Part shown: in pieces, positions 1 to 64,000 of the stretch
How the letters are laid out: every line of letters begins with the position of its first letter
Numbering within the stretch: the first letter of the stretch is position 1
Assembly (NCBI RefSeq): GCF_016518545.1
Contig: NZ_JACVTO010000005.1
Location: 1-64,000 of the forward strand
Direction of reading: 5' to 3'
DNA: 64,000 bases
Source: Pseudomonas sp. S30
GTDB taxonomy: Bacteria > Pseudomonadota > Gammaproteobacteria > Pseudomonadales > Pseudomonadaceae
Notes under the pieces: generated by a model
What the model was told of the DNA's origin: nothing
What the model saw: the letters and a program-made list of their open reading frames with translations, nothing else
Databases searched by the model: none
Made by a program: the position numbers and the translations under genes

Positions 1-135
1 CCGCCGGATAGTGGCTTGAGCCGAGAGATTGAGCGCACTGGCAACCCACTCAACAGGGATGTTCTGGGTAAAAGTGCTGAGGTCGGAGAAGTTGAAGAGA
101 TCGCCGAGGTCGAGCAATTGCTGCTGAATAGGCAT
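1..135 (-). CDS. IS4-family transposase, N-terminal fragment (continues beyond window)
   Basis: Read on the minus strand from the ATG at 135-133, the frame is open to the edge of the window and gives 45 residues beginning MPIQQQLLDLGDLFNF and running into SALNLSAQATIRR. This opening (a short leader, then the IS4 N-terminal domain with a putative helix-turn-helix that precedes the DDE core) is typical of Pseudomonas IS4-family transposases. The catalytic DDE core lies outside the window, so whether the gene is intact cannot be judged. Confidence 0.75.
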   Translation of the reverse strand, partial: MPIQQQLLDLGDLFNFSDLSTFTQNIPVEWVASALNLSAQATIRR

Positions 136-137
136 AA

Positions 138-171
138 AAAATCCGATACCAGGGGGCTGGTATCGGATTTT
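138..171. repeat. Perfect 15-bp inverted repeat in the IS leader
   Basis: The arms AAAATCCGATACCAG (138-152) and CTGGTATCGGATTTT (157-171) are exactly complementary around a GGGG loop. The hairpin sits directly upstream of the transposase start. It may act as a terminator shielding the transposase from outside transcription or as a translational block; hairpins in this position are common in IS leaders. It has A/T-rich flanks in both directions, so it could terminate on either strand. Confidence 0.7.
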
Positions 172-352
172 CTAGAAACCCTGGCTCGGACTCAAATGCT
201 TAAGTGAACAGCATTACGGCAACCTGCCGGGGTTTTTCTTTGCCAATCCCTGATGGACGAAGCACTTCCTGCTGCCTGGCCGACCCTGCCGGGCCGATGA
301 TGGACCTGCACTGATGAGTGCAATCCCATCTCTCGCTCCACAGGAAAATGCC

Positions 353-1129
353 ATGAACATCGAACGTACGTTGGAGTTCCTCGACCAATTCGAGCCGCTG
401 CTGCCACAACCCGCTGCACTGGTGGCCTCGGCCGGCCCGCCCGCCCCTGCCGACGATGCACCTCCAGCACCCAGTGGTAGCGACAAGCAAGAGGCCGGTG
501 TGGTCAAATCCCAATTGATCGCCTTCACCTCTGGGCTCGATAGCCAGTACAAGGATGCGGTCAAGTACTCCACCCAGCTGGCACAGATGGCCGCCGACAA
601 GAAGTTCGACCACATCAAGCAGCGCATGGAATGGTACGACGCCTACAGCGAGTCGCTGAAGATCCTGGGCTGGGTCGGTTCGACCATCAAGCTTACCGAA
701 TACAAGAACAGCAACCTGGAAATCACCATGGAGGAGGTGGCGATCGAGTTGCTGAAACTGGCAGCCGGTCCCAACGCAGCGCTTATCGCCGACCTGACCA
801 GCGCGACCATCAACGCACTCAAGCAGGACGAGAACGTGCTTTCGAAGCTGCAGATGTCTTCGAGCTCGGGCTCGACAGGCGCGTTCGATATCCTTCCGGC
901 ACTCCAGCATGAAGATGACGTGGTGCTGTACACCCACGCGATGGTATTCGAGCAGCATAAATCCAGCGGAGGTTTCTGGTTCTGGAGCTGGAAACTGAGC
1001 GATATGAGCCTGTCCCACGCCGCCAACCAATGGACACTCAATTACGACTTCTACAAGTCAGTCGAGCCGCGCGCCAAGAAGATACTGGGGCAAAGCACCG
1101 ACGCGTTCTTCGACTCGCTGAGCTTCTGA
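353..1129 (+). CDS. Hypothetical protein, first gene of a two-gene unit next to an IS
   Basis: The predicted protein has 258 residues from the ATG at 353, preceded by a good ribosome site (acaggaa). An upstream ATG at 314 would add 13 residues but lacks a site. No family is recognised. Visible features are a Pro/Ala-rich stretch at about residues 25-45, a mostly helical middle (about 55-155, with a hydrophobic run around LGWVGSTIKL and LLKLAAGPNAALIADL), a Ser/Gly linker, and an aromatic C-terminal part (GFWFWSWKL). There is no signal peptide. The next gene begins 20 bp downstream on the same strand, so the two are probably co-transcribed and their products may act together. The IS beside it suggests an accessory locus. 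Confidence 0.65.
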   Translation: MNIERTLEFLDQFEPLLPQPAALVASAGPPAPADDAPPAPSGSDKQEAGVVKSQLIAFTSGLDSQYKDAVKYSTQLAQMAADKKFDHIKQRMEWYDAYSESLKILGWVGSTIKLTEYKNSNLEITMEEVAIELLKLAAGPNAALIADLTSATINALKQDENVLSKLQMSSSSGSTGAFDILPALQHEDDVVLYTHAMVFEQHKSSGGFWFWSWKLSDMSLSHAANQWTLNYDFYKSVEPRAKKILGQSTDAFFDSLSF

Positions 1130-1149
1130 ACCCTCTCGAGACACTCTTC

Positions 1150-1779
1150 ATGGATGACTCAGCATATACCTTGTACCGAGTGGCAGGGGCGGTGGTGATC
1201 GCGCCAGTGCGCATCGCTTCACTGGCGCGTCAGGATGTACTCGACAGCCTCCTGCTGGCCCAGCTTTACGCCAACCAGCGACATGACCCCTTCATCGATG
1301 CCGAAGAATGGGCCAGAGCGTGCGTGACCAGCTTGCAGAAGATTCGCTGGTCGCTCACCTCGTCCGCAAGCAGTACGCAAACGCTGACCTCAACTTTCAC
1401 CCTCGAATCTCGCTTCACAGCCGCAGCCTCAGGCAGGCCATCAGCATGGATGGATGCCCTGGACGCGCTGTCGGCCGGTGCCAGGAAGGCTCTTCTGCCA
1501 TGGTGTACGCGGGTACACGACAGGCAGGTGATCGTGAAGTTGGCCGTGGTCAGAATCTGCAGCGAGGATCATTTCGAGATCAGGAGCTTGCTGGCGCATT
1601 GTCCGTCGCCACTACCGGCCCAATGGCTGGAGCATGTGCAGATGGCGTCGACGCGATCACCCGTGCCGACGCGCTCGAGTGACGTCAGCTTCAATCTGAG
1701 CAGTGATTACGCCGAAATGCGAAACAAGGTGATCCAGGCGCTGGGCACCCATCGAAGCTCGGAGATCGTCAGGCTGTAG
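1150..1779 (+). CDS. Hypothetical protein, second gene of the unit
   Basis: The frame gives 209 residues from ATG 1150 (MDDSAYTLYRVAG). An earlier in-frame start at 1030 would lie inside the preceding gene and is not preferred. The protein is soluble-looking, has no signal peptide or membrane segment, and matches no family I recognise. It has an Ala/Leu-rich first third (residues 10-40), a Ser/Thr-rich centre and a basic C-terminal part. It follows the previous gene by 20 bp and ends before a hairpin and a convergent gene. The ribosome site is weak, consistent with coupling to the upstream gene. Confidence 0.55.
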   Translation: MDDSAYTLYRVAGAVVIAPVRIASLARQDVLDSLLLAQLYANQRHDPFIDAEEWARACVTSLQKIRWSLTSSASSTQTLTSTFTLESRFTAAASGRPSAWMDALDALSAGARKALLPWCTRVHDRQVIVKLAVVRICSEDHFEIRSLLAHCPSPLPAQWLEHVQMASTRSPVPTRSSDVSFNLSSDYAEMRNKVIQALGTHRSSEIVRL

Positions 1780-1798
1780 CTAGGCTGTAAAGGCAGGT

Positions 1799-1826
1799 GC
1801 CTGCGCTGCACGAAAGGCGCGCAGGC
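1799..1826. terminator. Candidate bidirectional hairpin between convergent genes
   Basis: GCCTGCGC (1799-1806) pairs with GCGCAGGC (1819-1826) across a 12-nt loop, in the short gap between the converging genes ending at 1779 and 1842. There is no clear T-run, so intrinsic termination is only a suggestion. Confidence 0.35.
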
Positions 1827-1841
1827 CTTGCACACCCTAAC

Positions 1842-2450
1842 CTACCGCGCTTCAGCCTTGGTCCGCAACGCCTTCAAGGTATTGAACGGCGCATCCACCA
1901 CGAACTTGTTGGCCAGCCATGACGGCACGCTGCCGCCTGGCTCGGTGTGCACCTGGTAGGTCACTTCGGTGCTGTCGCCCTTGGGCACCAGCTTCCAGAA
2001 GCCTTCCACCTGGGCCACTCGCACGAAGCCTTTCTCCTCTGGCAAGTACTTGGGCTCGCCCTCGAGCTTACGCGTCAGGCTGCCGTCGGCGCCCTGCACG
2101 GTGGTCACGTGCAGGACCGAGTCGCGGGGCGTGACCGGCCAGGGCGTATTGAATTGGGTGTAGGTCCAGCTCTGATCGCCTTCATGCTTGAGCAGCTTCT
2201 GCGACTTGCACTCGTGCACCCAGGCACAGGCACCGGCCACGTCCTCCTGCAAGGCCCTGACCTTGGCCAGCGGCGCCTTGATGACCGTCACGCCACGGTA
2301 GGCCTTGTACTTGGAGCCGGCCACTTCGCTGAGCGACACCTGGATGCCCTCCTGGTCCTTGGCCACCTGCCAGTCCTCGGCCCAGGCTGCCGGCGCCAGC
2401 ATAATCCCTACTCCACACACCAGCATCACGCGCTTGATCGATCTCATCAT
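1842..2450 (-). CDS. Periplasmic START-domain protein
   Basis: The protein has 202 residues with a clear signal peptide (basic MRSIKR, hydrophobic core, AWA-ED cleavage at about residue 24), so it should be exported. The rest has the START/lipid-binding pattern of Pseudomonas proteins of this size: a DWQVAKDQEGIQV opening strand, the paired cysteines in CAWVHECKS, the aromatic TYTQFNTPWPV segment, PRDSVLHVTT and a C-terminal helix. START domains form a hydrophobic pocket; the ligand of this group is unknown. The start codon at 2450 follows AAGGAAC at good spacing. It lies 28 bp downstream of the cysteine-cluster gene and may share its transcript. Confidence 0.8.
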   Translation of the reverse strand: MMRSIKRVMLVCGVGIMLAPAAWAEDWQVAKDQEGIQVSLSEVAGSKYKAYRGVTVIKAPLAKVRALQEDVAGACAWVHECKSQKLLKHEGDQSWTYTQFNTPWPVTPRDSVLHVTTVQGADGSLTRKLEGEPKYLPEEKGFVRVAQVEGFWKLVPKGDSTEVTYQVHTEPGGSVPSWLANKFVVDAPFNTLKALRTKAEAR

Positions 2451-2478
2451 CTTGTTCCTTTTGTCGAAGATTCGAATG

Positions 2479-2739
2479 TCACGCCGCCGTCATGCGCTCC
2501 AGCCAGCCGATGATCCTGATGGCCTCGTCGCGATCGCCGCCGCAGACATCCGCCTCAGCCTTGAAGCCACCACAGACCTTCGGCCGTTCAGGGCTGCCGA
2601 ACAGCTCGCAGAGATACTCCATGGACAGGTGCAGGCAGCGCTCGCCAGCCGGCTTGCCATTGGGCATGCCAGGAATGGGCGAGCTGATGGATGGCGCGAT
2701 GCAGCATGCACCACAGCCCTCACGGCATTTCATGAACAC
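2479..2739 (-). CDS. YkgJ-family cysteine cluster protein (UPF0153)
   Basis: This is an 86-residue protein with the family's cysteine arrangement: CREGCGACC near the N terminus, then ERC, YLC and VCGGF. The conserved APSISSPIPGMP follows the first cluster. Such clusters are expected to bind zinc or an Fe-S centre. The function of the family is not established. Its length fits the short Pseudomonas members. It is likely the first gene of a small unit with the START-domain gene. Confidence 0.85.
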   Translation of the reverse strand: MFMKCREGCGACCIAPSISSPIPGMPNGKPAGERCLHLSMEYLCELFGSPERPKVCGGFKAEADVCGGDRDEAIRIIGWLERMTAA

Positions 2740-2839
2740 GACACTCCTGGTGCTTGACGGGACGGACGCCCCTGAATACTAACGACCCAAACGCCTGTTT
2801 GAAATTACCGGAGCGATGAAATCGGCGATGACTCGGTAG

Positions 2840-3346
2840 TCAGTTGCGAAATTCGAAGTCGAGCGCGGCGCCTTCCACGTCGCGGCGGCTGTCGTTACGC
2901 AGTTGCAGTTGCATTTCGTTGCTGATGAGCCTGCCGTTAAGCTGAAACGGACTGTCGTCCACGGGCTTGTCGGGAAACATGGCCGGCAGCAGCGGTTTGC
3001 GGGCGGTGGGCGCCGCGTTCACCGAGGGCTTGAGGTTCTTCACCATGTCTGTAGGCAGGCTCAGGTCGAGCTTGGCATTCGGTGCGGCCTGAGCAGTCGG
3101 CTTGCTGGCAGACTTGCGGCCGGTGGTCTTGCGCTTGGCTTTGCTGGCGGGCTTCTTGGCAACTTTGCTGACCGCCTTCGTCGGCTTTTTCGCCGCCGAC
3201 GTGCTGGCGCTTTTCGCCGGAGGCTGAGCCCCCTGGGGCTGAGCCGTCTCCGTGGCGGCCTGCGCCTGCGCAGCCTGCACCACTGTCCCGGTCCATCCAG
3301 ACAGGACAATACACATCATCAGAGCGAAGCGACGAAAAGCAGTCAT
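2840..3346 (-). CDS. Exported Ala/Lys-rich protein of unknown function
   Basis: The protein has 168 residues with an N-terminal signal peptide (about residues 1-25), then a low-complexity linker at about 26-90 built from Ala, Lys, Ser, Thr and Pro (many KKPT / AKKP / KAKRK blocks), and a compact C-terminal part (about 105-168: LDLSLPTDMV, PFQLNGRLISNEMQLQLRN, DFEFRN). The basic linker resembles the periplasm- or DNA-spanning tails that make automated pipelines call such proteins translation initiation factor 2, which is not supported. A possible role is envelope- or polymer-associated; this is inference. Confidence 0.65.
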   Translation of the reverse strand: MTAFRRFALMMCIVLSGWTGTVVQAAQAQAATETAQPQGAQPPAKSASTSAAKKPTKAVSKVAKKPASKAKRKTTGRKSASKPTAQAAPNAKLDLSLPTDMVKNLKPSVNAAPTARKPLLPAMFPDKPVDDSPFQLNGRLISNEMQLQLRNDSRRDVEGAALDFEFRN

Positions 3347-3406
3347 GGTGATCGCAAGCGTGGCATCAAAATGCCTATGCTCCCTGTAAAGCGCGGATCT
3401 GACAAG

Positions 3407-4849
3407 CTAGAAAAGCGTGTCTGGCGATTCGCGACACAATTGATGGGCCAGCAGACCCAGCGTCATGACGGCCCTTTGCGCCTCTTTGTTCCAGGGAATC
3501 CCGCAGTTGAGCCGAATGCAGTGGTTGAACTGCTCGGTGTTGCTGAAGATCAGGCCGGGCGCGATGCTGATGCCCTGCTCCAGTGCCCGCACGTGCAATT
3601 CCTGGGTATTGACGCGCCCGGGCAGGCTGACCCAGAGAATGAAGCCGCCCGTGGGCCGGGTCATCTGGGTACCGGTGGGGAAGTGTTGCTGCACAGCCAG
3701 TTGATAGGCGCTCAGGTTCTTGCGGTACTCCTGGCGAATGAACCGCAGGTGGCGATCGTAGCCGCCGTTTTCCAGATAGGCCGCCACGCCCATCTGGGTC
3801 ACGCTGCACGCCGAGTGCGTGGTGAAGGTCTGCAAGCGCTTGATTTCGTCCTGGTAGCGCCCCGGGATCATCCAGCCGACTCGCACACCGGGCGACAGTG
3901 TCTTGGAAAAACTCGAGCAGTAGATCACCCGATCCAGTCGGTCGAACGCCTTGAGCGCCTTGGTGCGGCCCTGCTCGAACATGAGCTCGCCATAAATGTC
4001 GTCTTCGACGATCTGGATATCGAAATCCGAGGCCAGGCGCAGCAACTGTTTCTGCCGCTCTTCGGGCATGGTGCCGCCCAGGGGGTTGCTCAGGCGCGGC
4101 GTGAGCACCAGCGCCTTGATCGACCACTGGTTGGCCGCCAGTTGCAGCGCCTCCAGGCTGATACCCGTCGAGGGATCGCTGGGGATCTCGATGACCTTCA
4201 GGCCCAGCAGGTCGGCCAGTTGCAGCAGCCCATAGTAGGTCGGCGACTCCGCGGCGATCAGGTCGCCTGGCCGGGTGAGCACCCGCAGGGACATTTGCAG
4301 GGCGTCGACGCAGCCGTGGGTGACGATGACCTCGCGCGGATCGACCAGCACGCCAGCATCGCGCATGCGGATGGCGATCTGTCGACGCAGCGGTTCGAAG
4401 CCGGGGCTGAACATGTAGCTGAAGGCGCGCGGGCTGTGGAATCGGGTGACCTTGGCGATCTGCTGATGCAGGGCGCGCACCGGCAGGTAGTCGACATGCG
4501 GCACTGCCGCGCCAAAGGGGAACACCCCATCCCGACGCGCCTCGGTGAGCACCTGCTCGATGATGCTGGCGCGGGTGACCAGCCCCGGCCGCTCGACCCT
4601 GGCGATGTCCGGGGTGGGCGCAGTGAGTGCGGGCGTCTGGTGGACGTAATAGCCCGACTGCGGCCGGGCGCGGATCAGGCCCTGGTCTTCCAGGTTGGCA
4701 TAAGCCTGCAGGACTGTGGCATGACTGACATTGAGCTGGGCGCTCATCTTGCGCACGGAGGGCACACGCTCGCCTGGCTGATAGACACCACGGCGGATGT
4801 CCTCGGCCAGCTGCTGGGCGATACGCTGGTACAACAGCAGGTTGGTCAT
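3407..4849 (-). CDS. MocR-type regulator: GntR DNA-binding domain fused to aminotransferase-like domain
   Basis: The chosen start, ATG 4849 (MTNLLLYQRIAQ), gives 480 residues, the usual length for the family; an upstream start at 4909 would add 20 unlikely residues. Residues 1-75 form a GntR winged helix (GVYQPGERVPSVRKMSAQL, then VSHATVLQAYANLEDQGLI). Residues 100-480 are a fold type I aminotransferase domain, with the PLP lysine in SSFSKTLSPGVRVGW and the DDIYGEL and ESPTYYG motifs. MocR proteins bind PLP as an effector or act on amino-group metabolites and usually control a neighbouring gene; no clear target lies next to it here apart from genes on the same strand. Confidence 0.88.
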   Translation of the reverse strand: MTNLLLYQRIAQQLAEDIRRGVYQPGERVPSVRKMSAQLNVSHATVLQAYANLEDQGLIRARPQSGYYVHQTPALTAPTPDIARVERPGLVTRASIIEQVLTEARRDGVFPFGAAVPHVDYLPVRALHQQIAKVTRFHSPRAFSYMFSPGFEPLRRQIAIRMRDAGVLVDPREVIVTHGCVDALQMSLRVLTRPGDLIAAESPTYYGLLQLADLLGLKVIEIPSDPSTGISLEALQLAANQWSIKALVLTPRLSNPLGGTMPEERQKQLLRLASDFDIQIVEDDIYGELMFEQGRTKALKAFDRLDRVIYCSSFSKTLSPGVRVGWMIPGRYQDEIKRLQTFTTHSACSVTQMGVAAYLENGGYDRHLRFIRQEYRKNLSAYQLAVQQHFPTGTQMTRPTGGFILWVSLPGRVNTQELHVRALEQGISIAPGLIFSNTEQFNHCIRLNCGIPWNKEAQRAVMTLGLLAHQLCRESPDTLF

Positions 4850-5001
4850 GGCGATTCTCGGGGCGCGGACGAATTCATTGTTCTTGTGCCACTGCAGTGC
4901 CGCTAGCATACCGGAACAGTTGCAAAGTGTACGGGGACAGATGAGAAATTAGTCGCCGTTACAGTTGCGTGACATCAATGAAACTCCAGCGCCCGCGACG
5001 C

Positions 5002-5814
5002 TCAGCGCGCCGGTGACAAGCGACCCTTGTCATCGGAGAACACGATTTCGACGCGACGGTTCTGCGCCCTGCCCCGCTCCGAGGCGTTCACGTCGACCGG
5101 ATACTGGTCGCCATAGCCCTGGACCTCGATGCGTTTTTCGTCCACGCCCAGGTCGACCAGCATGTCGGCCACCGACTGAGCACGGCTTTGCGACAGCGTG
5201 AGGTTGTCCTCGGGCGTGCCGGTACTGTCGGTATAGCCCTCGATGCGCACCACGCGACGCGGGTTGAGCTGCAGGAACTGCACCAGCTTGAGCACCGTGC
5301 GGCTGGCCGAGTTCTTCAACTGCGCCTCACCGGTGTCGAACAGCACATCCGACAAGGTCATCACCAGACCCCGCTCGCCCTGTTCGGATGCCAGGGCCGC
5401 GATCTGCGCCTCGACCCACTTGCCCTGCTGCTGCACGCTCGCCAGCTTGGCCTCGCGCAAGGCCAGTTGCAGACGCTGACGCTCCAGGTCGAGCTTGGTC
5501 AGGCGCTCCTGGTTCAAGGCCAGATCGGCATGCTCGCGGGCGATTTCACTGTAGCGCTGGCTGAGGTAGGCATAGTGGCGAACATCGCTGCCGGTGCCGA
5601 TATACCCGGCCAGACGCTCGGCGCGAGCCAGGGACTCGCCGGCACGGATCACGTCACGTGGGGCGCTGCGCAGCACGTCGGAGTCGTCCTTGACCTTCTG
5701 CAGCGCCGCCGAGGCGTCGGACAAGGCCGATTCGCTGCGCTGGCTGGCGCAACCCTGCAGGCCCAGTGCAGCCAGCAGGGCAAGCGCGGCGAAGGCGTCG
5801 TAGGCACGCTTCAT
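5002..5814 (-). CDS. OmpA-family peptidoglycan-binding lipoprotein
   Basis: The protein has 270 residues. It starts with a lipoprotein signal peptide ending in the lipobox LQGC (Cys about 22), so it should be lipid-anchored, probably in the outer membrane. Residues 30-140 are a long charged helical region rich in Leu/Arg/Glu/Gln, likely coiled coil. Residues 150-265 are the OmpA C-terminal domain (DVLFDTGEAQL, RIEGYTDSTG, NLTLSQSRAQSV, GYGDQYPV, NRRVEIVF), which contacts peptidoglycan. Its start overlaps the stop of the DUF4398-type lipoprotein upstream by 4 nt, so the two are translationally coupled and probably work together at the cell wall. Confidence 0.9.
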   Translation of the reverse strand: MKRAYDAFAALALLAALGLQGCASQRSESALSDASAALQKVKDDSDVLRSAPRDVIRAGESLARAERLAGYIGTGSDVRHYAYLSQRYSEIAREHADLALNQERLTKLDLERQRLQLALREAKLASVQQQGKWVEAQIAALASEQGERGLVMTLSDVLFDTGEAQLKNSASRTVLKLVQFLQLNPRRVVRIEGYTDSTGTPEDNLTLSQSRAQSVADMLVDLGVDEKRIEVQGYGDQYPVDVNASERGRAQNRRVEIVFSDDKGRLSPAR

Positions 5815-6164
5815 GGCTGCACCTCCAGCTGTTTGCGCAGGCGCTGAACCCGAGACTGAACCACCTTCAACTGTTCGTCGCTCTTGCGCGTCAGCACTTG
5901 GGCTTCGGCCAGACGGGCGTCCAGCTCGGCCTGCTCGGCGCGCATGCGCGCGTCACGAAAATCCTGGCTGGTCATGTCGACCCTGGCCCTGGACAGCTTG
6001 TCCTCGGCCAGCTTGAAGGTGTCCAGCTGATCGGTGGCACCGACTGCCCTGGCCTGTTCCAAGGCCTGTTCGGACAGGCGCATCTGCTCGTTCGGGGCGG
6101 GGTCGTTGGCGCATCCGGCCAGGCCGACGAGGGCCAGGAGCAGCATCAGGGGTTGGCTTTTCAC
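5811..6164 (-). CDS. Small DUF4398-type lipoprotein
   Basis: This is a 117-residue protein with a signal peptide and lipobox (VGLAGC, Cys about 18) followed by an almost entirely helical, charged sequence (MRLSEQALEQARAVG, LAEDKLSRARVDM, ARMRAEQAELDARLAEAQ), the pattern of DUF4398 proteins. The gene ends in an ATGA overlap with the OmpA-family gene. It begins just after the solute-binding-protein gene, so the three may form one transcript. A structural role with the coiled-coil part of its partner is plausible but inferred. Confidence 0.85.
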   Translation of the reverse strand: MKSQPLMLLLALVGLAGCANDPAPNEQMRLSEQALEQARAVGATDQLDTFKLAEDKLSRARVDMTSQDFRDARMRAEQAELDARLAEAQVLTRKSDEQLKVVQSRVQRLRKQLEVQP

Positions 6165-6173
6165 GCAATCTTC

Positions 6174-6995
6174 CTACTGTTTGGGGGCGTCTGCGGTTGT
6201 CTGCATCTGCGCTTTCCAGCGCTCGACATTGCGTTGCAGCACCCCTTCCGAGGCGCCGGAGACCGGCAATTCTGTCAGTTTTTTTGCCAATTGCCCACGC
6301 AACCAGGTGTCGTTGCAGGCCGAATTGTGCGACACCGCCAGGTACAGGCCCGGCCGATCGACCACCAGATCACGGGCGACGAGGTCGGCGCCCAACCCCA
6401 GGCTCTGGATCATGGCCATGCCCGAGTAGCGCCCCGCCAGTACATAGTCGACCTGACCCAGCACCAGTTTCTGCAGCGCCTGGGTCAGGTTCTGCGACGG
6501 CACCAGCTTGAGCTGGGCCTTGGCGAACGCCTCGAACGCCGGGGTGAGCCGGGCCTTGGCCGACACCGTACCCCGGTGCCTGGCCAGATCGGCCGGCCCC
6601 TCCAGCGCCAGCGTGGCGTCGTGTCGCGTCCACACCAGGTACTCGTTGAGTTGCAGCGGCGGATGAATGTAGTCCAGCGCAGTCAGTTGCTCGACCTGCA
6701 TCGGCGTATCCAGCAACAGGTCCATGCGTCCACTGCGCACTTCTTCCAGCGCTTGCTCACGGCGTCCGCTGTACAGCACCTCGATCTTGACGCCGAGCTC
6801 GTCCGCGACCTGGCGCAGCAGATCGACATTGGCGCCGATCAGGTGCCTGGGGTCACGCGGGTCCTGCCAGGAATAAGGGGGCGCATCGGGACTGCCGGTC
6901 ACCACCAGCCGCTCGCACTTGCCAGCCGCCATCGCCTGCGTGGCCATCAACGCCAATCCGCAGAGCCACCAGCGACCCACTGCGCACGACACCAT
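6174..6995 (-). CDS. Periplasmic solute-binding protein, family 3-like
   Basis: The protein has 273 residues with a signal peptide (cleavage around AMAA-GK, residues 20-24). The body matches the bacterial extracellular solute-binding family 3: VVTGSPDAPPYSW, DLLRQVADELG, GRMDLLLDTPM and GQVDYVLAGRYSG. No transporter permease or ATPase lies beside it, so it may serve a sensor or an orphan transporter. In Pseudomonas many such lone proteins are of unknown ligand. It precedes the two lipoprotein genes by 10 bp. Confidence 0.82.
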   Translation of the reverse strand: MVSCAVGRWWLCGLALMATQAMAAGKCERLVVTGSPDAPPYSWQDPRDPRHLIGANVDLLRQVADELGVKIEVLYSGRREQALEEVRSGRMDLLLDTPMQVEQLTALDYIHPPLQLNEYLVWTRHDATLALEGPADLARHRGTVSAKARLTPAFEAFAKAQLKLVPSQNLTQALQKLVLGQVDYVLAGRYSGMAMIQSLGLGADLVARDLVVDRPGLYLAVSHNSACNDTWLRGQLAKKLTELPVSGASEGVLQRNVERWKAQMQTTADAPKQ

Positions 6996-7019
6996 CGTCT
7001 ACCCCCTCACCCTGCCGCC

Positions 7020-7055
7020 AAAAAAAAGCCCGACCCTCGAACGAGGACCGGGCTT
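7020..7055 (-). terminator. Intrinsic terminator of the etfBA operon
   Basis: On the minus strand AAGCCCGGTCCTCG pairs with CGAGGGTCGGGCTT around a TT loop and is followed by a run of T (positions 7025 down to 7020). It lies 22 bp past the end of etfA, in the correct orientation, before the solute-binding-protein gene. Confidence 0.9.
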
Positions 7056-7077
7056 CTTTATAAGTGAAGCGACTGGA

Positions 7078-8007
7078 TCAGACCAGCTTTTCCAACTCCG
7101 GCACCGCCTCGAACAGGTCGGCGACCAGGCCGTAGTCGGCTACCTGGAAGATCGGCGCCTCTTCATCCTTGTTGATCGCCACGATCACCTTGGAGTCCTT
7201 CATACCCGCCAGGTGCTGGATCGCGCCGGAGATGCCGACGGCGATGTACAACTGCGGCGCGACGATCTTGCCGGTCTGACCGACCTGCATGTCGTTGGGC
7301 ACGAAGCCTGCGTCCACCGCGGCACGCGAAGCGCCGACCGCTGCGCCGAGTTTGTCGGCCAGGGTGTACAGATGCTTGAAGTTGTCGCCATTGCCCATGC
7401 CGCGACCGCCGGAGACCACGATCTTGGCTGCGGTGAGTTCCGGACGGTCCGACTTGGCCAGCTCTTCGCCGACGAACGACGACTTGCCGGCGTCGTGGGC
7501 TGCGGCGACCGCTTCCACGGCAGCCGAGCCACCCTCGGCGGCGACGGCGTCGAAACCGGTGGTACGCACGGTGATGACCTTGACTGCGGCGCTCGATTGC
7601 ACGGTCGCGATGGCGTTACCGGCGTAGATGGGTCGCTTGAAGGTGTCGGCGGACTCGACCGCGATGATCTCGGAGATCTGGTCGACGTCCAGCAGGGCGG
7701 CGACGCGTGGCAGGATGTTCTTGCCGTTGGTGGTGGCCGGGGCCAGCACGTGGGAGTAACCGCTGGCCAGTTCCTGGATCAGCGGTGCGACGTTTTCCGG
7801 CAAGGCGTGGGCATAGGCGGCATTGTCGGCCACCAGTACCTTGGCCACGCCAGCGATCTTGGCGGCTGCCTCGGCAATGCCGGCGACGTTCTGGCCAGCG
7901 ACCAGGACGTGGATATCACCGCCGATCTTGGCAGCGGCGGCCACGGTATTAAGGGTGGCCGGAGCCAGGGCAGCGTTTTCGTGTTCAGCGACAACCAGGA
8001 TAGTCAT
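7078..8007 (-). CDS. etfA: Electron transfer flavoprotein alpha subunit
   Basis: This is a 309-residue protein of the usual length. It opens with [16 protein letters not shown], and its C-terminal half has the FAD-binding signatures [56 protein letters not shown], and [20 protein letters not shown]. With EtfB it takes electrons from acyl-CoA and other dehydrogenases in the cytoplasm and passes them to ETF-ubiquinone oxidoreductase. It starts 1 bp after etfB ends, so the two are one operon, closed by the terminator at 7020-7055. Confidence 0.97.
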
Positions 8008-8008
8008 T

Positions 8009-8758
8009 TCAGATCACCTTCGCTTCGTTCTTCAGCTTCTCGACCAGTTCGGCCACCGACTTGACCTTGATGCCTGCGCTGCGCGCGGCCGGTGCCTCGA
8101 CCTTGACGGTCTTGACCGAGGAGGCGGTGGACACGCCCAGCGCATCCGGCGTGACGGTCTCCAGAGGCTTCTTCTTGGCCTTCATGATGTTGGGCAGCGA
8201 GGCGTAGCGCGGCTCGTTCAGGCGCAGGTCGGTGGTGACGATCGCCGGCAGCGCCAGCGCGACGGTCTGCAGGCCGCCATCGATCTCGCGGGTGACGTTG
8301 AGCTTGTCGCCTGCCACTTCCACCTTGGAGGCGAAGGTGCCCTGGGCGTAGCCGGTGAGCGCAGCGAGCATCTGGCCGGTCTGGTTGTTGTCGCTGTCGA
8401 TGGCCTGCTTGCCGAGGATGACCAGTTGCGGCTGCTCCTTGTCGACCAGGGCCTTGAGAGCCTTGGCCACGGCCAGGGAATTCAGCTCTTCAGCGGTCTC
8501 GACCAGAATGGCGCGATCGGCGCCCAGCGCCAGGGCGGTACGCAGTTGTTCCTGAGCGGCGGTCGGGCCGACGGCCACGGCCACGATCTCGGTCGCCACG
8601 CCCTTCTCTTTCAGGCGCACGGCTTCTTCCACGGCGATTTCGCAGAAGGGGTTCATGGACATCTTGACGTTTGCAAGGTCGACGCCGGAGTTGTCCGCCT
8701 TGACGCGAACCTTGACGTTGTAGTCGACCACTCGTTTGACAGCTACAAGAACCTTCAT
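8009..8758 (-). CDS. etfB: Electron transfer flavoprotein beta subunit
   Basis: The start at ATG 8758 ([20 protein letters not shown]) gives 249 residues, the normal EtfB size; the longer open frame upstream to 8974 is not coding-like. Recognisable parts are [19 protein letters not shown], the AMP-site region [33 protein letters not shown], and the recognition-loop region [13 protein letters not shown]. EtfB pairs with EtfA and holds AMP. The gene is divergent from the ETF-QO gene that accepts its electrons, separated by a 538-bp control region. Confidence 0.97.
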
Positions 8759-9130
8759 GGATTCCTCGTTACTCTCCGGTGAAAAGAATGTCGCCTGGGG
8801 CTTGCCCGGCGAGTGCGCGTGGGTACAAGGACACCTCTGAAAACGTTCGGGGAGCCGGGAAATTTGCCCCGACCTACGGGTGGGCTGTCGCCCCGCAAGG
8901 CAAAACCCTGGGGCCATTTCCTGTTGTGGCGTGTAGACTGCACTACACGACGCCCACTGGCCGCTAGACCCCACCGTACCGGGCCTTTAGAGGTGCACCT
9001 GCGTCCGACGATCAGCCTACGCCGAGCGCAAAACCGCTCGTATCTTGACCGTAACGCTTAATCGGGTCAATACGGCAGATCGGCCAGCTTCCGGCCCTGC
9101 TCCTTTGATTTTACTGGGCTGCGACGAATT

Positions 9131-9144
9131 CAAACAAACGTTTG
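9131..9144. promoter_or_regulatory. PsrA-like fatty-acid regulator operator
   Basis: CAAACAAACGTTTG fits the PsrA consensus (G/CAAAC-N2-4-GTTTG/C) with a 4-nt spacer, and also contains the tighter palindrome CAAACGTTTG. It ends 2 bp before the -35 hexamer of the ETF-QO promoter. PsrA is a TetR-type repressor in Pseudomonas released by long-chain fatty acids and controls beta-oxidation genes, so control of the ETF pathway by it makes sense. The binding itself is inferred. Confidence 0.6.
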
Positions 9145-9146
9145 TA

Positions 9147-9175
9147 TTGGACCTGCCGAGTGGTGTAGATATAAT
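9147..9175 (+). promoter_or_regulatory. Sigma-70 promoter of the ETF-QO gene
   Basis: TTGGAC (9147-9152) and TATAAT (9170-9175) are separated by 17 bp, close to the ideal. Transcription would start near 9182, leaving a leader of about 115 nt before the GTG start. Confidence 0.7.
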
Positions 9176-9296
9176 GCGCGGCCAAGACAAAACGGTGTAG
9201 TCCGCCTGCGGCACGGCTACCACTGCCCCACCGTGAGGGGCACTCGATACCCATAAGACAAAGCACACGCGACGAGCCTTGAGTAGGAGATAACCT

Positions 9297-10961
9297 GTGG
9301 AACGCGAATACATGGAATTCGACGTGGTCATCGTCGGCGCCGGCCCGGCGGGCCTGTCCGCCGCCTGCCGCCTGAAGCAGAAGGCCGCCGAAGCCGGTAA
9401 CGAGATCAGCGTCTGCGTGGTCGAGAAAGGCTCCGAAGTAGGCGCCCACATTCTCTCCGGTGCGGTGTTCGAGCCGCGTGCGCTGAACGAGCTGTTCCCC
9501 GACTGGAAAGCACTCGGCGCGCCGCTCGACACCGAGGTCAAGCGCGACGACATCTATGTACTCAAGGACCCGAGCAGTTCGGTCAAGGTACCAGACCTGT
9601 TCGTGCCCAAGACCATGCACAACCAGGGCAACTACATCATTTCGCTGGGCAACCTGTGCCGCTGGCTGGCGCAGCAGGCCGAGAACCTGGGCGTGGAAAT
9701 CTATCCAGGTTTCGCCGCCCAGGAGGCGCTGTTCGATGACGACGGCGTGGTCCGCGGCATCGTCACGGGCGATCTGGGCGTGGACCGCGAGGGTAATCCC
9801 AAGGACGGCCTGTACACGCCGGGCATGGAGCTTCGCGCCAAGTACACCTTGTTCGCCGAAGGTTGCCGCGGTCACATCGGCAAGCAGCTGATCAAGCGCT
9901 TCGACCTGGACAGCGAGGCCGACGTGCAGCATTACGGCATCGGTATCAAGGAAATCTGGGAAATCGACCCGAGCAAGCACGAACAGGGCCTGGTCGTGCA
10001 CACCGCTGGCTGGCCGCTGGACCTGGTCAGTGCCGAGAATACCGGCGGCTCGTTCCTCTACCACCTGGAGAACAACCAGGTGGTGGTCGGCCTGATCGTC
10101 GATCTGTCCTACGCCAACCCCTACCTGTCGCCCTTCGACGAGTTCCAGCGCCTGAAGCATCATCCGGTGATCAGCCAGTACCTCGAAGGTGGCAAGCGCA
10201 TCAGCTACGGCGCGCGCGCCATCTGCAAAGGTGGCCTGAACTCGCTGCCGAAGATGGTCTTCAAGGGCGGCGCTCTGATCGGTTGCGACCTCGGCACGCT
10301 GAACTTCGCCAAGATCAAGGGCAGCCACACCGCGATGAAGTCCGGCATGCTGGCTGCAGAGGCAGTCGCCGAGGCGCTGCTCGCCGGTCGCGAAGGCGGC
10401 GATACCCTGGACCGCTACGTCGAGGCATTCAAGGCCAGTTGGTTGTATGAAGAGCTGTATGCCAGCCGCAACTTCGGCCCGGCCATGCACAAGTTCGGCC
10501 CGCTGTTCGGTGCAGCCTTCAACTATGTCGACCAGAACTGGTTCGGCGGCAAGCTGCCCTTCACCCTGCACGATACCAAGCCGGACTACGCCTGCATGAA
10601 GCTGGCGGCCGATTCCACCCGCATCGAGTATCCCAAGCCCGATGGCAAGCTCAGCTTCGACAAGCTCAGCTCGGTGTTTCTCTCCAGCACCAACCATGAA
10701 GAGGAACAGCCCTGCCACCTCAAGCTGACCGATCCCAGCGTGCCGATCGCCACCAACCTGCCACTCTACGATGAGCCGGCGCAACGTTACTGCCCGGCAG
10801 GCGTGTACGAGGTGGTCACACAGGAAGACGGCAGCAAGCGCTTCCAGATCAACGCGCAGAACTGCGTGCACTGCAAGACCTGCGACATCAAGGATCCGTC
10901 GCAGAACATCACTTGGGTGACGCCAGAAGGTGCAGGCGGCCCGAACTACCCCAACATGTGA
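9297..10961 (+). CDS. Electron transfer flavoprotein-ubiquinone oxidoreductase
   Basis: The protein has 554 residues, the usual size. A GTG start at 9297 is chosen because taggaga lies 6 nt upstream; the ATG at 9312 is too far from it. Residues 8-25 are the FAD-binding GAGPAGLSAACRLK motif. The middle has the quinone-binding region and the conserved YGARAICKGGLNSLPKM and GTLNFAKIKGSHTAMKSGMLA. The C terminus carries the 4Fe-4S cysteines: YCPAGVYEV, then CVHCKTCDIKDP. It is a membrane-surface enzyme that oxidises reduced EtfAB and reduces ubiquinone. It is divergent from etfBA and ends at a strong terminator. Confidence 0.97.
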   Translation: MEREYMEFDVVIVGAGPAGLSAACRLKQKAAEAGNEISVCVVEKGSEVGAHILSGAVFEPRALNELFPDWKALGAPLDTEVKRDDIYVLKDPSSSVKVPDLFVPKTMHNQGNYIISLGNLCRWLAQQAENLGVEIYPGFAAQEALFDDDGVVRGIVTGDLGVDREGNPKDGLYTPGMELRAKYTLFAEGCRGHIGKQLIKRFDLDSEADVQHYGIGIKEIWEIDPSKHEQGLVVHTAGWPLDLVSAENTGGSFLYHLENNQVVVGLIVDLSYANPYLSPFDEFQRLKHHPVISQYLEGGKRISYGARAICKGGLNSLPKMVFKGGALIGCDLGTLNFAKIKGSHTAMKSGMLAAEAVAEALLAGREGGDTLDRYVEAFKASWLYEELYASRNFGPAMHKFGPLFGAAFNYVDQNWFGGKLPFTLHDTKPDYACMKLAADSTRIEYPKPDGKLSFDKLSSVFLSSTNHEEEQPCHLKLTDPSVPIATNLPLYDEPAQRYCPAGVYEVVTQEDGSKRFQINAQNCVHCKTCDIKDPSQNITWVTPEGAGGPNYPNM

Positions 10962-10976
10962 TCGACACGCGGGACG

Positions 10977-11014
10977 AAAAAGCCCCTCTGGCCGTTACGC
11001 CAGAGGGGCTTTTT
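10977..11014. terminator. Bidirectional intrinsic terminator
   Basis: AAAAAGCCCCTCTGGC (10977-10992) and GCCAGAGGGGCTTTTT (10999-11014) are exact complements around a 6-nt loop, with T-runs on both strands. It serves the ETF-QO gene on the plus strand and the ABC exporter gene ending at 11043 on the minus strand. Confidence 0.93.
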
Positions 11015-11042
11015 CATGCCCGCGACAAAGTCGCCGGCAAGC

Positions 11043-12854
11043 TCAGGACAGCACCACGGCCGCTTGCTCGATCAGCGCCCAACCACCTTGGCCATCCACC
11101 TCCAGGCGATGACTGTGAAAGGCCGCCAGGGTGGCGCGATGACCGACACTGACCAGCAGCGTTTCGGGCATTTCCTGGCGCAACAGCGCATACAGCGCAT
11201 GCTCCAGCCCCTCGTCCATCGCCGAGGTGGATTCGTCGAGGAATACCACATGGGGACGATTGAACAGCACCCGGGCGAACGCCAGGCGCTGCTGCTCGCC
11301 GATCGACAGGATGCGTGACCAATCGCGCTGTTCTTCCAGGCGCTCGGCCAGGTGCGGCAGGCTCACCTGACGCAGCACCTGCTGCAGCCGGGCATCCTGA
11401 TCCAGACCCGGCTGCGCCGGGTAGGCAATCGCAGCGCGCAGGTCACCCAGCGGCAGATACGGCCGCTGCGACAGGAACAGTGCCTGCTCGCCCAGTGGCC
11501 GGCCCACCCTCCCGTCGGCATGGGGCCACAGGCCCGCCAGGGCGCGCAGCAAGGTGGTCTTGCCACTGCCGGACGGCCCCTTGATCAGCAGCGCCTGCCC
11601 GGCCTGCAGGTGCAGGTCGAGGTGGGCGATCAGGCTCTGGCCCTCGGGACGACGCACGCACAGGTCTTCGATGATCAGTGCCCGAGCCGCTGGGTAGGCC
11701 GTCACCTGCGCAAGTGCCGCCGCCTGCTGATTGGCGTCGACGAAGCCGGTGAGGCGATCCAGGGTCGCACGGTAGCTGGCGAAGGTGTCATAGGACTCGC
11801 GAAAGAACGACAGCGAGTCCTGCACCTGGCCAAAGGCCTGCGTCGTCTGCATCACATCGCCCAGCTTGATCGCCCCACTGAAGAAACGCGGCGCTTGCAG
11901 GATGAATGGAAACACCACCGCCACCTGCCCGACCCCCAGGTTGAAGCCGTTGAACTTCAGGGTTCGCCAGACCAGTGCCCAGACGTTGCCGATCAGCGCG
12001 AAGAAGCGTGTCAGCAGGGTGCCGCGCTCGACCTGTGCACCCTGGTAGAAGGCAATGTTTTCGGCATTCTCGCGCAGGCGCATCAGGGCGTAGCGGAAGT
12101 TCGCCGTGAGTTTCTCGTTGAGGAAATTCAGACGGATCAAGGGCCGGCCGAGCCGGAAAGCGATCCAGGTGGCCACCAGCACGTAGACGTAGACGGCGAA
12201 CACCATGGCCCGCGGCACCTCCAGGCCGGCTACCGACAGCGGTGCCGAGAGCCCCCAGAGAATTCCTGTGAAGGCCACCAGGGAGACCAGTGCACTGATC
12301 GCGCCCAGGGCCAGCGACAGCGAGCCGGACACGAAGGCGCTGACGTCCAGCTCGATGCGCTGGTCCGGGTTGTCGACCGGTCGATCGAGGAACTGGCCAC
12401 GGTAGTAGGCATCGCCCTGCATCCAGTCGGCCGTCAGCCGCTCGGTCAACCAGACCCGCCAGCGGATGTTGAAGGCCTGGGTCACGTAGTAGGCCAACAG
12501 CGCGCGCAGTACATGGATGCTCGCCAGCACCGCGAACACGCCCAGCATGTACCAGAACGCTGCCTGGTCGAGGTTCTGCAGGGCATCGTAGAAGCCGTTG
12601 TACCAGAATGAGAACAGCACGTTCATGCGCACGGCGAACAGGGTGAACAGCAACAGCACTGCAAACATCAGCAGCGGGCGCCAACTGCGGCGGATATCGA
12701 AGTAGGCGCCGGCCAGTTGCCAGAACTGCCGTCCCCAATGAGTGAAGCGCACCACCAGTGCAGCGGCGACGACGAAGGTCACGGCGGTGATCGAAAAGGC
12801 GATTGCCAGCCAGCTCAGGCTTTGTTGCAGGGCCTGGTGCCAGTTCATGTCCAT
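11043..12854 (-). CDS. SbmA/BacA-YddA-like ABC transporter, fused permease and ATPase
   Basis: The start taken is ATG 12854 (MDMNWHQALQQ, 603 residues); ATG 12848 is equally possible, and the longer frame to 12893 adds an unlikely leader. Residues 1-330 are the membrane domain of the ABC_membrane_2 / SbmA-BacA type with about six helices and the characteristic NFRYALMRLRENAENIAFYQG. Residues 390-600 are the ATPase: Walker A GPSGSGKTT, signature ILSIGEQQRLAFAR (a LSxGEQQ variant usual in this group), Walker B VVFLDESTSAMD. Relatives move vitamin B12, bleomycin or peptide-like compounds; the substrate here is unknown. Confidence 0.9.
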   Translation of the reverse strand: MDMNWHQALQQSLSWLAIAFSITAVTFVVAAALVVRFTHWGRQFWQLAGAYFDIRRSWRPLLMFAVLLLFTLFAVRMNVLFSFWYNGFYDALQNLDQAAFWYMLGVFAVLASIHVLRALLAYYVTQAFNIRWRVWLTERLTADWMQGDAYYRGQFLDRPVDNPDQRIELDVSAFVSGSLSLALGAISALVSLVAFTGILWGLSAPLSVAGLEVPRAMVFAVYVYVLVATWIAFRLGRPLIRLNFLNEKLTANFRYALMRLRENAENIAFYQGAQVERGTLLTRFFALIGNVWALVWRTLKFNGFNLGVGQVAVVFPFILQAPRFFSGAIKLGDVMQTTQAFGQVQDSLSFFRESYDTFASYRATLDRLTGFVDANQQAAALAQVTAYPAARALIIEDLCVRRPEGQSLIAHLDLHLQAGQALLIKGPSGSGKTTLLRALAGLWPHADGRVGRPLGEQALFLSQRPYLPLGDLRAAIAYPAQPGLDQDARLQQVLRQVSLPHLAERLEEQRDWSRILSIGEQQRLAFARVLFNRPHVVFLDESTSAMDEGLEHALYALLRQEMPETLLVSVGHRATLAAFHSHRLEVDGQGGWALIEQAAVVLS

Positions 12855-13037
12855 GGTGCACGTCCGCGGCGAAAATTTCCCCGAGCCTAGCACCGGGCGC
12901 AGCGCCCCTGGATGACGGAGGTTTCATGTTGCAGACGGCGGGCCATGCCGTGGAAACGGGCGTCAGGGATCCTCGGCGCCTTACAGCGCTAGAACCCGTC
13001 GCCTGATGGCGCTTGCGCAGCAGGCGGCCGATGCAGG

Positions 13038-14195
13038 TCAGTCGAGCACTATGTGCGGCACGAAGCGCGCGCTGTCCTTGGTGATCAGCGAATCGTCCTC
13101 GCGGATGCCGATACCGCAGGCCTGGTCGCCGATGACCCAGGCGCCGACCAGCGTGTAGCTGTCGCCGAAGCGCGGCAAGGGTGCGAAGCGTTGGAGGATG
13201 TAGGGGGCGTCGTCATAAGGCCCGTCCTCGAACACCCGTTGACCGTCGTAGGTGAGGATATCGACATTGGCCCCTTCGCGGGAGAAATAGGGCTTGCGCA
13301 CCCACCCCTTGGGTACTGCGGCCTCGGGATGCTCGTCGCGATGGGCCGGCAGCAGATTCGGATGGCCGGGGTGCCATTCCCAGAGCAGTGGCAACAGACC
13401 CTTGTTGGACACCAGCGCCTTCCATGCCGGCTCCACGAACTGCGTGCCGCTGGCCTGGATGGCGAGTCCGAAGGGCTCCTGGAAGATGTGTTCCCAGGCA
13501 TGCAGCTTGAACAGCCGCACGATAGGTTCGCCGGCCAGGTCGACGAAGCGTCCCTGGCTGTCCAGCCCGATGTCCTGCAGGTCGATGTGGCCCGTGCGAA
13601 GGCCGGCATGCGCGGCCATGCGCCGCAGAAAATCCGTGGTGCCGCGGTCTTCCACGGAGCCGGCGATGGCCGAGAAGTGGAACCTGTCACGGCGATCGAA
13701 CGCGCCGAAGGCCCGCACCAGCTCCTCGGCGATGCTGTTGAACTGAGTGGTGTGCGGCGCCAGGACGCCACGCTGGATCTGCTCTTCCAGCCAGATCAGC
13801 TGGAAGGCAGCCGCTTCGTACAGAGAGGTCGGCGTGTCGTAGTTGGCCTCGATCAGCTTGGCCGGACCTTCGCCGTCGTAGCTGAAGTCGAAGCGGCCAT
13901 ACAGGTGCGGCTCACGGGCGTGCCATGACTGGCGTATCAGGTCGAAGAACGTTGGCGGTATGGCCAGCCGGGTCATCAGCGCCTCGCTCTCGACGATCCG
14001 CGCGACCGCATCCAGACACAGGGCATGCAGCGCCTGGGCGGGCGCTTGCAGGTCGCGCAGCACCTGCGCTTCGCTGAACACATAGCAGCCGCGCTCGTCC
14101 CAGTAGCGCTCGCCCTCGAAGGTGTGGAAGGCAAAACCCTCGCGCTCGGCGGTAGCGCGCCAGTCCGGGCGTTCGGCCAGCTCGAGACGGCGCAC
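13038..14195 (-). CDS. Glutathionylspermidine-synthase-family protein (YgiC/YjfC-like ATP-grasp)
   Basis: A GTG start at 14195 (RRLELAERPDW follows) lies 1 bp after the stop of the DUF1190 gene, with GGGGG just upstream, and gives 385 residues, matching E. coli YgiC/YjfC. The longer frame to 14255 runs into that gene. The family's synthetase motifs are visible: RFDFSYDGEGPAKLIEANYDTPTS, the ATP-grasp segment EPAWKALVSNKGLLPLLWEW, GWVRKPYFSREGANVDI and AWVIGDQACGIGIREDD. It shares the fold of the C-terminal half of E. coli Gsp, but YgiC-type proteins are not shown to make glutathionylspermidine, so the substrate is open. It is the last gene of a four-gene unit. Confidence 0.88.
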   Translation of the reverse strand: MRRLELAERPDWRATAEREGFAFHTFEGERYWDERGCYVFSEAQVLRDLQAPAQALHALCLDAVARIVESEALMTRLAIPPTFFDLIRQSWHAREPHLYGRFDFSYDGEGPAKLIEANYDTPTSLYEAAAFQLIWLEEQIQRGVLAPHTTQFNSIAEELVRAFGAFDRRDRFHFSAIAGSVEDRGTTDFLRRMAAHAGLRTGHIDLQDIGLDSQGRFVDLAGEPIVRLFKLHAWEHIFQEPFGLAIQASGTQFVEPAWKALVSNKGLLPLLWEWHPGHPNLLPAHRDEHPEAAVPKGWVRKPYFSREGANVDILTYDGQRVFEDGPYDDAPYILQRFAPLPRFGDSYTLVGAWVIGDQACGIGIREDDSLITKDSARFVPHIVLD

Positions 14196-14196
14196 G

Positions 14197-14919
14197 CTAG
14201 CCCCCGAAGAAGCTGGACGACTTGCCGCCCCAGCCGCCACGGGCCACGGCCGCACTGCCGAAGCCGCTGCGCATGATCGCCGAGGTGCCTACCTGGCGCC
14301 GCGGCGCTTCCCGATAGGCGCTGCTTGCGCTGGCACCGCCTCCACCTCCCGAGTATCCCGAGTAGCTGCTGGCAGGCTGCTGTTCGTCCTTGCGCCGGCC
14401 CAGCACATCGCGACGCAAATCGTTCGGTCCGGCGCCGTAGCGGTACAGCGGCTGGGCGCTATAGCGACGGCTGTCTGGAGCGATCACCCGGCTGAGCAGC
14501 ATGCCGGCGACCACCCCGGTGGCGGCGCTGCCCAGGCCGCTACCATGGGCCTGAAGGTTGGCCTCGCGGTTGGCGGCGTCGAGCTGTGTCTGGGTGACTT
14601 CGCCGGTGGTCTGCAGGGCGAAGCCGTCCAGTTTGGGCTGGTAGTGAGTCGCGTCATACGCCTCGCATCCGCCCGGGCTGTACGCCGCCTCGCACGCCTG
14701 CTCGCTGTCGAAGCGCTGCGCGCTGTGCTGGTGGTCCAGGCGTGCCTGCTGGTAGGCCCGCTCGCAGTCGGCGCGCGGCACCTGGTCATTGACGCAGGCA
14801 TCGACGTCGGCGTAGTCGACCCGTTGAGTGACTTCGTAGGTATCCTCGCTCGGCCCACAGGCGCCGAGCGCCAATGGTAGCGAACCGGCCAGCACCAGCT
14901 TCAGGGAACTGCGTTTCAT
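14197..14919 (-). CDS. DUF1190 (YgiB/YjfM-like) lipoprotein
   Basis: The start at ATG 14919 (MKRSSLKLVLAGSL) gives 240 residues with a signal peptide and lipobox LGAC. The mature part has the DUF1190 cysteine pattern (DACVNDQV, DCERAYQ, ACEAAYSPGGCEAYD), then an Ala/Gly/Ser-rich tail ending in a glycine-serine-phenylalanine repeat (GGKSSSFFGG). DUF1190 genes almost always precede the ATP-grasp gene seen here, separated by 1 bp, so the pair probably acts in one envelope or polyamine-linked process. The function is unknown. Confidence 0.88.
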   Translation of the reverse strand: MKRSSLKLVLAGSLPLALGACGPSEDTYEVTQRVDYADVDACVNDQVPRADCERAYQQARLDHQHSAQRFDSEQACEAAYSPGGCEAYDATHYQPKLDGFALQTTGEVTQTQLDAANREANLQAHGSGLGSAATGVVAGMLLSRVIAPDSRRYSAQPLYRYGAGPNDLRRDVLGRRKDEQQPASSYSGYSGGGGGASASSAYREAPRRQVGTSAIMRSGFGSAAVARGGWGGKSSSFFGG

Positions 14920-14936
14920 GTCAGGCGCCTCCAGGC

Positions 14937-15362
14937 TCAGGTCGACGGCGTCATGCATGCCGAGTTGAGCAGACCGACGCTGATGGCCACCGCCGCCGCA
15001 TAAATGGCTGCCGCCATCTCGCCCTTGGCGATGCGCGCGGCCAGGCCCTTGAGCACCAGGCTGGTCAAGGTGAACGCCAGCAGCTGTACCACCGCGCCGA
15101 TCACCACCCAGATCACCACGTCGAGCAGGCCGATGCTGTAGGCGATGATGTTGCTGGCCGGCAGCGAAAAGCCGATCAGCGCGCCGCCCAGGGCGACTGC
15201 CGCCGCACTGTTGTTTTCACGGATCAGGGCGAACTCTCGGTGCGGCGTGAGGCGCGTGTAGACCAGCTGGAACAGCCAGAACAGCAGCAGGGCCAGACCG
15301 ATGTACAAGGTGAAGGCGATGAACGCCTGGGCGTTGATCGAATGGCGCAGTGCGTCGAGCAT
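14937..15362 (-). CDS. DUF350 membrane protein (YjfL-like)
   Basis: This is a 141-residue hydrophobic protein with four predicted membrane helices (about residues 15-35, 50-75, 80-105, 115-137), including the DUF350 segment AVALGGALIGFSLPASNIIAYS. It is part of the yjfKLMC-like unit: 17 bp separate it from the DUF1190 gene and 12 bp from the DUF2491 gene. In enterobacteria the same neighbours occur with a PspA-like protein, hinting at membrane stress, but no function is established. Confidence 0.88.
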   Translation of the reverse strand: MLDALRHSINAQAFIAFTLYIGLALLLFWLFQLVYTRLTPHREFALIRENNSAAAVALGGALIGFSLPASNIIAYSIGLLDVVIWVVIGAVVQLLAFTLTSLVLKGLAARIAKGEMAAAIYAAAVAISVGLLNSACMTPST

Positions 15363-15374
15363 GCAAGGTCCTTG

Positions 15375-16031
15375 TCAGGTGACGGTGAAGTCCGTGGGGT
15401 GGAGAGTGACGCCCAGTGAAGTGCTGAGGCAAGTGGTGCCCGCCTCGTCCTCCTCCACCGAGAACAGCAGAAATTCACGGCGATCGGCCAGGCCGATGTC
15501 GCGGGCGTAGAGCATCGACAGGTGGCGCACCGTGTAGCGCGCCTGGGTATTGACGACGCGCTCGATCAACGGCACCAGGCGGGCCTGGCCGGCCTGGACG
15601 CCCCACTGCCGAGAAAAGATCTCGCCGTCGTGCACCACCTGCGGCAGACCGAGGCTGGATCGGGCGCCCGCCAGGCGCTGGAAGTCGTCGTCCCCCTCGA
15701 TAGGTTGCACGCGGTGGTAGCCGAACAGAACGATATCGCTGGCGGCGGCAGGGTGCGTGCCGGTCGTCAGGACCTGCAGCCAGTAGTCTTCGTCGTCGAA
15801 GTAGAAGCGGGCCAGGCGCACCGAGTCGCCGAGGTCCACCTCGCCGAGCGCCCAGACCGTCTGAGGCCCCTCAGGCAGCAGCAGCTGGGAATGACCAGAC
15901 AGACGTTCGCCGAGGGCAGCCGCGAGCGCCGGCGAGCGCCCGCTGGCCAGGCCGAACGGCGGCGACTGCGGCTGCGCCTGGCTGGTGCTAGCGGGCGCCT
16001 GTGAACCCAGCAGACGTTTCAGCCAACCCAT
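15375..16031 (-). CDS. DUF2491 protein (YjfK-like)
   Basis: This is a 218-residue soluble protein and the first gene of the unit. It begins MGWLKRLLGSQ and has a flexible Ala/Ser/Gln/Pro linker to about residue 30, then the conserved body: VRLARFYFDDEDYWLQVLT, DIVLFGYHR, VHDGEIFSRQWG, RYTVRHLSMLYARDIG and REFLLFSVEEDE. This matches the YjfK/DUF2491 family. Together with the next three genes it forms yjfK-yjfL-yjfM-yjfC in the enterobacterial order, without yjfI or yjfJ in this window. Confidence 0.85.
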   Translation of the reverse strand: MGWLKRLLGSQAPASTSQAQPQSPPFGLASGRSPALAAALGERLSGHSQLLLPEGPQTVWALGEVDLGDSVRLARFYFDDEDYWLQVLTTGTHPAAASDIVLFGYHRVQPIEGDDDFQRLAGARSSLGLPQVVHDGEIFSRQWGVQAGQARLVPLIERVVNTQARYTVRHLSMLYARDIGLADRREFLLFSVEEDEAGTTCLSTSLGVTLHPTDFTVT

Positions 16032-16116
16032 GGCAGGGTCAGGCAGGCAATGAATGGTGAACGCGGCATCGAGACTCCCTGGCGATGCGTGAGCCGCTGG
16101 CAGCGGCGATCGTGAG

Positions 16117-16198
16117 CGGGCGCCATCTGGCCGGGCGCACCTGGCCGAGCGCAGCTAGCCGGGCGCACCTAGCCGGCCGCCCCTAGCCGGGCGCCACG
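16117..16198. repeat. Tandem array of a 14-bp unit (about 5.8 copies)
   Basis: Consecutive units start at 16117, 16132, 16146, 16160, 16174 and 16188. The consensus is CGGGCGCACCTAGC; the first copy has 15 nt, the last is cut at 11. The array lies between the DUF2491 gene and the end of the siderophore-receptor gene. Copies differ at one to four positions. It could be a variable-number repeat or a protein-binding array. Confidence 0.8.
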
Positions 16199-16234
16199 AT
16201 ACTGCGTTTCGACCGTGGCGCCAATGCTCCTGGC

Positions 16235-18367
16235 TCAGAAGGTGTAGGCCACCCCTGCCTGGACGGTACGCGGCGCGCCGGGGTACACGTAGTTGTTCCA
16301 GCCCGCCTCGTCGTAGCCCTTGTCGAACAGATTCTTCACATCCAGGTTCAGGCGCACGTGCTCGTTGACCTTGTAGTAGCTGAGCAGGTCGACGACGCTG
16401 TAGCGCTCCATGGTGTAGGTAGCGTTGTCGGTCTGGCCCTTGCGGTCATCCACGTACTTCAACCCCAGGCCCAGACCCAGGCCCTTGGCTAAGCCCTCCT
16501 GGAATTCGTAGGTATTGATCAGGCTGAAGCTGTTGCGGGGACTGTTCGCCAGGCGCGTGCCGGTGGCCAGACGATTGTCCTTGGTGACTTCGGCATCGAC
16601 GTAGGCGTAGCCGCCAATGACCTTCCAGGCCGGTGTGATGTTGCCGGTCACGTTCAGGTCCAGACCCCGGCTGCGGACTTCACCGGCGGCCAGACTGTTG
16701 GCAGGGTTGGCCGGGTCGAGGGTCAACACGTTTTCCTTGACGATGTGGTACAGCGCCGCGTCCACGCTGAGCTGGCGATTCAGCGCTTCCCACTTCAGGC
16801 CCACCTCGTAAGACTTGCCTTTTTCCGGATCGAAGCCGCCGCCACCTGCCGGCGTTCCCGTGTTGGGTTTGAACGAGCGTGCGGTGTTGGCGTACACCGC
16901 CAGCGTGTCGGTAAGGTCGTACATCAGGCCCAGGCGTGGGGTGACGCTGTTTTCGGCCTTGGTGAAGTCGCCGGCGTTGCTGAGCTTGTTGACGTAGTCG
17001 TGCTCGAAGCGCTCGAAGCGCAGCGCCGCCACCGCCTTGAGGCGCTCTGTCAGAGTCACCTGGTCCTGGATGAACGCGGCCCAGGTCTGCAGGTTCTCCT
17101 TGTCCCAGGTGGTGACGCGGGTCAGCGCCGGACGAGGTTGGCCGAGCACGGGACGGTAGATGTCGATCGGGTAGGTGCCCGCTGCCGCGGAGGAGCGCTG
17201 GATGATCGAGTTGTAGTCGTAGTTCTCGTACTCCACGCCCGTGAGCAGGGTATGGCTCAGCCCGCCGGTGTCGAAGTGGCCGGTCAGATTGAGCTGCCAG
17301 TCGCGGTCGGTCCATTCCAGCTTGCGGTAGTTGAAGTTGCGTTGCAGGGTACGACCATCGACCGGCGCACCGTTGGCCTCCACGGCATTACCCTTGAGCG
17401 ACCCGTCGAGGAACTGCAAGCCGCCGCCCAGGGTCCAGCTGTCGTTGAGCTGATGCTCGAAGCGCAACTGAGCCATGTCGTTGTCGTTGTGCAGCAGGTT
17501 GTCGCTGCCCTTCTCCCACAGGTAGGTGTCGCGCGACAGGCTGCCGACCTTGCCGGGATAGCGTGGCAGGCCACGGTCCAGTGGGCGGTTGTTGCGCATG
17601 AAATCACCCTCGAAGGTGATCCGGGTGGTGTCGTTGACCTGCCAGCTGAGCACCGGCGCCACGTCGTAGCGCTCGCCGCGGACATCGTCGCGGAAACTGT
17701 CGCCGCCCTCCCCGAGCAGGTTCAGGCGATAGGCCAGGGAGCCGTCCTGGTTCAACGGACCACTGGCGTCCAGGGTCGCGCGGTGCATGCCCTGGTCGTC
17801 GAACTGGCTGCCCACGGTCACCTTGCGCTCGGGCAATGGCTGCTTGCTGACCACATTGAAGGTGCCGCCAGGATCGCCACGGCCGTACAGTGCGGTGTTC
17901 GGGCCGCGGATCACTTCCAGGCGCTCGATGGTGTTGGCATCCGGGGCATTGGGATAGCCGCGGTTGACCGGGAAACCGTTGCGGTAGAACTCGCCCGTGG
18001 TGAATCCGCGCACGGTGAAGGTGGTCAGCCCCTGGCCGCCGAAGTTGTTGGCACGCCCCACGCCCCCGGCGTAGTCCAGCGCGTCCTGAAGGCGGGTGGC
18101 GCCGATGTCGTCCAGCACGTCTTTGGGCACTACGCTGATCGACTGCGGCGTTTCGTGGAGCGAGGTATCGGTGCGCGTGGCCGAAGCGGAGCGGCTGGCA
18201 CGATAGCCCTGTACCGGACCGTCGGCGCGCTCGTAGTCAGCCGATTCGGCATTGATATTGACCGCGTCGAGTTCGAGATTGCCGGTGGCAGGGGTAGAAG
18301 CTTCAGCGGCCATCGCCAGTGGCGCTACGGTGTTGAGCAGGCACAGCGAAACGATCATGCGGCGCAT
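16235..18367 (-). CDS. TonB-dependent siderophore receptor
   Basis: The start at ATG 18367 (MRRMIVSLCLLNTVAPLAMA) gives 710 residues with a signal peptide; an open frame continues upstream to 18637 but reads as non-coding. Residues 50-190 are the plug (ETPQSISVVPKDVLDD, TFTVRGFTTGEFYRNG, TIERLEVIRGPNTALYGRGDPGG) and the rest is the 22-strand barrel, ending in the outer-membrane signature GVAYTF. There is no extra N-terminal signalling domain, so it is a transport-only receptor. The plug resembles hydroxamate/ferrichrome-type receptors, but the ligand cannot be fixed. Upstream at 18432-18458 lies an AT-rich palindromic stretch (GCAAATATTTGC at 18447-18458) that could overlap a weak Fur box. 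Confidence 0.9.
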   Translation of the reverse strand: MRRMIVSLCLLNTVAPLAMAAEASTPATGNLELDAVNINAESADYERADGPVQGYRASRSASATRTDTSLHETPQSISVVPKDVLDDIGATRLQDALDYAGGVGRANNFGGQGLTTFTVRGFTTGEFYRNGFPVNRGYPNAPDANTIERLEVIRGPNTALYGRGDPGGTFNVVSKQPLPERKVTVGSQFDDQGMHRATLDASGPLNQDGSLAYRLNLLGEGGDSFRDDVRGERYDVAPVLSWQVNDTTRITFEGDFMRNNRPLDRGLPRYPGKVGSLSRDTYLWEKGSDNLLHNDNDMAQLRFEHQLNDSWTLGGGLQFLDGSLKGNAVEANGAPVDGRTLQRNFNYRKLEWTDRDWQLNLTGHFDTGGLSHTLLTGVEYENYDYNSIIQRSSAAAGTYPIDIYRPVLGQPRPALTRVTTWDKENLQTWAAFIQDQVTLTERLKAVAALRFERFEHDYVNKLSNAGDFTKAENSVTPRLGLMYDLTDTLAVYANTARSFKPNTGTPAGGGGFDPEKGKSYEVGLKWEALNRQLSVDAALYHIVKENVLTLDPANPANSLAAGEVRSRGLDLNVTGNITPAWKVIGGYAYVDAEVTKDNRLATGTRLANSPRNSFSLINTYEFQEGLAKGLGLGLGLKYVDDRKGQTDNATYTMERYSVVDLLSYYKVNEHVRLNLDVKNLFDKGYDEAGWNNYVYPGAPRTVQAGVAYTF

Positions 18368-18520
18368 CGACAGGGGGTTCCAGAGCAGACTTTGGGTGGG
18401 GGGAGTTGAAAGGCGCCGAGATGCTATATGTAAATAGTTCTTACTTGCAAATATTTGCCGCGCTACCCCTCCTGCTGATCGCTGGAGGCTGATACCGCTC
18501 AGAAACATGGTGAGAAGATT

Positions 18521-18544
18521 TGTACAGCGAACTTTTTCTGTACA
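18521..18544. promoter_or_regulatory. Inverted repeat TGTACAG-N10-CTGTACA, candidate operator
   Basis: TGTACAG (18521-18527) and CTGTACA (18538-18544) form an exact inverted repeat with a 10-nt spacer between the divergent receptor and chemoreceptor genes. It is not a LexA box, because the half-sites have the opposite order. The regulator is unknown. Confidence 0.45.
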
Positions 18545-18642
18545 GATTTCGTCGGAGCAATGATGCCGCTTGAATATCAAACAGCCATCATCTTCCCGCC
18601 CGTAGTCAGGCGTTCCGTCCGTGTTTCCGAGAGCCAACTCCG

Positions 18643-20274
18643 ATGCTTGCCAATCTCAGTCTTCGCAAAAAACTGTATGCCGGTTTCGGCCTCATCCTGC
18701 TGATCATCCTGATTCTGGTCCTGGCTGCACTGCGCGGCTTCGATCAAGTGAGCAGCAGCGTCAAGCGCAACATCCACAGCTATGACGTGCTGAACCAGTC
18801 CGGCGTCGTGCTCAACAGCCTGGTCGATATCGAAACGGGCCTGCGCGGCTATGCCTTGACGGGCCAGGACAGCTTCCTGGCACCGATGCATCAGGGTGAA
18901 AAGACCTTCACCGACTATCACGGCCGTATCAAGGCAGCGACCGCCGACAATCCCGAACAGCAGGCGCGCCTGGCGCAATTGCAGGCGCTGTACCAGCAGT
19001 GGCTGCAAGACGATGTCCAGGGCGTTCTGAACCTGCGTGAGCAGGTCAACCGCGGCGCACAGCCGCTCTCGGCACTGGCCGCGCAGATCGGCGAAGGGCG
19101 TGGCCGGGTGAAGATGGACGGCATGCGCGGGCTCATCGGTGAATTGCAGGCGAGCGAGAAAGCCCTGCAGGAGCAGCGGACCGCCTCCATGAATGCGGCC
19201 AAGAGCGCCGCGGCGATCATCCTCATCGGCGGTGGCCTGGTCGCTGCGGTGCTGGCCTTGCTGATCGCCTGGTCGCTGTCGGCCAATCTCGGTCGCCGCT
19301 TGCGCCAGGCACTGGAGGTGGCCGAGCGCATCGCCCAGGGGCGTCTGGACAACAGCATCGACAGCCATGGCCGTGATGAGGTCGGCAGCTTGCTGCAGGC
19401 TTTCGCCGCGATGCAGGCGCGCCTGCGCGGGATGATCGGTGAGATCCGCCAGGGCGCCGAGCATCTGGTGAAAGCATCCGAAAGCATTTCCAGCGCCTCC
19501 GTGCAATTGTCCGCCTCGGCACACGAGCAATCGCAGTCGGCCTCCTCCATGGCCGCCACGGTCGAGCAATTGACGGTCAGCATCAATCACGTGGCGGACA
19601 ACGCGGGCGATGCCCATGCCCTGTCCAGCGAGTCGGGACGCCAGTCCAGCGAAGGCGGTAGCGTGATCCAGGAGACGCTGCAGAGCATGCGCCTGATCGC
19701 CGATACGGTGCAGGCCTCGGCCAGCCAGATCGGCGAACTGGACCAGCATGCCGAGCAGATCTCCAGCATCGTCGGAGTGATCAAGGGCATCGCCGAACAG
19801 ACCAACTTGCTGGCGCTCAATGCCGCGATCGAGGCCGCCCGCGCCGGTGAGCAAGGCCGTGGCTTCGCCGTGGTCGCCGACGAAGTGCGCCTGCTGGCGC
19901 AACGCACGGCCAACTCCACCCAGGAAATCACCGATATGGTGAAGAAGATCCAGGTGGGCACCCGTGAGGCGGTGAGCAGCATGGACGTGGGCGTGGACCA
20001 GGTCAAAGGTGGCGTGGCCCTCGCCCAGCAGGCGGGGGATGCCATCGTCACCATCCGCCAGTCCTCGGCCGATGTGGTCGGCGTGGTCGACCAGATCTCC
20101 CTGGCCTTGCGCGAGCAGACCGCTGCCAGCCAGGACGTGGCGCGCAACGTGGAGCGCATCGCGCAGATGTCGCAGCAGAACAGCCAGGCGGTGGAACAGA
20201 CCAGCGCCACTGCAGGTGCTCTGCAGCGCCTGGCTCAGGACCTGGAACGGCAGGTGAACGTTTTCGTGCTGTAA
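18643..20274 (+). CDS. Methyl-accepting chemotaxis protein with CHASE3-like sensor domain
   Basis: The protein has 543 residues. A membrane helix at about 10-32 is followed by a periplasmic helical domain (about 35-185) with CHASE3 features (VLNSLVDIETGLRGYALTGQDSFL), a second membrane helix at about 190-212, a HAMP domain (about 213-265), and a cytoplasmic signalling domain to the end. The hairpin tip is the canonical IAEQTNLLALNAAIEAARAG, then GRGFAVVADEVRLLAQRT. It should sense a periplasmic ligand and control CheA. The length matches 40H-class Pseudomonas chemoreceptors. It is divergent from the siderophore receptor; functional linkage is possible but not shown. Confidence 0.93.
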   Translation: MLANLSLRKKLYAGFGLILLIILILVLAALRGFDQVSSSVKRNIHSYDVLNQSGVVLNSLVDIETGLRGYALTGQDSFLAPMHQGEKTFTDYHGRIKAATADNPEQQARLAQLQALYQQWLQDDVQGVLNLREQVNRGAQPLSALAAQIGEGRGRVKMDGMRGLIGELQASEKALQEQRTASMNAAKSAAAIILIGGGLVAAVLALLIAWSLSANLGRRLRQALEVAERIAQGRLDNSIDSHGRDEVGSLLQAFAAMQARLRGMIGEIRQGAEHLVKASESISSASVQLSASAHEQSQSASSMAATVEQLTVSINHVADNAGDAHALSSESGRQSSEGGSVIQETLQSMRLIADTVQASASQIGELDQHAEQISSIVGVIKGIAEQTNLLALNAAIEAARAGEQGRGFAVVADEVRLLAQRTANSTQEITDMVKKIQVGTREAVSSMDVGVDQVKGGVALAQQAGDAIVTIRQSSADVVGVVDQISLALREQTAASQDVARNVERIAQMSQQNSQAVEQTSATAGALQRLAQDLERQVNVFVL

Positions 20275-20454
20275 GCACCGCGCGCAGCAACCGCCATGGA
20301 CTGCGCGACCACCGCCTGGCGCGTTGTGAGCGACCGCCAGCCTGTTGTGCAGTGCGGCCAGCCTCATTGCCTTGGCTGTCTGGCTGGCATTCAATGCTGT
20401 CTATCGCACACCCGCGATCTATGCGCAGCCAGCCGAACGAGCGTACCAAGCACC

Positions 20455-21234
20455 ATGAACTTCGAATTTCTCGGCAACGACAGCGAGCACAACCCTTCGT
20501 CAGCCACCTGCGACGCGTACTGGCTCGACGGATTGCAGCACATGGCCGATCTCACCGATGCGCAGCGCACCCTCGCTGCGCGTCATCCCGGCTGCTGCAT
20601 CCTGTTCTCGCTGGACGACCTGCCCCAGGCGCTGTACACCAGCGGCCACGCGCGGATGCAATCGGGTATCGACGAGGTCCGTACAGAGGACCTGGCGACC
20701 CTGCCAGCGTCCCGTTTCGCCAACGGACATTTCCTGGGCTACACCGGCAAGGCTGAGTTCGCACCGTGCCTGCGCAATTACCTGGAGCAAGTCAGCGCGG
20801 TCCCGTTCGACGAGGTTTGCGCACACGGCCTGACGCTCGGCGACGATGGGCTGAGCGAATGGCTGACCTACCAGCAGGCGCCGTTCGATCTGATCGACCG
20901 GCTCGTTTTGGCACTGGTGGTGCCCGTGGAGCAGCCCTGGCAGGCCTTGGTGGCCTTCCCCAACGGCTATTTCGAAGGCGACCTGCAACCGACTCACAAC
21001 GGCGCCCTGGCGCGCCATCTGCAACAGACCCACGGCTACGCATTGATGGGCGTAGGTGCCGCTTACCTGGGCTTCACTCGAACGCAGCCGCTGAACGCGA
21101 GCCAGGCCGCGGACGTGGCCGCCGACTTGTGCGCGCTGTACAACGTCGACCCCGATCAGCGGCCGGCGCTGCGACGCACCTTCAGTGCCGCTCTCGAAGA
21201 CCGGTCGCACCTGTGGGTGCGCTATGTGGAGTGA
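20455..21234 (+). CDS. Hypothetical cytoplasmic protein
   Basis: The protein has 259 residues from ATG 20455 (MNFEFLGNDSEHNPSS); upstream in-frame starts lie in sequence without coding character. No family is recognised. It is soluble, has no signal peptide, and is rich in aromatic and acidic residues (CDAYWLDGLQHMADL, HFLGYTGKAEFAPCLRNYLEQ, FPNGYFEGDLQPTHNGALARHL). The HNGALARHLQQTHGYALMG part could be a binding motif. It precedes the next gene by 9 bp, so the two are probably co-transcribed. Confidence 0.7.
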   Translation: MNFEFLGNDSEHNPSSATCDAYWLDGLQHMADLTDAQRTLAARHPGCCILFSLDDLPQALYTSGHARMQSGIDEVRTEDLATLPASRFANGHFLGYTGKAEFAPCLRNYLEQVSAVPFDEVCAHGLTLGDDGLSEWLTYQQAPFDLIDRLVLALVVPVEQPWQALVAFPNGYFEGDLQPTHNGALARHLQQTHGYALMGVGAAYLGFTRTQPLNASQAADVAADLCALYNVDPDQRPALRRTFSAALEDRSHLWVRYVE

Positions 21235-21243
21235 TGAACGTCG

Positions 21244-21570
21244 ATGAATTCAAGCACCCAGCCCCTGATAGACGTGCTCGAGCGCCTGGCGCTGTTGCTC
21301 GAGAGCGACGGTGACCAGCACTGGAGCCAGTGGATGCGCCGAGCACGCAGCCGCCTGCTCGAGGGCGATCTATCTGGCGCGCGCTACCTGCTCTCGGCCT
21401 ACGGCGGCATGGGCTCGTTCAATGACCTGATACTCGGCCAGCACTACGACAGCCAGGGCTTTTCCTGGAAGCCTGGTCATATCGCCCTGAACGACGAGCT
21501 CGACGCCTTGCGCGGTGAAGCCTACTGTCTGGCGCAGCAGCTGCGCCGCGGCGCGGACGGCGACACCTGA
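21244..21570 (+). CDS. Small hypothetical protein (DUF6966-like)
   Basis: This is a 108-residue protein with a helical N terminus (LIDVLERLALLLESDGDQHWSQWM), then GARYLLSAYGGMGSFNDLIL and a charged C terminus. The pattern of a short ALLLE-like helix with a conserved GGMGSFNDLIL turn recalls small Pseudomonas proteins placed in DUF6966; this is recognition from memory and moderate only. It follows the 259-residue gene by 9 bp. Confidence 0.65.
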   Translation: MNSSTQPLIDVLERLALLLESDGDQHWSQWMRRARSRLLEGDLSGARYLLSAYGGMGSFNDLILGQHYDSQGFSWKPGHIALNDELDALRGEAYCLAQQLRRGADGDT

Positions 21571-21592
21571 GCCCGCACCCGAGGCCGCACGC

Positions 21593-22834
21593 TCAAGGAG
21601 CGGCCGTGGACAACTGACGGATCATCGCCACGCTCAGGTAAAGCCTGGGGGCAATGCTCGACAGCTCGATGTATTCGTTCTCGGCATGCAACCCCGCCCC
21701 TACCACACCCAGGGTTTCCAGTACGGCTGGCCTGGCGCTGCCAGGCACGTAGGCATAACCGGCGTCGGTGCCGAAACGCATGGCGATGGCCTCGATACGT
21801 CGGTCGATCTGCCCGTAAAGCGCCTGGGCAGTGTCGGCCAGGGATTGTGATCCGGCGTTCTTCGCCAATGGCGGACGCCCCTTGTCCAGCCGCACCTGGG
21901 TTTCGGTGCCGTCGATGAGCGGCTGGCGTATCAGGCGCTGGGCGTCGGCCAGCACGCGTTCGCTTTCGCTAGGGTCCGAATAGCGCATGTCCGCCTCGGC
22001 CGTGGCGCTGTCCGGGATGATGTTGCGCTTGTCGCCTGCCCTGAGCATCGTCCAGTTGACCGTGGTGCCCTTGCCCGGGTCGCCGAGGTCCTTGAGCTGC
22101 AACAGCTGGTGCGCCAACTCCATCGCCGCATTGCGACCAGCCTCCGGCGCGGAACCGGCGTGGGAGGACTTGCCCTTGACCTGCAGCAGAAGGGCATTGA
22201 TGCCGTTGGTAGCGACCGTCACGGCGTCAGTGTCCGGTGGCTCGTACGAAAACACGTAATCGTGCTCACGCGCCAGTTCCGCGATCAACGCCTTGGATCC
22301 ACTGGAGCCGGTTTCTTCATCGGGATTGAACAGCACGGTGACTGTGCCGAAGCCGTCGAATCGTTCATCCTGCAGCAGCTTCAACGCGTGCAGGATCATC
22401 GCCACGCCGCCCTTGGCATCGGCCACGCCAGGCCCATAGGCGCGCTCGCCCTCGACCCTGAACGGCCGCTTGGCTGCGGTGCCCGGCAGGAACACCGTAT
22501 CGTAGTGGACCATCAGCAGGAACGAGCGGCTTCCCGTGCCCTTGAAGGTACCGACGATGTTGTCCCCTGCCGAAGGGCTGGCCGACTGGGTTCGCACCTC
22601 GGCGCCGAGGGCCTCGAGCCGCTGCACCAGGAGTTGCGAGACGGTTTTCAGGCCAGGTGCCTGGCCAGTGCCGGTGTCGACATCGACCAGTTGCTTGAGG
22701 GTCTGCAGATAGGCCGCCTGCTCGGCGCGTGCGCTGTCGAGCCGCTGCGCGGGGGTGAGCTCGGCGGCGAACGAGATCAGTGGCAGACAGGCAAGGCCCA
22801 TGACCGTGGCAAGTGTCGAGCAGCGAATCGGCAT
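21593..22834 (-). CDS. M20 family carboxypeptidase, glutamate carboxypeptidase (CPG2)-like
   Basis: The start at ATG 22834 (MPIRCSTLATVMGLACL), with AAAGGATCC upstream, gives 413 residues with a signal peptide, close to the 415-residue carboxypeptidase G2. Metal ligands of the M20 family are in place: His in LLMVHYDTVF, the bridging Asp in GPGVADAKGG, the Glu pair in NPDEETGSSG, and the His in AGLHAENEYIELS. The lid domain lies at about 215-325 (KGKSSHAGSAPEAGRNA). It should be a periplasmic di-zinc exopeptidase that releases C-terminal glutamate from folate-like or peptide substrates; exact specificity is not visible. Confidence 0.9.
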   Translation of the reverse strand: MPIRCSTLATVMGLACLPLISFAAELTPAQRLDSARAEQAAYLQTLKQLVDVDTGTGQAPGLKTVSQLLVQRLEALGAEVRTQSASPSAGDNIVGTFKGTGSRSFLLMVHYDTVFLPGTAAKRPFRVEGERAYGPGVADAKGGVAMILHALKLLQDERFDGFGTVTVLFNPDEETGSSGSKALIAELAREHDYVFSYEPPDTDAVTVATNGINALLLQVKGKSSHAGSAPEAGRNAAMELAHQLLQLKDLGDPGKGTTVNWTMLRAGDKRNIIPDSATAEADMRYSDPSESERVLADAQRLIRQPLIDGTETQVRLDKGRPPLAKNAGSQSLADTAQALYGQIDRRIEAIAMRFGTDAGYAYVPGSARPAVLETLGVVGAGLHAENEYIELSSIAPRLYLSVAMIRQLSTAAP

Positions 22835-23260
22835 ATTGGATCCTTTAATGCAGAAAGAATGAATAGGTAGTTTTGACCCTGTTTTGTTTTGACGCCAGTT
22901 TATTGGCTGAATATTTATTCCATACACAGACGGTTACAACATTCTGCGACGCTCGAAGTCTCTGCGCCCAGGGATAAACAATGTGTTAAGCACGCAAAAA
23001 AATTTGAAAAATCATGGAACGATCAATGAAGCGCTCCTATCGAAGCCTGCTGCCGACCGCCTCGGCAGCCCGGCATCAGCCCGGTGCTGCAGGTTCATCC
23101 GGTGATTCGAAGCACCCATGCTATGGTGTGCTGCCGCAACCAATGCCCGACCCATAAGATAACCACTGCCCACTCCGTTCAAGTATTGAGCCGACACTTA
23201 ACTGCACGCGATCCGCCATGGATAAAGGTGGGACGCCCGTGCAACTTCGAAGCATGCGAA
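22835..23260. other. Non-coding region between the M20 peptidase and GAF genes
   Basis: These 426 bp contain AT-rich stretches near 22860-22925 and 22980-23010 that could hold promoters for the divergent genes. No RNA gene, strong terminator or convincing reading frame is seen. Confidence 0.5.
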
Positions 23261-23743
23261 ATGAATTATCCTCCCGTCGAACATCGCAGGTCGGATTTAC
23301 TCACTGCCGAAATGGCCGAGATAGACAAGAACGAATCCATCACCGCGCTCCTGCAACTTGCTGCGCAATTGACGGGCGTGCGCTATGTGGCGCTGCGCAA
23401 GTCGAATCCTTCGCTCTGGCTCGGCTTCATGGAGAACCGTCAGGTCGAACTGAGTTTCCACGGACAGACCAACGCCGTTTCCCACCTCGAAGCTCTCGAC
23501 AGACTGTTGTCCGGCAGCGATCTGTCTGCCGCGCTGGAAGACGGCCGACCGACGCCCTGCGCCTTTGGCGCCTGTGCCCTGGAAAGCGTGTTCGCGACCC
23601 CGATCCATACCATCGACGGCACCAAGCTGGGCCTGCTGGTGGCGGCCACCGATCAACCGCTGGGTCGCCTGGAAAGCGATACGATTCGACAGAACCTGAA
23701 GCTGGTCGCCCGGCTGACGGCCAGCATGCGCTCGGTGTTCTGA
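23261..23743 (+). CDS. GAF-domain-like protein
   Basis: The chosen ATG 23261 (MNYPPVEHRRSDLLTAEMAE) gives 160 residues; an upstream start at 23084 would add 59 residues of weak coding character. Residues 25-155 resemble a single GAF domain: a helix (ITALLQLAAQLTGVRYVAL), GFMENRQVELSF, the CAFGACALESVFATPIHTIDGTKLGLLVAA core, and a closing helix. There is no output domain, so it may act as a small sensor module. The ribosome site is weak. Ligand and partner are unknown. Confidence 0.6.
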   Translation: MNYPPVEHRRSDLLTAEMAEIDKNESITALLQLAAQLTGVRYVALRKSNPSLWLGFMENRQVELSFHGQTNAVSHLEALDRLLSGSDLSAALEDGRPTPCAFGACALESVFATPIHTIDGTKLGLLVAATDQPLGRLESDTIRQNLKLVARLTASMRSVF

Positions 23744-24060
23744 TCGACCCACTGCTCGGTCGTCATGCCCGACGACCAGGCCCGATGCCTCGCCGTGCAG
23801 GTCGACCCTGATCGCTGGCGGAAACGGCCTCGGCTCCACTGGCGCCGTCGCCTGTACGGGTGTTTTTGCCCAAGCGGTGGCACTGCGCGATGGCGAGGCC
23901 GCCAGGCGCCTCGAACATGGGTGATGGTAACGCCTGCATGCGACTTGCTGCACCGATGCTGCCGAGCATGTATCGATTTACCTGAATAGCCGATTCGCAC
24001 GATAATGGCCAATCGACATCTCTCGGCTTTCGGCGACGCTTCGCTTCGCATCGGTGCACT
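23744..24060. other. Non-coding region upstream of the MHYT gene
   Basis: I see no gene, terminator or clear operator in these 317 bp. A short AT-rich stretch near 23975-24005 probably includes the promoter of the MHYT-GGDEF-EAL gene. Confidence 0.45.
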
Positions 24061-26169
24061 ATGCTCTCCAGCAGCTACAACCCCGTCCTGGTCGCGTTTT
24101 CCTTCATCGTCGCCATACTCGCGTCCTACACCGCACTCAAGATGGCCGCCCGGGTCACCAGTTCAAGGGGCAAGGCGGCGGCGTTCTGGCTGGCAGGCGG
24201 CTCCTTCGCCATGGGCTTCGGGATCTGGGCGATGCACTTCATCGGCATGCTCGCGTTCGACCTGCCGATCCCCTTGGGCTACGACGTCCCGCTGACGCTG
24301 CTGTCACTGCTGATCGCGGTGTTCTCCTCGGCGTTCGCCCTGTGGCTGGTGTGCCAGCAGAACCTGCCACACGTACGCCTGGTGCTGGGCGGCTCGCTGA
24401 TGGGCGCCGGTATCGCCGCCATGCACTACACCGGCATGGCTGCCCTGCGGATGCAGCCGAGCGTGATCTACCTGCCCTGGATGTTTGCGTTGTCCATCGT
24501 CATCGCAGTGCTGGCCAGCGTCAGCGCGCTATGGATCGTGTTCCGCCTGCGCAGAAACTCGCGCAGCGAGGCCTGGGCACGGGTGGGCGCGTCGCTGCTC
24601 ATGGGCTGCGCCATCGTCGGCATGCACTACACCGGCATGGCCGCCGCCCAGTTTCCCCTGGGTAGCTACTGCGAAGCGTCCAACAGCGGCATCGACGTCA
24701 AATGGCTGGCAGTGGTGGTGATCACCGTCAGCCTGGCGGTGCTGGCCATCGCGCTGATCGTTTCGGTGCTCGATGTGCGCAGCAACCTGCTGTCGGTCTC
24801 GCTGGACCAGGCCAACAGCGAGCTGCTGCAACTGGCCCTGCACGACAACCTCACCCGCCTGCCCAATCGCCTGCTGCTCAGCGATCGCCTCAATCAGGCG
24901 ATCCACAGGGGCACGCGCAACGAAGGGCGCTTTTCGGTGCTGCTCATGGACCTCGACGGTTTCAAGGCGGTCAACGACGCGTATGGGCATCACGTCGGCG
25001 ACCTCCTGCTGATGGAGGTCTCCGAACGCATCCTGGCCAGCAAGCACCCGGCGGACACGGCTGCGCGACTGGGCGGCGACGAATTCGTGTTTCTCACCCA
25101 GTCCGCCACCCCCGTGCAGGCCGCGCAACTGGCACAGGCCCTGACCGAGGCGATCGGCCGCCCCTACAGCATCGAAGGCCACGCCCTGCACATTTCCGCC
25201 AGCATCGGCATCGCGCTGTTTCCCGATCACGGTCGCAGCGCACGGGAGTTGCTGGTCAATGCCGATGCAGCGATGTACCACGCCAAGGAAAGGGGTCGCG
25301 AGGGCTACTGTTTCTTCGAAAGCACCATGAACAAGAACGCCCACGAGCAGATGCAACTGCACCACGACCTGCGCCAGGCCGTGGAACACGGCGAGTTCGT
25401 CCTGCATTACCAACCCAAGTTCGTCGCCGCCGATGGCTCGATGATCGGCGTCGAGGCCCTGGTGCGCTGGCACAAGCCTGGTGTCGGCCTGGTTCCCCCG
25501 GACCGCTTCCTGCCCCACGCCGAGCGCACGGGCCTGATCGTACCGATCGGCAACTGGGTGATCGACGAAGCCTGCCGGCAGATACGCCATTGGCATGACC
25601 AGGGCCACGGCCACTGGAGCATGGCGGTCAATCTGTCGACCATCCAGCTGGCGCACGCGGACTTGCTCGACGTGATCCGCGGCGCACTGCAGAAATACGC
25701 GCTAGCGCCTCGCCACCTGGTATTGGAAATCACCGAGTCGACGGCCATGCGCAAGGCCGAAGTCAGCCTGGAAATCCTCGAACGCCTGGCCGAACTGGGC
25801 GTGAACATTTCCATCGACGACTTCGGCACGGGCTATTCCAGCCTGCTCTACCTCAAGCGCTTTCCGGCCAACGAACTGAAGATCGACCGCGGCTTCGTCA
25901 AGGAGCTGGTCGAGGGCAACGAGGATGAGGCGATCATCTCGGCGATCATCGCCCTGGGCCGCACCCTGGACATGAAGATCGTCGCCGAGGGTGTGGAAAC
26001 ACCGCAGCAGCAGGCCCTGCTCACCCGCCTGGGCTGCCACGCTCTGCAAGGTTATCTGCTGGGCAGACCGCTGGCCGCCGAACAGCTGCTCGAAAGCCTG
26101 GCCGCCACTGGCAGACTGCGCGGTAGTGATCCCTTCGCCACGAGCGACCCATTCACAGCTTCATGTTGA
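24061..26169 (+). CDS. MHYT-GGDEF-EAL membrane c-di-GMP enzyme (MucR-like)
   Basis: The protein has 702 residues. The N-terminal 245 residues form seven membrane helices with three MHYT motifs (MHFIGML, MHYTGMAALRM, MHYTGMAAAQF), thought to bind copper or sense O2, CO or NO. Residues 255-415 are the diguanylate cyclase domain with intact RLGGDEF near 336-342. Residues 435-690 are the phosphodiesterase domain with intact EAL (GVEALVRW, about 462), NLST, and DDFGTGYSS loop 6. Both active sites look usable. It resembles P. aeruginosa MucR (alginate regulation) in order and size. Its 3' end overlaps the convergent TonB-receptor gene by 17 bp. Confidence 0.93.
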   Translation: MLSSSYNPVLVAFSFIVAILASYTALKMAARVTSSRGKAAAFWLAGGSFAMGFGIWAMHFIGMLAFDLPIPLGYDVPLTLLSLLIAVFSSAFALWLVCQQNLPHVRLVLGGSLMGAGIAAMHYTGMAALRMQPSVIYLPWMFALSIVIAVLASVSALWIVFRLRRNSRSEAWARVGASLLMGCAIVGMHYTGMAAAQFPLGSYCEASNSGIDVKWLAVVVITVSLAVLAIALIVSVLDVRSNLLSVSLDQANSELLQLALHDNLTRLPNRLLLSDRLNQAIHRGTRNEGRFSVLLMDLDGFKAVNDAYGHHVGDLLLMEVSERILASKHPADTAARLGGDEFVFLTQSATPVQAAQLAQALTEAIGRPYSIEGHALHISASIGIALFPDHGRSARELLVNADAAMYHAKERGREGYCFFESTMNKNAHEQMQLHHDLRQAVEHGEFVLHYQPKFVAADGSMIGVEALVRWHKPGVGLVPPDRFLPHAERTGLIVPIGNWVIDEACRQIRHWHDQGHGHWSMAVNLSTIQLAHADLLDVIRGALQKYALAPRHLVLEITESTAMRKAEVSLEILERLAELGVNISIDDFGTGYSSLLYLKRFPANELKIDRGFVKELVEGNEDEAIISAIIALGRTLDMKIVAEGVETPQQQALLTRLGCHALQGYLLGRPLAAEQLLESLAATGRLRGSDPFATSDPFTASC

Positions 26170-28213
26170 GCGAGACGAAGGCCGAGCGCCCCGGCGCGGG
26201 TGAGAACATGGCCTGATCGTCGCCGCCCCAGAAGAAGTTGTCGTACCACACGTACTCGTACTGGCGATCCAGCAGGTTCTTGACCTGCACATCGACACTG
26301 GTGGACGGGCTGATGCGATAGCTGACACTGGCGTCCACCACCACGAAGCCGCCGTACCGGCCCTGCTCGTTGAGCTCGTCGATGTAGTAGCTGCCCTGCG
26401 CCCGGCCTTGCATGCCGAACTTCCAGTCGTCGTCGTAACGGTAGTCCACACCGAGGTTGCTGATGTAGCGCGGCGTGGAAAAGACATCCTTCCCGGACAA
26501 CGACTGGCCATTGGCGGCAAAGGCCTTGACCACCTTGGCCTCCTGTATGGCATGGGAGGCCCAGACCGTCCACTGCTCGTCCAACTGTGCGCTCACTTGC
26601 AGGTCGACGCCACGTCGGCGGGTTTCGCCCAGGCCGACCGTGGTGCCAGTACTGGGCATGTTGGCCACCTCATCGGTGGCATCCTGTTGCCACACCGCGA
26701 CACGTGCCTGCGCCCCGGCGAACGGTTGGAACTTGATGCCCACCTCCTTGCCGGTGTTGATCGACGGATCATAGGACGCCTGCCCAGGTGTCATGTAGGC
26801 CGGCGCGGTAGAACCTGTGAGTATCTGGAAGGTGCGCCCCCAGTTGGCATACAGATCGATCTCTGGGGTAAGACTGTAGATGACGCTGAGCTTGGGCTGA
26901 CGAATCCAGCCGTAATCCTGCAGGGAGGCCTTGGCGCCGCCGAGCAGCTCGGTGTTGCCGGAAAATTTGTCGACGCGCATGGCCGGGATGATCTTCAGCG
27001 CCTCGGTTGGCTGTATCACCGCCTGCACATAACCCCCGAGGTTGCGCAGGGTATAGCTGTCGTCGTTCTGCACGCGGGCGGGCGTGGCATGGAAATCGGT
27101 GGGCACACCGTAGCTGTAGCGCAGGCGGCGGTACGCGTTGTCCTGCTCCTCGAAATTGAGGCCGCCATCCAGCGTGAGCAGGTCGTTGGCGCGCCAGGTG
27201 AGATTGCCGAGCATGCCGCGCTGCTGCTCGTCCCACTGCCGACGCTGGCGCGGCGCATTGCCTGGCCGGTAGTCGGTGAAGGTCACGGTGCGATCGTCGT
27301 TGTAGCTGTTGTAGTAGAGCTTGCTGCTCAGGCTCAGGTCGTCGTCGATCTGCCAGTCGCTGTGCAGACTCAGCTGCTTCATGTCGCGATCATCGCCATC
27401 GTTGGCGTTCTTGTCCGGCGATTGGTTGCGGCTGGCGTGCAATTGATCGCGGGTGAGAAAGCCCGGCTCCTGCGCCTGGTGATGATAAAGCCGCGCGATC
27501 AGCCCGACCCGGAAGTTCTGATCGTCGTTGCTGACGAACCACTTGCCCCCGAGTGAATACTTGTTGGAGTTACCGTGATCCCGTTCGCCGTCGCTGTCCT
27601 GCTTGGCAAGCAGGTAGTTCTGGGCGAAGTTGCCTTCTTCGTGCCCGAGCGCCAGCTGCACCTCACGGGTATTGAAACTGCCGTAGGTGACGCGGCTGTC
27701 CGCATAGTTGCCGCCCTGGCGGGTGACGAAGTTGATGTTGCCGGCGATGTTGTGCAACCCGTAACGGGGGTCGTTGGTACCACGCACGACTTCGATGTAC
27801 TCGATGTCCAGCGGAAAGACCATGTCGATGAACCGCTGGTTGCCGCTGTTGACGTTGCTCGGAACGCCATCGATCAGCGTCTTGATGCCGTTGATGTAGC
27901 CTTCGCCGTTGAACGCACGAAAGCTGACCTTGCCCGATTCCGCGCCCTGCCCGGTTTCGGTCAGCTGGATGCCGGGCATCTGCCCCAGCAGCTGCCAGCT
28001 GTTCATCACGTTCTTGTCCTGCACCTGGTCGGCGCCCAGCACGTCGACCGATGTCAGCACGTTCTCCGTGCTCAAGGCCGTGGCCGACGCGGTCGAGGCC
28101 TGAGTGATGTTCACATCGCCCAGGATGATGGTCGAATTGCCTGAGGCATCGGCGAACAGGTCGGGGGAGACCATGGCCGTGAAAATGGCAAGCGAGGCCG
28201 GGGTGAATCGCAT
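26153..28213 (-). CDS. TonB-dependent outer-membrane receptor, probably zinc-regulated
   Basis: The protein has 686 residues with a short signal peptide (MRFTPASLAIFTAMVSPDLFA). The plug region includes LLGQMPGIQLTETGQG, FRAFNGEGYINGIKTLIDG and IEVVRGTNDPRYGLHNIAGNIN. The barrel follows and ends in FVSLNMKL, a terminal strand without the classical final Phe. It differs from siderophore receptors by lacking the VPQSISVV signature. A near-perfect Zur box lies 86 bp upstream, so it probably imports zinc or a zinc-carrying compound when zinc is scarce, as known for several Zur-controlled receptors of P. aeruginosa. The metal assignment is inference from the operator. Confidence 0.88.
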   Translation of the reverse strand: MRFTPASLAIFTAMVSPDLFADASGNSTIILGDVNITQASTASATALSTENVLTSVDVLGADQVQDKNVMNSWQLLGQMPGIQLTETGQGAESGKVSFRAFNGEGYINGIKTLIDGVPSNVNSGNQRFIDMVFPLDIEYIEVVRGTNDPRYGLHNIAGNINFVTRQGGNYADSRVTYGSFNTREVQLALGHEEGNFAQNYLLAKQDSDGERDHGNSNKYSLGGKWFVSNDDQNFRVGLIARLYHHQAQEPGFLTRDQLHASRNQSPDKNANDGDDRDMKQLSLHSDWQIDDDLSLSSKLYYNSYNDDRTVTFTDYRPGNAPRQRRQWDEQQRGMLGNLTWRANDLLTLDGGLNFEEQDNAYRRLRYSYGVPTDFHATPARVQNDDSYTLRNLGGYVQAVIQPTEALKIIPAMRVDKFSGNTELLGGAKASLQDYGWIRQPKLSVIYSLTPEIDLYANWGRTFQILTGSTAPAYMTPGQASYDPSINTGKEVGIKFQPFAGAQARVAVWQQDATDEVANMPSTGTTVGLGETRRRGVDLQVSAQLDEQWTVWASHAIQEAKVVKAFAANGQSLSGKDVFSTPRYISNLGVDYRYDDDWKFGMQGRAQGSYYIDELNEQGRYGGFVVVDASVSYRISPSTSVDVQVKNLLDRQYEYVWYDNFFWGGDDQAMFSPAPGRSAFVSLNMKL

Positions 28214-28298
28214 GGAAGCTCCTGAAGCGCAGGGTAACGGGGGCGGGCTATACCCACGGAGGAAATGGGCAGGTCTGCGCCCGCCTCAACAAAAATAC

Positions 28299-28311
28299 GT
28301 TATATCATAAC
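28299..28311. promoter_or_regulatory. Zur-like zinc repressor box
   Basis: GTTATATCATAAC is a palindrome of GTTAT-N3-ATAAC. It differs at one position from the gammaproteobacterial Zur core GTTATA-N-TATAAC. It lies in AT-rich promoter-like DNA 86 bp upstream of the TonB-receptor start. Confidence 0.65.
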
Positions 28312-28511
28312 TTCAAAGTATTGATACATTTTGCCTTATCCAGAAACATTTGCCTGAGACCCAGCAGAAGAGCATAAGCACACAACTAGTGCTCGCCCGA
28401 CGATGCGTGTAGATTGCGCCATGTTTTAGCCATCTGCCTGTAAGCCTGGCAACACCGCGATGGCGACTATCGCCACCAGTTGACCGACCTATCTCATGCC
28501 GGACGTAACCT

Positions 28512-30062
28512 ATGCCTCACTTGTCGCCTGACGAAATCGTACGTGCCGCGCTGCAGATTTCGCATACCCGGTTGCGCAGACAACATGAACTGGTCGTCGG
28601 CTTCGCCGTGGACTCGCTCGGCTTCACCCACCTCGATGAGCTGCTGACGCAAGCCTGCGCCATCGCCGCCGCAGGCATGCACACCCCCTACGCCAAGATT
28701 CTCCAGCCCAGTGACGACCCCGCGGTCTTGCGGCTGACCCACGGCGTGGGCTGGGCGCCCGCCGACATCGGTAGCGCCACGGTCGGAGGTGATGAGGCCA
28801 GCCCCGCAGGCTACGCCTTCACCACCAGCCGACCGGTGATTTCCAATCACCTGGGCCAGGAGCTGAGGTTCAGGACCCCTGCCCTGCTGCACCAGTACGG
28901 CATCGAGCGGGCCGTCAACGTACCGATACGCGGCACCGCTGGTACCTTCGGCGTACTGGAAGCGGACAGCCGCGACGGCGATGATTTCATCGAAAGCGAC
29001 GTGGTGTTTCTCGAAGGCCTGGCGAACATCATCTCGCTGACCGTCGAGCGCCTGGCCGCCAAAGAAGAGGCCGACACGCCCCACACTTATTCCGAAAGTG
29101 TGCTCAACGCCAGCCCCGACTGCGTGAAGATCCTCTCGCGCAGCGGCGAGGTGGAGTTTTTCAACGAGGCCGGACTGTGCCGCATGCAGATCCCCAGCCT
29201 CACAGACATCGCTGGCAAGCACTGGGTCGAGCTGTGGCCCGAGAGCTCAAAGCCGGTGATCGAAGACGCCCTGGTGCGGGTCAACCGGGGTGAATCGGTG
29301 CGTTTCGAGTCCTTCTGCCCGACCGCCCAGAACGAGCCCAGGTGGTGGGACGTCACGGCAGCACCAGTGCTCGACCGGCAGGGCGAGATCGACAAGATCA
29401 TCGCCGTCTCGCGGGACATCACCGATCGCCATGAGCAGGAAGTGCGCTTCGCCGAACTGATCGAAACTCAGAACACCAAACTCACCGAGAGCGGCCTGCA
29501 CGTGGCCGAGACCCACCACCGGGTGAAGAACAGCCTGCACCTGGTCAACAGCCTGTTACTGCTGCAGGCCAACCTGGCCGTCGAGGAAGCCGTGCAGACC
29601 CAGTTGCAGATCGCCGCCAATCGGGTGATGACCATCGCCAACGTCCACGAGCATCTCTATCAGGACGCTCACTGCGAAGCCATGAGCGCGCCGGACTACC
29701 TGCGCTCGTTGCTCAGTGACATCAGGAAGGCATTCGGCGAGCCGGATATCGAATGGCTGGTCGACCCCTTCGTCCTGCCGCCGGAACGCATGGCACCATT
29801 GGGTCTGGTGGTCTCGGAGCTGGTCACCAACGCCCTGAAATACGGGCGCGGCAAGATCACCGTGAGGATCGAGCGCGACGGTGCCGATGCGCGGGTCACC
29901 GTCACCGATGAAGGCACCGGATTTCCCGAGTCCTACCCGAAGCCGAGCGGCACCGGCTTGGGCATGCGCCTGGTGAAAAGCTACTCGGGGTACGGAGACC
30001 AGGCGATCACCCTGGATCGCTCGCGCGGCCTGAGCAGCATCCAGGTACGTTTCAGGCTCTGA
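28512..30062 (+). CDS. Cytosolic GAF-PAS sensor histidine kinase (HisKA_2 type)
   Basis: The protein has 516 residues with no membrane segment. Residues 25-185 are a GAF domain (HLDELLTQACAIAAAGM, NVPIRGTAGTFGVLEADSRD). Residues 193-320 are a PAS domain (VLNASPDCVKILSRSGEVEFFNEAG, ending in VSRDITDRHEQE). Residues 325-400 are a HisKA_2 phosphoacceptor region with ETHHRVKNSLHLVNSLLLLQ, His near 334, and residues 415-515 an ATPase domain (SELVTNALKYGRGK, VTDEGTGFPE, GTGLGMRLV). This architecture is typical of soluble signal-sensing kinases, including general-stress and light-related ones. No response regulator lies next to it, so its partner is elsewhere. Confidence 0.9.
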   Translation: MPHLSPDEIVRAALQISHTRLRRQHELVVGFAVDSLGFTHLDELLTQACAIAAAGMHTPYAKILQPSDDPAVLRLTHGVGWAPADIGSATVGGDEASPAGYAFTTSRPVISNHLGQELRFRTPALLHQYGIERAVNVPIRGTAGTFGVLEADSRDGDDFIESDVVFLEGLANIISLTVERLAAKEEADTPHTYSESVLNASPDCVKILSRSGEVEFFNEAGLCRMQIPSLTDIAGKHWVELWPESSKPVIEDALVRVNRGESVRFESFCPTAQNEPRWWDVTAAPVLDRQGEIDKIIAVSRDITDRHEQEVRFAELIETQNTKLTESGLHVAETHHRVKNSLHLVNSLLLLQANLAVEEAVQTQLQIAANRVMTIANVHEHLYQDAHCEAMSAPDYLRSLLSDIRKAFGEPDIEWLVDPFVLPPERMAPLGLVVSELVTNALKYGRGKITVRIERDGADARVTVTDEGTGFPESYPKPSGTGLGMRLVKSYSGYGDQAITLDRSRGLSSIQVRFRL

Positions 30063-30107
30063 CAGGTACGGGGTCGGCGCAGGCGCTCGAACGCTTCCCG
30101 CCAAGGT

Positions 30108-30407
30108 TCAAACGCTCGTGCCGAACCAGATCCCGTAGAACATCAGGACACTGCCCAGCGCTGCCAGGCAGCGGACGAACACCCACAGGCCGGCGCCATA
30201 CCTGACGCCCAGGCCGCGAAGCCTGGCGGCGTTCTCGGGCGTGTTGTGTCGCTCATGAAAATTCATGATCGCGTCGAACACTACGCGCAGCGCCACTACG
30301 AACAACTTCGCCATCAATAACGCCATGAGCGAGGCCGGCACCAGCAGTGTCAACGCTCGCGCCGTCTGGCGGTCTATGAGGGACGACGACTTCGCCAGCA
30401 GCGCCAC
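30108..30407 (-). CDS. Small membrane protein of unknown function
   Basis: The frame has 99 residues with a GTG start at 30407, directly after the stop of the gene upstream. It has two hydrophobic segments (about 20-45, ALTLLVPASLMALLMAKLFVVAL, and 75-95, WVFVRCLAALGSVLMFYGIWF) separated by a charged loop (NFHERHNTPENAARLRGLG). No family is recognised. Its tight coupling to the upstream membrane-protein gene supports a real two-gene unit. Confidence 0.5.
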   Translation of the reverse strand: MALLAKSSSLIDRQTARALTLLVPASLMALLMAKLFVVALRVVFDAIMNFHERHNTPENAARLRGLGVRYGAGLWVFVRCLAALGSVLMFYGIWFGTSV

Positions 30408-30635
30408 TCACAGCGCCAAGAGGAAGGCACCCGCCAGCACCGCCAGGCATTGCAGACCGAATCTTCGCCATTGGCGTTTTCCAAACCGGTCCGTACACGC
30501 AAAGAGATACATCAGTGTCGATACGACGCACAACATGAATCCCGCCCACTTCATTGACTTGAAGGTCCCAGGGAAGCAAATTTCATCAGCATCGCCCTTC
30601 TTCAGCCAATCGTATTCAAACAGTCGCGCTTTCAT
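30408..30635 (-). CDS. Small membrane protein, partner of the preceding entry
   Basis: From ATG 30635 (MKARLFEYDWLKKGDADEIC) the frame gives 75 residues with two membrane helices (about 30-47, GFMLCVVSTLMYLFAC, and 60-75). A longer frame up to 30725 contains less coding-like sequence. No family is recognised. Its stop is immediately followed by the GTG of the next gene. Base composition is lower in GC than its neighbours, which may mean recent acquisition. Confidence 0.45.
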   Translation of the reverse strand: MKARLFEYDWLKKGDADEICFPGTFKSMKWAGFMLCVVSTLMYLFACTDRFGKRQWRRFGLQCLAVLAGAFLLAL

Positions 30636-30916
30636 CAACTTACTTATTGACGAGGGTTCCGGACAATATCGACAGGCCGACGCCGCTCTCTGCGTGGACC
30701 GCGTTGAGTGCCAAACCATCGACACCCGATGGACATATGCCGCCAGTCATTTCGCCAAGCGCCGCACCTCGATCACGTTAAATAATACCCGCTCCAGCCA
30801 CAACTAACCCACCCTATCTCCAACCCGCACGAGCCGCGCCTCGCCGCCATGGCGCAGATCAGCTCGACACCTGCAAAGCCCTGCCCATCAAGGCTTAAAC
30901 TATTTTTCATGCCGAC

Positions 30917-30950
30917 CTTAAGCATCCCTTAAGAAACCCCGCACTAAGAT
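30917..30950 (+). promoter_or_regulatory. PmrA box and promoter of the speD2-speE2-pmrAB operon
   Basis: CTTAAG (30917-30922) and CTTAAG (30928-30933) are exact direct half-sites with a 5-bp spacer, the PmrA recognition pattern. A -10-like TAAGAT follows at 30945-30950, placing the second half-site across the -35 region, as expected for an activated promoter. The speD2 start is at 30991. This predicts that PmrA activates its own operon. Confidence 0.8.
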
Positions 30951-30990
30951 TCTCCCCGCACTCACACCCTACCTCGAATGGTAAACGTCC

Positions 30991-31476
30991 ATGTTGAACG
31001 AACACTCAGAAATTCATTCGAACTCTGCGCTTGGAAAGCAACTGGTCATCGAACTTTACGACTGTAACGACGCGCGCTTCGACGATATCAAATGGATCGA
31101 AGACAGCATGTTGCAAGCCGCGCGTGAAGCCAGGGCTACCATCATAACTTCCACGTTCCACAAGTTCAGCCCGATCGGTATTTCCGGCGTGGTGGTGATC
31201 GCCGAGTCGCATCTGGCCATCCACACCTGGCCCGAGTTCAAATACGCCGCCATCGATGTGTTCACCTGCGGCGACGTCCTCGACGGTGCCCAGGCAGTAC
31301 GCGTGCTGAGCGAGCGCCTGGGCAGCCAGCGGCACATCATCTCGAGCATGGACCGCGGCCTGGAAGGCCATCGGGTCGGCATGGTCAACCGCACCCTCAA
31401 TGGCGCCGGCGCGATCAACGACGACAGCCCCACGCTGCGCTGGGCCATCGGCTCGGAGCTCGGGAGCGCACGATGA
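30991..31476 (+). CDS. speD2: S-adenosylmethionine decarboxylase, pyruvoyl type
   Basis: The protein has 161 residues. It shows the bacterial class 1B AdoMetDC core: LGKQLVIELYDCN, the self-cleavage site AES-HLAIHTWPE (Glu72-Ser73, Ser becoming the pyruvoyl group), the catalytic Cys in DVFTCGD, and SSMDRG. It makes decarboxylated AdoMet, the aminopropyl donor for spermidine. The gene order (then speE2, a PA4775-like gene, pmrA, pmrB) matches P. aeruginosa PA4773-PA4777, where these genes make surface polyamines during low-magnesium stress. Its last codons overlap speE2 by 4 nt. Confidence 0.92.
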   Translation: MLNEHSEIHSNSALGKQLVIELYDCNDARFDDIKWIEDSMLQAAREARATIITSTFHKFSPIGISGVVVIAESHLAIHTWPEFKYAAIDVFTCGDVLDGAQAVRVLSERLGSQRHIISSMDRGLEGHRVGMVNRTLNGAGAINDDSPTLRWAIGSELGSAR

Positions 31477-32600
31477 GCCAGTTCGCCGAACGCTCTGCGC
31501 CCCTCCAGGAGATCGACTCCACCCGCCAGGACGTCGACCTCAGGTACCTCGTGCCCGAACACGTGGCCTGCACCCTGCCCGCCCTGCCGCCAAATCACTT
31601 CTATTTCTATCCGCCCGATCCGGCCAAGGAAGGCGACAGCGCCATCACGGCGCTGGAAAACAGCGACCTGTTCGACAGCTACCTCTACGGCGTGCGCCGC
31701 GTGCTGCACCAGGGGCGCACGGCCTGGCAGAACGTGCTCATCGCCGACACCTACAACTATGGCCGCATTTTGATGATCGATGGTGCGATCCAGAGCGCGG
31801 CCAGCGACGAGTCGCTCTACCACGAATTGCTGGTGCAGCCGGCGATGCTCGCCCATGACGAACCGCGCGACGTGCTGATCATCGGCGGCGGCGAAGGCGC
31901 CACCCTGCGCGAAGTGCTGTCCCACGCCAGCGTGCGGCGCGCGGTGATGGTCGACCTGGACCAGGAACTGGTAGAGCTGTGTCGAACCCACCTGTTCCAG
32001 TGGCACCAGGGTGCCTTCGACGACCCTCGCTGCACATTGGTGGGCGCCGATGGCAGGGCCTATCTGGAGAACGACCCGTCGCTCTACGACGTGGTCATCA
32101 TCGACGTGGTGGACATGCTCGACAACGGTCCGGCACAGGCCCTCTACACCCGTCAGTTCTACGAACTGCTGCACTCGCGCCTGCGTCCCGGTGGCGTGGT
32201 GGCCGTGCAAGGCCTGGAGTTCTCCCACAGCGACGACAAGCCTCATGCTGCACTGGCCCGTACGCTGCGCAGCGTGTTCAGCCAGGTCCACAGCTACCGC
32301 GCGGCAGTGCCTTCGTTCCTCGCCTCCTGGGGCTTCCTGCTCGCCTCGGACTGGGTCGATCCTGCCCAATGGCACGCGCACGAAGTGGACCGGCGCGTCG
32401 AGCGCAAGCTCGGCCCCCACTGGCTCGATCACCTCGATGGCGACTACCTCAAGGCCTGTTTCGTCATGGACAAGGAAACGCGTTTCCTGATGGCTCAGCC
32501 CGGTCCGCTGCTGGAAGATGGCGTGGCCTTCATCGCGCCGCCCGACATCGAGGAAATCGAGTTCGGCCCAACACAGTTGCCTGCATTGAAGGCCTACTGA
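31473..32600 (+). CDS. speE2: Spermidine synthase (polyamine aminopropyltransferase)
   Basis: The protein has 375 residues, longer than ordinary SpeE (about 285) because of an N-terminal extension of about 70 residues (QDVDLRYLVPEHVACTLPALPP). The transferase core carries GRILMIDGAIQSAASDES, DVLIIGGGEGATLREVL (AdoMet-type site) and VMVDLDQELVELC, then the catalytic region DVVIIDVVDMLDNGPAQALY (typical enzymes have DSTDP here). It should transfer aminopropyl from decarboxylated AdoMet to putrescine and release methylthioadenosine. It overlaps speD2 (ATGA) and is followed after 1 bp by the next gene. Confidence 0.9.
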   Translation: MSQFAERSAPLQEIDSTRQDVDLRYLVPEHVACTLPALPPNHFYFYPPDPAKEGDSAITALENSDLFDSYLYGVRRVLHQGRTAWQNVLIADTYNYGRILMIDGAIQSAASDESLYHELLVQPAMLAHDEPRDVLIIGGGEGATLREVLSHASVRRAVMVDLDQELVELCRTHLFQWHQGAFDDPRCTLVGADGRAYLENDPSLYDVVIIDVVDMLDNGPAQALYTRQFYELLHSRLRPGGVVAVQGLEFSHSDDKPHAALARTLRSVFSQVHSYRAAVPSFLASWGFLLASDWVDPAQWHAHEVDRRVERKLGPHWLDHLDGDYLKACFVMDKETRFLMAQPGPLLEDGVAFIAPPDIEEIEFGPTQLPALKAY

Positions 32601-32601
32601 A

Positions 32602-33465
32602 ATGGTCGCTCCGCACGCCGAACAGGGGCGCGAGCCGACGCCCTCTGGCACCTGCATCCTGCATCGGGTGACCTTCACGCCCGGCGCAGCGCCGCGCGAT
32701 CAGGCCGCACGTTGCCTGGTGCAGTTCGAGGACCCCCACCCGGCGTACGCAGTCCTGCTGGAGCGTTCCCCCCTGGCGCACATGCAGGCGCTCCCTGAAG
32801 ACGTGGCCCGGGACGACCTGCTGATGGTATTCGCCAGCGCGGGGCTACAGACCAGCCACGCCTGGCGCCAGACCCTGGAAGCCTGGATCAGGGCCGACGA
32901 CGATGTCGATCAGCCAACCCTGGAGACGATGTCGTTCGGCGAGCGCATACTGTGGCGACCAGGCCGGGCGCTGATCATCGGCAACCCCGAGCGCTGCGAG
33001 GAGCTGCTGGCCGGGATCGTCGCTTTCAGCTGGTACGAAGGCTGCCTGCGTGGCCTGGAAACGGACATCGCTGCATTCTGGTCCACGGCGGATGACGACA
33101 TCGAGCTGACCCACATGCCCTGCAAGCGGCATCAGGCCCGGTCGAGCCACGTCGATGCCTGCGTGACGCGCACCACGCGCTGGCGCATGGCCTATACCCG
33201 TCTGGAAACCTGCCTGGAAAAAGCGCCCACGCGGCTCAGCAGTGCGGTGCGCAGGCTCTACAATGAACTGGCCATGCAGACCGACGTGCATGACCGGCTG
33301 GTCAGCCTCGACGACCGCATCGAAGTGCTGCAGGACCTGTACGAACTGGCCACGGACCGCCTCAGCGAGCACCGTCACGTCATCCAGGAGTTGCGGGTGG
33401 AATGGCTGATCGTGGCGCTGCTGCTGGTCGAAGCCGCCTTGAGTGTCTGGCAATGGTTAACGTAG
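32602..33465 (+). CDS. PA4775-like protein with C-terminal membrane anchor (RMD1/DUF155-like tail)
   Basis: The protein has 287 residues. The N-terminal 180 residues are soluble and not recognised. The C-terminal part (about 195-287) has RLETCLEKAPTRLSSAVRRLYNELAM, the DDRIEVLQDLYELATDRLSEHRHVIQ helix and a final membrane helix EWLIVALLLVEAALSVW, the layout of RMD1/DUF155-family tails. It lies between speE2 and pmrA in the same order as PA4775 of P. aeruginosa. A membrane role in polyamine display or PmrB signalling is possible; the function is unknown. Confidence 0.8.
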   Translation: MVAPHAEQGREPTPSGTCILHRVTFTPGAAPRDQAARCLVQFEDPHPAYAVLLERSPLAHMQALPEDVARDDLLMVFASAGLQTSHAWRQTLEAWIRADDDVDQPTLETMSFGERILWRPGRALIIGNPERCEELLAGIVAFSWYEGCLRGLETDIAAFWSTADDDIELTHMPCKRHQARSSHVDACVTRTTRWRMAYTRLETCLEKAPTRLSSAVRRLYNELAMQTDVHDRLVSLDDRIEVLQDLYELATDRLSEHRHVIQELRVEWLIVALLLVEAALSVWQWLT

Positions 33466-33481
33466 CGAAGAAGGCTCGAGC

Positions 33482-34153
33482 ATGCGCGTACTGCTAGTGG
33501 AAGATGACCTGCTGCTAGGTGATGGCATTCAATTGGGCCTGCGCCAGGAGGGTGACCAGGTCGAGTGGCTGACCGATGGGCTGCTGGCCAGGCAGGCGCT
33601 GGCCACCGATGAGTTCGACCTGGTGATTCTCGATATCGGCCTGCCGCGCTGCAGCGGCCTGGACGTGCTCCACGAGCTACGCAATCGCGGCTCCAAGGTG
33701 CCGGTCCTGTTGCTCACGGCCCGGGACGAAGTGGCCGATCGAGTGAGGGGCCTGGACTACGGTGCTGACGACTACCTGACCAAGCCATTCGACTTCGACG
33801 AGCTGCTGGCCAGAGTCCGTGCCCTGGCCCGCCGCTCACTGGGCCGCGCGATGCCACAGCTGGTGCATGGTGGCCTGCGCCTGGATCCGTCCACCCACAC
33901 GGTGACCCTGGGCGACGACCTGATCAACCTCGCCCCACGCGAGTACGCCCTGCTGCGCCTGCTGCTGGAAAACAAGGGCAAGGTGCTGTCGCGCACCCAG
34001 CTGGAAAGCAGGCTCTATGGCTGGAGCGGCGATGTCGAAAGCAACGCCATCGAGGTTCATGTGCACCATGTCCGGCGCAAGATCGACAACAGGTTGATCC
34101 GCACCGTCAGGGGCCTGGGCTACACCATCGCGGACGAACCAGCAGGTCTCTAG
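33482..34153 (+). CDS. pmrA: Response regulator PmrA (OmpR family)
   Basis: The protein has 223 residues. Residues 1-118 are the receiver with acidic pocket Glu7/Asp8, phosphorylated Asp51 (VILDIGLPRCSGLD), Thr/Ala in LLLTARDE and Lys in DDYLTKPFDFDELL. Residues 128-218 are an OmpR-type winged helix (LAPREYALLRLLLENKGKVLSR, GYTI). It should activate surface-modification and polyamine genes under low Mg2+, acid or cationic peptides. An exact PmrA box heads the operon, so it is predicted to activate itself. Two bp separate it from pmrB. Confidence 0.93.
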   Translation: MRVLLVEDDLLLGDGIQLGLRQEGDQVEWLTDGLLARQALATDEFDLVILDIGLPRCSGLDVLHELRNRGSKVPVLLLTARDEVADRVRGLDYGADDYLTKPFDFDELLARVRALARRSLGRAMPQLVHGGLRLDPSTHTVTLGDDLINLAPREYALLRLLLENKGKVLSRTQLESRLYGWSGDVESNAIEVHVHHVRRKIDNRLIRTVRGLGYTIADEPAGL

Positions 34154-34155
34154 GC

Positions 34156-35574
34156 ATGCCCCTCACCCGACTTCGACACTCGCTCCTGGGCGAGCCCGCG
34201 CGCCCCTCGGTGCGCCGCCTGCTGCTGATGTGGCTGCTTGGCAGCTTCATCGTGACCTGGCTCATGGCCGTGGTGCTCACCTACTACCTGTCTCTCATGA
34301 AAGTCGAGAAATTCTTCGACGAAGACATGCTCGACTTCGGCGACGCCGCGCTCAACATCCTCAACATCGCCGTCGCCAGCCAGGACCTCGGCAGCCCTGG
34401 CGCGACCATGACGCAAAGCATCGAAAACAGCCGCGAGGCCATCAAGGGACTGCCTCTGGTGCACCGAGACGGCGTACTCGCCTACACCGTCTGGTTCCGG
34501 GGCGAGCCCGTCTTGTCGAGCGCCAAGACCCCATCGGGATTCACCGCCGCCGAAAATGGATTCAGCACCATCGAAAGCGCGGACGCCAACTGGCGAGTCC
34601 TGAAACTCGCCGAGGGCGACGTCCAGGTGTGGGTCGGGGAAAACATCAGCTATCGACGACGTGCCATCAACAGCCTGGTGAGTTACTCGCTGTTCCCGCT
34701 GCTGCCTGCCTTTCTCCTGCTCGCCACGATGATCTGGTTCAGCGTCTCGCGCGGGCTATCCCCGCTCCAGGCCTTGCAGGCCGAAGTACACAAGCGCTCG
34801 GGGCGCAATCTGGAGCCGATCGCGTTGACGAAGGTACCGTTGGAAGTGCACGGGCTGGTCAGCGAACTCAATTTCCTGCTCGAACGCCTGCGCAGTGCGC
34901 TGGAGGCAGAACGTCGGCTCACGGGCGACGCCGCCCACGAGATCCGCACCCCACTGGCCGCCCTGCGCACCCACGTACAGGTCATGCTGCGTTCTACCGA
35001 CGCGCAATTCCAGGCCCACGGCATGCAGCAGGTCAACCGCAGCGTCACGCGCATCACCACGCTGATGGAACAGATTCTGCTGCTGGCACGGCTGGACAGC
35101 GATGCGCTGATCGAGGAGTGCTATCCAATCGACTTGTCGAGCGTGGCCGAGGCGGTGGTAGCGGAGTTGTCGCTGCCGGCCTTCGACAAAGGCATCAGCC
35201 TCTCGCTGGAGCAGGCGCCCACCAGAATCATCGGCATCGAGCTGTGGCTGAAAATACTGCTGAGGAATCTGATCGGCAATGCAATACGCTATACGCCCCA
35301 AGGCGGGCATATCAGGGTACGAATAGAGGATCACCCGCAGCACGCGGTGATCTCGGTGCAGGACGACGGACCGGGGATCACCGCGCAGGAAGAAGGCGTG
35401 ATTTTCAAGCGCTTCTATCGCGGCAGCGCTGCCTCCAGCGATGGCCAGGGCAGCGGCCTGGGTCTACCCATCGTGAAGCGGATCGTCGAAGTGCACAGGG
35501 GCGCGATCAGGCTCGCGCAGGGTTTGCACGAACGCGGCCTCGGCGTGAGCGTTTCTCTACCGAAAAGACTTTGA
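34156..35574 (+). CDS. pmrB: Sensor histidine kinase PmrB
   Basis: The protein has 472 residues. Membrane helix 1 is at about 20-45 (LLLMWLLGSFIVTWLMAVVL) and helix 2 at about 175-200, enclosing a periplasmic domain of about 130 residues. HAMP-like sequence follows, then the H-box GDAAHEIRTPLAAL (His about 261) and the ATPase with NLIGNAIRYTP, VQDDGPGI and GSGLGLPIV. It senses metal or cationic-peptide stress and phosphorylates PmrA. Its position after pmrA in the polyamine operon supports the assignment over other kinases. Confidence 0.93.
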   Translation: MPLTRLRHSLLGEPARPSVRRLLLMWLLGSFIVTWLMAVVLTYYLSLMKVEKFFDEDMLDFGDAALNILNIAVASQDLGSPGATMTQSIENSREAIKGLPLVHRDGVLAYTVWFRGEPVLSSAKTPSGFTAAENGFSTIESADANWRVLKLAEGDVQVWVGENISYRRRAINSLVSYSLFPLLPAFLLLATMIWFSVSRGLSPLQALQAEVHKRSGRNLEPIALTKVPLEVHGLVSELNFLLERLRSALEAERRLTGDAAHEIRTPLAALRTHVQVMLRSTDAQFQAHGMQQVNRSVTRITTLMEQILLLARLDSDALIEECYPIDLSSVAEAVVAELSLPAFDKGISLSLEQAPTRIIGIELWLKILLRNLIGNAIRYTPQGGHIRVRIEDHPQHAVISVQDDGPGITAQEEGVIFKRFYRGSAASSDGQGSGLGLPIVKRIVEVHRGAIRLAQGLHERGLGVSVSLPKRL

Positions 35575-35596
35575 AACCGCACAGGAATGCTTGCGC

Positions 35597-36178
35597 ATGA
35601 TTCACATCGACGAACACACCCAGGTGGCCTTGGCCGATACGCTTTTCGTCTTCGCCCTCGAGGCCGAGGCCGGCGATGGCTTCAGCCATGTCGACACGCT
35701 GTTCACCGGCATCGGCAAGATCAACGCCGCGATCGCCCTGGTCAGGGCGTTGCAGACGCGCAGACCCAAGCTCATCGTCAACCTGGGCTCGGCCGGCAGC
35801 CCTCGGCATGGCAGAGGCGCGCTGGTGTGCTGCACGCAGTTCCTGCAACGGGACATGGACGTGACGCCGCTGGGCTTCGCCCGCTACGAAACCCCCTTGG
35901 CCAATCGCCCGGTGCTGCTGGAGCATGGCCTTGCCCTGCCCGGCGTGCCGCTGGGCACCTGCGGAACCGGCGACAGTTTCGAAATCAGCCACCACGATGC
36001 ACCTTACGACGTGATCGACATGGAAGCCTATGTACTGGCATTGATCGCCCAGGACGAGGGCATCCCGTTCCTCTGCCTGAAGTACATTTCCGACGATGCC
36101 GGCAGCGACGCTGCGCAGGACTGGTCGGTCCAGGTGCATCGCGCGTCCGAGGCGTTCGCCAAGGTACTGTTCAGGTAG
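35597..36178 (+). CDS. Methylthioadenosine/S-adenosylhomocysteine nucleosidase-like protein
   Basis: The ATG at 35597, with aggaa 9-10 nt upstream, gives 193 residues; a TTG two codons earlier is less likely. The purine nucleosidase pattern is visible: FALEAEAGDGF, TLFTGIGKINAAIALVRAL, PKLIVNLGSAGS, GTGDSFEIS, the substrate-binding DMEAY, and the catalytic-Asp region LKYISDDAGSDA. MTA nucleosidase removes the by-product of spermidine synthesis. It follows pmrB by 22 bp in the same direction, so it probably joins the polyamine operon and clears the MTA that SpeE2 releases. This placement after pmrB is not part of the P. aeruginosa order as I know it. Confidence 0.85.
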   Translation: MIHIDEHTQVALADTLFVFALEAEAGDGFSHVDTLFTGIGKINAAIALVRALQTRRPKLIVNLGSAGSPRHGRGALVCCTQFLQRDMDVTPLGFARYETPLANRPVLLEHGLALPGVPLGTCGTGDSFEISHHDAPYDVIDMEAYVLALIAQDEGIPFLCLKYISDDAGSDAAQDWSVQVHRASEAFAKVLFR

Positions 36179-36185
36179 CGACCGC

Positions 36186-37425
36186 TCATGCCCGCACCAC
36201 CCACAGCTGATCGATGCGGGTCGTGTACGACTGGCTCAGCAGCTCCCGACGCATCGCCCAATCGGGGTTCAGCGGTACATTGCCCGACCTCATGGTGCCC
36301 CGCCCATACCGGCCATTGATCTGGTCCATGACCGTCATCAAGCGGTCGCTCTGAGGCGATTGCGAGGTGGCGAACAGGTCGTCCGAAGACTGTCCCGGCT
36401 GGCGCAGGTCGAGCAGCAGGACTTCGGCCTTGCTGTACCGGTAGCCCTCGCGGAACACGCGTTCCAGCGCACGGGTGGCGGCGCGGGTGATCAGCAGCGT
36501 GTCGTTGGTGGGATATGGCAGTTCCACCAGTGCGCCCTGGGCGTGGTGCCGTTCGGCAGGGTTGAACATGCCGGTGCGAATGCTCACCCGCAGCTGCTTG
36601 CACAGCGAGCCTTGCGTGCGCAGCTTTTCAGCCGCACGCCCGGCATAGGTGGCCACCGCCTGCCTGATCGGCGCCAGCTCGCTGAGCCGGTCGCCGAACA
36701 TCCGACTGCAGCAGATTTCCTGCTTGGGCGCCTGCGCCTCCTCCAGCGCCAGGCAGGGCGTGCCGGCCAGTTCCCGTGCGGTCTTTTCGAGCACCACGCT
36801 GAACGTGTCGCGCAACATGCGCGGCTCGGCTCTGGCCAGGTCCATGGCGGTACGAATGCCCATGGCATTCAACGGCGCGAGCAGTCGCCGCCCTACCCCC
36901 CAGACTTCCTTGACCGGGGTGTTGCGCAGCACCCAGTCACGCTCGAAATCCTGGGTGATGTCGATCACCCCACCGGTGCGTTCCAACAGCTGCTTGGCCA
37001 TGTGATTGGCCAGCTTGGCGAGGGTCTTGGTACGCGCGATGCCGACCCCGACCGGTATGCCAGTGCGCTGCGCCACCATCGCCTGCAACGCTCGACCGAA
37101 AGCGGTCAGGTCTTCGCGGATGCCGGAGAGGTCGGCAAAACACTCGTCGATCGAATAGACCTCGACCGCCGGCACCCTCGACTCGATGATCGACATCACC
37201 CGCTCGCTCATGTCGCCGTAGAGCGCGTAGTTGGAAGAAAACGCCATGATGCCGTGCCGGCGCAGCCTTTCCCTGGCCTGGAAATAGGGCTCGCCCATCT
37301 TCACGTACGGCTTGGCATCGTAGGACCTGGCGATCACGCAGCCGTCGTTGTTGCTCAACACCACGATGGGGGTCCTGGCAAGGTCCGGTCGAAACACGCG
37401 CTCGCAGCTGGCGTAGAACGAGTTG
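36186..37425 (-). pseudogene. umuC: umuC 3' fragment (DNA polymerase V catalytic subunit), split by a mobile element
   Basis: On the minus strand the frame runs from the AAC codon at 37424 to the stop at 36186, giving 412 residues that read NSFYASCERVFRPDLART onward, the Y-family polymerase from just after its first catalytic Asp. The second catalytic pair is present (VYSIDECFADLSG), with the fingers/thumb segments GVGIARTKTLAKLANHMAKQL and VKEVWGVGRRL, and the C-terminal little-finger region. The first 12 codons, including the Asp of ALIDC, are at 53,948-53,983, 16.5 kb away. Joined, the two give a 424-residue UmuC, matching the normal length (E. coli 422). No frameshift or other damage is seen, so excision of the element should restore the gene. 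Confidence 0.95.
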
Positions 37426-37452
37426 TTCCGGGGCTTGCTAAAGGTTAGGAAT
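37420..37452 (+). repeat. Left end: GAGTTG core plus terminal inverted repeat
   Basis: GAGTTG (37420-37425) belongs to umuC. The element then reads TTCCGG-GG-CTT-G-CTAA-AG-GTTAG-GA-AT (37426-37452). The blocks TTCCGG, CTT, CTAA and GTTAG are repeated in order in the reverse complement of the right end. Matching is about 20 of 27 positions. Confidence 0.85.
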
Positions 37453-37537
37453 GAAATACGCTCATAAACAATGATTTAAGAAAGATCTAAAACAGCTTGA
37501 GAAGCAATGGGGATAGGTCAAAGACGGAGGGAGGTAG

Positions 37538-38683
37538 ATGGAGCTTGTGTGGGCTACCGAGGACTTGGTGATTGCCGGTCGTCCTTATCCAGGCTTTCCG
37601 ATCCTGCTTTGGGACACGATGGACAGTTGCATCCCGGCCAATGAATTCTTTCGCCACTACCTGTTGCGTGGCGCTATTGGTTCACGAAAGTCATGGCCAA
37701 GCACAGGGCGTGCGCTATATGACTTTTTTAGTTTCCTCCAAGTGCATGACCTTGACTGGCGCGACGTGGAACGTGGCGAGGCCAAGAGTGTCGTAGGGGC
37801 GTACCGGGACTACTCCCTGATGGAGTGCAAGTTGACCTCATCAACAACACGTCAACGGCTGCACTATGTATGCAAGTTCTACGAGTATGCACAGCAGCAG
37901 AGATGGGTGAGCAGACTGCCGTTTGGCCATGAAGAACGAACGGTCAAACGCGTCCTCGGCTTCCTTGCCCACGTCGATACCAAAGGCGGCAAGGCCATGG
38001 TGAACGACATCATGCCGCGCAAGCATCGGACGCTGCCCAAGTTTCTGAGCATGGATGAGATCAAGGCGTTACTGGCTACGCAGGAAAATCCGCATCACCG
38101 AATGATCATTCGGCTCGGACTTCAGACTGGACTGCGTCGGGAGGAAATCGCCTCTTTCCCGCTTGCCTACATCTTCGATCCGGATAGCGCCGGTAGGCGC
38201 GAGCGCAACATCCGGATTCGCCTCGATCCATACGATGGCCATGGCATGCGCACCAAGGGCAGCAAACCGCGCGACATCTACATCAGTCGCCGCTTCCTGG
38301 CGGATTTGCATCGTTACGTAGTGCAGATTCGCGGTGAGCGGGCCTCATTGAGCCGTATCAAACATGAGCCGCTGTTCCTTAACCAGTTTGGTGAGCCCTA
38401 CTCTGATGATGGCAAGCGCATCGCGCGTATCGTCCGGGAAACCGGCAAGCGAGCCGGTATCAGGGTCCATACCCACATGCTACGCCACACCTACGCCACC
38501 CATACCCTGGTCGCACTCCAGCGAAACCGCGCTGGGGTGGATCCGCTGGTGTTCGTGCAGCGGCAGCTTGGCCATAGCTCCATTCAGACGACGATGGTGT
38601 ACCTGCACCTGGTCAACGAACTGGCCGACGACGCGGTGCTGGCCTACGACGATGAGTTGAATGCAGAGCTGGGAGCGGTCTAA
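37538..38683 (+). CDS. Tyrosine recombinase 1 (TnpA-like) of the element
   Basis: The protein has 381 residues from ATG 37538, with a strong site (ggagggaggt). It is closest in size to Tn554 TnpA (361). The C-terminal catalytic domain (about 165-375) has all tyrosine-recombinase residues: Arg in GLQTGLRREEIASFP, His-x-x-Arg in HTHMLRHTYATH, the His of LGHSSIQTT and the nucleophile Tyr in MVYLHLVNEL. The N-terminal core-binding domain spans about 50-140. It is the first gene of the tnp operon, and its stop overlaps the start of the next gene by one base (TAATG). Confidence 0.92.
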   Translation: MELVWATEDLVIAGRPYPGFPILLWDTMDSCIPANEFFRHYLLRGAIGSRKSWPSTGRALYDFFSFLQVHDLDWRDVERGEAKSVVGAYRDYSLMECKLTSSTTRQRLHYVCKFYEYAQQQRWVSRLPFGHEERTVKRVLGFLAHVDTKGGKAMVNDIMPRKHRTLPKFLSMDEIKALLATQENPHHRMIIRLGLQTGLRREEIASFPLAYIFDPDSAGRRERNIRIRLDPYDGHGMRTKGSKPRDIYISRRFLADLHRYVVQIRGERASLSRIKHEPLFLNQFGEPYSDDGKRIARIVRETGKRAGIRVHTHMLRHTYATHTLVALQRNRAGVDPLVFVQRQLGHSSIQTTMVYLHLVNELADDAVLAYDDELNAELGAV

Positions 38684-40359
38684 TGGGCAAACGCAAGGTA
38701 TTCAATAGGACCGACCTTAGCGTCCCACATGTCGAGCATAGCCGCGATACGGCGGGTCGTGTTGTCGTTCTCCCGGAGGCGATTCCACCGGCCACTACTA
38801 CAGTCACCTTCGAGCGCAATGCCACGCGCTCCCGGGGCATCGACTTCGCGCCTTGGTACGGCACGGGCATTGATCCGATCACTTATGCCTGCCAGCGGCA
38901 GATCGAACGCTTCCTGGCCCGGCAGGACGGCGGGCTCGAGGCCAGTTCCGTGGCGAGTATCTGTAAAGGTGGTTTACGTCACTTTCTCAACTACATTGAG
39001 CTGCGCGCAACCGCGCTCGGGCGCGTTCTGACCCTGGACGATATTAATCGCGCTGTAATTGACGGTTTTCTTGGCCACCTCGCTGGACTGGGCATCACCA
39101 CCCTTAGCCAGAGGGGCCATTACACCAGCGCGAAGTCCGTCCTTCATGCGTTGGGCCAGCGTGGGCTTATTTCGTTAGTCTCCACGGGGGACGATGCGAC
39201 TTTCCCACGAAATCCGTTTCCAAACAGTGGCAAGCATAAGGGCGAAAGGCCGCTGCCGAAGCGTCAGCGGCGGGCGTTCACCACCGCGCTCAGGCAAGCG
39301 GTCATGCCGATCTGGCGCGACGATATCCCAGTAACTGGCGAATTGTTGGCTAATGCCCTTCTGACTGTAGCACTGCACACCGGGCGGAACTCCACGCCAC
39401 TGCTAGAGATGGAGCGCAATTGCCTGCGCGCCCATCCCAAGGACAACAGCGTATTCCTGGTCCTTTGGAAGCGCCGCGGCCACACCAGCCACAAGGTGGC
39501 GCTGCGCGCCGAGAATACGACTGCACATCTGTTGGAGTCCACGCCAACCGTCAAGACCAATGTCGAGCGCCTGATACGACGCATCCTTGCCCACAGCGAG
39601 CCGCTGTGCGCGGAGGCCCCGGACGACCTCAAGGATCGCGTGTGGCTGTATCGCGTGCATCGCGGCCCAGGCCCCGGCCGGGTCATTGCACTGACTGACG
39701 GGACGTTGATGCTGGCGATCAAGAAACTCGTGGCCGACCACGGGCTTACCGATATCGACGGCCAACCGCTGCGCATCAACATTTCTCGTCTCCGCAAAAC
39801 GTTCGCCAACCGAATTTTCGAGTTACTAGGGGGCGACCTGGTGACTACGGCCATCGCGCTTGGCAACACGCCACAGGTGGCCGGGCGAAATTATTTGGCA
39901 CCTAGCGGGGACGCGAGGCGCAACTGGAAATTTATGGGCGAGATACTTGTTCAAGAATTACTGACCCGCACCATCGGCGCGACCTACCAGACCACCCCGA
40001 TGGGGCGCTGTGGCGACCCGATGAATGGTCAGTACGCACCGAAACGTGAAGGGGCAGCGTGTTTTTCGTTCCTCAACTGTCTGCGCTGCAAGCATTACGC
40101 AGTGACAGAGGAAGATCTGCACCGCCTATTCAGCTTCTACTTCCGTGTATTCACGGAGCGCACACGCATAGACAAGCGGCGTTGGGCACAGGAATACGCG
40201 CACATTCCTCGATTGATTGACGACTACATTGTAGCCGAGGGGCTGCGGCGCGGGACTTTCAAGCCGGCGGCCGTCGAAGCCGCCCGCGAGCGTGCGCGCT
40301 GCGAGCCGCACCCGTTCTGGTCGTCCGATGTGGTGGAAAAGCTGGAGATCTTTGCATGA
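38683..40359 (+). CDS. Tyrosine recombinase 2 of the element
   Basis: The protein has 558 residues, starting in a TAATG overlap with the first recombinase. The catalytic domain is in the second half: Arg in ALHTGRNSTPLLEMERN, then the box INISRLRKTFANRIFELLGG, where the usual His is replaced (SRLR), and the Tyr in AGRNYLAPSGD. A cysteine pair and histidine in CFSFLNCLRCKHYAV near residue 463 may bind zinc, as in Tn554 TnpB-type proteins. The missing His suggests that it works together with, or is dependent on, the other recombinases. Its stop overlaps the third gene in ATGA. Confidence 0.88.
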   Translation: MGKRKVFNRTDLSVPHVEHSRDTAGRVVVLPEAIPPATTTVTFERNATRSRGIDFAPWYGTGIDPITYACQRQIERFLARQDGGLEASSVASICKGGLRHFLNYIELRATALGRVLTLDDINRAVIDGFLGHLAGLGITTLSQRGHYTSAKSVLHALGQRGLISLVSTGDDATFPRNPFPNSGKHKGERPLPKRQRRAFTTALRQAVMPIWRDDIPVTGELLANALLTVALHTGRNSTPLLEMERNCLRAHPKDNSVFLVLWKRRGHTSHKVALRAENTTAHLLESTPTVKTNVERLIRRILAHSEPLCAEAPDDLKDRVWLYRVHRGPGPGRVIALTDGTLMLAIKKLVADHGLTDIDGQPLRINISRLRKTFANRIFELLGGDLVTTAIALGNTPQVAGRNYLAPSGDARRNWKFMGEILVQELLTRTIGATYQTTPMGRCGDPMNGQYAPKREGAACFSFLNCLRCKHYAVTEEDLHRLFSFYFRVFTERTRIDKRRWAQEYAHIPRLIDDYIVAEGLRRGTFKPAAVEAARERARCEPHPFWSSDVVEKLEIFA

Positions 40360-42245
40360 GTGGCAACAACCTAGTCACGCTATCTTGGGCGAACATCGAG
40401 TCCCAGCCGGGGGAAATATGCGAGTTACCCGAGAGCGATCGCGACGCACTCATCGTCAGCGCCATCCAGGTCGAGGGGCACTGGGTCATCCTCAGCCGCT
40501 ACGGCGACGATATTTGGCAGTTGGACGGCTTTACCAACAACGTGCCAGACAACTTGCGGCGCCAGGACTTCAGCCGTGTGCCTTGTGCGTTTAAGGACGT
40601 GATGAAGGCCCTGCTGTACCGCTACCTGCGGCGCGGCCGCGCGGGGCAGAAGCGCCCCAAAGCGAGCACTTTGCGAAATTTTTTTGAGAATGCGCTGCCC
40701 TTCCTACGGTATCTAAACGCGCTCAAGCTCAATCACTTCGGCGCGGTGACACCCATTGTCTGCGCGAACTACGTTGCCGAGTGTCGGGCGTACAAGCAGA
40801 CGAGCCGGAGCAAGGGTAAGCCGCTGTCTCAGAGCGCCCTTGAGCGCCGCTTCATGGCAGTTGAGGCGCTTCAAGAATTGAGCCAGTACACCCACGATCC
40901 GATCCCTCTGCATCCCTGGCCTGATACTTCCGCGAATGCGCTGGCCCGCAGCGGTACGGCCCGTAGACAGGGCGGCAAAACACCACTGATGTCGGATGAG
41001 GCGTTCTGCGCCCTGTTCGAGAGAGCCTATCAACAGGTTCAGCACGGCAAGGCGCTACTCGATTTACGCGATGCCCTCAGCGCCATCGCAGCACAACGGA
41101 GAAGACAGGTTACCAGAACAGTCATAGAGGCTAAAAACCGCCACCTCGCCACTTTGGGCTGGGATGGCGGCTTGGGGGCATTTAATCAGGCGATCCTTGA
41201 TTTACGGACTGCCTGCTACATCGTGTTGGCCAGCACCTCCGGTTGCCGCAACCACGAACTGGCCAACGTCCAGTCGGGCGCGCACCACTGCACCGAGGAC
41301 GACGAAGGAATGATCTATCACTGGATGCGTTCAAGGTCGGATAAGACCGACACTGGTGTACACGACTGGATGATCCCCGAAGTCGCCGTACGCGTGTTGC
41401 GCCTGATGGAGCGTTGGGCCGAGCCATATCAAGCTATGATCGCCACCGAGATTGCCGAGCGGAGAAGGGTCAATCTGCGCGACCCAGAAATCGCCACGGC
41501 GCGTAAGCATCACCATGCACTCTTTCTCGGGGTGTGCCCTGCAAAGGGCAATTTAGTTCGCACCCTGTCGGGCATTACATGGAACCATGCCCTCAAGGCG
41601 TTCACGCAGAGCTGTGGGCTGGACTGGAACCTCGCCAGCCATCAATTTCGCCGCAAATTCGCCAACTACGCAGCGCACAGCCAATTTGGCGACTTGCGCT
41701 ATCTGCGCGAGCACTTCGCACACTGGTCCATGGACATGACGCTGGGCTACGCGATGGATGAGGACTGGGGTGAGCACCTCGACATCGAGTTGTACAGCGA
41801 CATCCAGGCAGAACTCGAAGACATCAAGTTCGGCGTCGTTGACACTTGGATGGGGGACGAACCGCTGGCGGGAGGCTACGGTCGCTCAATCAAACGCTGG
41901 CAGCGCGATCCGGCGAGCCTCGCCATCTTTAAGAGTCATGCATCGATGGTGACCTCAATTTCCGAGAGCACCGCGATCCGCAGCAATGGCCATGCCTGGT
42001 GTACCGCGAGCGACGACCGTTGCATCGGCAACACATTAGAGCGGACTCGCTGCGGCGACTGCCATAACGCGGTGATTGGGCGCGGCCATATTGGCATATA
42101 CCAACGTCTCTACGACAACCTGAAAGGGTTGCTGGATTGCAGCGACCTCGGTGACGGTGGCCGCCAGCGCATCTTGCGCGACCTAGAGCGCTGCCGTGAC
42201 GTCCTCGTGCAACTTGGATACGACCCGGAGATAAACCTAACATGA
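40356..42245 (+). CDS. Tyrosine recombinase 3 (TnpB-like) of the element
   Basis: The protein has 629 residues, the same size as Tn554 TnpB (630). The N-terminal 200 residues are a core-binding-type helical region. The catalytic domain (about 275-480) has Arg in LASTSGCRNHELANVQ, His-x-x-Arg in ASHQFRRKFANYAAH, and Trp/Tyr in HFAHWSMDMTLGYAM. A C-terminal zinc-finger-like patch follows (WCTASDDRCIGNTLERTRCGDCHN, seen near residues 547-570). Overlaps with the preceding and following genes are ATGA, so the whole operon is translationally coupled. Confidence 0.9.
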   Translation: MSGNNLVTLSWANIESQPGEICELPESDRDALIVSAIQVEGHWVILSRYGDDIWQLDGFTNNVPDNLRRQDFSRVPCAFKDVMKALLYRYLRRGRAGQKRPKASTLRNFFENALPFLRYLNALKLNHFGAVTPIVCANYVAECRAYKQTSRSKGKPLSQSALERRFMAVEALQELSQYTHDPIPLHPWPDTSANALARSGTARRQGGKTPLMSDEAFCALFERAYQQVQHGKALLDLRDALSAIAAQRRRQVTRTVIEAKNRHLATLGWDGGLGAFNQAILDLRTACYIVLASTSGCRNHELANVQSGAHHCTEDDEGMIYHWMRSRSDKTDTGVHDWMIPEVAVRVLRLMERWAEPYQAMIATEIAERRRVNLRDPEIATARKHHHALFLGVCPAKGNLVRTLSGITWNHALKAFTQSCGLDWNLASHQFRRKFANYAAHSQFGDLRYLREHFAHWSMDMTLGYAMDEDWGEHLDIELYSDIQAELEDIKFGVVDTWMGDEPLAGGYGRSIKRWQRDPASLAIFKSHASMVTSISESTAIRSNGHAWCTASDDRCIGNTLERTRCGDCHNAVIGRGHIGIYQRLYDNLKGLLDCSDLGDGGRQRILRDLERCRDVLVQLGYDPEINLT

Positions 42246-42655
42246 CGACCAAACGCAAGCCCTCGGACGCCCGCGAGCGGGATTTGCGACTCGCGCTCGC
42301 CCGCATCCAGCGTGGTCGAGCACATACCGGAGAATCCAAGGTCACTATCGCCTCTGTGGCGCGCGAGGCTGGCGTTTCGACGGCGCTGATTCACAACCAC
42401 TACCCCATAATCGCTGAGGCGATCCGCGATGCTCAAGGGCGTTCCAGTCGCGCCCAACGCGATGTGAAACACCAGGATCTCTGTGCGGAGCGTGAGAAGA
42501 ATCGCGCGCTTCGCCAGGAGATAGAGGGACTGCGCGCCAAGGTAGCCAGCCTTGCCTCCATCAACGAGGTTTTGCTAGCCGAGAACCGACTTCTAAAGGC
42601 AAAGCAGAGCGACTCCAAGGTGATCGACCTGCCCCCCGTGCATATTCTGACGTAA
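42242..42655 (+). CDS. Small TnpC-like accessory protein (HTH plus coiled coil)
   Basis: The protein has 137 residues. The N-terminal half has a helix-turn-helix like that of TetR or TnpC proteins (VTIASVAREAGVSTALIHNH). The second half is a long charged helix (LCAEREKNRALRQEIEGLRA, then LASINEVLLAENRLLKAK), likely a coiled coil for dimerisation. Tn554 TnpC (125 residues) has the same position and size and affects orientation and frequency of transposition. DUF6262 is the probable family. It starts in an ATGA overlap with the third recombinase. Confidence 0.85.
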   Translation: MTTKRKPSDARERDLRLALARIQRGRAHTGESKVTIASVAREAGVSTALIHNHYPIIAEAIRDAQGRSSRAQRDVKHQDLCAEREKNRALRQEIEGLRAKVASLASINEVLLAENRLLKAKQSDSKVIDLPPVHILT

Positions 42656-42834
42656 TCTCGAGAGCAGTCGCCCACTGATAATGCTCCCATGGCACTGCCA
42701 GTTATGCGCTTTCCGCCGAATCAGATGGCGTTGAGGTTTTCTAAGTGAAGAAACGAGCGTACAAGGCAAGCGTTTGGCATGTAAAATCCCTCCAGCAGAT
42801 CGATTAATTCGGTAATAGGATAAAAGGAAGCATC

Positions 42835-45800
42835 TTGGACATCGAGATTTGGGACGGCGGACTACAAGAGCAAGAGATTGAGGCAATCAACAAGATCAAG
42901 GCGGCGTTCGCGGATACTCTCCATGCAAGCAAGCTCCAAGGTGGAGGCAACTCCCTGAGGGACCAGCTCCAAAATAAGCTCGGACGCATCCAAAGTCATC
43001 CCTGGAAAGGGTATGCAGGGTTCAGGTTCGTTGATTCTAAAGGAAAAGAAGGTGAATTTGATTTAGTTATCGTCACTCATTGCAATGTCATCATTGTCGA
43101 GTTGAAGGACTGGAACCATGAACCCGTAACGGCCAATGGGGATATCTGGTTCAAGGGCGACAAGAACATGGGGCGTTCGCCCGTCAGCATCACGAGAAAC
43201 AAAAAATTCTTGCTGGATAACAAGCTCAAACGGCTTTCATCACGATTCACCAACAAGAAATATCTGCCGCGAGTCAATTTTTTCGTTGTCATGACTGGAA
43301 GTTCTGATTTTGGCCAGCTACCAGAAGTCGATCGTCAACATACGATATCCCTAAGGGACTTTTTGCGTTTTGCGGACAAAGTCAAGTTCAACGATTACTT
43401 CCGTCCGCATCCCGATTCGCAGGTCTTAAATCAAGACATTCCGGTCTTTGACGAGCTATTTCTGAAGGGAAATACAGCGCCGAAGTCACTGAAAATCGGA
43501 GGGTACACAGCAGTCGAGGAAATTTTCGAGCATCCGAACTCGGTTTACAAGGAGTATCTGGCAAGGTCGGAAATCTCGAAGGGTAATGAGGCTCTGCTGC
43601 GGGTTTGGAACTTCAAGAAGCTCCATGGTAACAAGGCTGTAACCTCACAGGGAAGAGCTGAAATCGTATCCCGTGAGCGGGAGGTATTGCAGTTCATCAA
43701 CCACCAGAATCGTGACCTGTATAACCACTGCCTGCGCTCGCTGACAAGCTTCGAAAAGGATGAGGTTACATCCCAATACAGCGAGCTTTATGAACTTCCT
43801 CCTGGGCATGTGAGGTTCAACGAGTTTGTGGGCAAATACGGTCAATCCTTTAACCAGGCTGACCGACTGATCCTCACGAAGCTGCTCCTCGCAAAATTCG
43901 GTGACTTACATGAGATCAAGATTGCCCACCGAGACATTGCAGACCATAGTCTGTGGTTGTCACCATCGAAGGAAATTGCTCTCTCTAATTTCATCTCCGC
44001 TTACCACCAACCAATTGGAACGGTTGGCGATTATCGGAGCAGCCTTTCGGTAGGGTCTGTAGAGGTAAAGGAGCTGCTGGATGGCTCCTCATCGACTCCA
44101 TTCCAACAGGACGTTCATGCGCTTGGGCTCGTGTCGTGGCATCTGCTGACCGCTCAAAGAATGTCTCCGAAGAGCCTGGAGAACATTCAGAATGAGCTGC
44201 TTTCAAGCAGTGAATGGTATGCAGGAGCTCTTCTCGAAGCGGTGACAGGAAAATTTAAGGATGCATCGGTATTCTTCGATGCCTTGAAGCGTGCAGAACC
44301 GCAAGGCGAGTCGATACCGACTTTCGACGATTCCGAACTGGAAGCCTATCGTCACCCCATAAATCACACGCGGCAGTTTCCAGACCAAGGCGAGTTTCTG
44401 GTTTCGACCGATGATAAAGAGGTCTATGCCTCAGAGGGAAGGCTCGTTAAGGCTTGGTTTAATGTCGGCGGCAAAGGAGATGATCCGGTAAGCAATTTCC
44501 GCATACTTACTTTTTTGAAGCGCTTGGACAAACTGGCAGCAGTAAATCCAATTTACTTACCACGTATTCATGAATATGGACTCGCGGCAAGGGCCGGCAG
44601 CATGTATCTGGTGACCGATCTGGTTGATGGGACGACGTGGGCTGATGCTGCAATTGACGACTCAGATAAGTTAGGCGTCATCGAAAAGCTGATCGATGCA
44701 GTTGAGCATCTTCATAGCCTCGGGATTTCTCACGGCGACCTTCATCCCAGCAACGTGATGCTGGATAAGGAACACGGGAGTGTGTACCTGATAGATATTC
44801 CGGACTTTTCGCACAGCACTGTCGAAGCCAAGAACCATCGATATAGTCCAGAGAACATCGACGGAAGCTCCTCCGAACAGCGGGATATATTTGCCGTACT
44901 CCGAATGTCTTGCGAATTGCTCGGCTTGGAGTGGGGCGAGGTGTCCAACGCCTATCCGAGAGTCTCGGATGCGATTCAGTCGGAACTGAGCGACATAGAG
45001 TTCGGCTTCAAGGATTTTGGACGGTTCAGAAAGGCGCTAACGACCGCAGTCGACGTGCAGGAACAGCAACTTATCGAAATTACACTTAGCAATACTAATG
45101 AGCAGGTGACGATATTGCCCGACAACGGGCATCTGTACGTCAAGGTAGAGGCACCCAAGAAAGGAAAGAGCGATTACTCGGTGACGTTTTCCGGCATTGG
45201 CGGATCATTCGTCGCCTTCTACGACAAGGAACAGAGGTGCTTTGTCGGAGGGTTACCCCCTCGAATCAGATCTGATGTCCCCTTCAGGGCGGCAGAAGAA
45301 AGCCAATTCGAAATCAGCGCGTCAATTCGCATCAAGCCAGGCCGACCAGCTCAACTTTCCGGCTTGTCTGAACATCTTCGTGATCATGACGCATTTCGTC
45401 GTGCCATCGTGATGCTTCAGACGGTTCCGCCAGAAATTGATGAATCGGGGTTGAGCCAACAACTCAAAGATGTATTCGAAAGGGCGGCAGCTTCCGTTGA
45501 GGAAGACCGTTCGGATATTTCGTTCGATATTTCGACACAGGCACTTTGGCAGGCAATTCTCGCCACAGAGACTGAGTCAAGCCCCAATATCGAATTGAAT
45601 GGTGCTTCGACGACACCATCAGACGCCGATTCTGAACTGATTCTTCCTTACGAGGCAGACATCGATCCGCTTGGCGCTTTCGCAAGCACGGATGAGGTCG
45701 AGGCACTTCTCATTGACCAGGATGGTGCGGAGAAAGTCATCGGCGAAGTCTCGCTCAAAAAGTCTGCTTTAAACGAGGTTCGACTAAATAAAGTCCGACT

Positions 45801-47790
45801 TTCTGCCTACGGTCTAAAAGATGGCGACTCTGTCTTCTTTAGGACGAAACAAGACAGGGCTTCCTACCGCAAACGGAAAGCCGCGCTTGAAAGACTGCTT
45901 GATAGGGAGGGGGTCTTGCCTGACCTGCTCGATTTGTTCGACCCCGCATGCAACAAGAATGCAACGCCATACAACATTTCGGTCACTGAGGAGGACTTCG
46001 CCAGATACGACCGCCAAGACCAGCATGGAAACAAGATTAGCCTAAACGAACAACAGCGAGAGGCATTCACCAAGCTGCTTAACTACGGACCTCTGTCGCT
46101 CTTGCAAGGACCGCCAGGGACAGGGAAGACGGAATTCATCGCTGCATTCGTCCACTTTCTCGTCGAGAGGCTGGATGTGCGAAGAATTCTGCTGGTCAGC
46201 CAATCTCACGAAGCGGTCAACACGGCTGCAGAGCGGATAAGGAAGCACTGCAGGAGGTTGGGGACTTCGCTCGAAGTCGTCAGGTTCAGCAACCGTGAAG
46301 GGGCAGTTTCGCATGGTCTGAAAGACGTTTACTCTCATGCCATCACCGCAGAAAAGCGCGAATTGTTCAACGCCGAGTATCGCTACCGTGTTGCTGCTCT
46401 ATCAGATGCGCTGGGTCTCGACGCTGAATTCATCTCCAAGGTCGTCGAAGCGGAGTTGAAACTGTTCAAGCAGATTGACCATCTCGAGTCTCTCCTCAAG
46501 AACTTTGAGAACGTTGGCGATAAGGAGGATATCAAAGCCCTCAAACCGATCGTAATTGAACTGGATGAAACCATCCGAACCAAGCTTTACGCGGATTACG
46601 GCATTGCTCTTTCACAGGAACGCAAGGTTTCGGAAGCGAAGTCGATCCTGCTTTCCAATCTCTGTTCCGAGTATGGTGTTCGGCCAAATGAAGCTAAAAG
46701 GGTTCGGGCATTGGCTAGGATATCCCGAGACATCCAGGACGCCCTGTCGGCAGAGAGGGTCAATTGCGACGAGTTCTACGCCCGGTCTAGACAACTGGTT
46801 ACCGGCACCTGCGTCGGTATTGGGCAAGGGCATATCGGGATTCACGACAACTTTTATGATTTCGTAATTATAGATGAGGCGGCTCGTTCAATATCCAGCG
46901 AACTGGCGATTGCTATGCAATCGGCGAAACGCATTCTTCTGGTCGGCGACCATTTGCAACTGCCCCCCCTATATTCAGACGCACACAAAGCCGCTCTTGC
47001 TCGTCGACTTGGAATCAACGACAAGCACACCGAGCTTGATGAAGTATTGCGAAGCGACTTTGCACGGGCTTTCAATTCGGAATATGGGAAGCAATCGAGC
47101 GCTACGCTGCTCACTCAGTATCGGATGGCCCCGCCCATCGGGAATCTGGTTTCCCAGACCTTCTACGACGGCAAGCTGAACAATGGAGATCGTGCTATTC
47201 CCGACATCTATAGGGGTGCTCCGAGCCAGCTTCGCTCCCCCGTGACTTGGCTCGACACTTCATCGCTTGGGGAACATGCCAATCACCAAAGCGACCGTGG
47301 CGTCAGTATTTACAACCGTTGCGAGGCAGAGCAGGTCATCGACCTTCTCAAACAGATTTCAGAGAGCGGTCAATTTCTGACCGACCTTTCCAACCTTAAG
47401 GACAAAGATGATGCGCTTATCGGTGTTATCTGCATGTATGCAGAACAAAAACGTCTGATTCGGCAGAAATTCAACCAAGGAATTTGGAACGACGGGTTCA
47501 AGGCACTGGTAAAAATCGACACTGTCGATAGCTACCAGGGCAAGGAAAACCGAATTATCATTTTGAGTCTGACGCGCTCCGACAAACGGAAGAGTCCAGG
47601 CTTCCTACGCACCCCCAATCGAATAAACGTCGCGATGTCCAGAGCAATGGATCGGCTGCTAATCATCGGTAACGCGGAGATGTGGAAGATCCACAACAAG
47701 GACAAACCTCTCGAACAGGTTGTTTCCTACATGAGCGATATGGGCGAGGATGCAGGCTACAAGTTCATATCCGCGAAGAAGATCCGCTAA
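42835..47790 (+). CDS. NERD nuclease - twin kinase - SF1 helicase protein (Mokosh MkoA-like)
   Basis: The protein has 1651 residues, starting at TTG 42835 behind aaaggaag. Residues about 35-150 are a NERD nuclease-related domain with intact acidic residues (GEFDLVIVTHC, then VELKDW). Residues about 230-490 are a first kinase-like domain with HRDIADHSLWLS, but no DFG-type loop is visible. Residues about 520-770 are a second kinase-like domain (HGDLHPSNVMLDK near 632, then YLIDIPDFS). Residues about 1070-1640 are a COG1112-type helicase: Q-motif LNEQQREAFTKLL, Walker A GPPGTGKTE (about 1092), Walker B VIIDEAARS, motif V DSYQGKENRIIILSLTRS and motif VI NRINVAMSRAMDRLLI. Mokosh type I combines a kinase-helicase protein with a second gene; NERD is an added domain here. 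A role in phage defence is inferred. Confidence 0.85.
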   Translation: MDIEIWDGGLQEQEIEAINKIKAAFADTLHASKLQGGGNSLRDQLQNKLGRIQSHPWKGYAGFRFVDSKGKEGEFDLVIVTHCNVIIVELKDWNHEPVTANGDIWFKGDKNMGRSPVSITRNKKFLLDNKLKRLSSRFTNKKYLPRVNFFVVMTGSSDFGQLPEVDRQHTISLRDFLRFADKVKFNDYFRPHPDSQVLNQDIPVFDELFLKGNTAPKSLKIGGYTAVEEIFEHPNSVYKEYLARSEISKGNEALLRVWNFKKLHGNKAVTSQGRAEIVSREREVLQFINHQNRDLYNHCLRSLTSFEKDEVTSQYSELYELPPGHVRFNEFVGKYGQSFNQADRLILTKLLLAKFGDLHEIKIAHRDIADHSLWLSPSKEIALSNFISAYHQPIGTVGDYRSSLSVGSVEVKELLDGSSSTPFQQDVHALGLVSWHLLTAQRMSPKSLENIQNELLSSSEWYAGALLEAVTGKFKDASVFFDALKRAEPQGESIPTFDDSELEAYRHPINHTRQFPDQGEFLVSTDDKEVYASEGRLVKAWFNVGGKGDDPVSNFRILTFLKRLDKLAAVNPIYLPRIHEYGLAARAGSMYLVTDLVDGTTWADAAIDDSDKLGVIEKLIDAVEHLHSLGISHGDLHPSNVMLDKEHGSVYLIDIPDFSHSTVEAKNHRYSPENIDGSSSEQRDIFAVLRMSCELLGLEWGEVSNAYPRVSDAIQSELSDIEFGFKDFGRFRKALTTAVDVQEQQLIEITLSNTNEQVTILPDNGHLYVKVEAPKKGKSDYSVTFSGIGGSFVAFYDKEQRCFVGGLPPRIRSDVPFRAAEESQFEISASIRIKPGRPAQLSGLSEHLRDHDAFRRAIVMLQTVPPEIDESGLSQQLKDVFERAAASVEEDRSDISFDISTQALWQAILATETESSPNIELNGASTTPSDADSELILPYEADIDPLGAFASTDEVEALLIDQDGAEKVIGEVSLKKSALNEVRLNKVRLSAYGLKDGDSVFFRTKQDRASYRKRKAALERLLDREGVLPDLLDLFDPACNKNATPYNISVTEEDFARYDRQDQHGNKISLNEQQREAFTKLLNYGPLSLLQGPPGTGKTEFIAAFVHFLVERLDVRRILLVSQSHEAVNTAAERIRKHCRRLGTSLEVVRFSNREGAVSHGLKDVYSHAITAEKRELFNAEYRYRVAALSDALGLDAEFISKVVEAELKLFKQIDHLESLLKNFENVGDKEDIKALKPIVIELDETIRTKLYADYGIALSQERKVSEAKSILLSNLCSEYGVRPNEAKRVRALARISRDIQDALSAERVNCDEFYARSRQLVTGTCVGIGQGHIGIHDNFYDFVIIDEAARSISSELAIAMQSAKRILLVGDHLQLPPLYSDAHKAALARRLGINDKHTELDEVLRSDFARAFNSEYGKQSSATLLTQYRMAPPIGNLVSQTFYDGKLNNGDRAIPDIYRGAPSQLRSPVTWLDTSSLGEHANHQSDRGVSIYNRCEAEQVIDLLKQISESGQFLTDLSNLKDKDDALIGVICMYAEQKRLIRQKFNQGIWNDGFKALVKIDTVDSYQGKENRIIILSLTRSDKRKSPGFLRTPNRINVAMSRAMDRLLIIGNAEMWKIHNKDKPLEQVVSYMSDMGEDAGYKFISAKKIR

Positions 47791-47800
47791 GGTGACGACT

Positions 47801-49231
47801 TTGGAAAACACTACGATTTATCACGAGATTGACTTCCTGTTGCCAGCGCAACGCTTCAATATTAATTTCTCGTACATTACCCAAAAGGGGCTGCCGTTCG
47901 TTCGGGAATTTGTTCTTCGCCTGATCCACCTTGCGCCGATGTCAATGTCGCAGGTTGCGGATTTTTTCGGCTTTTCACGCAGGGAAGTTCAAGAGGCAAT
48001 TAGTGACCTCGTCGAGCGCGGCGAACTGACGTTGTCCGAAAATGGTCGTCTGACCCTTACGGAGAAATCTAGCGGTTACTTTACGGAACTCGGTGAGGTT
48101 CCGCGTTTGTCGCTGCTTCGAGACAGCACGGCTTGCTTGTCTTTCGACCTCGCAACCTTTTCATGCCTTGGTAAAGACAACTCGTCAGAAAAATGGAAAG
48201 CGGGACTTTCAATCAAGGTCGACGACGAGAATGCATCTTGCAGCGAGACACAGGTGGAAAAGCATTTCCAGCGTCAGTTCCATGAAATCTTGCAGAAGAA
48301 CTTTCTTTCCAGCTCGCTGACCCTGGATGAAAAGGACTCACCGAATGTCTACACAGTGAATTCGGTGCACAAGATTAAGCAGATGCCCGTCAGACTGCCG
48401 GTTCAGTTCAAGGTTGACGAGGATGGCAGAAGCGTCGAGCGGGAGGATTTCGAGAAGCTAAAAAGCTCAGACTACGTGCATGAGCGAATTTCGCTGGAAC
48501 TTGACCGTTTGGCAAGACCCAGCAATTTTGGCGAGATTGCGAGAGCCTTGATCGAAATTGGGGACGGCGAGACATTGAAGCTCTTCGACTCGAAGGGTAG
48601 CTCCGTCAGCCTGCAATTTTTCGAAGACTTGGCGAAACTGGAATCCAACAGTCAGAAGAAGAGAACCACCTTTATCGGACCAATCTACGCGTCGGCAAAT
48701 TGGGGGTTGCTCCAGAAACATCTGGCTCCCCTCATCAAGGCGAGGAGAGAAAGCAAGGCGGACGTGGGGAAAACTCCATTCCTTTGGCTTGCACCAAGCG
48801 ACCCGTATTGGGGAAAAAGCAGCAATCTCCAGACAAGAGTCAGTGAGATTCTCAGCATGGCAAGTACGAAAGAGAAGAGGCTCTATTCGCCTACCTTCTA
48901 TTTGCCTGTCTCCGGAGCAGATGACCAGAAGACTGCCCGCCAGTGGAAATGGGAGTTCGACCCTAACACCGACAAGGTTCATGGGGTGATTGAGGGCTTC
49001 CTTGGCGGGAATGTCGAGGTGATGCACTTCGAAGGTGAGTTTGTGGTTGTCGTTTATCACGTCTCATTGCCTGACTCTTACCCTGTCAGCTTCCCTATCG
49101 GATTCATCAGTGCCGATAAAGATGTCGTCTCGTCTGTTGGACGGCTGGTTACGACATACCTAGAGGGCAGTTCTGGCTTTGAACGTCCTAACGATTGTGG
49201 ATTGCTATCCCGTTTCGGGCGTTATGAATGA
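47801..49231 (+). CDS. Winged-helix partner of the NERD-kinase-helicase gene
   Basis: The start TTG 47801 (LENTTIYHEIDFLL), with aaggtg 5 nt upstream, gives 476 residues and is preferred; GTG 47792 is an alternative. Residues about 45-100 form a winged helix (MSMSQVADFFGFSRREVQEAISDLVERGELTL). Residues about 105-475 have no family I recognise. FIGPIYASANWGLLQKHLAPLI and FLWLAPSDPYW could belong to a divergent PLD-like fold, as in Mokosh MkoB, but no HxKxxxxD motif is seen. It starts 10 bp after the large gene, uses the same TTG start, and is almost certainly its partner. Confidence 0.75.
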   Translation: MENTTIYHEIDFLLPAQRFNINFSYITQKGLPFVREFVLRLIHLAPMSMSQVADFFGFSRREVQEAISDLVERGELTLSENGRLTLTEKSSGYFTELGEVPRLSLLRDSTACLSFDLATFSCLGKDNSSEKWKAGLSIKVDDENASCSETQVEKHFQRQFHEILQKNFLSSSLTLDEKDSPNVYTVNSVHKIKQMPVRLPVQFKVDEDGRSVEREDFEKLKSSDYVHERISLELDRLARPSNFGEIARALIEIGDGETLKLFDSKGSSVSLQFFEDLAKLESNSQKKRTTFIGPIYASANWGLLQKHLAPLIKARRESKADVGKTPFLWLAPSDPYWGKSSNLQTRVSEILSMASTKEKRLYSPTFYLPVSGADDQKTARQWKWEFDPNTDKVHGVIEGFLGGNVEVMHFEGEFVVVVYHVSLPDSYPVSFPIGFISADKDVVSSVGRLVTTYLEGSSGFERPNDCGLLSRFGRYE

Positions 49232-49526
49232 TCAAGATCAGAGTTGAGTTGTGAATTGTGTTAGCCCGTAGTGCTGTCCCACCTGGTTACGCAATAATTT
49301 CAAGCGTCTGTTTTGTGCTGAAATCCTGCCGCTAGGTGCGCGCCGACTGAATGACCGCTTCGGCCGACAAGCATGAATTGACCATCCGGCAGGTATCAGA
49401 ATGAAGTAGCCCTTTGAATATCTCTCGCTCTGCTCAGGCGACAGTCCGGTTCTTGCCGATCTCTGCCCTTGGTGAACAGGCAGAAATCGGCAAGGAACGG
49501 TTATTTGCGACCACATTTTTTACCCG
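49232..49526. other. Intergenic gap with a long hairpin between the two defence modules
   Basis: The genes at 49231 (plus) and 49527 (minus) converge here. An almost exact inverted repeat of about 19 bp pairs 49449-49467 with 49479-49498, starting GTTCTTGCCGAT on one side and ending ATCGGCAAGGAAC on the other, around an 11-nt loop. It may terminate both transcripts. Two copies of GTTGAGTTG-like sequence near 49244 repeat the core hexamer GAGTTG, possibly a trace of an older junction. No gene is supported. Confidence 0.6.
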
Positions 49527-51323
49527 TCAAGAAAGCTGGTCATACTGGAACGCACATCCGGCAAGTACGTCAGTTGGTTGATAATCTCCGCTCCAGCCTC
49601 GACTGCGACCGCGCTCAGAGATCAGATGTAGGTTCTTTCTGGCCCGCGACGACACCACATACATGAGCTTATTCGCAGTCTCGGCTTGGTTCGGATCACT
49701 GAAGTGGGGAACCATCCCTTCTAGCAGGCCATAGGCGATCACTGCGTCATACTCGGCACCCTTGACCCCGTGGATCGTCGATACGGTAACACCTGTGCGG
49801 TTCGCAAAGACCTTCCTGAACATCGCCAATTCAGCAATCGCCTCAGCGCCTTCCTTTATGAGTTTATCGATGCGCCTCTGCGAGCATTCGAAGAAAGCGT
49901 CGTGATGCTCTTGGAGTGCTGCGCAGCTGCGGCGATCGATCTCGAAAGTGGAACATAGCTGGTCGAAGAACGCCCGAAGGTAGACCAGGCCATCGGTCTC
50001 GGTGATGGTGATGGCGTTGCAGGCGCGCAGCAGTGTCTTGCGGTCCAAACCTGGAACCTCGACGCCCGCATCGCTGAGGCCGGCGATTACCTCTCCCGCC
50101 CATCGCATTCGGCGTACATACAGCTGTGGGGACGCCTCCGTCAGAATGATCCGGGCGAGCTTGTACCAGAAATTGTCAACGTCGCGCGCGAAGGGCACCA
50201 TGCCCGGGCCATCGAACGAATAGTTCGGAAGCGCTGCGACCAGCCGGCGTGTCATGCTTGCGAGATGGACCCACCAAGGCGCAACGATGCAGACCTCATG
50301 CTGAGAGATCCCGAGCGTTTCGACGTTGAATTTGATGAGCCTTACAAGCTCTTCCTCCAGCGCGTCGCGGTGTGTCTGGTGATCGAACGACACAACGCTC
50401 GCGTAATCCTTGTCTTTTCCCACCGCCTCGACCTTCGAAGGCAAGACGTTGTAGTTGCCGAAATAGCTCACAATGCGGGATGACGACCGGTAATTGTCTG
50501 ATAGCTCCATTTCCTTGAAGGCGATGCCGCACTGCGTCCCAAAGTCCGCCGCCGTGATCGCATAGCCGCCAAGCGAGCCATAGATTGCCTGATTAGGGTC
50601 GCCTACAACAAAGGCGGAGGCACCGCCTTTAGACGCTTTCAGGATCGATGCGAGGATCGCATATTGAATTTCCCGCGTATCCTGAAACTCATCGAGAAGC
50701 ACGCATTCGAAGATCGAGCCGAGCAGCACGCTGATCGAGAGATTCTTCTCAATGAGTTGATAGGCGTAGAAAAGGATCAGCTCAAAATCGAGCTGCCGCT
50801 CGGCATCAAGCGCCTTCCAATATGCCTGCAAAACTCCCTCAATTGCTTGATGCTTGTCGGTCTTGTTGCATGTCAGGACATAGCCGTTCGGCGTGAAATA
50901 ATAGGCGCAGTCGAAGCTGCTGAGCTTAGTGCCCTGCACCGCGCTGCAGAACTCCTCCAGCATTAGTTCGGTGTCATGGGCATTGATCACCCGGAAACCG
51001 TGCTTGAGCGCCGAGTGATAGATTCCGTAGGGCTTTAAGATCCATTCGAGACAGAAGGAGTGGATCGTGCCAATCCAAAGTTGGCTCGTGTCGACGCCAA
51101 GCTGCTCGATACGCTCGTGAATCTCATCCGCAGCCCTGTGCGTGTAGGTGATCGCGACGACGCGTTTTTTGTCCGACTTAAGCTCCGACAACAGGCGGGC
51201 GATCTTGTAGGTGAGGGTTCTCGTTTTACCGCTCCCCGGGCAGGCAACGAGGAAAACGCTGCCTGGATGCTCGATGGCTGCGACTTGGGCGTCGTTCAGG
51301 TCCTTCCTGTCCCAGATAAACAT
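49527..51323 (-). CDS. gajB: UvrD/Rep-type helicase of a Gabija-like system
   Basis: The start at ATG 51323 (MFIWDRKDLNDAQVAAIEH) gives 598 residues; the frame upstream to 51509 lies within the GajA gene. It shows superfamily 1A motifs: Q-motif, Walker A ACPGSGKTRT (residues 27-36), Ia TYTHRAADEI, Walker B VLLDEFQDTRE (about 209), motif III VVGDPNQAIYGSLGG, motif IV-V region STIHGVKGAEYDAVIAYGL (about 516), and motif VI YVVSSRARKNL. It is longer than the founding GajB (about 494) but starts 1 bp after the OLD-nuclease gene, the Gabija arrangement. It should act on DNA and help trigger the GajA nuclease. Confidence 0.88.
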   Translation of the reverse strand: MFIWDRKDLNDAQVAAIEHPGSVFLVACPGSGKTRTLTYKIARLLSELKSDKKRVVAITYTHRAADEIHERIEQLGVDTSQLWIGTIHSFCLEWILKPYGIYHSALKHGFRVINAHDTELMLEEFCSAVQGTKLSSFDCAYYFTPNGYVLTCNKTDKHQAIEGVLQAYWKALDAERQLDFELILFYAYQLIEKNLSISVLLGSIFECVLLDEFQDTREIQYAILASILKASKGGASAFVVGDPNQAIYGSLGGYAITAADFGTQCGIAFKEMELSDNYRSSSRIVSYFGNYNVLPSKVEAVGKDKDYASVVSFDHQTHRDALEEELVRLIKFNVETLGISQHEVCIVAPWWVHLASMTRRLVAALPNYSFDGPGMVPFARDVDNFWYKLARIILTEASPQLYVRRMRWAGEVIAGLSDAGVEVPGLDRKTLLRACNAITITETDGLVYLRAFFDQLCSTFEIDRRSCAALQEHHDAFFECSQRRIDKLIKEGAEAIAELAMFRKVFANRTGVTVSTIHGVKGAEYDAVIAYGLLEGMVPHFSDPNQAETANKLMYVVSSRARKNLHLISERGRSRGWSGDYQPTDVLAGCAFQYDQLS

Positions 51324-51324
51324 T

Positions 51325-53460
51325 CTAGAAGCTCGCCAGGATCGTGTTGATGCCGTCTGCAGGAAACGCCTGTAGCATTTCGGCGCGTACCCCTGCGAAG
51401 TCGATCTCGCCGCGATGGTAGCGTCTGATTTGCGCGCGCATCGCGTCAATGTCCCCTGATGCGTGTAGTTGCGACGCGGCAATGACCGAGACCCGATAGT
51501 CCAACACACGCGCCCATGTCTGGATGGATACTGGGATATGCGCTTGGAAGATCGCGTCGAGGATGTAATCCGGAATGACGGTTTCAGGCGTGATCATTCG
51601 CCCCAAGATGATGGCGAACCACCCCTTTCCGGCGTAACGTGCCATCGTCAGAACGCGCGTCCCGAAACGTGCGATGTCGCCCGATTCCAGCTCCATCTTA
51701 GACGTCGCGATAGTGCGGCTATCTTTGTAGACTTCGCTCAGCACCGAAACGACAGTGCTGACATTGCCGGCGGAGACGAAGTCGACCTCGAAAGTGTGGT
51801 CGGCGAAGTGCGCTGTCAGCCAGGGGTTCCCGTCACACAACTCTTTGAGCGCCGCTTCGCGCCGTAGTCCAGCGATCTGTGCCCCCAGTGCCCTCTTCTT
51901 TGCGGCCGCCTCATCGCCACTGTCGAGTATGCTCTTGGTCGTATCGATAAACGCGCGGTCAAGGTCGGTAATGATCGCACAGCGCTTGCGGATGCGCTCC
52001 TTGTGGAAAAGCACCGCCACATTCTCGAAGCCGGTGCTGCGGATGTTGATCAAGCTGATCCCCAGCTCGTCCAGGCTGAGCCCGAACACCTTTTTAATGA
52101 GGATCGGGATGAGAATCTCCTCGGCGTCGCCCTCGACGAGCACCACGCTTTTGGCGAAGAGGAGATTGCTGCGGACTGCATCAAGGTAGCGCTGGATATT
52201 GCCAATCTGGATGGGGTCAAGTCCCGCAGATGGCTGGAACACCTCACATCGTCCGTCCTGCCGGCCGAGGATGTTGATGTTCACGACGTTGTTCACTTCG
52301 GATATGTGGGTCGAATGGGTCGAATAGATGATCTGGGTATCATCAAAGTTCAGCCGGTCGAACAGTGTTTTCTGGATATGCGTGTGGATGTGCGCCTCCG
52401 GCTCCTCGATAACGAGGAAGTTGGCGAAGGACTCTTTCTGCTTCTGATATTTGAACTCTAGCAGCTTCAGCGTCAGGTAGATCAGGTTTGCACCGCCCAG
52501 GCTCAACTCGTGAATTGCGCCCTCATATTCTTCCTCGCTCTCGCCCACAAATAGCTTGAGCGACTGGAACAGGCGGTCGGCCTCGTCGGACAGATCCGAG
52601 CGGATTGAAAGTGAACGCGGGGAGTAGGTCTCGCCTGCCGCATCGGTGATGGTGTCGCGAATATCGGTGCGGATGGTTCCGACATCTGGTAGGCCCTCGA
52701 TTGCATCGTTAAGCCCCTTTACGAGCGCGGTGATCGGCTCGAAGCTCTGCGGATCGATCGCACCGCTCCGGCACTTGAGCAGAGTTAGGAGGGGGTTGGT
52801 GCGGTTGTTCTGAAAGTCAGCGACTACATCGCGCAGTGCCTGCACGAAGGTGAAGCACACTTCGCGCGAGATTGAGAGCATGCCCGGGATGATGCCGCCG
52901 ATAGCAGGGCTCGTCAGTTCTTGGGGAAAGATTACCGCATCGAAGTCGCCAACCAGTTGCCTATAGATTTCGGGATCGAGGAAGTTTGTGGTGCTCTTGC
53001 CGGTGAAGATCGTTTCATAATCCGAAACGGTGATTTTCGAACGTGCCTCGGCGAGTCCTACGGTATCACCAGCGGCAAGGTCGGCCAGTGTCCGTCGAAC
53101 TGCCGCCTTAGGGCGAAAAATAAGGTTGTAGGTCGCCTTGCCGATCGCGCCGTCGGCGATGTTACCGGTCCCATGGAGAAAGAGGGATTGAATCGCCTCG
53201 TCCTGGGATACCTCATCGAATTCGAGGCTAATGACTATCCAGTGACCGCGCCAGTCGCCAAGGCCCCGGTGGAAATCCTTCTCGTCGAGCCTATATGCCG
53301 CGCGCAGCAGCGTGTCGTCTAACAAGAGACGCAACGCCCGGAACAGGTTGGTCTTGCCTGATCCGTTCTCGCCGATGATCGTGTTTACACCCTTGTTGAA
53401 TATGACATTCGCACACTTGAAATTTCGGTAGTTGACGAGTTGTAACTTTGAAATATGCAC
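51325..53460 (-). CDS. gajA: OLD-family ATPase-TOPRIM nuclease of a Gabija-like system
   Basis: The GTG start at 53460 (HISKLQLVNYRNFKC follows) gives 711 residues. Residues 1-430 are an ABC-type ATPase: GENGSGKTN (about 31-39), the signature region HELSLGGANLIYL, and EEPEAHIHTHIQ (about 350). Residues 435-560 are a TOPRIM domain with its metal-binding Glu in VVLVEGDAEEILIPILI (about 441) and the DxD in IITDLDRAF (about 498). The combination with a UvrD helicase gene is that of class 2 OLD proteins, known as Gabija in phage defence. It exceeds the founding GajA (about 578), so it is a long subtype. Catalytic residues look intact. Confidence 0.9.
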   Translation of the reverse strand: MHISKLQLVNYRNFKCANVIFNKGVNTIIGENGSGKTNLFRALRLLLDDTLLRAAYRLDEKDFHRGLGDWRGHWIVISLEFDEVSQDEAIQSLFLHGTGNIADGAIGKATYNLIFRPKAAVRRTLADLAAGDTVGLAEARSKITVSDYETIFTGKSTTNFLDPEIYRQLVGDFDAVIFPQELTSPAIGGIIPGMLSISREVCFTFVQALRDVVADFQNNRTNPLLTLLKCRSGAIDPQSFEPITALVKGLNDAIEGLPDVGTIRTDIRDTITDAAGETYSPRSLSIRSDLSDEADRLFQSLKLFVGESEEEYEGAIHELSLGGANLIYLTLKLLEFKYQKQKESFANFLVIEEPEAHIHTHIQKTLFDRLNFDDTQIIYSTHSTHISEVNNVVNINILGRQDGRCEVFQPSAGLDPIQIGNIQRYLDAVRSNLLFAKSVVLVEGDAEEILIPILIKKVFGLSLDELGISLINIRSTGFENVAVLFHKERIRKRCAIITDLDRAFIDTTKSILDSGDEAAAKKRALGAQIAGLRREAALKELCDGNPWLTAHFADHTFEVDFVSAGNVSTVVSVLSEVYKDSRTIATSKMELESGDIARFGTRVLTMARYAGKGWFAIILGRMITPETVIPDYILDAIFQAHIPVSIQTWARVLDYRVSVIAASQLHASGDIDAMRAQIRRYHRGEIDFAGVRAEMLQAFPADGINTILASF

Positions 53461-53915
53461 GAATAACGTACCCCCGCTTAGCCGTAGCTCACTATTTTAG
53501 CCTGCACAATCGAGCTGGAGCATTGTGCACTCCCGTGGCTTGGTGGTGAAGATGCGGCTCAATCGCTTAGCAAAGCGCCGATCGATTCCTGCATTGTTGG
53601 CGGACACAAGACCCGGCGGCCCTGCAAACGCTGCAGCCCCTGCGATGTTGACCGGGAGTAATCGGAGTAGACCACAATATTGATTGATGACGGGGTAGTC
53701 CAAAACGAATTTTGCTGCCAGTGAGTGGCTGCCCTTGGCCGCTTGTCACCCGTTACGACCGAACGATTTGGGGCGACTGCGGCCGATGAAGGAAGCGCCA
53801 TTTCGAGTGGTGACATACATATCCTTGCCATTGGCTAGATTCAGTAGAATACGGGCCTCGAAAAATCTATAAATAGTTACAAACAGTAACGCGTTGAATT
53901 AAATTAAAAAAATCA
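53461..53915. other. Non-coding right part of the element
   Basis: These 455 bp lie upstream of gajA. They should hold its promoter. Short open frames on the minus strand (for example 53559-53831) have no recognisable product. The stretch 53855-53915 is very AT-rich (tataaatagttacaaacagt) and may include a promoter or recombinase-binding sites. Confidence 0.45.
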
Positions 53916-53948
53916 ATACTAACGGTTAGTAAGGGTCCGGAAGAGTTG
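53916..53948 (-). repeat. Right end: terminal inverted repeat plus GAGTTG core
   Basis: Read inward on the minus strand from 53942 the element begins TTCCGG-ACC-CTT-A-CTAA-CC-GTTAG-TA-TT, matching the left end in the blocks TTCCGG, CTT, CTAA and GTTAG with one extra base. Next to it, GAGTTG (53943-53948) is the second copy of the core hexamer and continues into umuC. Confidence 0.85.
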
Positions 53949-53983
53949 CAGTCGATCAGCGCGAACACCGGCTCATTGCGCAT
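53943..53983 (-). pseudogene. umuC: umuC 5' fragment
   Basis: On the minus strand, ATG 53983 starts MRNEPVFALIDC, followed by AAC-TC, at which point the element begins. This is the N terminus of UmuC with the first catalytic Asp (Asp11). It overlaps the end of umuD by 11 nt, the normal umuDC coupling. It continues at 37424 after the 16.5-kb insertion. In place the fragment would run on for only a few codons into element DNA and give no polymerase. Confidence 0.93.
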
Positions 53984-54410
53984 GATCGCGTACGCTGTAG
54001 CGAACCACACCCCAGATGACCAGGTCATCCCCCTCCAGTACCTGCCGTGGCGGGTAGCTGGGATTTTCGGACTGAAGTATCAATTCCTCGCCGCGACGAT
54101 GCAGCCGCTTGCAGACGGCCTCGGCGTTGATCGCGGCGATCACGATGTCGCCATGCACGGCCTCGTTGCCACGGTCCACGATCAGCAGGTCACCCGAATG
54201 GATGCCCGCGCCCTGCATGCTGTCGCCCTCCACCTTCACCAGATACACATGCGGCGCGCGCAGCTCGAACAGTTCATCGAGAGAGATATGCCGCTCGAGG
54301 TGATCGGTCGCAGGAGAGGGAAAGCCTGCGGGCACCCGGGACGTGTACAGAGGCACCGCAGCAGGGCCGCCGGTCGGGATGCCCAGAAAAGTGACGATCA
54401 TGACGGTCAT
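53973..54410 (-). CDS. umuD: UmuD, error-prone repair polymerase accessory protein
   Basis: The start taken is ATG 54410 (MTVMIVTFLGIPTGG, 145 residues); ATG 54401 is also possible, and a TTG at 54416 less so. It is a LexA-like S24 protein: self-cleavage site in VPAGFPSPATD (Ala-Gly instead of the Cys-Gly of E. coli), catalytic Ser in VEGDSMQGAG, and catalytic Lys in AEAVCKRLHR. After RecA-stimulated cleavage UmuD' would bind UmuC, but UmuC is split in this genome, so UmuD has no local partner. Controlled by the LexA box just upstream. Confidence 0.92.
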   Translation of the reverse strand: MTVMIVTFLGIPTGGPAAVPLYTSRVPAGFPSPATDHLERHISLDELFELRAPHVYLVKVEGDSMQGAGIHSGDLLIVDRGNEAVHGDIVIAAINAEAVCKRLHRRGEELILQSENPSYPPRQVLEGDDLVIWGVVRYSVRDHAQ

Positions 54411-54423
54411 ACTCAACCATAAA

Positions 54424-54439
54424 CTGTATATTCGTACAG
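54424..54439. promoter_or_regulatory. LexA (SOS) box
   Basis: CTGTATATTCGTACAG fits CTG-N10-CAG with an AT-rich centre. It lies 14 bp upstream of the umuD start and 72 bp upstream of the divergent SRAP gene, so one box can serve both. Confidence 0.85.
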
Positions 54440-54510
54440 TAAACGGTCAGTCCTGCTCGGCGTCAACGCGCAGGCACGTAAAGCCGACGAACGAACGAAC
54501 GAGGTGAATC

Positions 54511-55209
54511 ATGTGCGGGCGCTACTCGATCTACGAAAGCATGGATCACTACCTCCGGCAGCTGAGCCTCGAACTGGTGGTGATCGACGGCTACGACGAC
54601 ACGCGGATAAACCGCTACAACGTCGCCCCCTCCTCCCGCGTGCAGGTGATACGCCCCGTGCCGGGCGGTGTGGGCGTGGATACGGTGAAATGGGGCTGGT
54701 CGCCTTCGTGGGCCCGCGGCAAGCGCGTCGACCCGATCAATGCCAGGGTCGAGACGCTGACATCGAACAGGTTCTTCACGTCCCTATGGCCCGCAGGCCG
54801 GGCACTGGCGCCGGCCAATGGCTGGTTCGAGTGGGTCAGCGATCCGGCGCAGCCCAAACGCAAGCAAGCGTGCTACATCAGCGCGCGGTCGGGTGAACCC
54901 TTGTACTTCGCCGCGTTGGCACAGGTGCATGATCGCCAGGCAGTGCACGCGCAAGACGGCTTCGTGATCCTCACCGCAGCCGCCGACGAGGGCCTCGTAG
55001 CGCTGCACGAGCGCAAACCGGTGGTGCTGACGCCCGACCTCGCCAGGGAGTGGGTCGATGCTGGCACCACGCCGATGCGCGCCGAAGAAATCACACGTGA
55101 GGGCGGCCGCCCTTGCGCGGATTTCATCTGGCATCCAGTAGGCGCTGCGGTGGGAAATGTGCGCAATGAGGGGGCGGGTTTGATAGAGCCGATGGGGCTG
55201 GTGAAGTGA
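54511..55209 (+). CDS. SOS response-associated peptidase / abasic-site crosslinker (SRAP, YedK/HMCES family)
   Basis: The protein has 232 residues with a good ribosome site (gaggtga). It has the SRAP active site: catalytic Cys2 (MCGRYSIY), NARVETL (Asn and Glu), WFEW in APANGWFEWVSD and the His in GLVALHERKPVVL. Members covalently trap abasic sites in single-stranded DNA to protect them. It is divergent from umuD and shares its LexA box, so it should be SOS-induced. It ends 160 bp before the convergent hydrolase gene. Confidence 0.92.
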   Translation: MCGRYSIYESMDHYLRQLSLELVVIDGYDDTRINRYNVAPSSRVQVIRPVPGGVGVDTVKWGWSPSWARGKRVDPINARVETLTSNRFFTSLWPAGRALAPANGWFEWVSDPAQPKRKQACYISARSGEPLYFAALAQVHDRQAVHAQDGFVILTAAADEGLVALHERKPVVLTPDLAREWVDAGTTPMRAEEITREGGRPCADFIWHPVGAAVGNVRNEGAGLIEPMGLVK

Positions 55210-55369
55210 TGGGTCAGGCATGATTTCCTCCGAACGCCGTAACTTTCGCCAAACTCATCGTGTTCGACAGGCCGGCCCCGATACGCAGCGATCGCCCGAC
55301 CCCGCTTGGTTCAAGCCAAACTACCGGGCAAGGTTCGACGCAGCACCGATCAAGCGCGTTTGCAAATAC

Positions 55370-56695
55370 CTAGACGTCCAGCAAAGCCCCGAGGACTGTC
55401 TTGCGTTCAGCATCGAAATCGACCCAGATCGTGCAAGTCTCATCGCCCACGCACGCATCATAGGTGCAGCTCAGACGGTCCCCGTTCGGCTGATAATGCG
55501 TCATGTGCAACGAGAAGACGTGGTGGAAAAGCTCGCGTTCCTGCACCTGCTCGGTGAGTTCGTCCAGGCCCTCAACGCTGTCGAAGACTGCACAATCCAT
55601 TGACTCGTTTGGTTTGCCGGAAACAACGGCCATTAGAAACTGGCGTAAGTGCTGCGTGAGCAAGGGCTCTTCACCAGGCGGGGCCAAGCTTTCGGCAAGG
55701 CGCAAACTGGGCGAATAGCGCTCAGCGACCCCATCGATGATCGTTTCAATCTGCGCGTCGCCCAGGTTGGCCAGCGCGACGACAGTCACGCCTCGCTGAT
55801 CGTAACGGCGAAACCCTGCTACGAACCCTTGCCAGCTACCCAGGTGACCATGAACCGGACTGCCCTCGATGTCCGTTGCAAGGTCCCATCCGAATCCATA
55901 CGGGTAACGCTGGCCGCAGCCCAGCAAACTGGCCTTGAACATCTCCTGCCATGAGGCCGCAGACAGTAGAGACCTGCGAGCCACCACCGAGTCCCAGGCT
56001 GCCCAATCCTGCAGGCTGAGATACAGCGATCCGGATCCCAGCCTGTTCGCCTCTTTGGATACGGGCTCCTGATTGCACACGACACCCTCGATGTGCTCAT
56101 ACCCCGCCGCTCGATGCCGCAAAATACGCGATTCATCGATCATGCACGCCGTCATCATTGCGCACGGTTCGAACACCCTGCTGCGCAGGAAGTCACCCAA
56201 ATGAACCCCCGACACTCGACTGACCAGAATGCCCAGCAACGAGTAGCCCAGGTTGCTGTAACGCCAACGCCGTCCAGAAGCGAACTCCGGCGTCTGGTCA
56301 TAGGCCTGAAGGACATAATCTTCGTCTGTGAAGGGTCGGCTGACATCAATGCAGTCCTCTCCCAACCCAGAGGTGTGGTTGAGTAGATGCCTGACGGTGA
56401 TGGTCCGCCACGTTACCGGTGCCATCGGAAAATAGTCCGACAGCGCGCCATCCAGCGTGATGAGTTTGTCTTCCACCAGCAACATGATGGCGGCTGCGGT
56501 GAACATCTTCCCCACTGAGCCTGACTGGAAAAGTGTGTACGGGTACACCGGTACGCCGTGTTCGAGGTTGGCCTGGCCGTATCCTCGGTGATAAATCACC
56601 TCGCCATTTCGAAGAATACCCAGGCTCAGGCCCGGGATTTCCTGGCGATGCATTTCATCGTTTATGAATTTGTCGATTGTAGGTTTCACGATCAT
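55370..56695 (-). CDS. Serine hydrolase, beta-lactamase (class C/PBP4*)-like family
   Basis: The start ATG 56695 (MIVKPTIDKFINDEMHRQE) gives 441 residues. The catalytic Ser-x-x-Lys is SGSVGKMF (about 61-64), the Tyr-x-Asn is YSNLGYSLLG, and the third box is HLGSWQG. There is no signal peptide, so it is probably cytoplasmic. A C-terminal extension of about 100 residues after about 335 is beta-rich and specific to this subgroup. Family members hydrolyse esters or peptides as often as beta-lactams, so resistance is not implied. Confidence 0.85.
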   Translation of the reverse strand: MIVKPTIDKFINDEMHRQEIPGLSLGILRNGEVIYHRGYGQANLEHGVPVYPYTLFQSGSVGKMFTAAAIMLLVEDKLITLDGALSDYFPMAPVTWRTITVRHLLNHTSGLGEDCIDVSRPFTDEDYVLQAYDQTPEFASGRRWRYSNLGYSLLGILVSRVSGVHLGDFLRSRVFEPCAMMTACMIDESRILRHRAAGYEHIEGVVCNQEPVSKEANRLGSGSLYLSLQDWAAWDSVVARRSLLSAASWQEMFKASLLGCGQRYPYGFGWDLATDIEGSPVHGHLGSWQGFVAGFRRYDQRGVTVVALANLGDAQIETIIDGVAERYSPSLRLAESLAPPGEEPLLTQHLRQFLMAVVSGKPNESMDCAVFDSVEGLDELTEQVQERELFHHVFSLHMTHYQPNGDRLSCTYDACVGDETCTIWVDFDAERKTVLGALLDV

Positions 56696-56920
56696 TGCTT
56701 TTCGAGAGGAAGCCGCAGAACAAGCAGATCGGTTCCGATCCCGTCTCCACGGGTGCTTCACAAAGATTGAAAATTTCAGGCCCAGCTGGAAGTTGCCAGG
56801 GTGAATTCAGTCACGGGCCGATCGACATAGTCTACGACACCCACAACTTGCTCGATGATTTCCATAGGCCTGACGGCTTGCTCAATCGGGCAATCGCGCG
56901 CATGATTCCCTCCTCATAGG

Positions 56921-56932
56921 ATAGGGGGGTAT
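56921..56932. promoter_or_regulatory. Candidate DmeR operator
   Basis: ATA-GGGGGG-TAT is an inverted repeat around a G6 tract, the kind of site bound by RcnR/CsoR-type metal sensors. It ends 3 bp before the dmeR start, so the sensor should repress its own operon. The G tract could also serve as the ribosome site, which would couple repression and translation. Confidence 0.65.
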
Positions 56933-56935
56933 GCT

Positions 56936-57211
56936 ATGGCGCATACACAGGCGGGAAAGGACGAGTTGCTCAAGCGTGTGAAACGCATCGCCGGCCAAGT
57001 GCAGGCCATTGAACGTGCCTTGGAGGGTGAGGCCGATTGTGCAAAGACCTTGCATCTGGTGGCTGCAACCCGAGGGGCGATCAATGGGCTGCTCGACGAG
57101 ATAATCGAAGATCATGCTCGCGAGCACGTCGCCAAACCGGGTCTGACCGATCAGGAACGGGCGCAGGGCTTGGAAGAACTGTTGCAAGCCATTCGCCGAT
57201 ATTCGAAGTGA
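56936..57211 (+). CDS. dmeR: Metal-sensing repressor of the CsoR/RcnR family
   Basis: The protein has 91 residues, all helical. It has the family's first helix (KDELLKRVKRIAGQVQAIERAL), the metal-site Cys in ADCAKTLHLV, His residues in IEDHAREHV, and N-terminal His3, which together form a His-Cys-His-His site as in RcnR/FrmR-like nickel/cobalt or formaldehyde sensors. The exporter 7 bp downstream is of the DmeF type, so nickel or cobalt is the probable signal. It would release the operator when metal binds. Confidence 0.85.
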   Translation: MAHTQAGKDELLKRVKRIAGQVQAIERALEGEADCAKTLHLVAATRGAINGLLDEIIEDHAREHVAKPGLTDQERAQGLEELLQAIRRYSK

Positions 57212-57218
57212 GGCAGAA

Positions 57219-58124
57219 ATGAGCACTGCTGATCACGTTCACAGCCACAACTTCCTGGGCGCAGGGCACGATGCCAATGCCAGACGAACCTTGTGGGTCG
57301 TGGCCCTGACAGTCGTGATGATGGTGGGTGAAATTTCTGCCGGCTACCTCACCGGCTCAATGGCCCTGCTGGCCGATGGTTTCCACATGGCAACCCACGC
57401 GGGCGCACTGGGCATTGCAGCGGCGGCGTATGCGTTTGCCCGCAAGCATTCGGAAAACTCCGCTTACAGCTTCGGCACAGGCAAGGTGGGCGACCTGGGT
57501 GGCTTCGCTTCTGCGTTGATTCTCGGCCTGATCTCGTTGTGCATCGGTGTGGAGTCGGTCATGCGCCTCTTCGAGCCGACGCAGGTGCAGTTTGCAATGG
57601 CGATTTTGATCGCAGTGATGGGGCTGATGGTCAACATCGTCAGTGCGCTGTTGCTCGCTGGCGGCGGGCACGGCCATTCCCACGATCATCACGGGCACTC
57701 GCACGACGAGGACAACAACCTGCGCTCGGCCTATGTGCATGTGCTCGCCGACGCGGTGACCTCCGTCTTGGCGATCGTGGCATTGTTGGCGGGCAAGTAT
57801 CTGGGCTGGGTATGGCTGGATCCGGCGATGGGCGTCGTGGGCGCAGTGGTCATCGCGCGTTGGGCGTGGTCGCTGATGTGTGATACTGCATCGGTGCTGC
57901 TGGACAGGACAGATGGGCACGTCGCCGAGGAAATTCGCGAATTGCTGGACCAGTCCGGCAAGTTTCAGATCACAGACCTGCACGTATGGCGAGTCGGGCC
58001 GCAAGCGCGAGCGGCCATCGTGAGTCTCCAAGGCACATCCGAGTTTTCCGCTGATGACGTACGGGCCGCACTAAGGTCAGTACACGAGGTCACCCACCTG
58101 ACCGTCGAGTACCGGGCAGCATGA
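57219..58124 (+). CDS. dmeF: Cation diffusion facilitator, Co/Ni efflux type
   Basis: The protein has 301 residues. It starts with a His-rich end and LGAGHDANARRTLWVVALT, typical for DmeF. There are six membrane helices between about 25 and 205, with metal-site residues in LLADGFHMATHAG (His-x-x-x-Asp-like pairs) and HVLADAVTSV, and a His-rich loop between helices 4 and 5 (GHGHSHDHHGHSHDED). The C-terminal cytoplasmic domain (about 215-300) ends VTHLTVEYRAA. It exports divalent metal in exchange for protons. Co-transcribed with dmeR. Confidence 0.9.
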   Translation: MSTADHVHSHNFLGAGHDANARRTLWVVALTVVMMVGEISAGYLTGSMALLADGFHMATHAGALGIAAAAYAFARKHSENSAYSFGTGKVGDLGGFASALILGLISLCIGVESVMRLFEPTQVQFAMAILIAVMGLMVNIVSALLLAGGGHGHSHDHHGHSHDEDNNLRSAYVHVLADAVTSVLAIVALLAGKYLGWVWLDPAMGVVGAVVIARWAWSLMCDTASVLLDRTDGHVAEEIRELLDQSGKFQITDLHVWRVGPQARAAIVSLQGTSEFSADDVRAALRSVHEVTHLTVEYRAA

Positions 58125-58188
58125 ATTTCCGTATGTAGTGAACGCGGGCCATCCGACGACACCTCTTCTCCATCGACTGGGTATCCAT

Positions 58189-58383
58189 ATGGCAAAGGAC
58201 ATCGAAAACCCTTGCGTATCGCAGTGCCGATTGAACGGCGAGATGTGCGTGAGCTGTGGTCGCACCAAGGAAGAAATTCGCACATGGCGAAAGATGAAGC
58301 GGCCTGAGAAGAAGGCGACGGTGCAGAAGGCAGCCGAGCGTATGAAAAGTGTCAAGAAGAAGAAGAAGAAGTCCAAGGCTTAG
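58189..58383 (+). CDS. DUF1289 protein
   Basis: The ATG at 58189 (MAKDIENPCVSQCRL) gives 64 residues; an upstream start at 58138 is not needed. The DUF1289 cysteine pattern is intact (NPCVSQCRLNGEMCVSCGRTKEEI), followed by a strongly basic lysine-rich tail (KKKKKKSKA). It probably binds zinc or an Fe-S centre and perhaps nucleic acid; function unknown. It follows dmeF by about 65 bp. Confidence 0.88.
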   Translation: MAKDIENPCVSQCRLNGEMCVSCGRTKEEIRTWRKMKRPEKKATVQKAAERMKSVKKKKKKSKA

Positions 58384-58739
58384 AGCCAATGCCCCTCGAC
58401 CTTCAGGCGGGTGGCACCCGAGCCGATAGCAGATGAGGTGCAGGATCTGAATGGCTCTGCTTATCCTTGTAGGCGTTCGTCCTTGCACCCTCCGTAGCGC
58501 GCTGTGGCTACAAACTGTATTAGCCTTAGCGTGAATGGCTACGTAAGACCCATTGCTGCCCCTCGAAGAAGACCGTTCACTGCCAAATGCGAAAATCTTC
58601 TCGCACTCCCTCCCATAATTCGGCTTAGGCAGCAATCGACTTAACGGTTCTCCGGCGCGGGTAACTGCTTGGCACGTTTATAAATGACTTCGCTCGCATG
58701 ATAGGTTGAGCGCTCACCCCCATGACTAGGCAAGCGTGA
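58384..58739. other. Non-coding gap before the SMI1-like gene
   Basis: No gene, RNA or convincing terminator is visible in these 356 bp. Open frames on the minus strand here cross the DUF1289 gene and look like shadows. Confidence 0.45.
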
Positions 58740-59108
58740 ATGACAACAGACCCGTTTCGAATCCCTACAGAGGCCGAAATCGCAGAAGCAGAGCGTATCC
58801 TCCAATTCCGTTTCCCGGCCGAATATATCCAGTTTCTAAAAGGAGGCAGCAACGTTGAAAACGCGATTTTCGAGGCAGCGGTGATCTTGAGAGGTAGCAG
58901 CCACTTAGACATATTTGAAATTGCCGATCACGCTTGGAGTCACGAGGACGTATCGCGAGACTGGTTGCCTTTCATCGAAGACAACGGTGACTACTTTTTG
59001 ACTTCGGAGTCAGGCGCCGTTCGATTCTGGTCGCATCAAGGGTCTACAGATGAGTGTTGGCCTTCCTTTTCTGCGTGGTTTCAACAAGTCTGCATAGAAT
59101 GCAGGTAG
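58740..59108 (+). CDS. SMI1/KNR4-family immunity-like protein
   Basis: The protein has 122 residues with the SMI1/KNR4 pattern: an opening helix (PTEAEIAEAERILQFRFPAEYIQFLKGGS), central beta strands, and a closing segment FIEDNGDYFLTSESGAVRFWSHQG. Many proteins of this family neutralise contact-dependent or polymorphic toxins. No toxin gene lies beside it, so it is an orphan immunity gene or has another role. Base composition is lower in GC than the neighbours. Confidence 0.85.
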   Translation: MTTDPFRIPTEAEIAEAERILQFRFPAEYIQFLKGGSNVENAIFEAAVILRGSSHLDIFEIADHAWSHEDVSRDWLPFIEDNGDYFLTSESGAVRFWSHQGSTDECWPSFSAWFQQVCIECR

Positions 59109-59170
59109 TCGGCAGCAATGGGTCGTTGACAGGCACTCGCGCTTGACCGCTGACGAGCTATGGCAAAGCT

Positions 59171-59488
59171 TCAGGTAGGTAAATGCTTGCACCTCTTGAA
59201 TGGCATCTCCAAAGACTTTGCGATCCGTTCCAGAATGGCCATGCACTTTTCAGAAACTACCAGCGGTGGTTCGTCAATCATGTAAAGCAGGTGCTCGAAC
59301 GCTAAGCCAGCCTCGTGGTGATCGACATAGTCAAGAACGATTTCACCCCCATTTTGCAAACCTGCTTGAGCTAATGCATGGTCTTCCGGCACTGAGCCTA
59401 GCTGTTCGTATGCCATGGACATCAGCGTCGAGATCTCCTCAAGTGCCTCAACGAAATCGATCCTCAAGTCGTTACCAGGGTGGCTCAT
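59171..59488 (-). CDS. MafI-like immunity protein (tentative)
   Basis: The ATG at 59488 (MSHPGNDLRIDFVEALEEI) gives 105 residues, mostly helical and acidic. EHLLYMIDEPPLVVSEKCMAILERIAKSLEMP resembles the end of MafI-family immunity proteins. No signal peptide or membrane segment. It converges with the SMI1-like gene 62 bp away. Both look like residues of a toxin-immunity locus; assignment to MafI is from memory. Confidence 0.6.
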   Translation of the reverse strand: MSHPGNDLRIDFVEALEEISTLMSMAYEQLGSVPEDHALAQAGLQNGGEIVLDYVDHHEAGLAFEHLLYMIDEPPLVVSEKCMAILERIAKSLEMPFKRCKHLPT

Positions 59489-60210
59489 AACAAATTTCCT
59501 TCGCTCAAGCTGGGCTGGGGTCCGTTGCGGCGTGGTAGATGGGGTGCCCAACGTCTGATCTTTGCGTGCGCGGTTGGAAAGCTAAGGTGGACGTAACGAT
59601 GCGCCCATTCCGGCCCCTATGCTTGATGTGATGAAGTACGCCGATGATCGAATGACAGTCGGCTATGCGGACCGTGCGATCAGGATCAAGAGTGCAAGCA
59701 GGCCCAGGCTGGCTTGCTACGTCACTGGCCAGAAGCGCATCAACCGTTTTTGCGTTTTTCTTCATCGCACTACCCGGGGTCGAATGTTTGGAGTTGGTCA
59801 GATTCTACCGGTCATAACGACCGCGATGGGTCGAGCGTGACCGCTTGAATACTGCGCTCCCGGCTCTGATACCAGTCCATGACGCGACCACTCTGAGCAT
59901 GTGGATGGCGCTTGAACGCGGTTCGCACCCTCGATGGCACCCGGCTTTGCCAACTCGGTCTCGCGTCGCTTCGCTCAAGCCACAGCTACCTATCTGCGGG
60001 CGAACGCCTGGCTCTCTTGGTACACTGTAGTCTTGTCGCGGTTGAAGCAAATCTCGGGGTGTCGCTGATGGTGCCATCGGCTTTCTTGCGCCATCTGATC
60101 GCTGCCTTAGGGAATGGGTACACGCCCTCGGTCGATTGCTGCATTGCACCAAGTGTTTGGTAAAAACGCCCCAAAATCCCCGAAGATCGGTACGAAACAC
60201 GTTGAACGAA
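59489..60210. other. Gene-poor region before the dusA fragment
   Basis: No convincing gene is seen in these 722 bp. A minus-strand frame at 59805-60284 has no coding character. The last 30-40 bp (60170-60210) should be the native dusA leader. Possible remnant sequence lies at 60010-60110, but no family is recognised. Confidence 0.4.
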
Positions 60211-60327
60211 ATGACTGCAAAATCAGGCTCCAAGCCAGAAACCATACATCCTAAGCCCTCTCGCCGCTTCAGCGTTGCACCCATGATGGATTGGGCAGGC
60301 TTTCGTCGAAGACTTCGTGTTCATTGA
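60211..60327 (+). pseudogene. dusA: dusA 5' fragment at an island attachment site
   Basis: The frame starts MTAKSGSKPETIHPKPSR, then RFSVAPMMDW, the unmistakable N terminus of tRNA-dihydrouridine synthase A. After Trp28 (about 60294-60296) the normal TDRHCR is replaced by AGFRRRLRVH and a stop at 60327. The dusA 5' end is a known integration site of phages and islands, with the crossover in just this conserved motif. The rest of dusA, with a replacement 5' end, should lie at the far end of the island, beyond the window. Confidence 0.85.
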
Positions 60328-60540
60328 GATACAGCAACATCTAGCTAACCGAGTACCAATTCTGTACCAACGACCGGTCTCGACCACCCCTGTCACGCGC
60401 CCCGCATCCAGTCTCGACTCCTCCAAAATCGCTTAACCAGTTTTGACCCAGGCCACTCCATCCCGAAACGCTAGAGTGATGCCGCAAGGCCAGCTTCGTG
60501 CTACTGTTAGATTTTGAAGGCAAACGAAGGAACGAGCCGG

Positions 60541-62487
60541 ATGCTTAAGTCCATTTCTCTCAAGCGTTTTAAATCTATCTGTAATGAAAGCGCTCTACCT
60601 CTAGATTTATTTTCAATTCTCTGCGGCTCAAATAGTAGTGGCAAAAGTTCTTTAATCCAAGCCATATTATTCATGAGTCAAAGTCTGTCTTCTCGATATG
60701 ACAGATCCTCGTTTATCCTTAATGGACCGCTAACTAAACTAGGTTCTATCTCCGACGTCAGAAGCCATTTTAGCAACGAGAAAAGCTTCGAAGTAAAATT
60801 CACGCTCTCTGGAGGTCGCTTCCCGTGGTACATCGACCCAGATGACACTGTTGAAGTCAGACTCCTGCTTGGGAAGCGAAACAGCTACGATGGAAGCTTG
60901 GACGATGAACTCCATCCCACCCCTATTGAATGTGATGTCACCTTCATCGGAAGAATTGACGGTTCCAGCTCCCTACAAACGATCCAAGTTTACGACGATA
61001 CATATAATAAGCAACCTCACCCCCAAGCTGTTGACACAGCGCCCATCTTCAAAATCAAACATTTCGATATCGATTCAATCCCCGTTCTCGCCGAAGAATT
61101 TCCCGAACTAACCCCTATCGGATTTGAACGAGACGGAATAATCCCCAAAAATTTAGTCTTCAGCTACGACAAAACTAAGCGTACCGCAAACCGAATCATT
61201 CCTTTCCTATGCGGTTCAAGAACAGCTATGCTGGGCGGATTCTTTTTGGAGTTGAGCGAGGAGAAACTTCGACTACCTCCTTCATTCATTGATTGCATCC
61301 AACGACTTATCAAGCAAGAGCTTGAAACTCTTAGCGAAAACTTTGTTCTCCCCGAAGCCCTTAGCAAAGCGATGCGCTCAAACACAGCACTTCAAAGATC
61401 AGTTGATTTTTCAGAAGTAAAAAAACAATTAATTTCACAAAAATTCCCCCTCACAGCATCACTCTTCGATTCATTAAAGAACACACCTCACATCCAAGCC
61501 AAGGCTTTCAAGGCCTTTGTACAGCAACAACCTAAAGAAATATCATTTGCCATCCTCGATCTGCTAAAAAGACATCAAGAAATACTGAAAGATGCATGGT
61601 ATGCAGGAACCGAGAAAGAAACTGCAATTGAGTCACAGACAATACAGATCTTCGATAAACTAGAAGACTTCATAGTCGCTTATTTCTCTCGGGCAGTGAG
61701 ATATCTTGGACCTCTTCGCATTGAACCTCAAGCGAACTACCCAAGCACCGGTCTAGCAGACCCTAAAAATGTAGGTTTAAAAGGTGAGAACACCGCCGCA
61801 GTTCTTCATGTAAATAAGGGCCGAAACATCCGCTACTCCTCACCACTTCAAGATGATGACGGAAGACTAACGTTAAAGGAAAGCGCTACCCCTCTCGATG
61901 TCGCATGTAAAACTTGGTTGACCTATCTAGGTGTAGCGCGAGACTTTGTCACCGTGGACACCGGAAAAATGGGACATTTGCTTAGAGTAAAAACGCACTC
62001 TGCAGATCAGTGGCAGGATATGACCCACGTAGGCGTTGGAGTCAGCCAAGTTCTTCCGATCATCCTAATGGCTCTACTCTCTGACGCTGGAGATATGCTC
62101 ATTTTTGAGCAGCCCGAGCTGCACCTACATCCACGGGTTCAATCACGTCTTTGTGACTTTTTTATAGCAGTCGCTCTAAGCGGCAGGCAATGCCTCATCG
62201 AGACCCATAGTGAGTACCTGATCACTCGATTACGGGCGCGAATTGCACAAAGCGAAGATGACAAAATCAAAAATATAAGCTCTATTTACTTCGTAAATAA
62301 GCACAATAGCGCATCACAGTTTGAAAAAGTAGACATAAGCCGTTATGGCGCAATAGAAAACTGGCCAAAAGATTTTTTTGACGACAACAATAAAGAAGTT
62401 GAGCAAATCATTAGAGAAGCCGCCCTCAAGAGAAAAAGAGATCGAATTCGAGCAGCCGAAGAACAAAAAAATCGCGAGGACCAGTAA
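60541..62487 (+). CDS. AAA ATPase with OLD/SMC-like fold and DUF3696-type C terminus
   Basis: The ATG at 60541 (MLKSISLKRFKSICNESAL), preceded by gaaggaacgag, gives 648 residues; a start at 60514 is possible. It has Walker A CGSNSSGKSSLIQ (about 31-43), a long insert (about 110-380), the signature-like HVGVGVSQVLPIIL (about 500-513), Walker B MLIFEQPELHLHPR and the switch His in IETHSEYLITRLRAR. The last 70 residues match the DUF3696 pattern and end in a charged coil. Such ATPases act as sensors paired with effectors in several defence systems. It is about 43-45% GC, well below the chromosome, and starts about 215 bp inside the dusA-side island. Confidence 0.82.
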   Translation: MLKSISLKRFKSICNESALPLDLFSILCGSNSSGKSSLIQAILFMSQSLSSRYDRSSFILNGPLTKLGSISDVRSHFSNEKSFEVKFTLSGGRFPWYIDPDDTVEVRLLLGKRNSYDGSLDDELHPTPIECDVTFIGRIDGSSSLQTIQVYDDTYNKQPHPQAVDTAPIFKIKHFDIDSIPVLAEEFPELTPIGFERDGIIPKNLVFSYDKTKRTANRIIPFLCGSRTAMLGGFFLELSEEKLRLPPSFIDCIQRLIKQELETLSENFVLPEALSKAMRSNTALQRSVDFSEVKKQLISQKFPLTASLFDSLKNTPHIQAKAFKAFVQQQPKEISFAILDLLKRHQEILKDAWYAGTEKETAIESQTIQIFDKLEDFIVAYFSRAVRYLGPLRIEPQANYPSTGLADPKNVGLKGENTAAVLHVNKGRNIRYSSPLQDDDGRLTLKESATPLDVACKTWLTYLGVARDFVTVDTGKMGHLLRVKTHSADQWQDMTHVGVGVSQVLPIILMALLSDAGDMLIFEQPELHLHPRVQSRLCDFFIAVALSGRQCLIETHSEYLITRLRARIAQSEDDKIKNISSIYFVNKHNSASQFEKVDISRYGAIENWPKDFFDDNNKEVEQIIREAALKRKRDRIRAAEEQKNREDQ

Positions 62488-62489
62488 CA

Positions 62490-63500
62490 ATGCAACCGGT
62501 AATAACCTGTGACTTCCTGCTCGCACCCGCGTACTGCGACCCAACTCTTATTGACGAATTTGTCACCGACTTAATGCAGATTCATGCCGACGTTACAAAC
62601 TCGGGCCACCCACCTCTTCTGGAGGATGAAGCGTATCTGAAGCTGCAACTAGCTAACCGCTTCCCCACGGATAAGGTTTTCTCAAAAAACATTCAAGAAG
62701 ATGGCGTTTCCATCTATTCCGCAAATGATATAACAACCATTGTCAATCAAATTCTTTCCACTGCCAAAAGCATGGAAGAGCGGGACTATTTTTGGGTAAG
62801 CGATTGGAATGATCTCACGCTTGCCCCCGAAATCCCTGAGCACGATATCCCCAATAGGCCATCTGAGCTTTCAGAGCTTTTCGTAAACCTCGCCCTTTAC
62901 AGCCTAACTCAAGGTAAAAGTCCTTGCGCACTTCATCATTACCCACCCTTCACCCCATTGACCGAGGTTAATGGCACACTATTAAATGCTCATCCATCCC
63001 AACTATCATTCCCAATTCAAGTCAAACAACCAATCCCCGTCCACGCAACTTACAAGTCATACTTCTCACACATTAATGGCAGTCACTTCTTCTCTGCCGA
63101 TATGAGCAAATACGATCTTAAATTAGGCATCTACTCCTATGCACTTCGCATCGCAAGAGAAGCTGGAGACGACCTCCGAACAGTAGAATGGTCATCTTTC
63201 TCAATCGGCGACGATTTCATGGAAAGCATGAGAGACAATCAGTCCCACTTTGAACAAAGATATTTCACCACTCTAATTGATTGTATGAGTCATATCGTAG
63301 CTGACCGCCCCAAAAATCAGCTTTCACCGTTTTTTACTCATGCAGGCTCTGGGATTCAGATACAACGAAATGAAAATCTAGCATTTCGCTCACACATAAC
63401 AAAATCCGGTGCCGCGTTGCGACTTATGCACTGGCAGACTCCCAGCGGAAAAATAATATTCGCAAACGTTGGTGTAAAGAGCGAACTCAAGATACTGTAA
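62490..63500 (+). CDS. Unknown protein, partner of the DUF3696-type ATPase
   Basis: The protein has 336 residues. Its ATG follows the ATPase stop by 2 bp, so the two are coupled. I recognise no family, nuclease motif or membrane helix. Visible stretches are YFWVSDWNDLTLAPEIPEHD, NLALYSLTQGKSPCALHHYPP, FFSADMSKYDLKLGIYSYA, YFTTLIDCMSHIVADRP and WQTPSGKIIFANVGVKS. The two-gene arrangement, ATPase first and unknown second, in an island is that of a sensor-effector defence module. The second gene would be the effector or an inhibitor; this is inference. Confidence 0.7.
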   Translation: MQPVITCDFLLAPAYCDPTLIDEFVTDLMQIHADVTNSGHPPLLEDEAYLKLQLANRFPTDKVFSKNIQEDGVSIYSANDITTIVNQILSTAKSMEERDYFWVSDWNDLTLAPEIPEHDIPNRPSELSELFVNLALYSLTQGKSPCALHHYPPFTPLTEVNGTLLNAHPSQLSFPIQVKQPIPVHATYKSYFSHINGSHFFSADMSKYDLKLGIYSYALRIAREAGDDLRTVEWSSFSIGDDFMESMRDNQSHFEQRYFTTLIDCMSHIVADRPKNQLSPFFTHAGSGIQIQRNENLAFRSHITKSGAALRLMHWQTPSGKIIFANVGVKSELKIL

Positions 63501-63908
63501 GCGGCCAACACTGACTTCCTCCATAGCACTTTCGGTAATTTCGTGAGCCGCCCCACGTGATTTCTTACACCCCGATTGTGCTCAAGTGTTGACGAGAAAG
63601 ACCGCCCAGGCCTTGTACATAAGGACCTGGGCACTTTTTTTCATCTACGGGAGCCCTCATGTGCGGCATTGAAAGGCATGGAATGGCGCTCGGTTTGCCC
63701 CATTTTTGCCTCTAGCAAGACGTGCTACAGATAGGCAGAACCGTGGCGGCATTCACCGTATTGAGGGATAGAGATTCGAACATGTAAAGCCTGCTCTCAA
63801 GACCGAGATAGAACCGCAATCTCAGCTATGATCTCTTGGGCAACAGGGCTGGTACAGCTGAAAATTTCTTGAATATGCCCTAAAAAATCTCAGCAATGGA
63901 CACTGCCC
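63501..63908. other. Gene-poor gap after the two-gene module
   Basis: These 408 bp hold one terminator (separate entry) and otherwise nothing I can assign. A short frame from 63660 stops at 63716 and is not supported. Confidence 0.45.
63604..63641 (+). terminator. Intrinsic terminator of the two-gene module
   Basis: GCCCAGG-CCTT pairs with AAGG-A-CCTGGGC (63604-63632, one bulge) and is followed by a T7 run at 63635-63641. It lies about 100 bp past the second gene. Confidence 0.85.
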
Positions 63909-64000
63909 ATGGAAAAAAATGCGTCCCTCACCGCTGACGCTCTTGAGCTTTTACTCCTGAACCAGATCGCCATAAGGGCTGCTCTTGAGGAGCTATCGCT
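63909..64000 (+). CDS. Conserved hypothetical protein, N terminus only (runs off window)
   Basis: From ATG 63909 the frame is open to the edge and reads MEKNASLTADALELLLLNQ, then IAIRAALEELS. This opening (LTADALELLLLNQIAIRAAL) resembles small conserved Pseudomonas proteins of unknown function. The ribosome site is weak. The end is not in the window. Confidence 0.55.
   Translation, partial: MEKNASLTADALELLLLNQIAIRAALEELS

What the first reader, a model, noticed from the sequence alone, without database searches (positions are those of the whole stretch)
37420..53948. A 16.5-kb Tn554-like element splits umuC exactly at its active-site codons
The two umuC parts sit at both ends of the element and share the hexamer GAGTTG. 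Inverted repeats (TTCCGG..CTT..CTAA..GTTAG) face inward. The element has three recombinases plus a TnpC-like gene. Insertion by a recombinase trio into a conserved DNA-repair gene recalls Tn554 in radC, but I know of no description of umuC as a target. The hexamer lies in codons for the catalytic Asp-Cys-Asn-Ser region, a very conserved target.
Basis: partly seen in the sequence, partly recalled or inferred. Interest (0 to 1): 0.88.

Follow-up and report, generated by a model that had tools for sequence, protein, structure and literature searches.

The report
Defence-carrying mobile element splitting umuC
A 16.5-kb mobile DNA element carrying two anti-phage defence systems has inserted into the gene for an error-prone DNA repair polymerase in a Pseudomonas; the element belongs to a recently described class, and this gene is already a reported landing site for such elements, though at other points.

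Summary
In detail: a 16,517-bp element (37426-53942) with imperfect inverted ends sits between two GAGTTG hexamers inside umuC, at codons 12-14. [quoted passage not shown] umuC/rulB is already a published hotspot (ILEs 2014; tmexCD-toprJ elements 2021-2023), but those I could place use other points: SNND (site B) and SVDE (site C). This clade uses a third, site A. GAGTTG is not a target duplication: in a plasmid pair with identical flanks the intA-side hexamer equals the empty site and the far-side hexamer is foreign, as expected of an SE footprint. Cargo is Mokosh (mkoAB) plus Gabija (gajAB). Of 20 close family members with a readable left flank (window included), 15 sit in umuC at this codon and four in other genes; one has umuC on its right side only. 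Five of the 15 also have an ILE-type end at site B, 76 bp away. What seems new is site A, the stacking and the natural footprint evidence. Movement was not tested.

The parts
36186..37425 (-). 3' part of umuC, including the attL hexamer
   Evidence: NCBIfam NF002955 472 bits for 36189-37397; frame RNNSFYASCER reads into the hexamer
37420..37425 (.). attL hexamer GAGTTG (host copy in the SE model)
   Evidence: in pAFM-PA19-3158 the same position equals the empty site
37426..37448 (+). left terminal repeat TTCCGGGGCTTGCTAAAGGTTAG
   Evidence: same or similar end in relatives
37538..38683 (+). ORF1 = IntA, tyrosine recombinase, 381 aa
   Evidence: PF00589 1.5e-19; R200, K240, R316, H346, Y355 invariant in 41 rows, H313 in a 6-row alignment; IntA of SE-Pda04Ya311 E 1.8e-12
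38683..40359 (+). ORF2 = Tfp, recombinase-fold protein without the HxxR motif, 558 aa
   Evidence: no Pfam hit; matches SE Tfp E 7.6e-7 but not IntB; motif read
40356..42245 (+). ORF3 = IntB, large tyrosine recombinase, 629 aa
   Evidence: R298, K330, H429, R432, H456, Y465 invariant; matches SE IntB E 1.3e-11 but not Tfp
42242..42655 (+). ORF4 = Srap-like small protein, 137 aa
   Evidence: DUF6262 below the Pfam cut-off; Srap of SE-Pda04Ya311 E 3e-4, probability 40%
42835..47790 (+). mkoA, Mokosh NERD-kinase-helicase, 1651 aa
   Evidence: PADLOC MkoA 2081 bits; NERD, Pkinase, AAA_11, AAA_12
47750..49231 (+). mkoB, Mokosh partner, 493 aa
   Evidence: PADLOC MkoB 1.3e-138
49527..51323 (-). gajB, Gabija UvrD-like helicase (ORF open from 51509; start placed by the profile match)
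   Evidence: PADLOC GajB 856 bits, match from residue 63
51325..53460 (-). gajA, Gabija OLD-like ATPase/TOPRIM protein, 711 aa
   Evidence: PADLOC GajA 1035 bits; OLD-like TOPRIM
53919..53942 (-). right terminal repeat CTAACGGTTAGTAAGGGTCCGGAA (plus-strand letters)
   Evidence: similar right ends in relatives
53943..53948 (.). attR hexamer GAGTTG (carried footprint in the SE model)
   Evidence: foreign at this position in pAFM-PA19-3158
53943..53983 (-). 5' part of umuC, codons 1-14 (two bases of 14)
53973..54416 (-). umuD, intact (ORF; true start not settled)
   Evidence: NF007621 over its cut-off, Peptidase_S24
54424..54439 (.). LexA-box-like CTGTATATTCGTACAG beside umuD
   Evidence: the only match in the window, 0.75 expected by chance; meaning rests on position

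Best explanation
[quoted passage not shown] IntA and IntB are the catalytic recombinases, Tfp and Srap their partners (roles from the SE papers). Copies leave as a circle carrying the 6 bp that lie beside the intA end; on entering a new umuC the host's 6 bp stay beside the intA end (attL) and the carried 6 bp are left at the far end (attR). Shown here: anatomy, homology to a published SE, the shared umuC site, and hexamer patterns in relatives that fit this rule. Inferred: that this copy can move, and that it moves by copy-out. The cargo gives Mokosh and Gabija anti-phage defence by homology; umuC is cut and no second UmuC was found in the genome.
For: Profile comparisons with SE-Pda04Ya311 match gene by gene in order, with two crossed pairs as controls: ORF3-IntB 1.3e-11, ORF3-Tfp 0.18; ORF2-Tfp 7.6e-7, ORF2-IntB 0.28; ORF1-IntA 1.8e-12; ORF4-Srap 3e-4. 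Catalytic residues in ORF1 and ORF3, HxxR missing in ORF2. All four genes in this order in 22 of 23 relatives examined; ORF4 was not found in L050 (20 of the 23 were picked by their ORF2, three by ORF1). Empty-site test: pAFM-PA19-3158 has attL CTGTTG and attR GAGTTG; pPUV-4 and pRBL16, identical over 601 of 601 left-flank bases, read CTGTTG, and pPUV-4 is identical over 500 of 500 right-flank bases. Same-element test: Stutzerimonas CLN100 and Pseudomonas MMS21 TM103 carry elements 99.82% identical over 11.2 kb in umuC genes about 66% alike; attL differs (CTATTG, CTGTTG), attR is GAGTTG in both. Other-gene tests: P. grimontii attL TTATTG encodes the Asn-Asn of TTGTTG seen in 4 of 5 homologues (the fifth gave no alignment), attR is CTGTTG as in umuC genes; P. 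kielensis attL is nearer than attR to 5 of 10 homologues (five gave no alignment).
Against: No movement, circle or joint was measured. In the window both hexamers are equal, so it does not itself tell the sides apart. P. baetica (L068) has attL CGGTTG, encoding Asn-Arg where the other umuC flanks read have Ser or Asn, and no close empty site was found. In pAR19438 (L032) attL equals the empty pSTY site, but the right junction is about 3 bp shorter than a clean 6-bp exchange. A third plasmid with an identical left flank, pJB37, reads CTGCAATCG, three bases fewer than the empty site, with other DNA soon after. L064 and L066 share the right flank but not the left, so L064 may be a recombinant or misassembled MAG. 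For L069 the two ends lie on different contigs and are paired by inference. ORF4-Srap is weak. No GInt protein was at hand, so a GInt was not excluded by sequence.
Confidence: 0.86

Rival explanations
1. It is a GInt (genomic island with ginABCD) that excises and integrates conservatively with 6-nt staggered cuts; unequal hexamers come from heteroduplex repair.
For: GInts share the four-gene plan, 6-nt staggered cuts, imperfect repeats and a GinD with some identity to TnpC. Heteroduplex repair could also make attL and attR differ, and GInt scars with 2- or 6-nt deletions were reported, not unlike the 3-base-shorter pJB37.
Against: In GInts the non-catalytic member is the third gene; here it is the second and the third is fully catalytic. 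Profiles match SE Tfp and IntB in SE order. In the two cases with an identical-flank empty site, attL is the host's.
Confidence: 0.08
2. It is a Tn554-family transposon (TnpA, TnpB, TnpC).
For: A site-specific target in a DNA-repair gene, a small auxiliary gene, and a carried 6-bp footprint, also reported for Tn554.
Against: Tn554 has no Tfp counterpart; here a Tfp homologue is present. No Staphylococcus or Enterococcus record was among the 60 of 263 rows listed for ORF3, though ORF1, a generic integrase, hits 22 and 43 such records. Tn554 proteins were not compared directly.
Confidence: 0.03
3. It is an SE by descent but now a dead relic: the flanking repeats record a past insertion and the module no longer works.
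For: No test of activity was possible.
Against: All four module genes are open and the catalytic residues kept; near-identical copies of related elements lie in different hosts and sites (99.8-100%).
Confidence: 0.15

Closest known systems
Strand-biased circularizing integrative elements (SE-6283, SE-6945, SE-Pda04Ya311; PMC10214605, parts 1, 3, 4, 5 of 10 and passages read)
   Same: intA-tfp-intB-srap order, catalytic pattern, imperfect inverted ends, hexamer rule, size (16.5 kb against a median of 15.7 kb); no conjugation gene among the eight element genes identified
   Different: Target is umuC site A; cargo is Mokosh plus Gabija; similarity to the pAQU1 SE was tested by profile only. 'umu' and 'rulB' do not occur in the main text of the SE paper.
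Integron-like elements (ILEs) in rulB, pWW0 and pGRT1 (PMC4542609, parts 1-4 of 8 read)
   Same: Three recombinase-type genes plus a small TetR-like gene; target is umuC/rulB; homologous proteins (27-49% identity)
   Different: ILEs insert at SNND/SNSD (site B), 76 bp further into umuC where both are present, and in the opposite orientation in L082 and pGRT1; a 3-bp GAT repeat was reported.
tmexCD-toprJ 'int-int-hp-hp' elements in umuC (PMC8547460, PMC10654056, PMC9769874: passages read); SE-PaeBT2436, which carries such genes, is named an SE in PMC10214605
   Same: umuC hotspot, about 15 kb, integrase-borne
   Different: In p243931-IMP, the one inspected, umuC breaks at the SVDE motif (site C) with resistance cargo; no integrase gene was annotated in the 20 kb fetched. 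The SE-PaeBT2436 protein ids were not seen in the 22 kb of pBT2436 fetched.
GInts (PMC5385486, parts 1-2 of 6 and passages read)
   Same: Four-gene operon, cargo, AT-rich far end, imperfect repeats, 6-nt cuts
   Different: Non-catalytic protein is third, not second; other targets in the parts read (ABC transporter, ssb, ribonucleotide reductase)
Tn554 (from PMC10214605)
   Same: Carried 6-bp footprint, small auxiliary protein, DNA-repair target (radC, recalled)
   Different: No Tfp counterpart

Membership tests
SE | Operon intA-tfp-intB-srap with homologous products in that order | tested here: met
   Srap weak
SE | IntA and IntB carry RHRY; Tfp does not | tested here: met
   (H313 of IntA invariant only in the smaller alignments)
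SE | Imperfect inverted terminal repeats (13-19 bp in the first SEs) | tested here: met
   ends compared over 23 and 24 bp; similar ends in relatives
SE | attB 6 bp at attL, carried 6 bp at attR | tested here: met
   Met in relatives: one clean empty-site case, one same-element pair, two other-gene cases. The window is uninformative; L032 and L068 are imperfect cases.
[quoted passage not shown] one-strand joints | not testable with these tools
   needs DNA from the strain
GInt | ginA and ginB catalytic, ginC (third) non-catalytic | tested here: not met
   the second gene lacks HxxR, the third is complete; GInt pattern
GInt | Sequence clusters with GinC/GinD | not tested
   no GInt reference sequence was fetched
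Tn554 family | TnpA, TnpB, TnpC, no Tfp | tested here: not met
   a Tfp homologue is present; the Tn554 content is
ILE (rulB type) | Insertion at the GAT of SNND in rulB | tested here: not met
   window site is codons 12-14; pGRT1 is at SNSD

The most novel reading that the evidence does not exclude
umuC is a multi-berth dock: separate recombinase-run families each use the DNA of a different conserved motif of one DNA polymerase gene (D-C-N-S-F-Y, S-N-N-D, S-I/V-D-E), can sit there side by side, and borrow its LexA-controlled promoter. In the site-A orientation the far end of the element lies downstream of umuD; here gajA-gajB run the same way with no predicted terminator between, so DNA damage could raise Gabija expression.
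Probability: 0.3. Interest if true: 0.65.

Novelty: new member of a known kind. Interest (0 to 1): 0.45.

Why it matters
It connects rulB integron-like elements, umuC-borne tmexCD-toprJ elements and SEs; the SE paper names a tmexCD carrier as an SE, but umu and rulB do not occur in its main text. It shows that one SOS polymerase gene offers several berths, two of which can be filled at once, and it gives natural evidence for the SE hexamer rule in Pseudomonas. The attR hexamer then works as a record of an element's previous address: a P. grimontii copy in another gene carries a umuC-type hexamer. It also shows SEs as carriers of stacked anti-phage systems and a recurrent way of losing an error-prone polymerase.

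Tried and rejected
The hexamer-pair pattern in the own genome found only an unrelated place. Viral contigs held no relative. The first classification of flanks was wrong for minus-strand loci and was redone. The right-end scan gave mainly chance hits, and its output was cut; it was replaced by the pattern (8 of 11 genomes or records matched; none for L035, L060, L063). Right hexamers are printed about one base out of register and were read from the strings. Right ends of L081 and L084 were not sought. Searches for close empty sites of L058 and L068 found only distant or partial umuC matches; not used. The profile A2 found no solved structure. I looked in pBT2436 for SE-PaeBT2436 and found a mercury-resistance ILE at site B instead. 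PADLOC on 10 selected cargo proteins of six relatives: 5 of 10 had a hit at 1e-10 (one of three in L058, mad3-like; PDC-S06 in L068 and L082; RT UG17 and an LmuB-like hit in L034), 5 had none, among them those of L033, L063 and L065. Tn554 and GInt were considered and set aside as above. Dropped or flagged rows: L061 has no left flank (contig end), L083 has umuC on its right side only, L072 is a fragment, L064 and L069 are flagged, pJB37 is not counted as an empty site.
Full report
WHAT IS THERE. Two GAGTTG hexamers at 37420-37425 and 53943-53948 bound a 16,517-bp insert. Outside lie the two parts of a minus-strand umuC; joined with one hexamer they give one 424-codon frame. The break covers the end of codon 12, codon 13 and the start of codon 14, just after Asp-11. 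That this Asp is the first catalytic carboxylate of Y-family polymerases is recalled. umuD is intact. The only other hit of the UmuC family in the genome is a weak partial one.

MODULE. ORF1 (381 aa), ORF2 (558), ORF3 (629) and ORF4 (137) run away from the left end with overlapping or touching ends. Across the family plus one site-B and one site-C relative, ORF1 and ORF3 keep the tyrosine-recombinase residues; ORF2 does not keep HxxR, though it keeps Arg and Tyr residues. I fetched the SE of pAQU1 next to blaGMA-1, reported as active in the SE paper, and compared profiles: ORF1, ORF2 and ORF3 match their positional counterparts, ORF4 weakly, and the two crossed controls fail. This is the SE plan, intA-tfp-intB-srap. 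In GInts the member without the motif is third.

CARGO. PADLOC gives full-length MkoA and MkoB (Mokosh) and GajA and GajB (Gabija). mkoAB runs with the module; gajAB runs the other way, from the right end inward.

TARGET. I took family members whose IntA is at least 76% identical: 13 loci, six plasmids, one genome (L035) and the window, 21 in all, some of them near-copies of one element. L061 starts at the element's end, leaving 20. Fifteen are in umuC at the same codon: window, L032, L033, L057, L058, L060, L063, L064 (a decayed umuC), L065, L066, L068, L069, L081, L082, L084. L083 has umuC on its right side only. L035, L059, L062 and L067 are in other genes. Of the more distant relatives fetched (IntA about 75% or less: L034, L040-L044, L046-L054, L070, L071, L085) none showed umuC in the left flank; L048 and L070 had no recognisable left end. 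On an IntA tree of 39 rows the umuC label needs four changes against a shuffled mean of 11.8, 0 of 500 shuffles as low. There L083 was labelled umuC, L061 'other', L081 was left out, near-copies cluster by themselves and the bootstrap had not fully settled.

HEXAMERS. Both ends were read for 11 of the 15 umuC insertions. attL/attR: window GAGTTG/GAGTTG; L033 CTGTTG/GAGTTG; L057 CTATTG/GAGTTG; L058 CTGTTG/GAGTTG; L065 CTGTTG/GAATTG; L068 CGGTTG/GAGTTG; L069 (ends on different contigs) and L082 CTGTTG/CTGTTG; L066 TTATTG/TTATTG; L064 TTGTTG/TTATTG (flagged); L032 GAGTTG with an irregular right junction. In other genes: L062 TTATTG/CTGTTG, L059 GCAATC/TTGTCG, L067 TCCATG/TCCATG. So 9 of 14 differ, L064 and L032 included. 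Which side is the host's? For L033 I fetched three plasmids with identical left flanks: pPUV-4 and pRBL16 read CTGTTG, the attL letters; pJB37 reads CTGCAATCG, three bases fewer, with other DNA soon after, and is not counted. For L032 the empty pSTY has GAGTTG, again attL. L057 and L058 hold the same element (99.82% over 11.2 kb) in umuC genes about 66% alike, with different attL and the same attR. For L062, 4 of 5 homologues could be aligned and all read TTGTTG, the Asn-Asn also encoded by attL. For L059, 5 of 10 could be aligned and read GCGATG (3) or GCCACC (2), nearer to attL than to attR. This is the rule described for SEs: host 6 bp at attL, carried 6 bp at attR. L068 is a caution, since its attL would encode Arg. 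L033 and L059 have modules identical over 5,215 bp in different genes and hosts.

OTHER BERTHS IN umuC. Mapping a 1,683-bp umuC-umuD stretch of pRBL16 on PLSDB gave 113 records; 60 were listed, evenly spread down the ranking. Of these 17 are covered at 99% or more, 1 breaks at site A, 16 at codons 32-34 (SNND, site B), 20 at codon 103 (SVDE, site C), 3 at codons 79-83 and 3 otherwise, one of which is the right-hand piece at site A in L083's plasmid. I inspected few of them. Site B holds ILE-type modules in pLHL1-KPC-3 and pBT2436, and in pGRT1, a reference ILE. At site C, pPUV-5 has a four-gene module some kilobases in, with weak similarity to ours, and p243931-IMP the tmexCD3 region. Near codon 79 p12939-PER has a two-gene recombinase pair; at codon 83 no recombinase was annotated in the 11.7 kb of pPUV-6 fetched. 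Five of the 15 site-A insertions (L060, L065, L069, L081, L082) also have an ILE-type end at site B, each exactly 76 umuC bases away; in L082, the one with a gene table reaching past both, the two integrase genes stand head to head. In 18 distinct UmuC sequences (the reference is counted twice) the 8-residue windows at sites A, B, C, 79 and 83 rank 11, 2, 69, 39 and 60 of 413 for conservation: all within the top 17%, but the windows overlap and conservation does not by itself explain site choice.

SOS. A LexA-like box lies at 54424-54439 beside umuD (0.75 expected by chance in the window, so its place is the argument). The consensus scan found no terminator between umuD and gajA, and no sigma-70-like promoter; shuffles gave 1.4 and 1.2, so these absences say little. 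gajAB and umuDC run the same way, so read-through is possible but untested. In five other site-A right ends the ORF nearest the end runs this way in three (two of them the same element) and the other way in two. In pGRT1 (site B) it is the integrase that lies downstream of umuD.

LITERATURE. Rhodes 2014 (PMC4542609, parts 1-4 of 8 read): rulB insertion of ILEs at GAT with three recombinases and tetR; it also cites disruption of umuDC-like genes in other bacteria. PMC8547460, PMC10654056 and PMC9769874 (passages): umuC as hotspot for tmexCD-toprJ elements; no codon position was given in them. PMC10214605 (parts 1, 3, 4, 5 of 10 and passages): SE class. PMC5385486 (parts 1-2 of 6 and passages): GInts; it cites Rhodes. 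PMC11064530 (passages): an SE with a 6-bp footprint in P. aeruginosa. PMC9345347: term search only, no hit for umuC or footprint. In my searches no listed paper appeared, from titles and term counts, to join SEs with umuC or rulB, or Mokosh or Gabija with umuC in this sense; I opened only those named. That is an absence in an open-licence library, not proof.

VERDICT. A real, well-bounded element; a new member of a known class in a known target gene, at a berth I did not find described in what I read. The general points, several berths in one polymerase gene, double occupancy and readable footprints, are the part of interest.

Noticed in passing
L082 (P. putida YC-AE1 plasmid) 3053-19112: umuC interrupted by two recombinase modules whose integrase genes stand head to head about 290 bp apart, 76 bp of it umuC, with a further integrase pair beyond.
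   Followed up: partly
L145 (pJB37) umuC: At site A this umuC reads CTGCAATCG, three bases fewer than the empty site of sister plasmids, and its DNA departs soon after; could be a scar or an unrelated rearrangement.
   Followed up: partly
L152 1-9601 (pPUV-5): A four-gene module near a site-C break and an ILE-like sulP/uspA/dksA/sdiA set lie next to each other, suggesting double occupancy of umuC at sites B and C.
   Followed up: partly
L149 (p12939-PER) 2678-5859: umuC broken near codon 79 beside a two-gene recombinase pair (339 and 721 aa), possibly another family using umuC.
   Followed up: no
L034 26399-32497 (pPVG21): A more distant relative, not in umuC, carries a SLATT protein, a UG17-type reverse transcriptase and a large ATPase as cargo.
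   Followed up: partly
L064 and L066: Same element and identical right flank but unlike left umuC flanks: recombination between copies or a MAG assembly error.
   Followed up: partly
L040, L041, L043, L044, L049, L051, L052, left flanks: Seven relatives share similar flanking DNA at a different common target; the gene was not identified.
   Followed up: no
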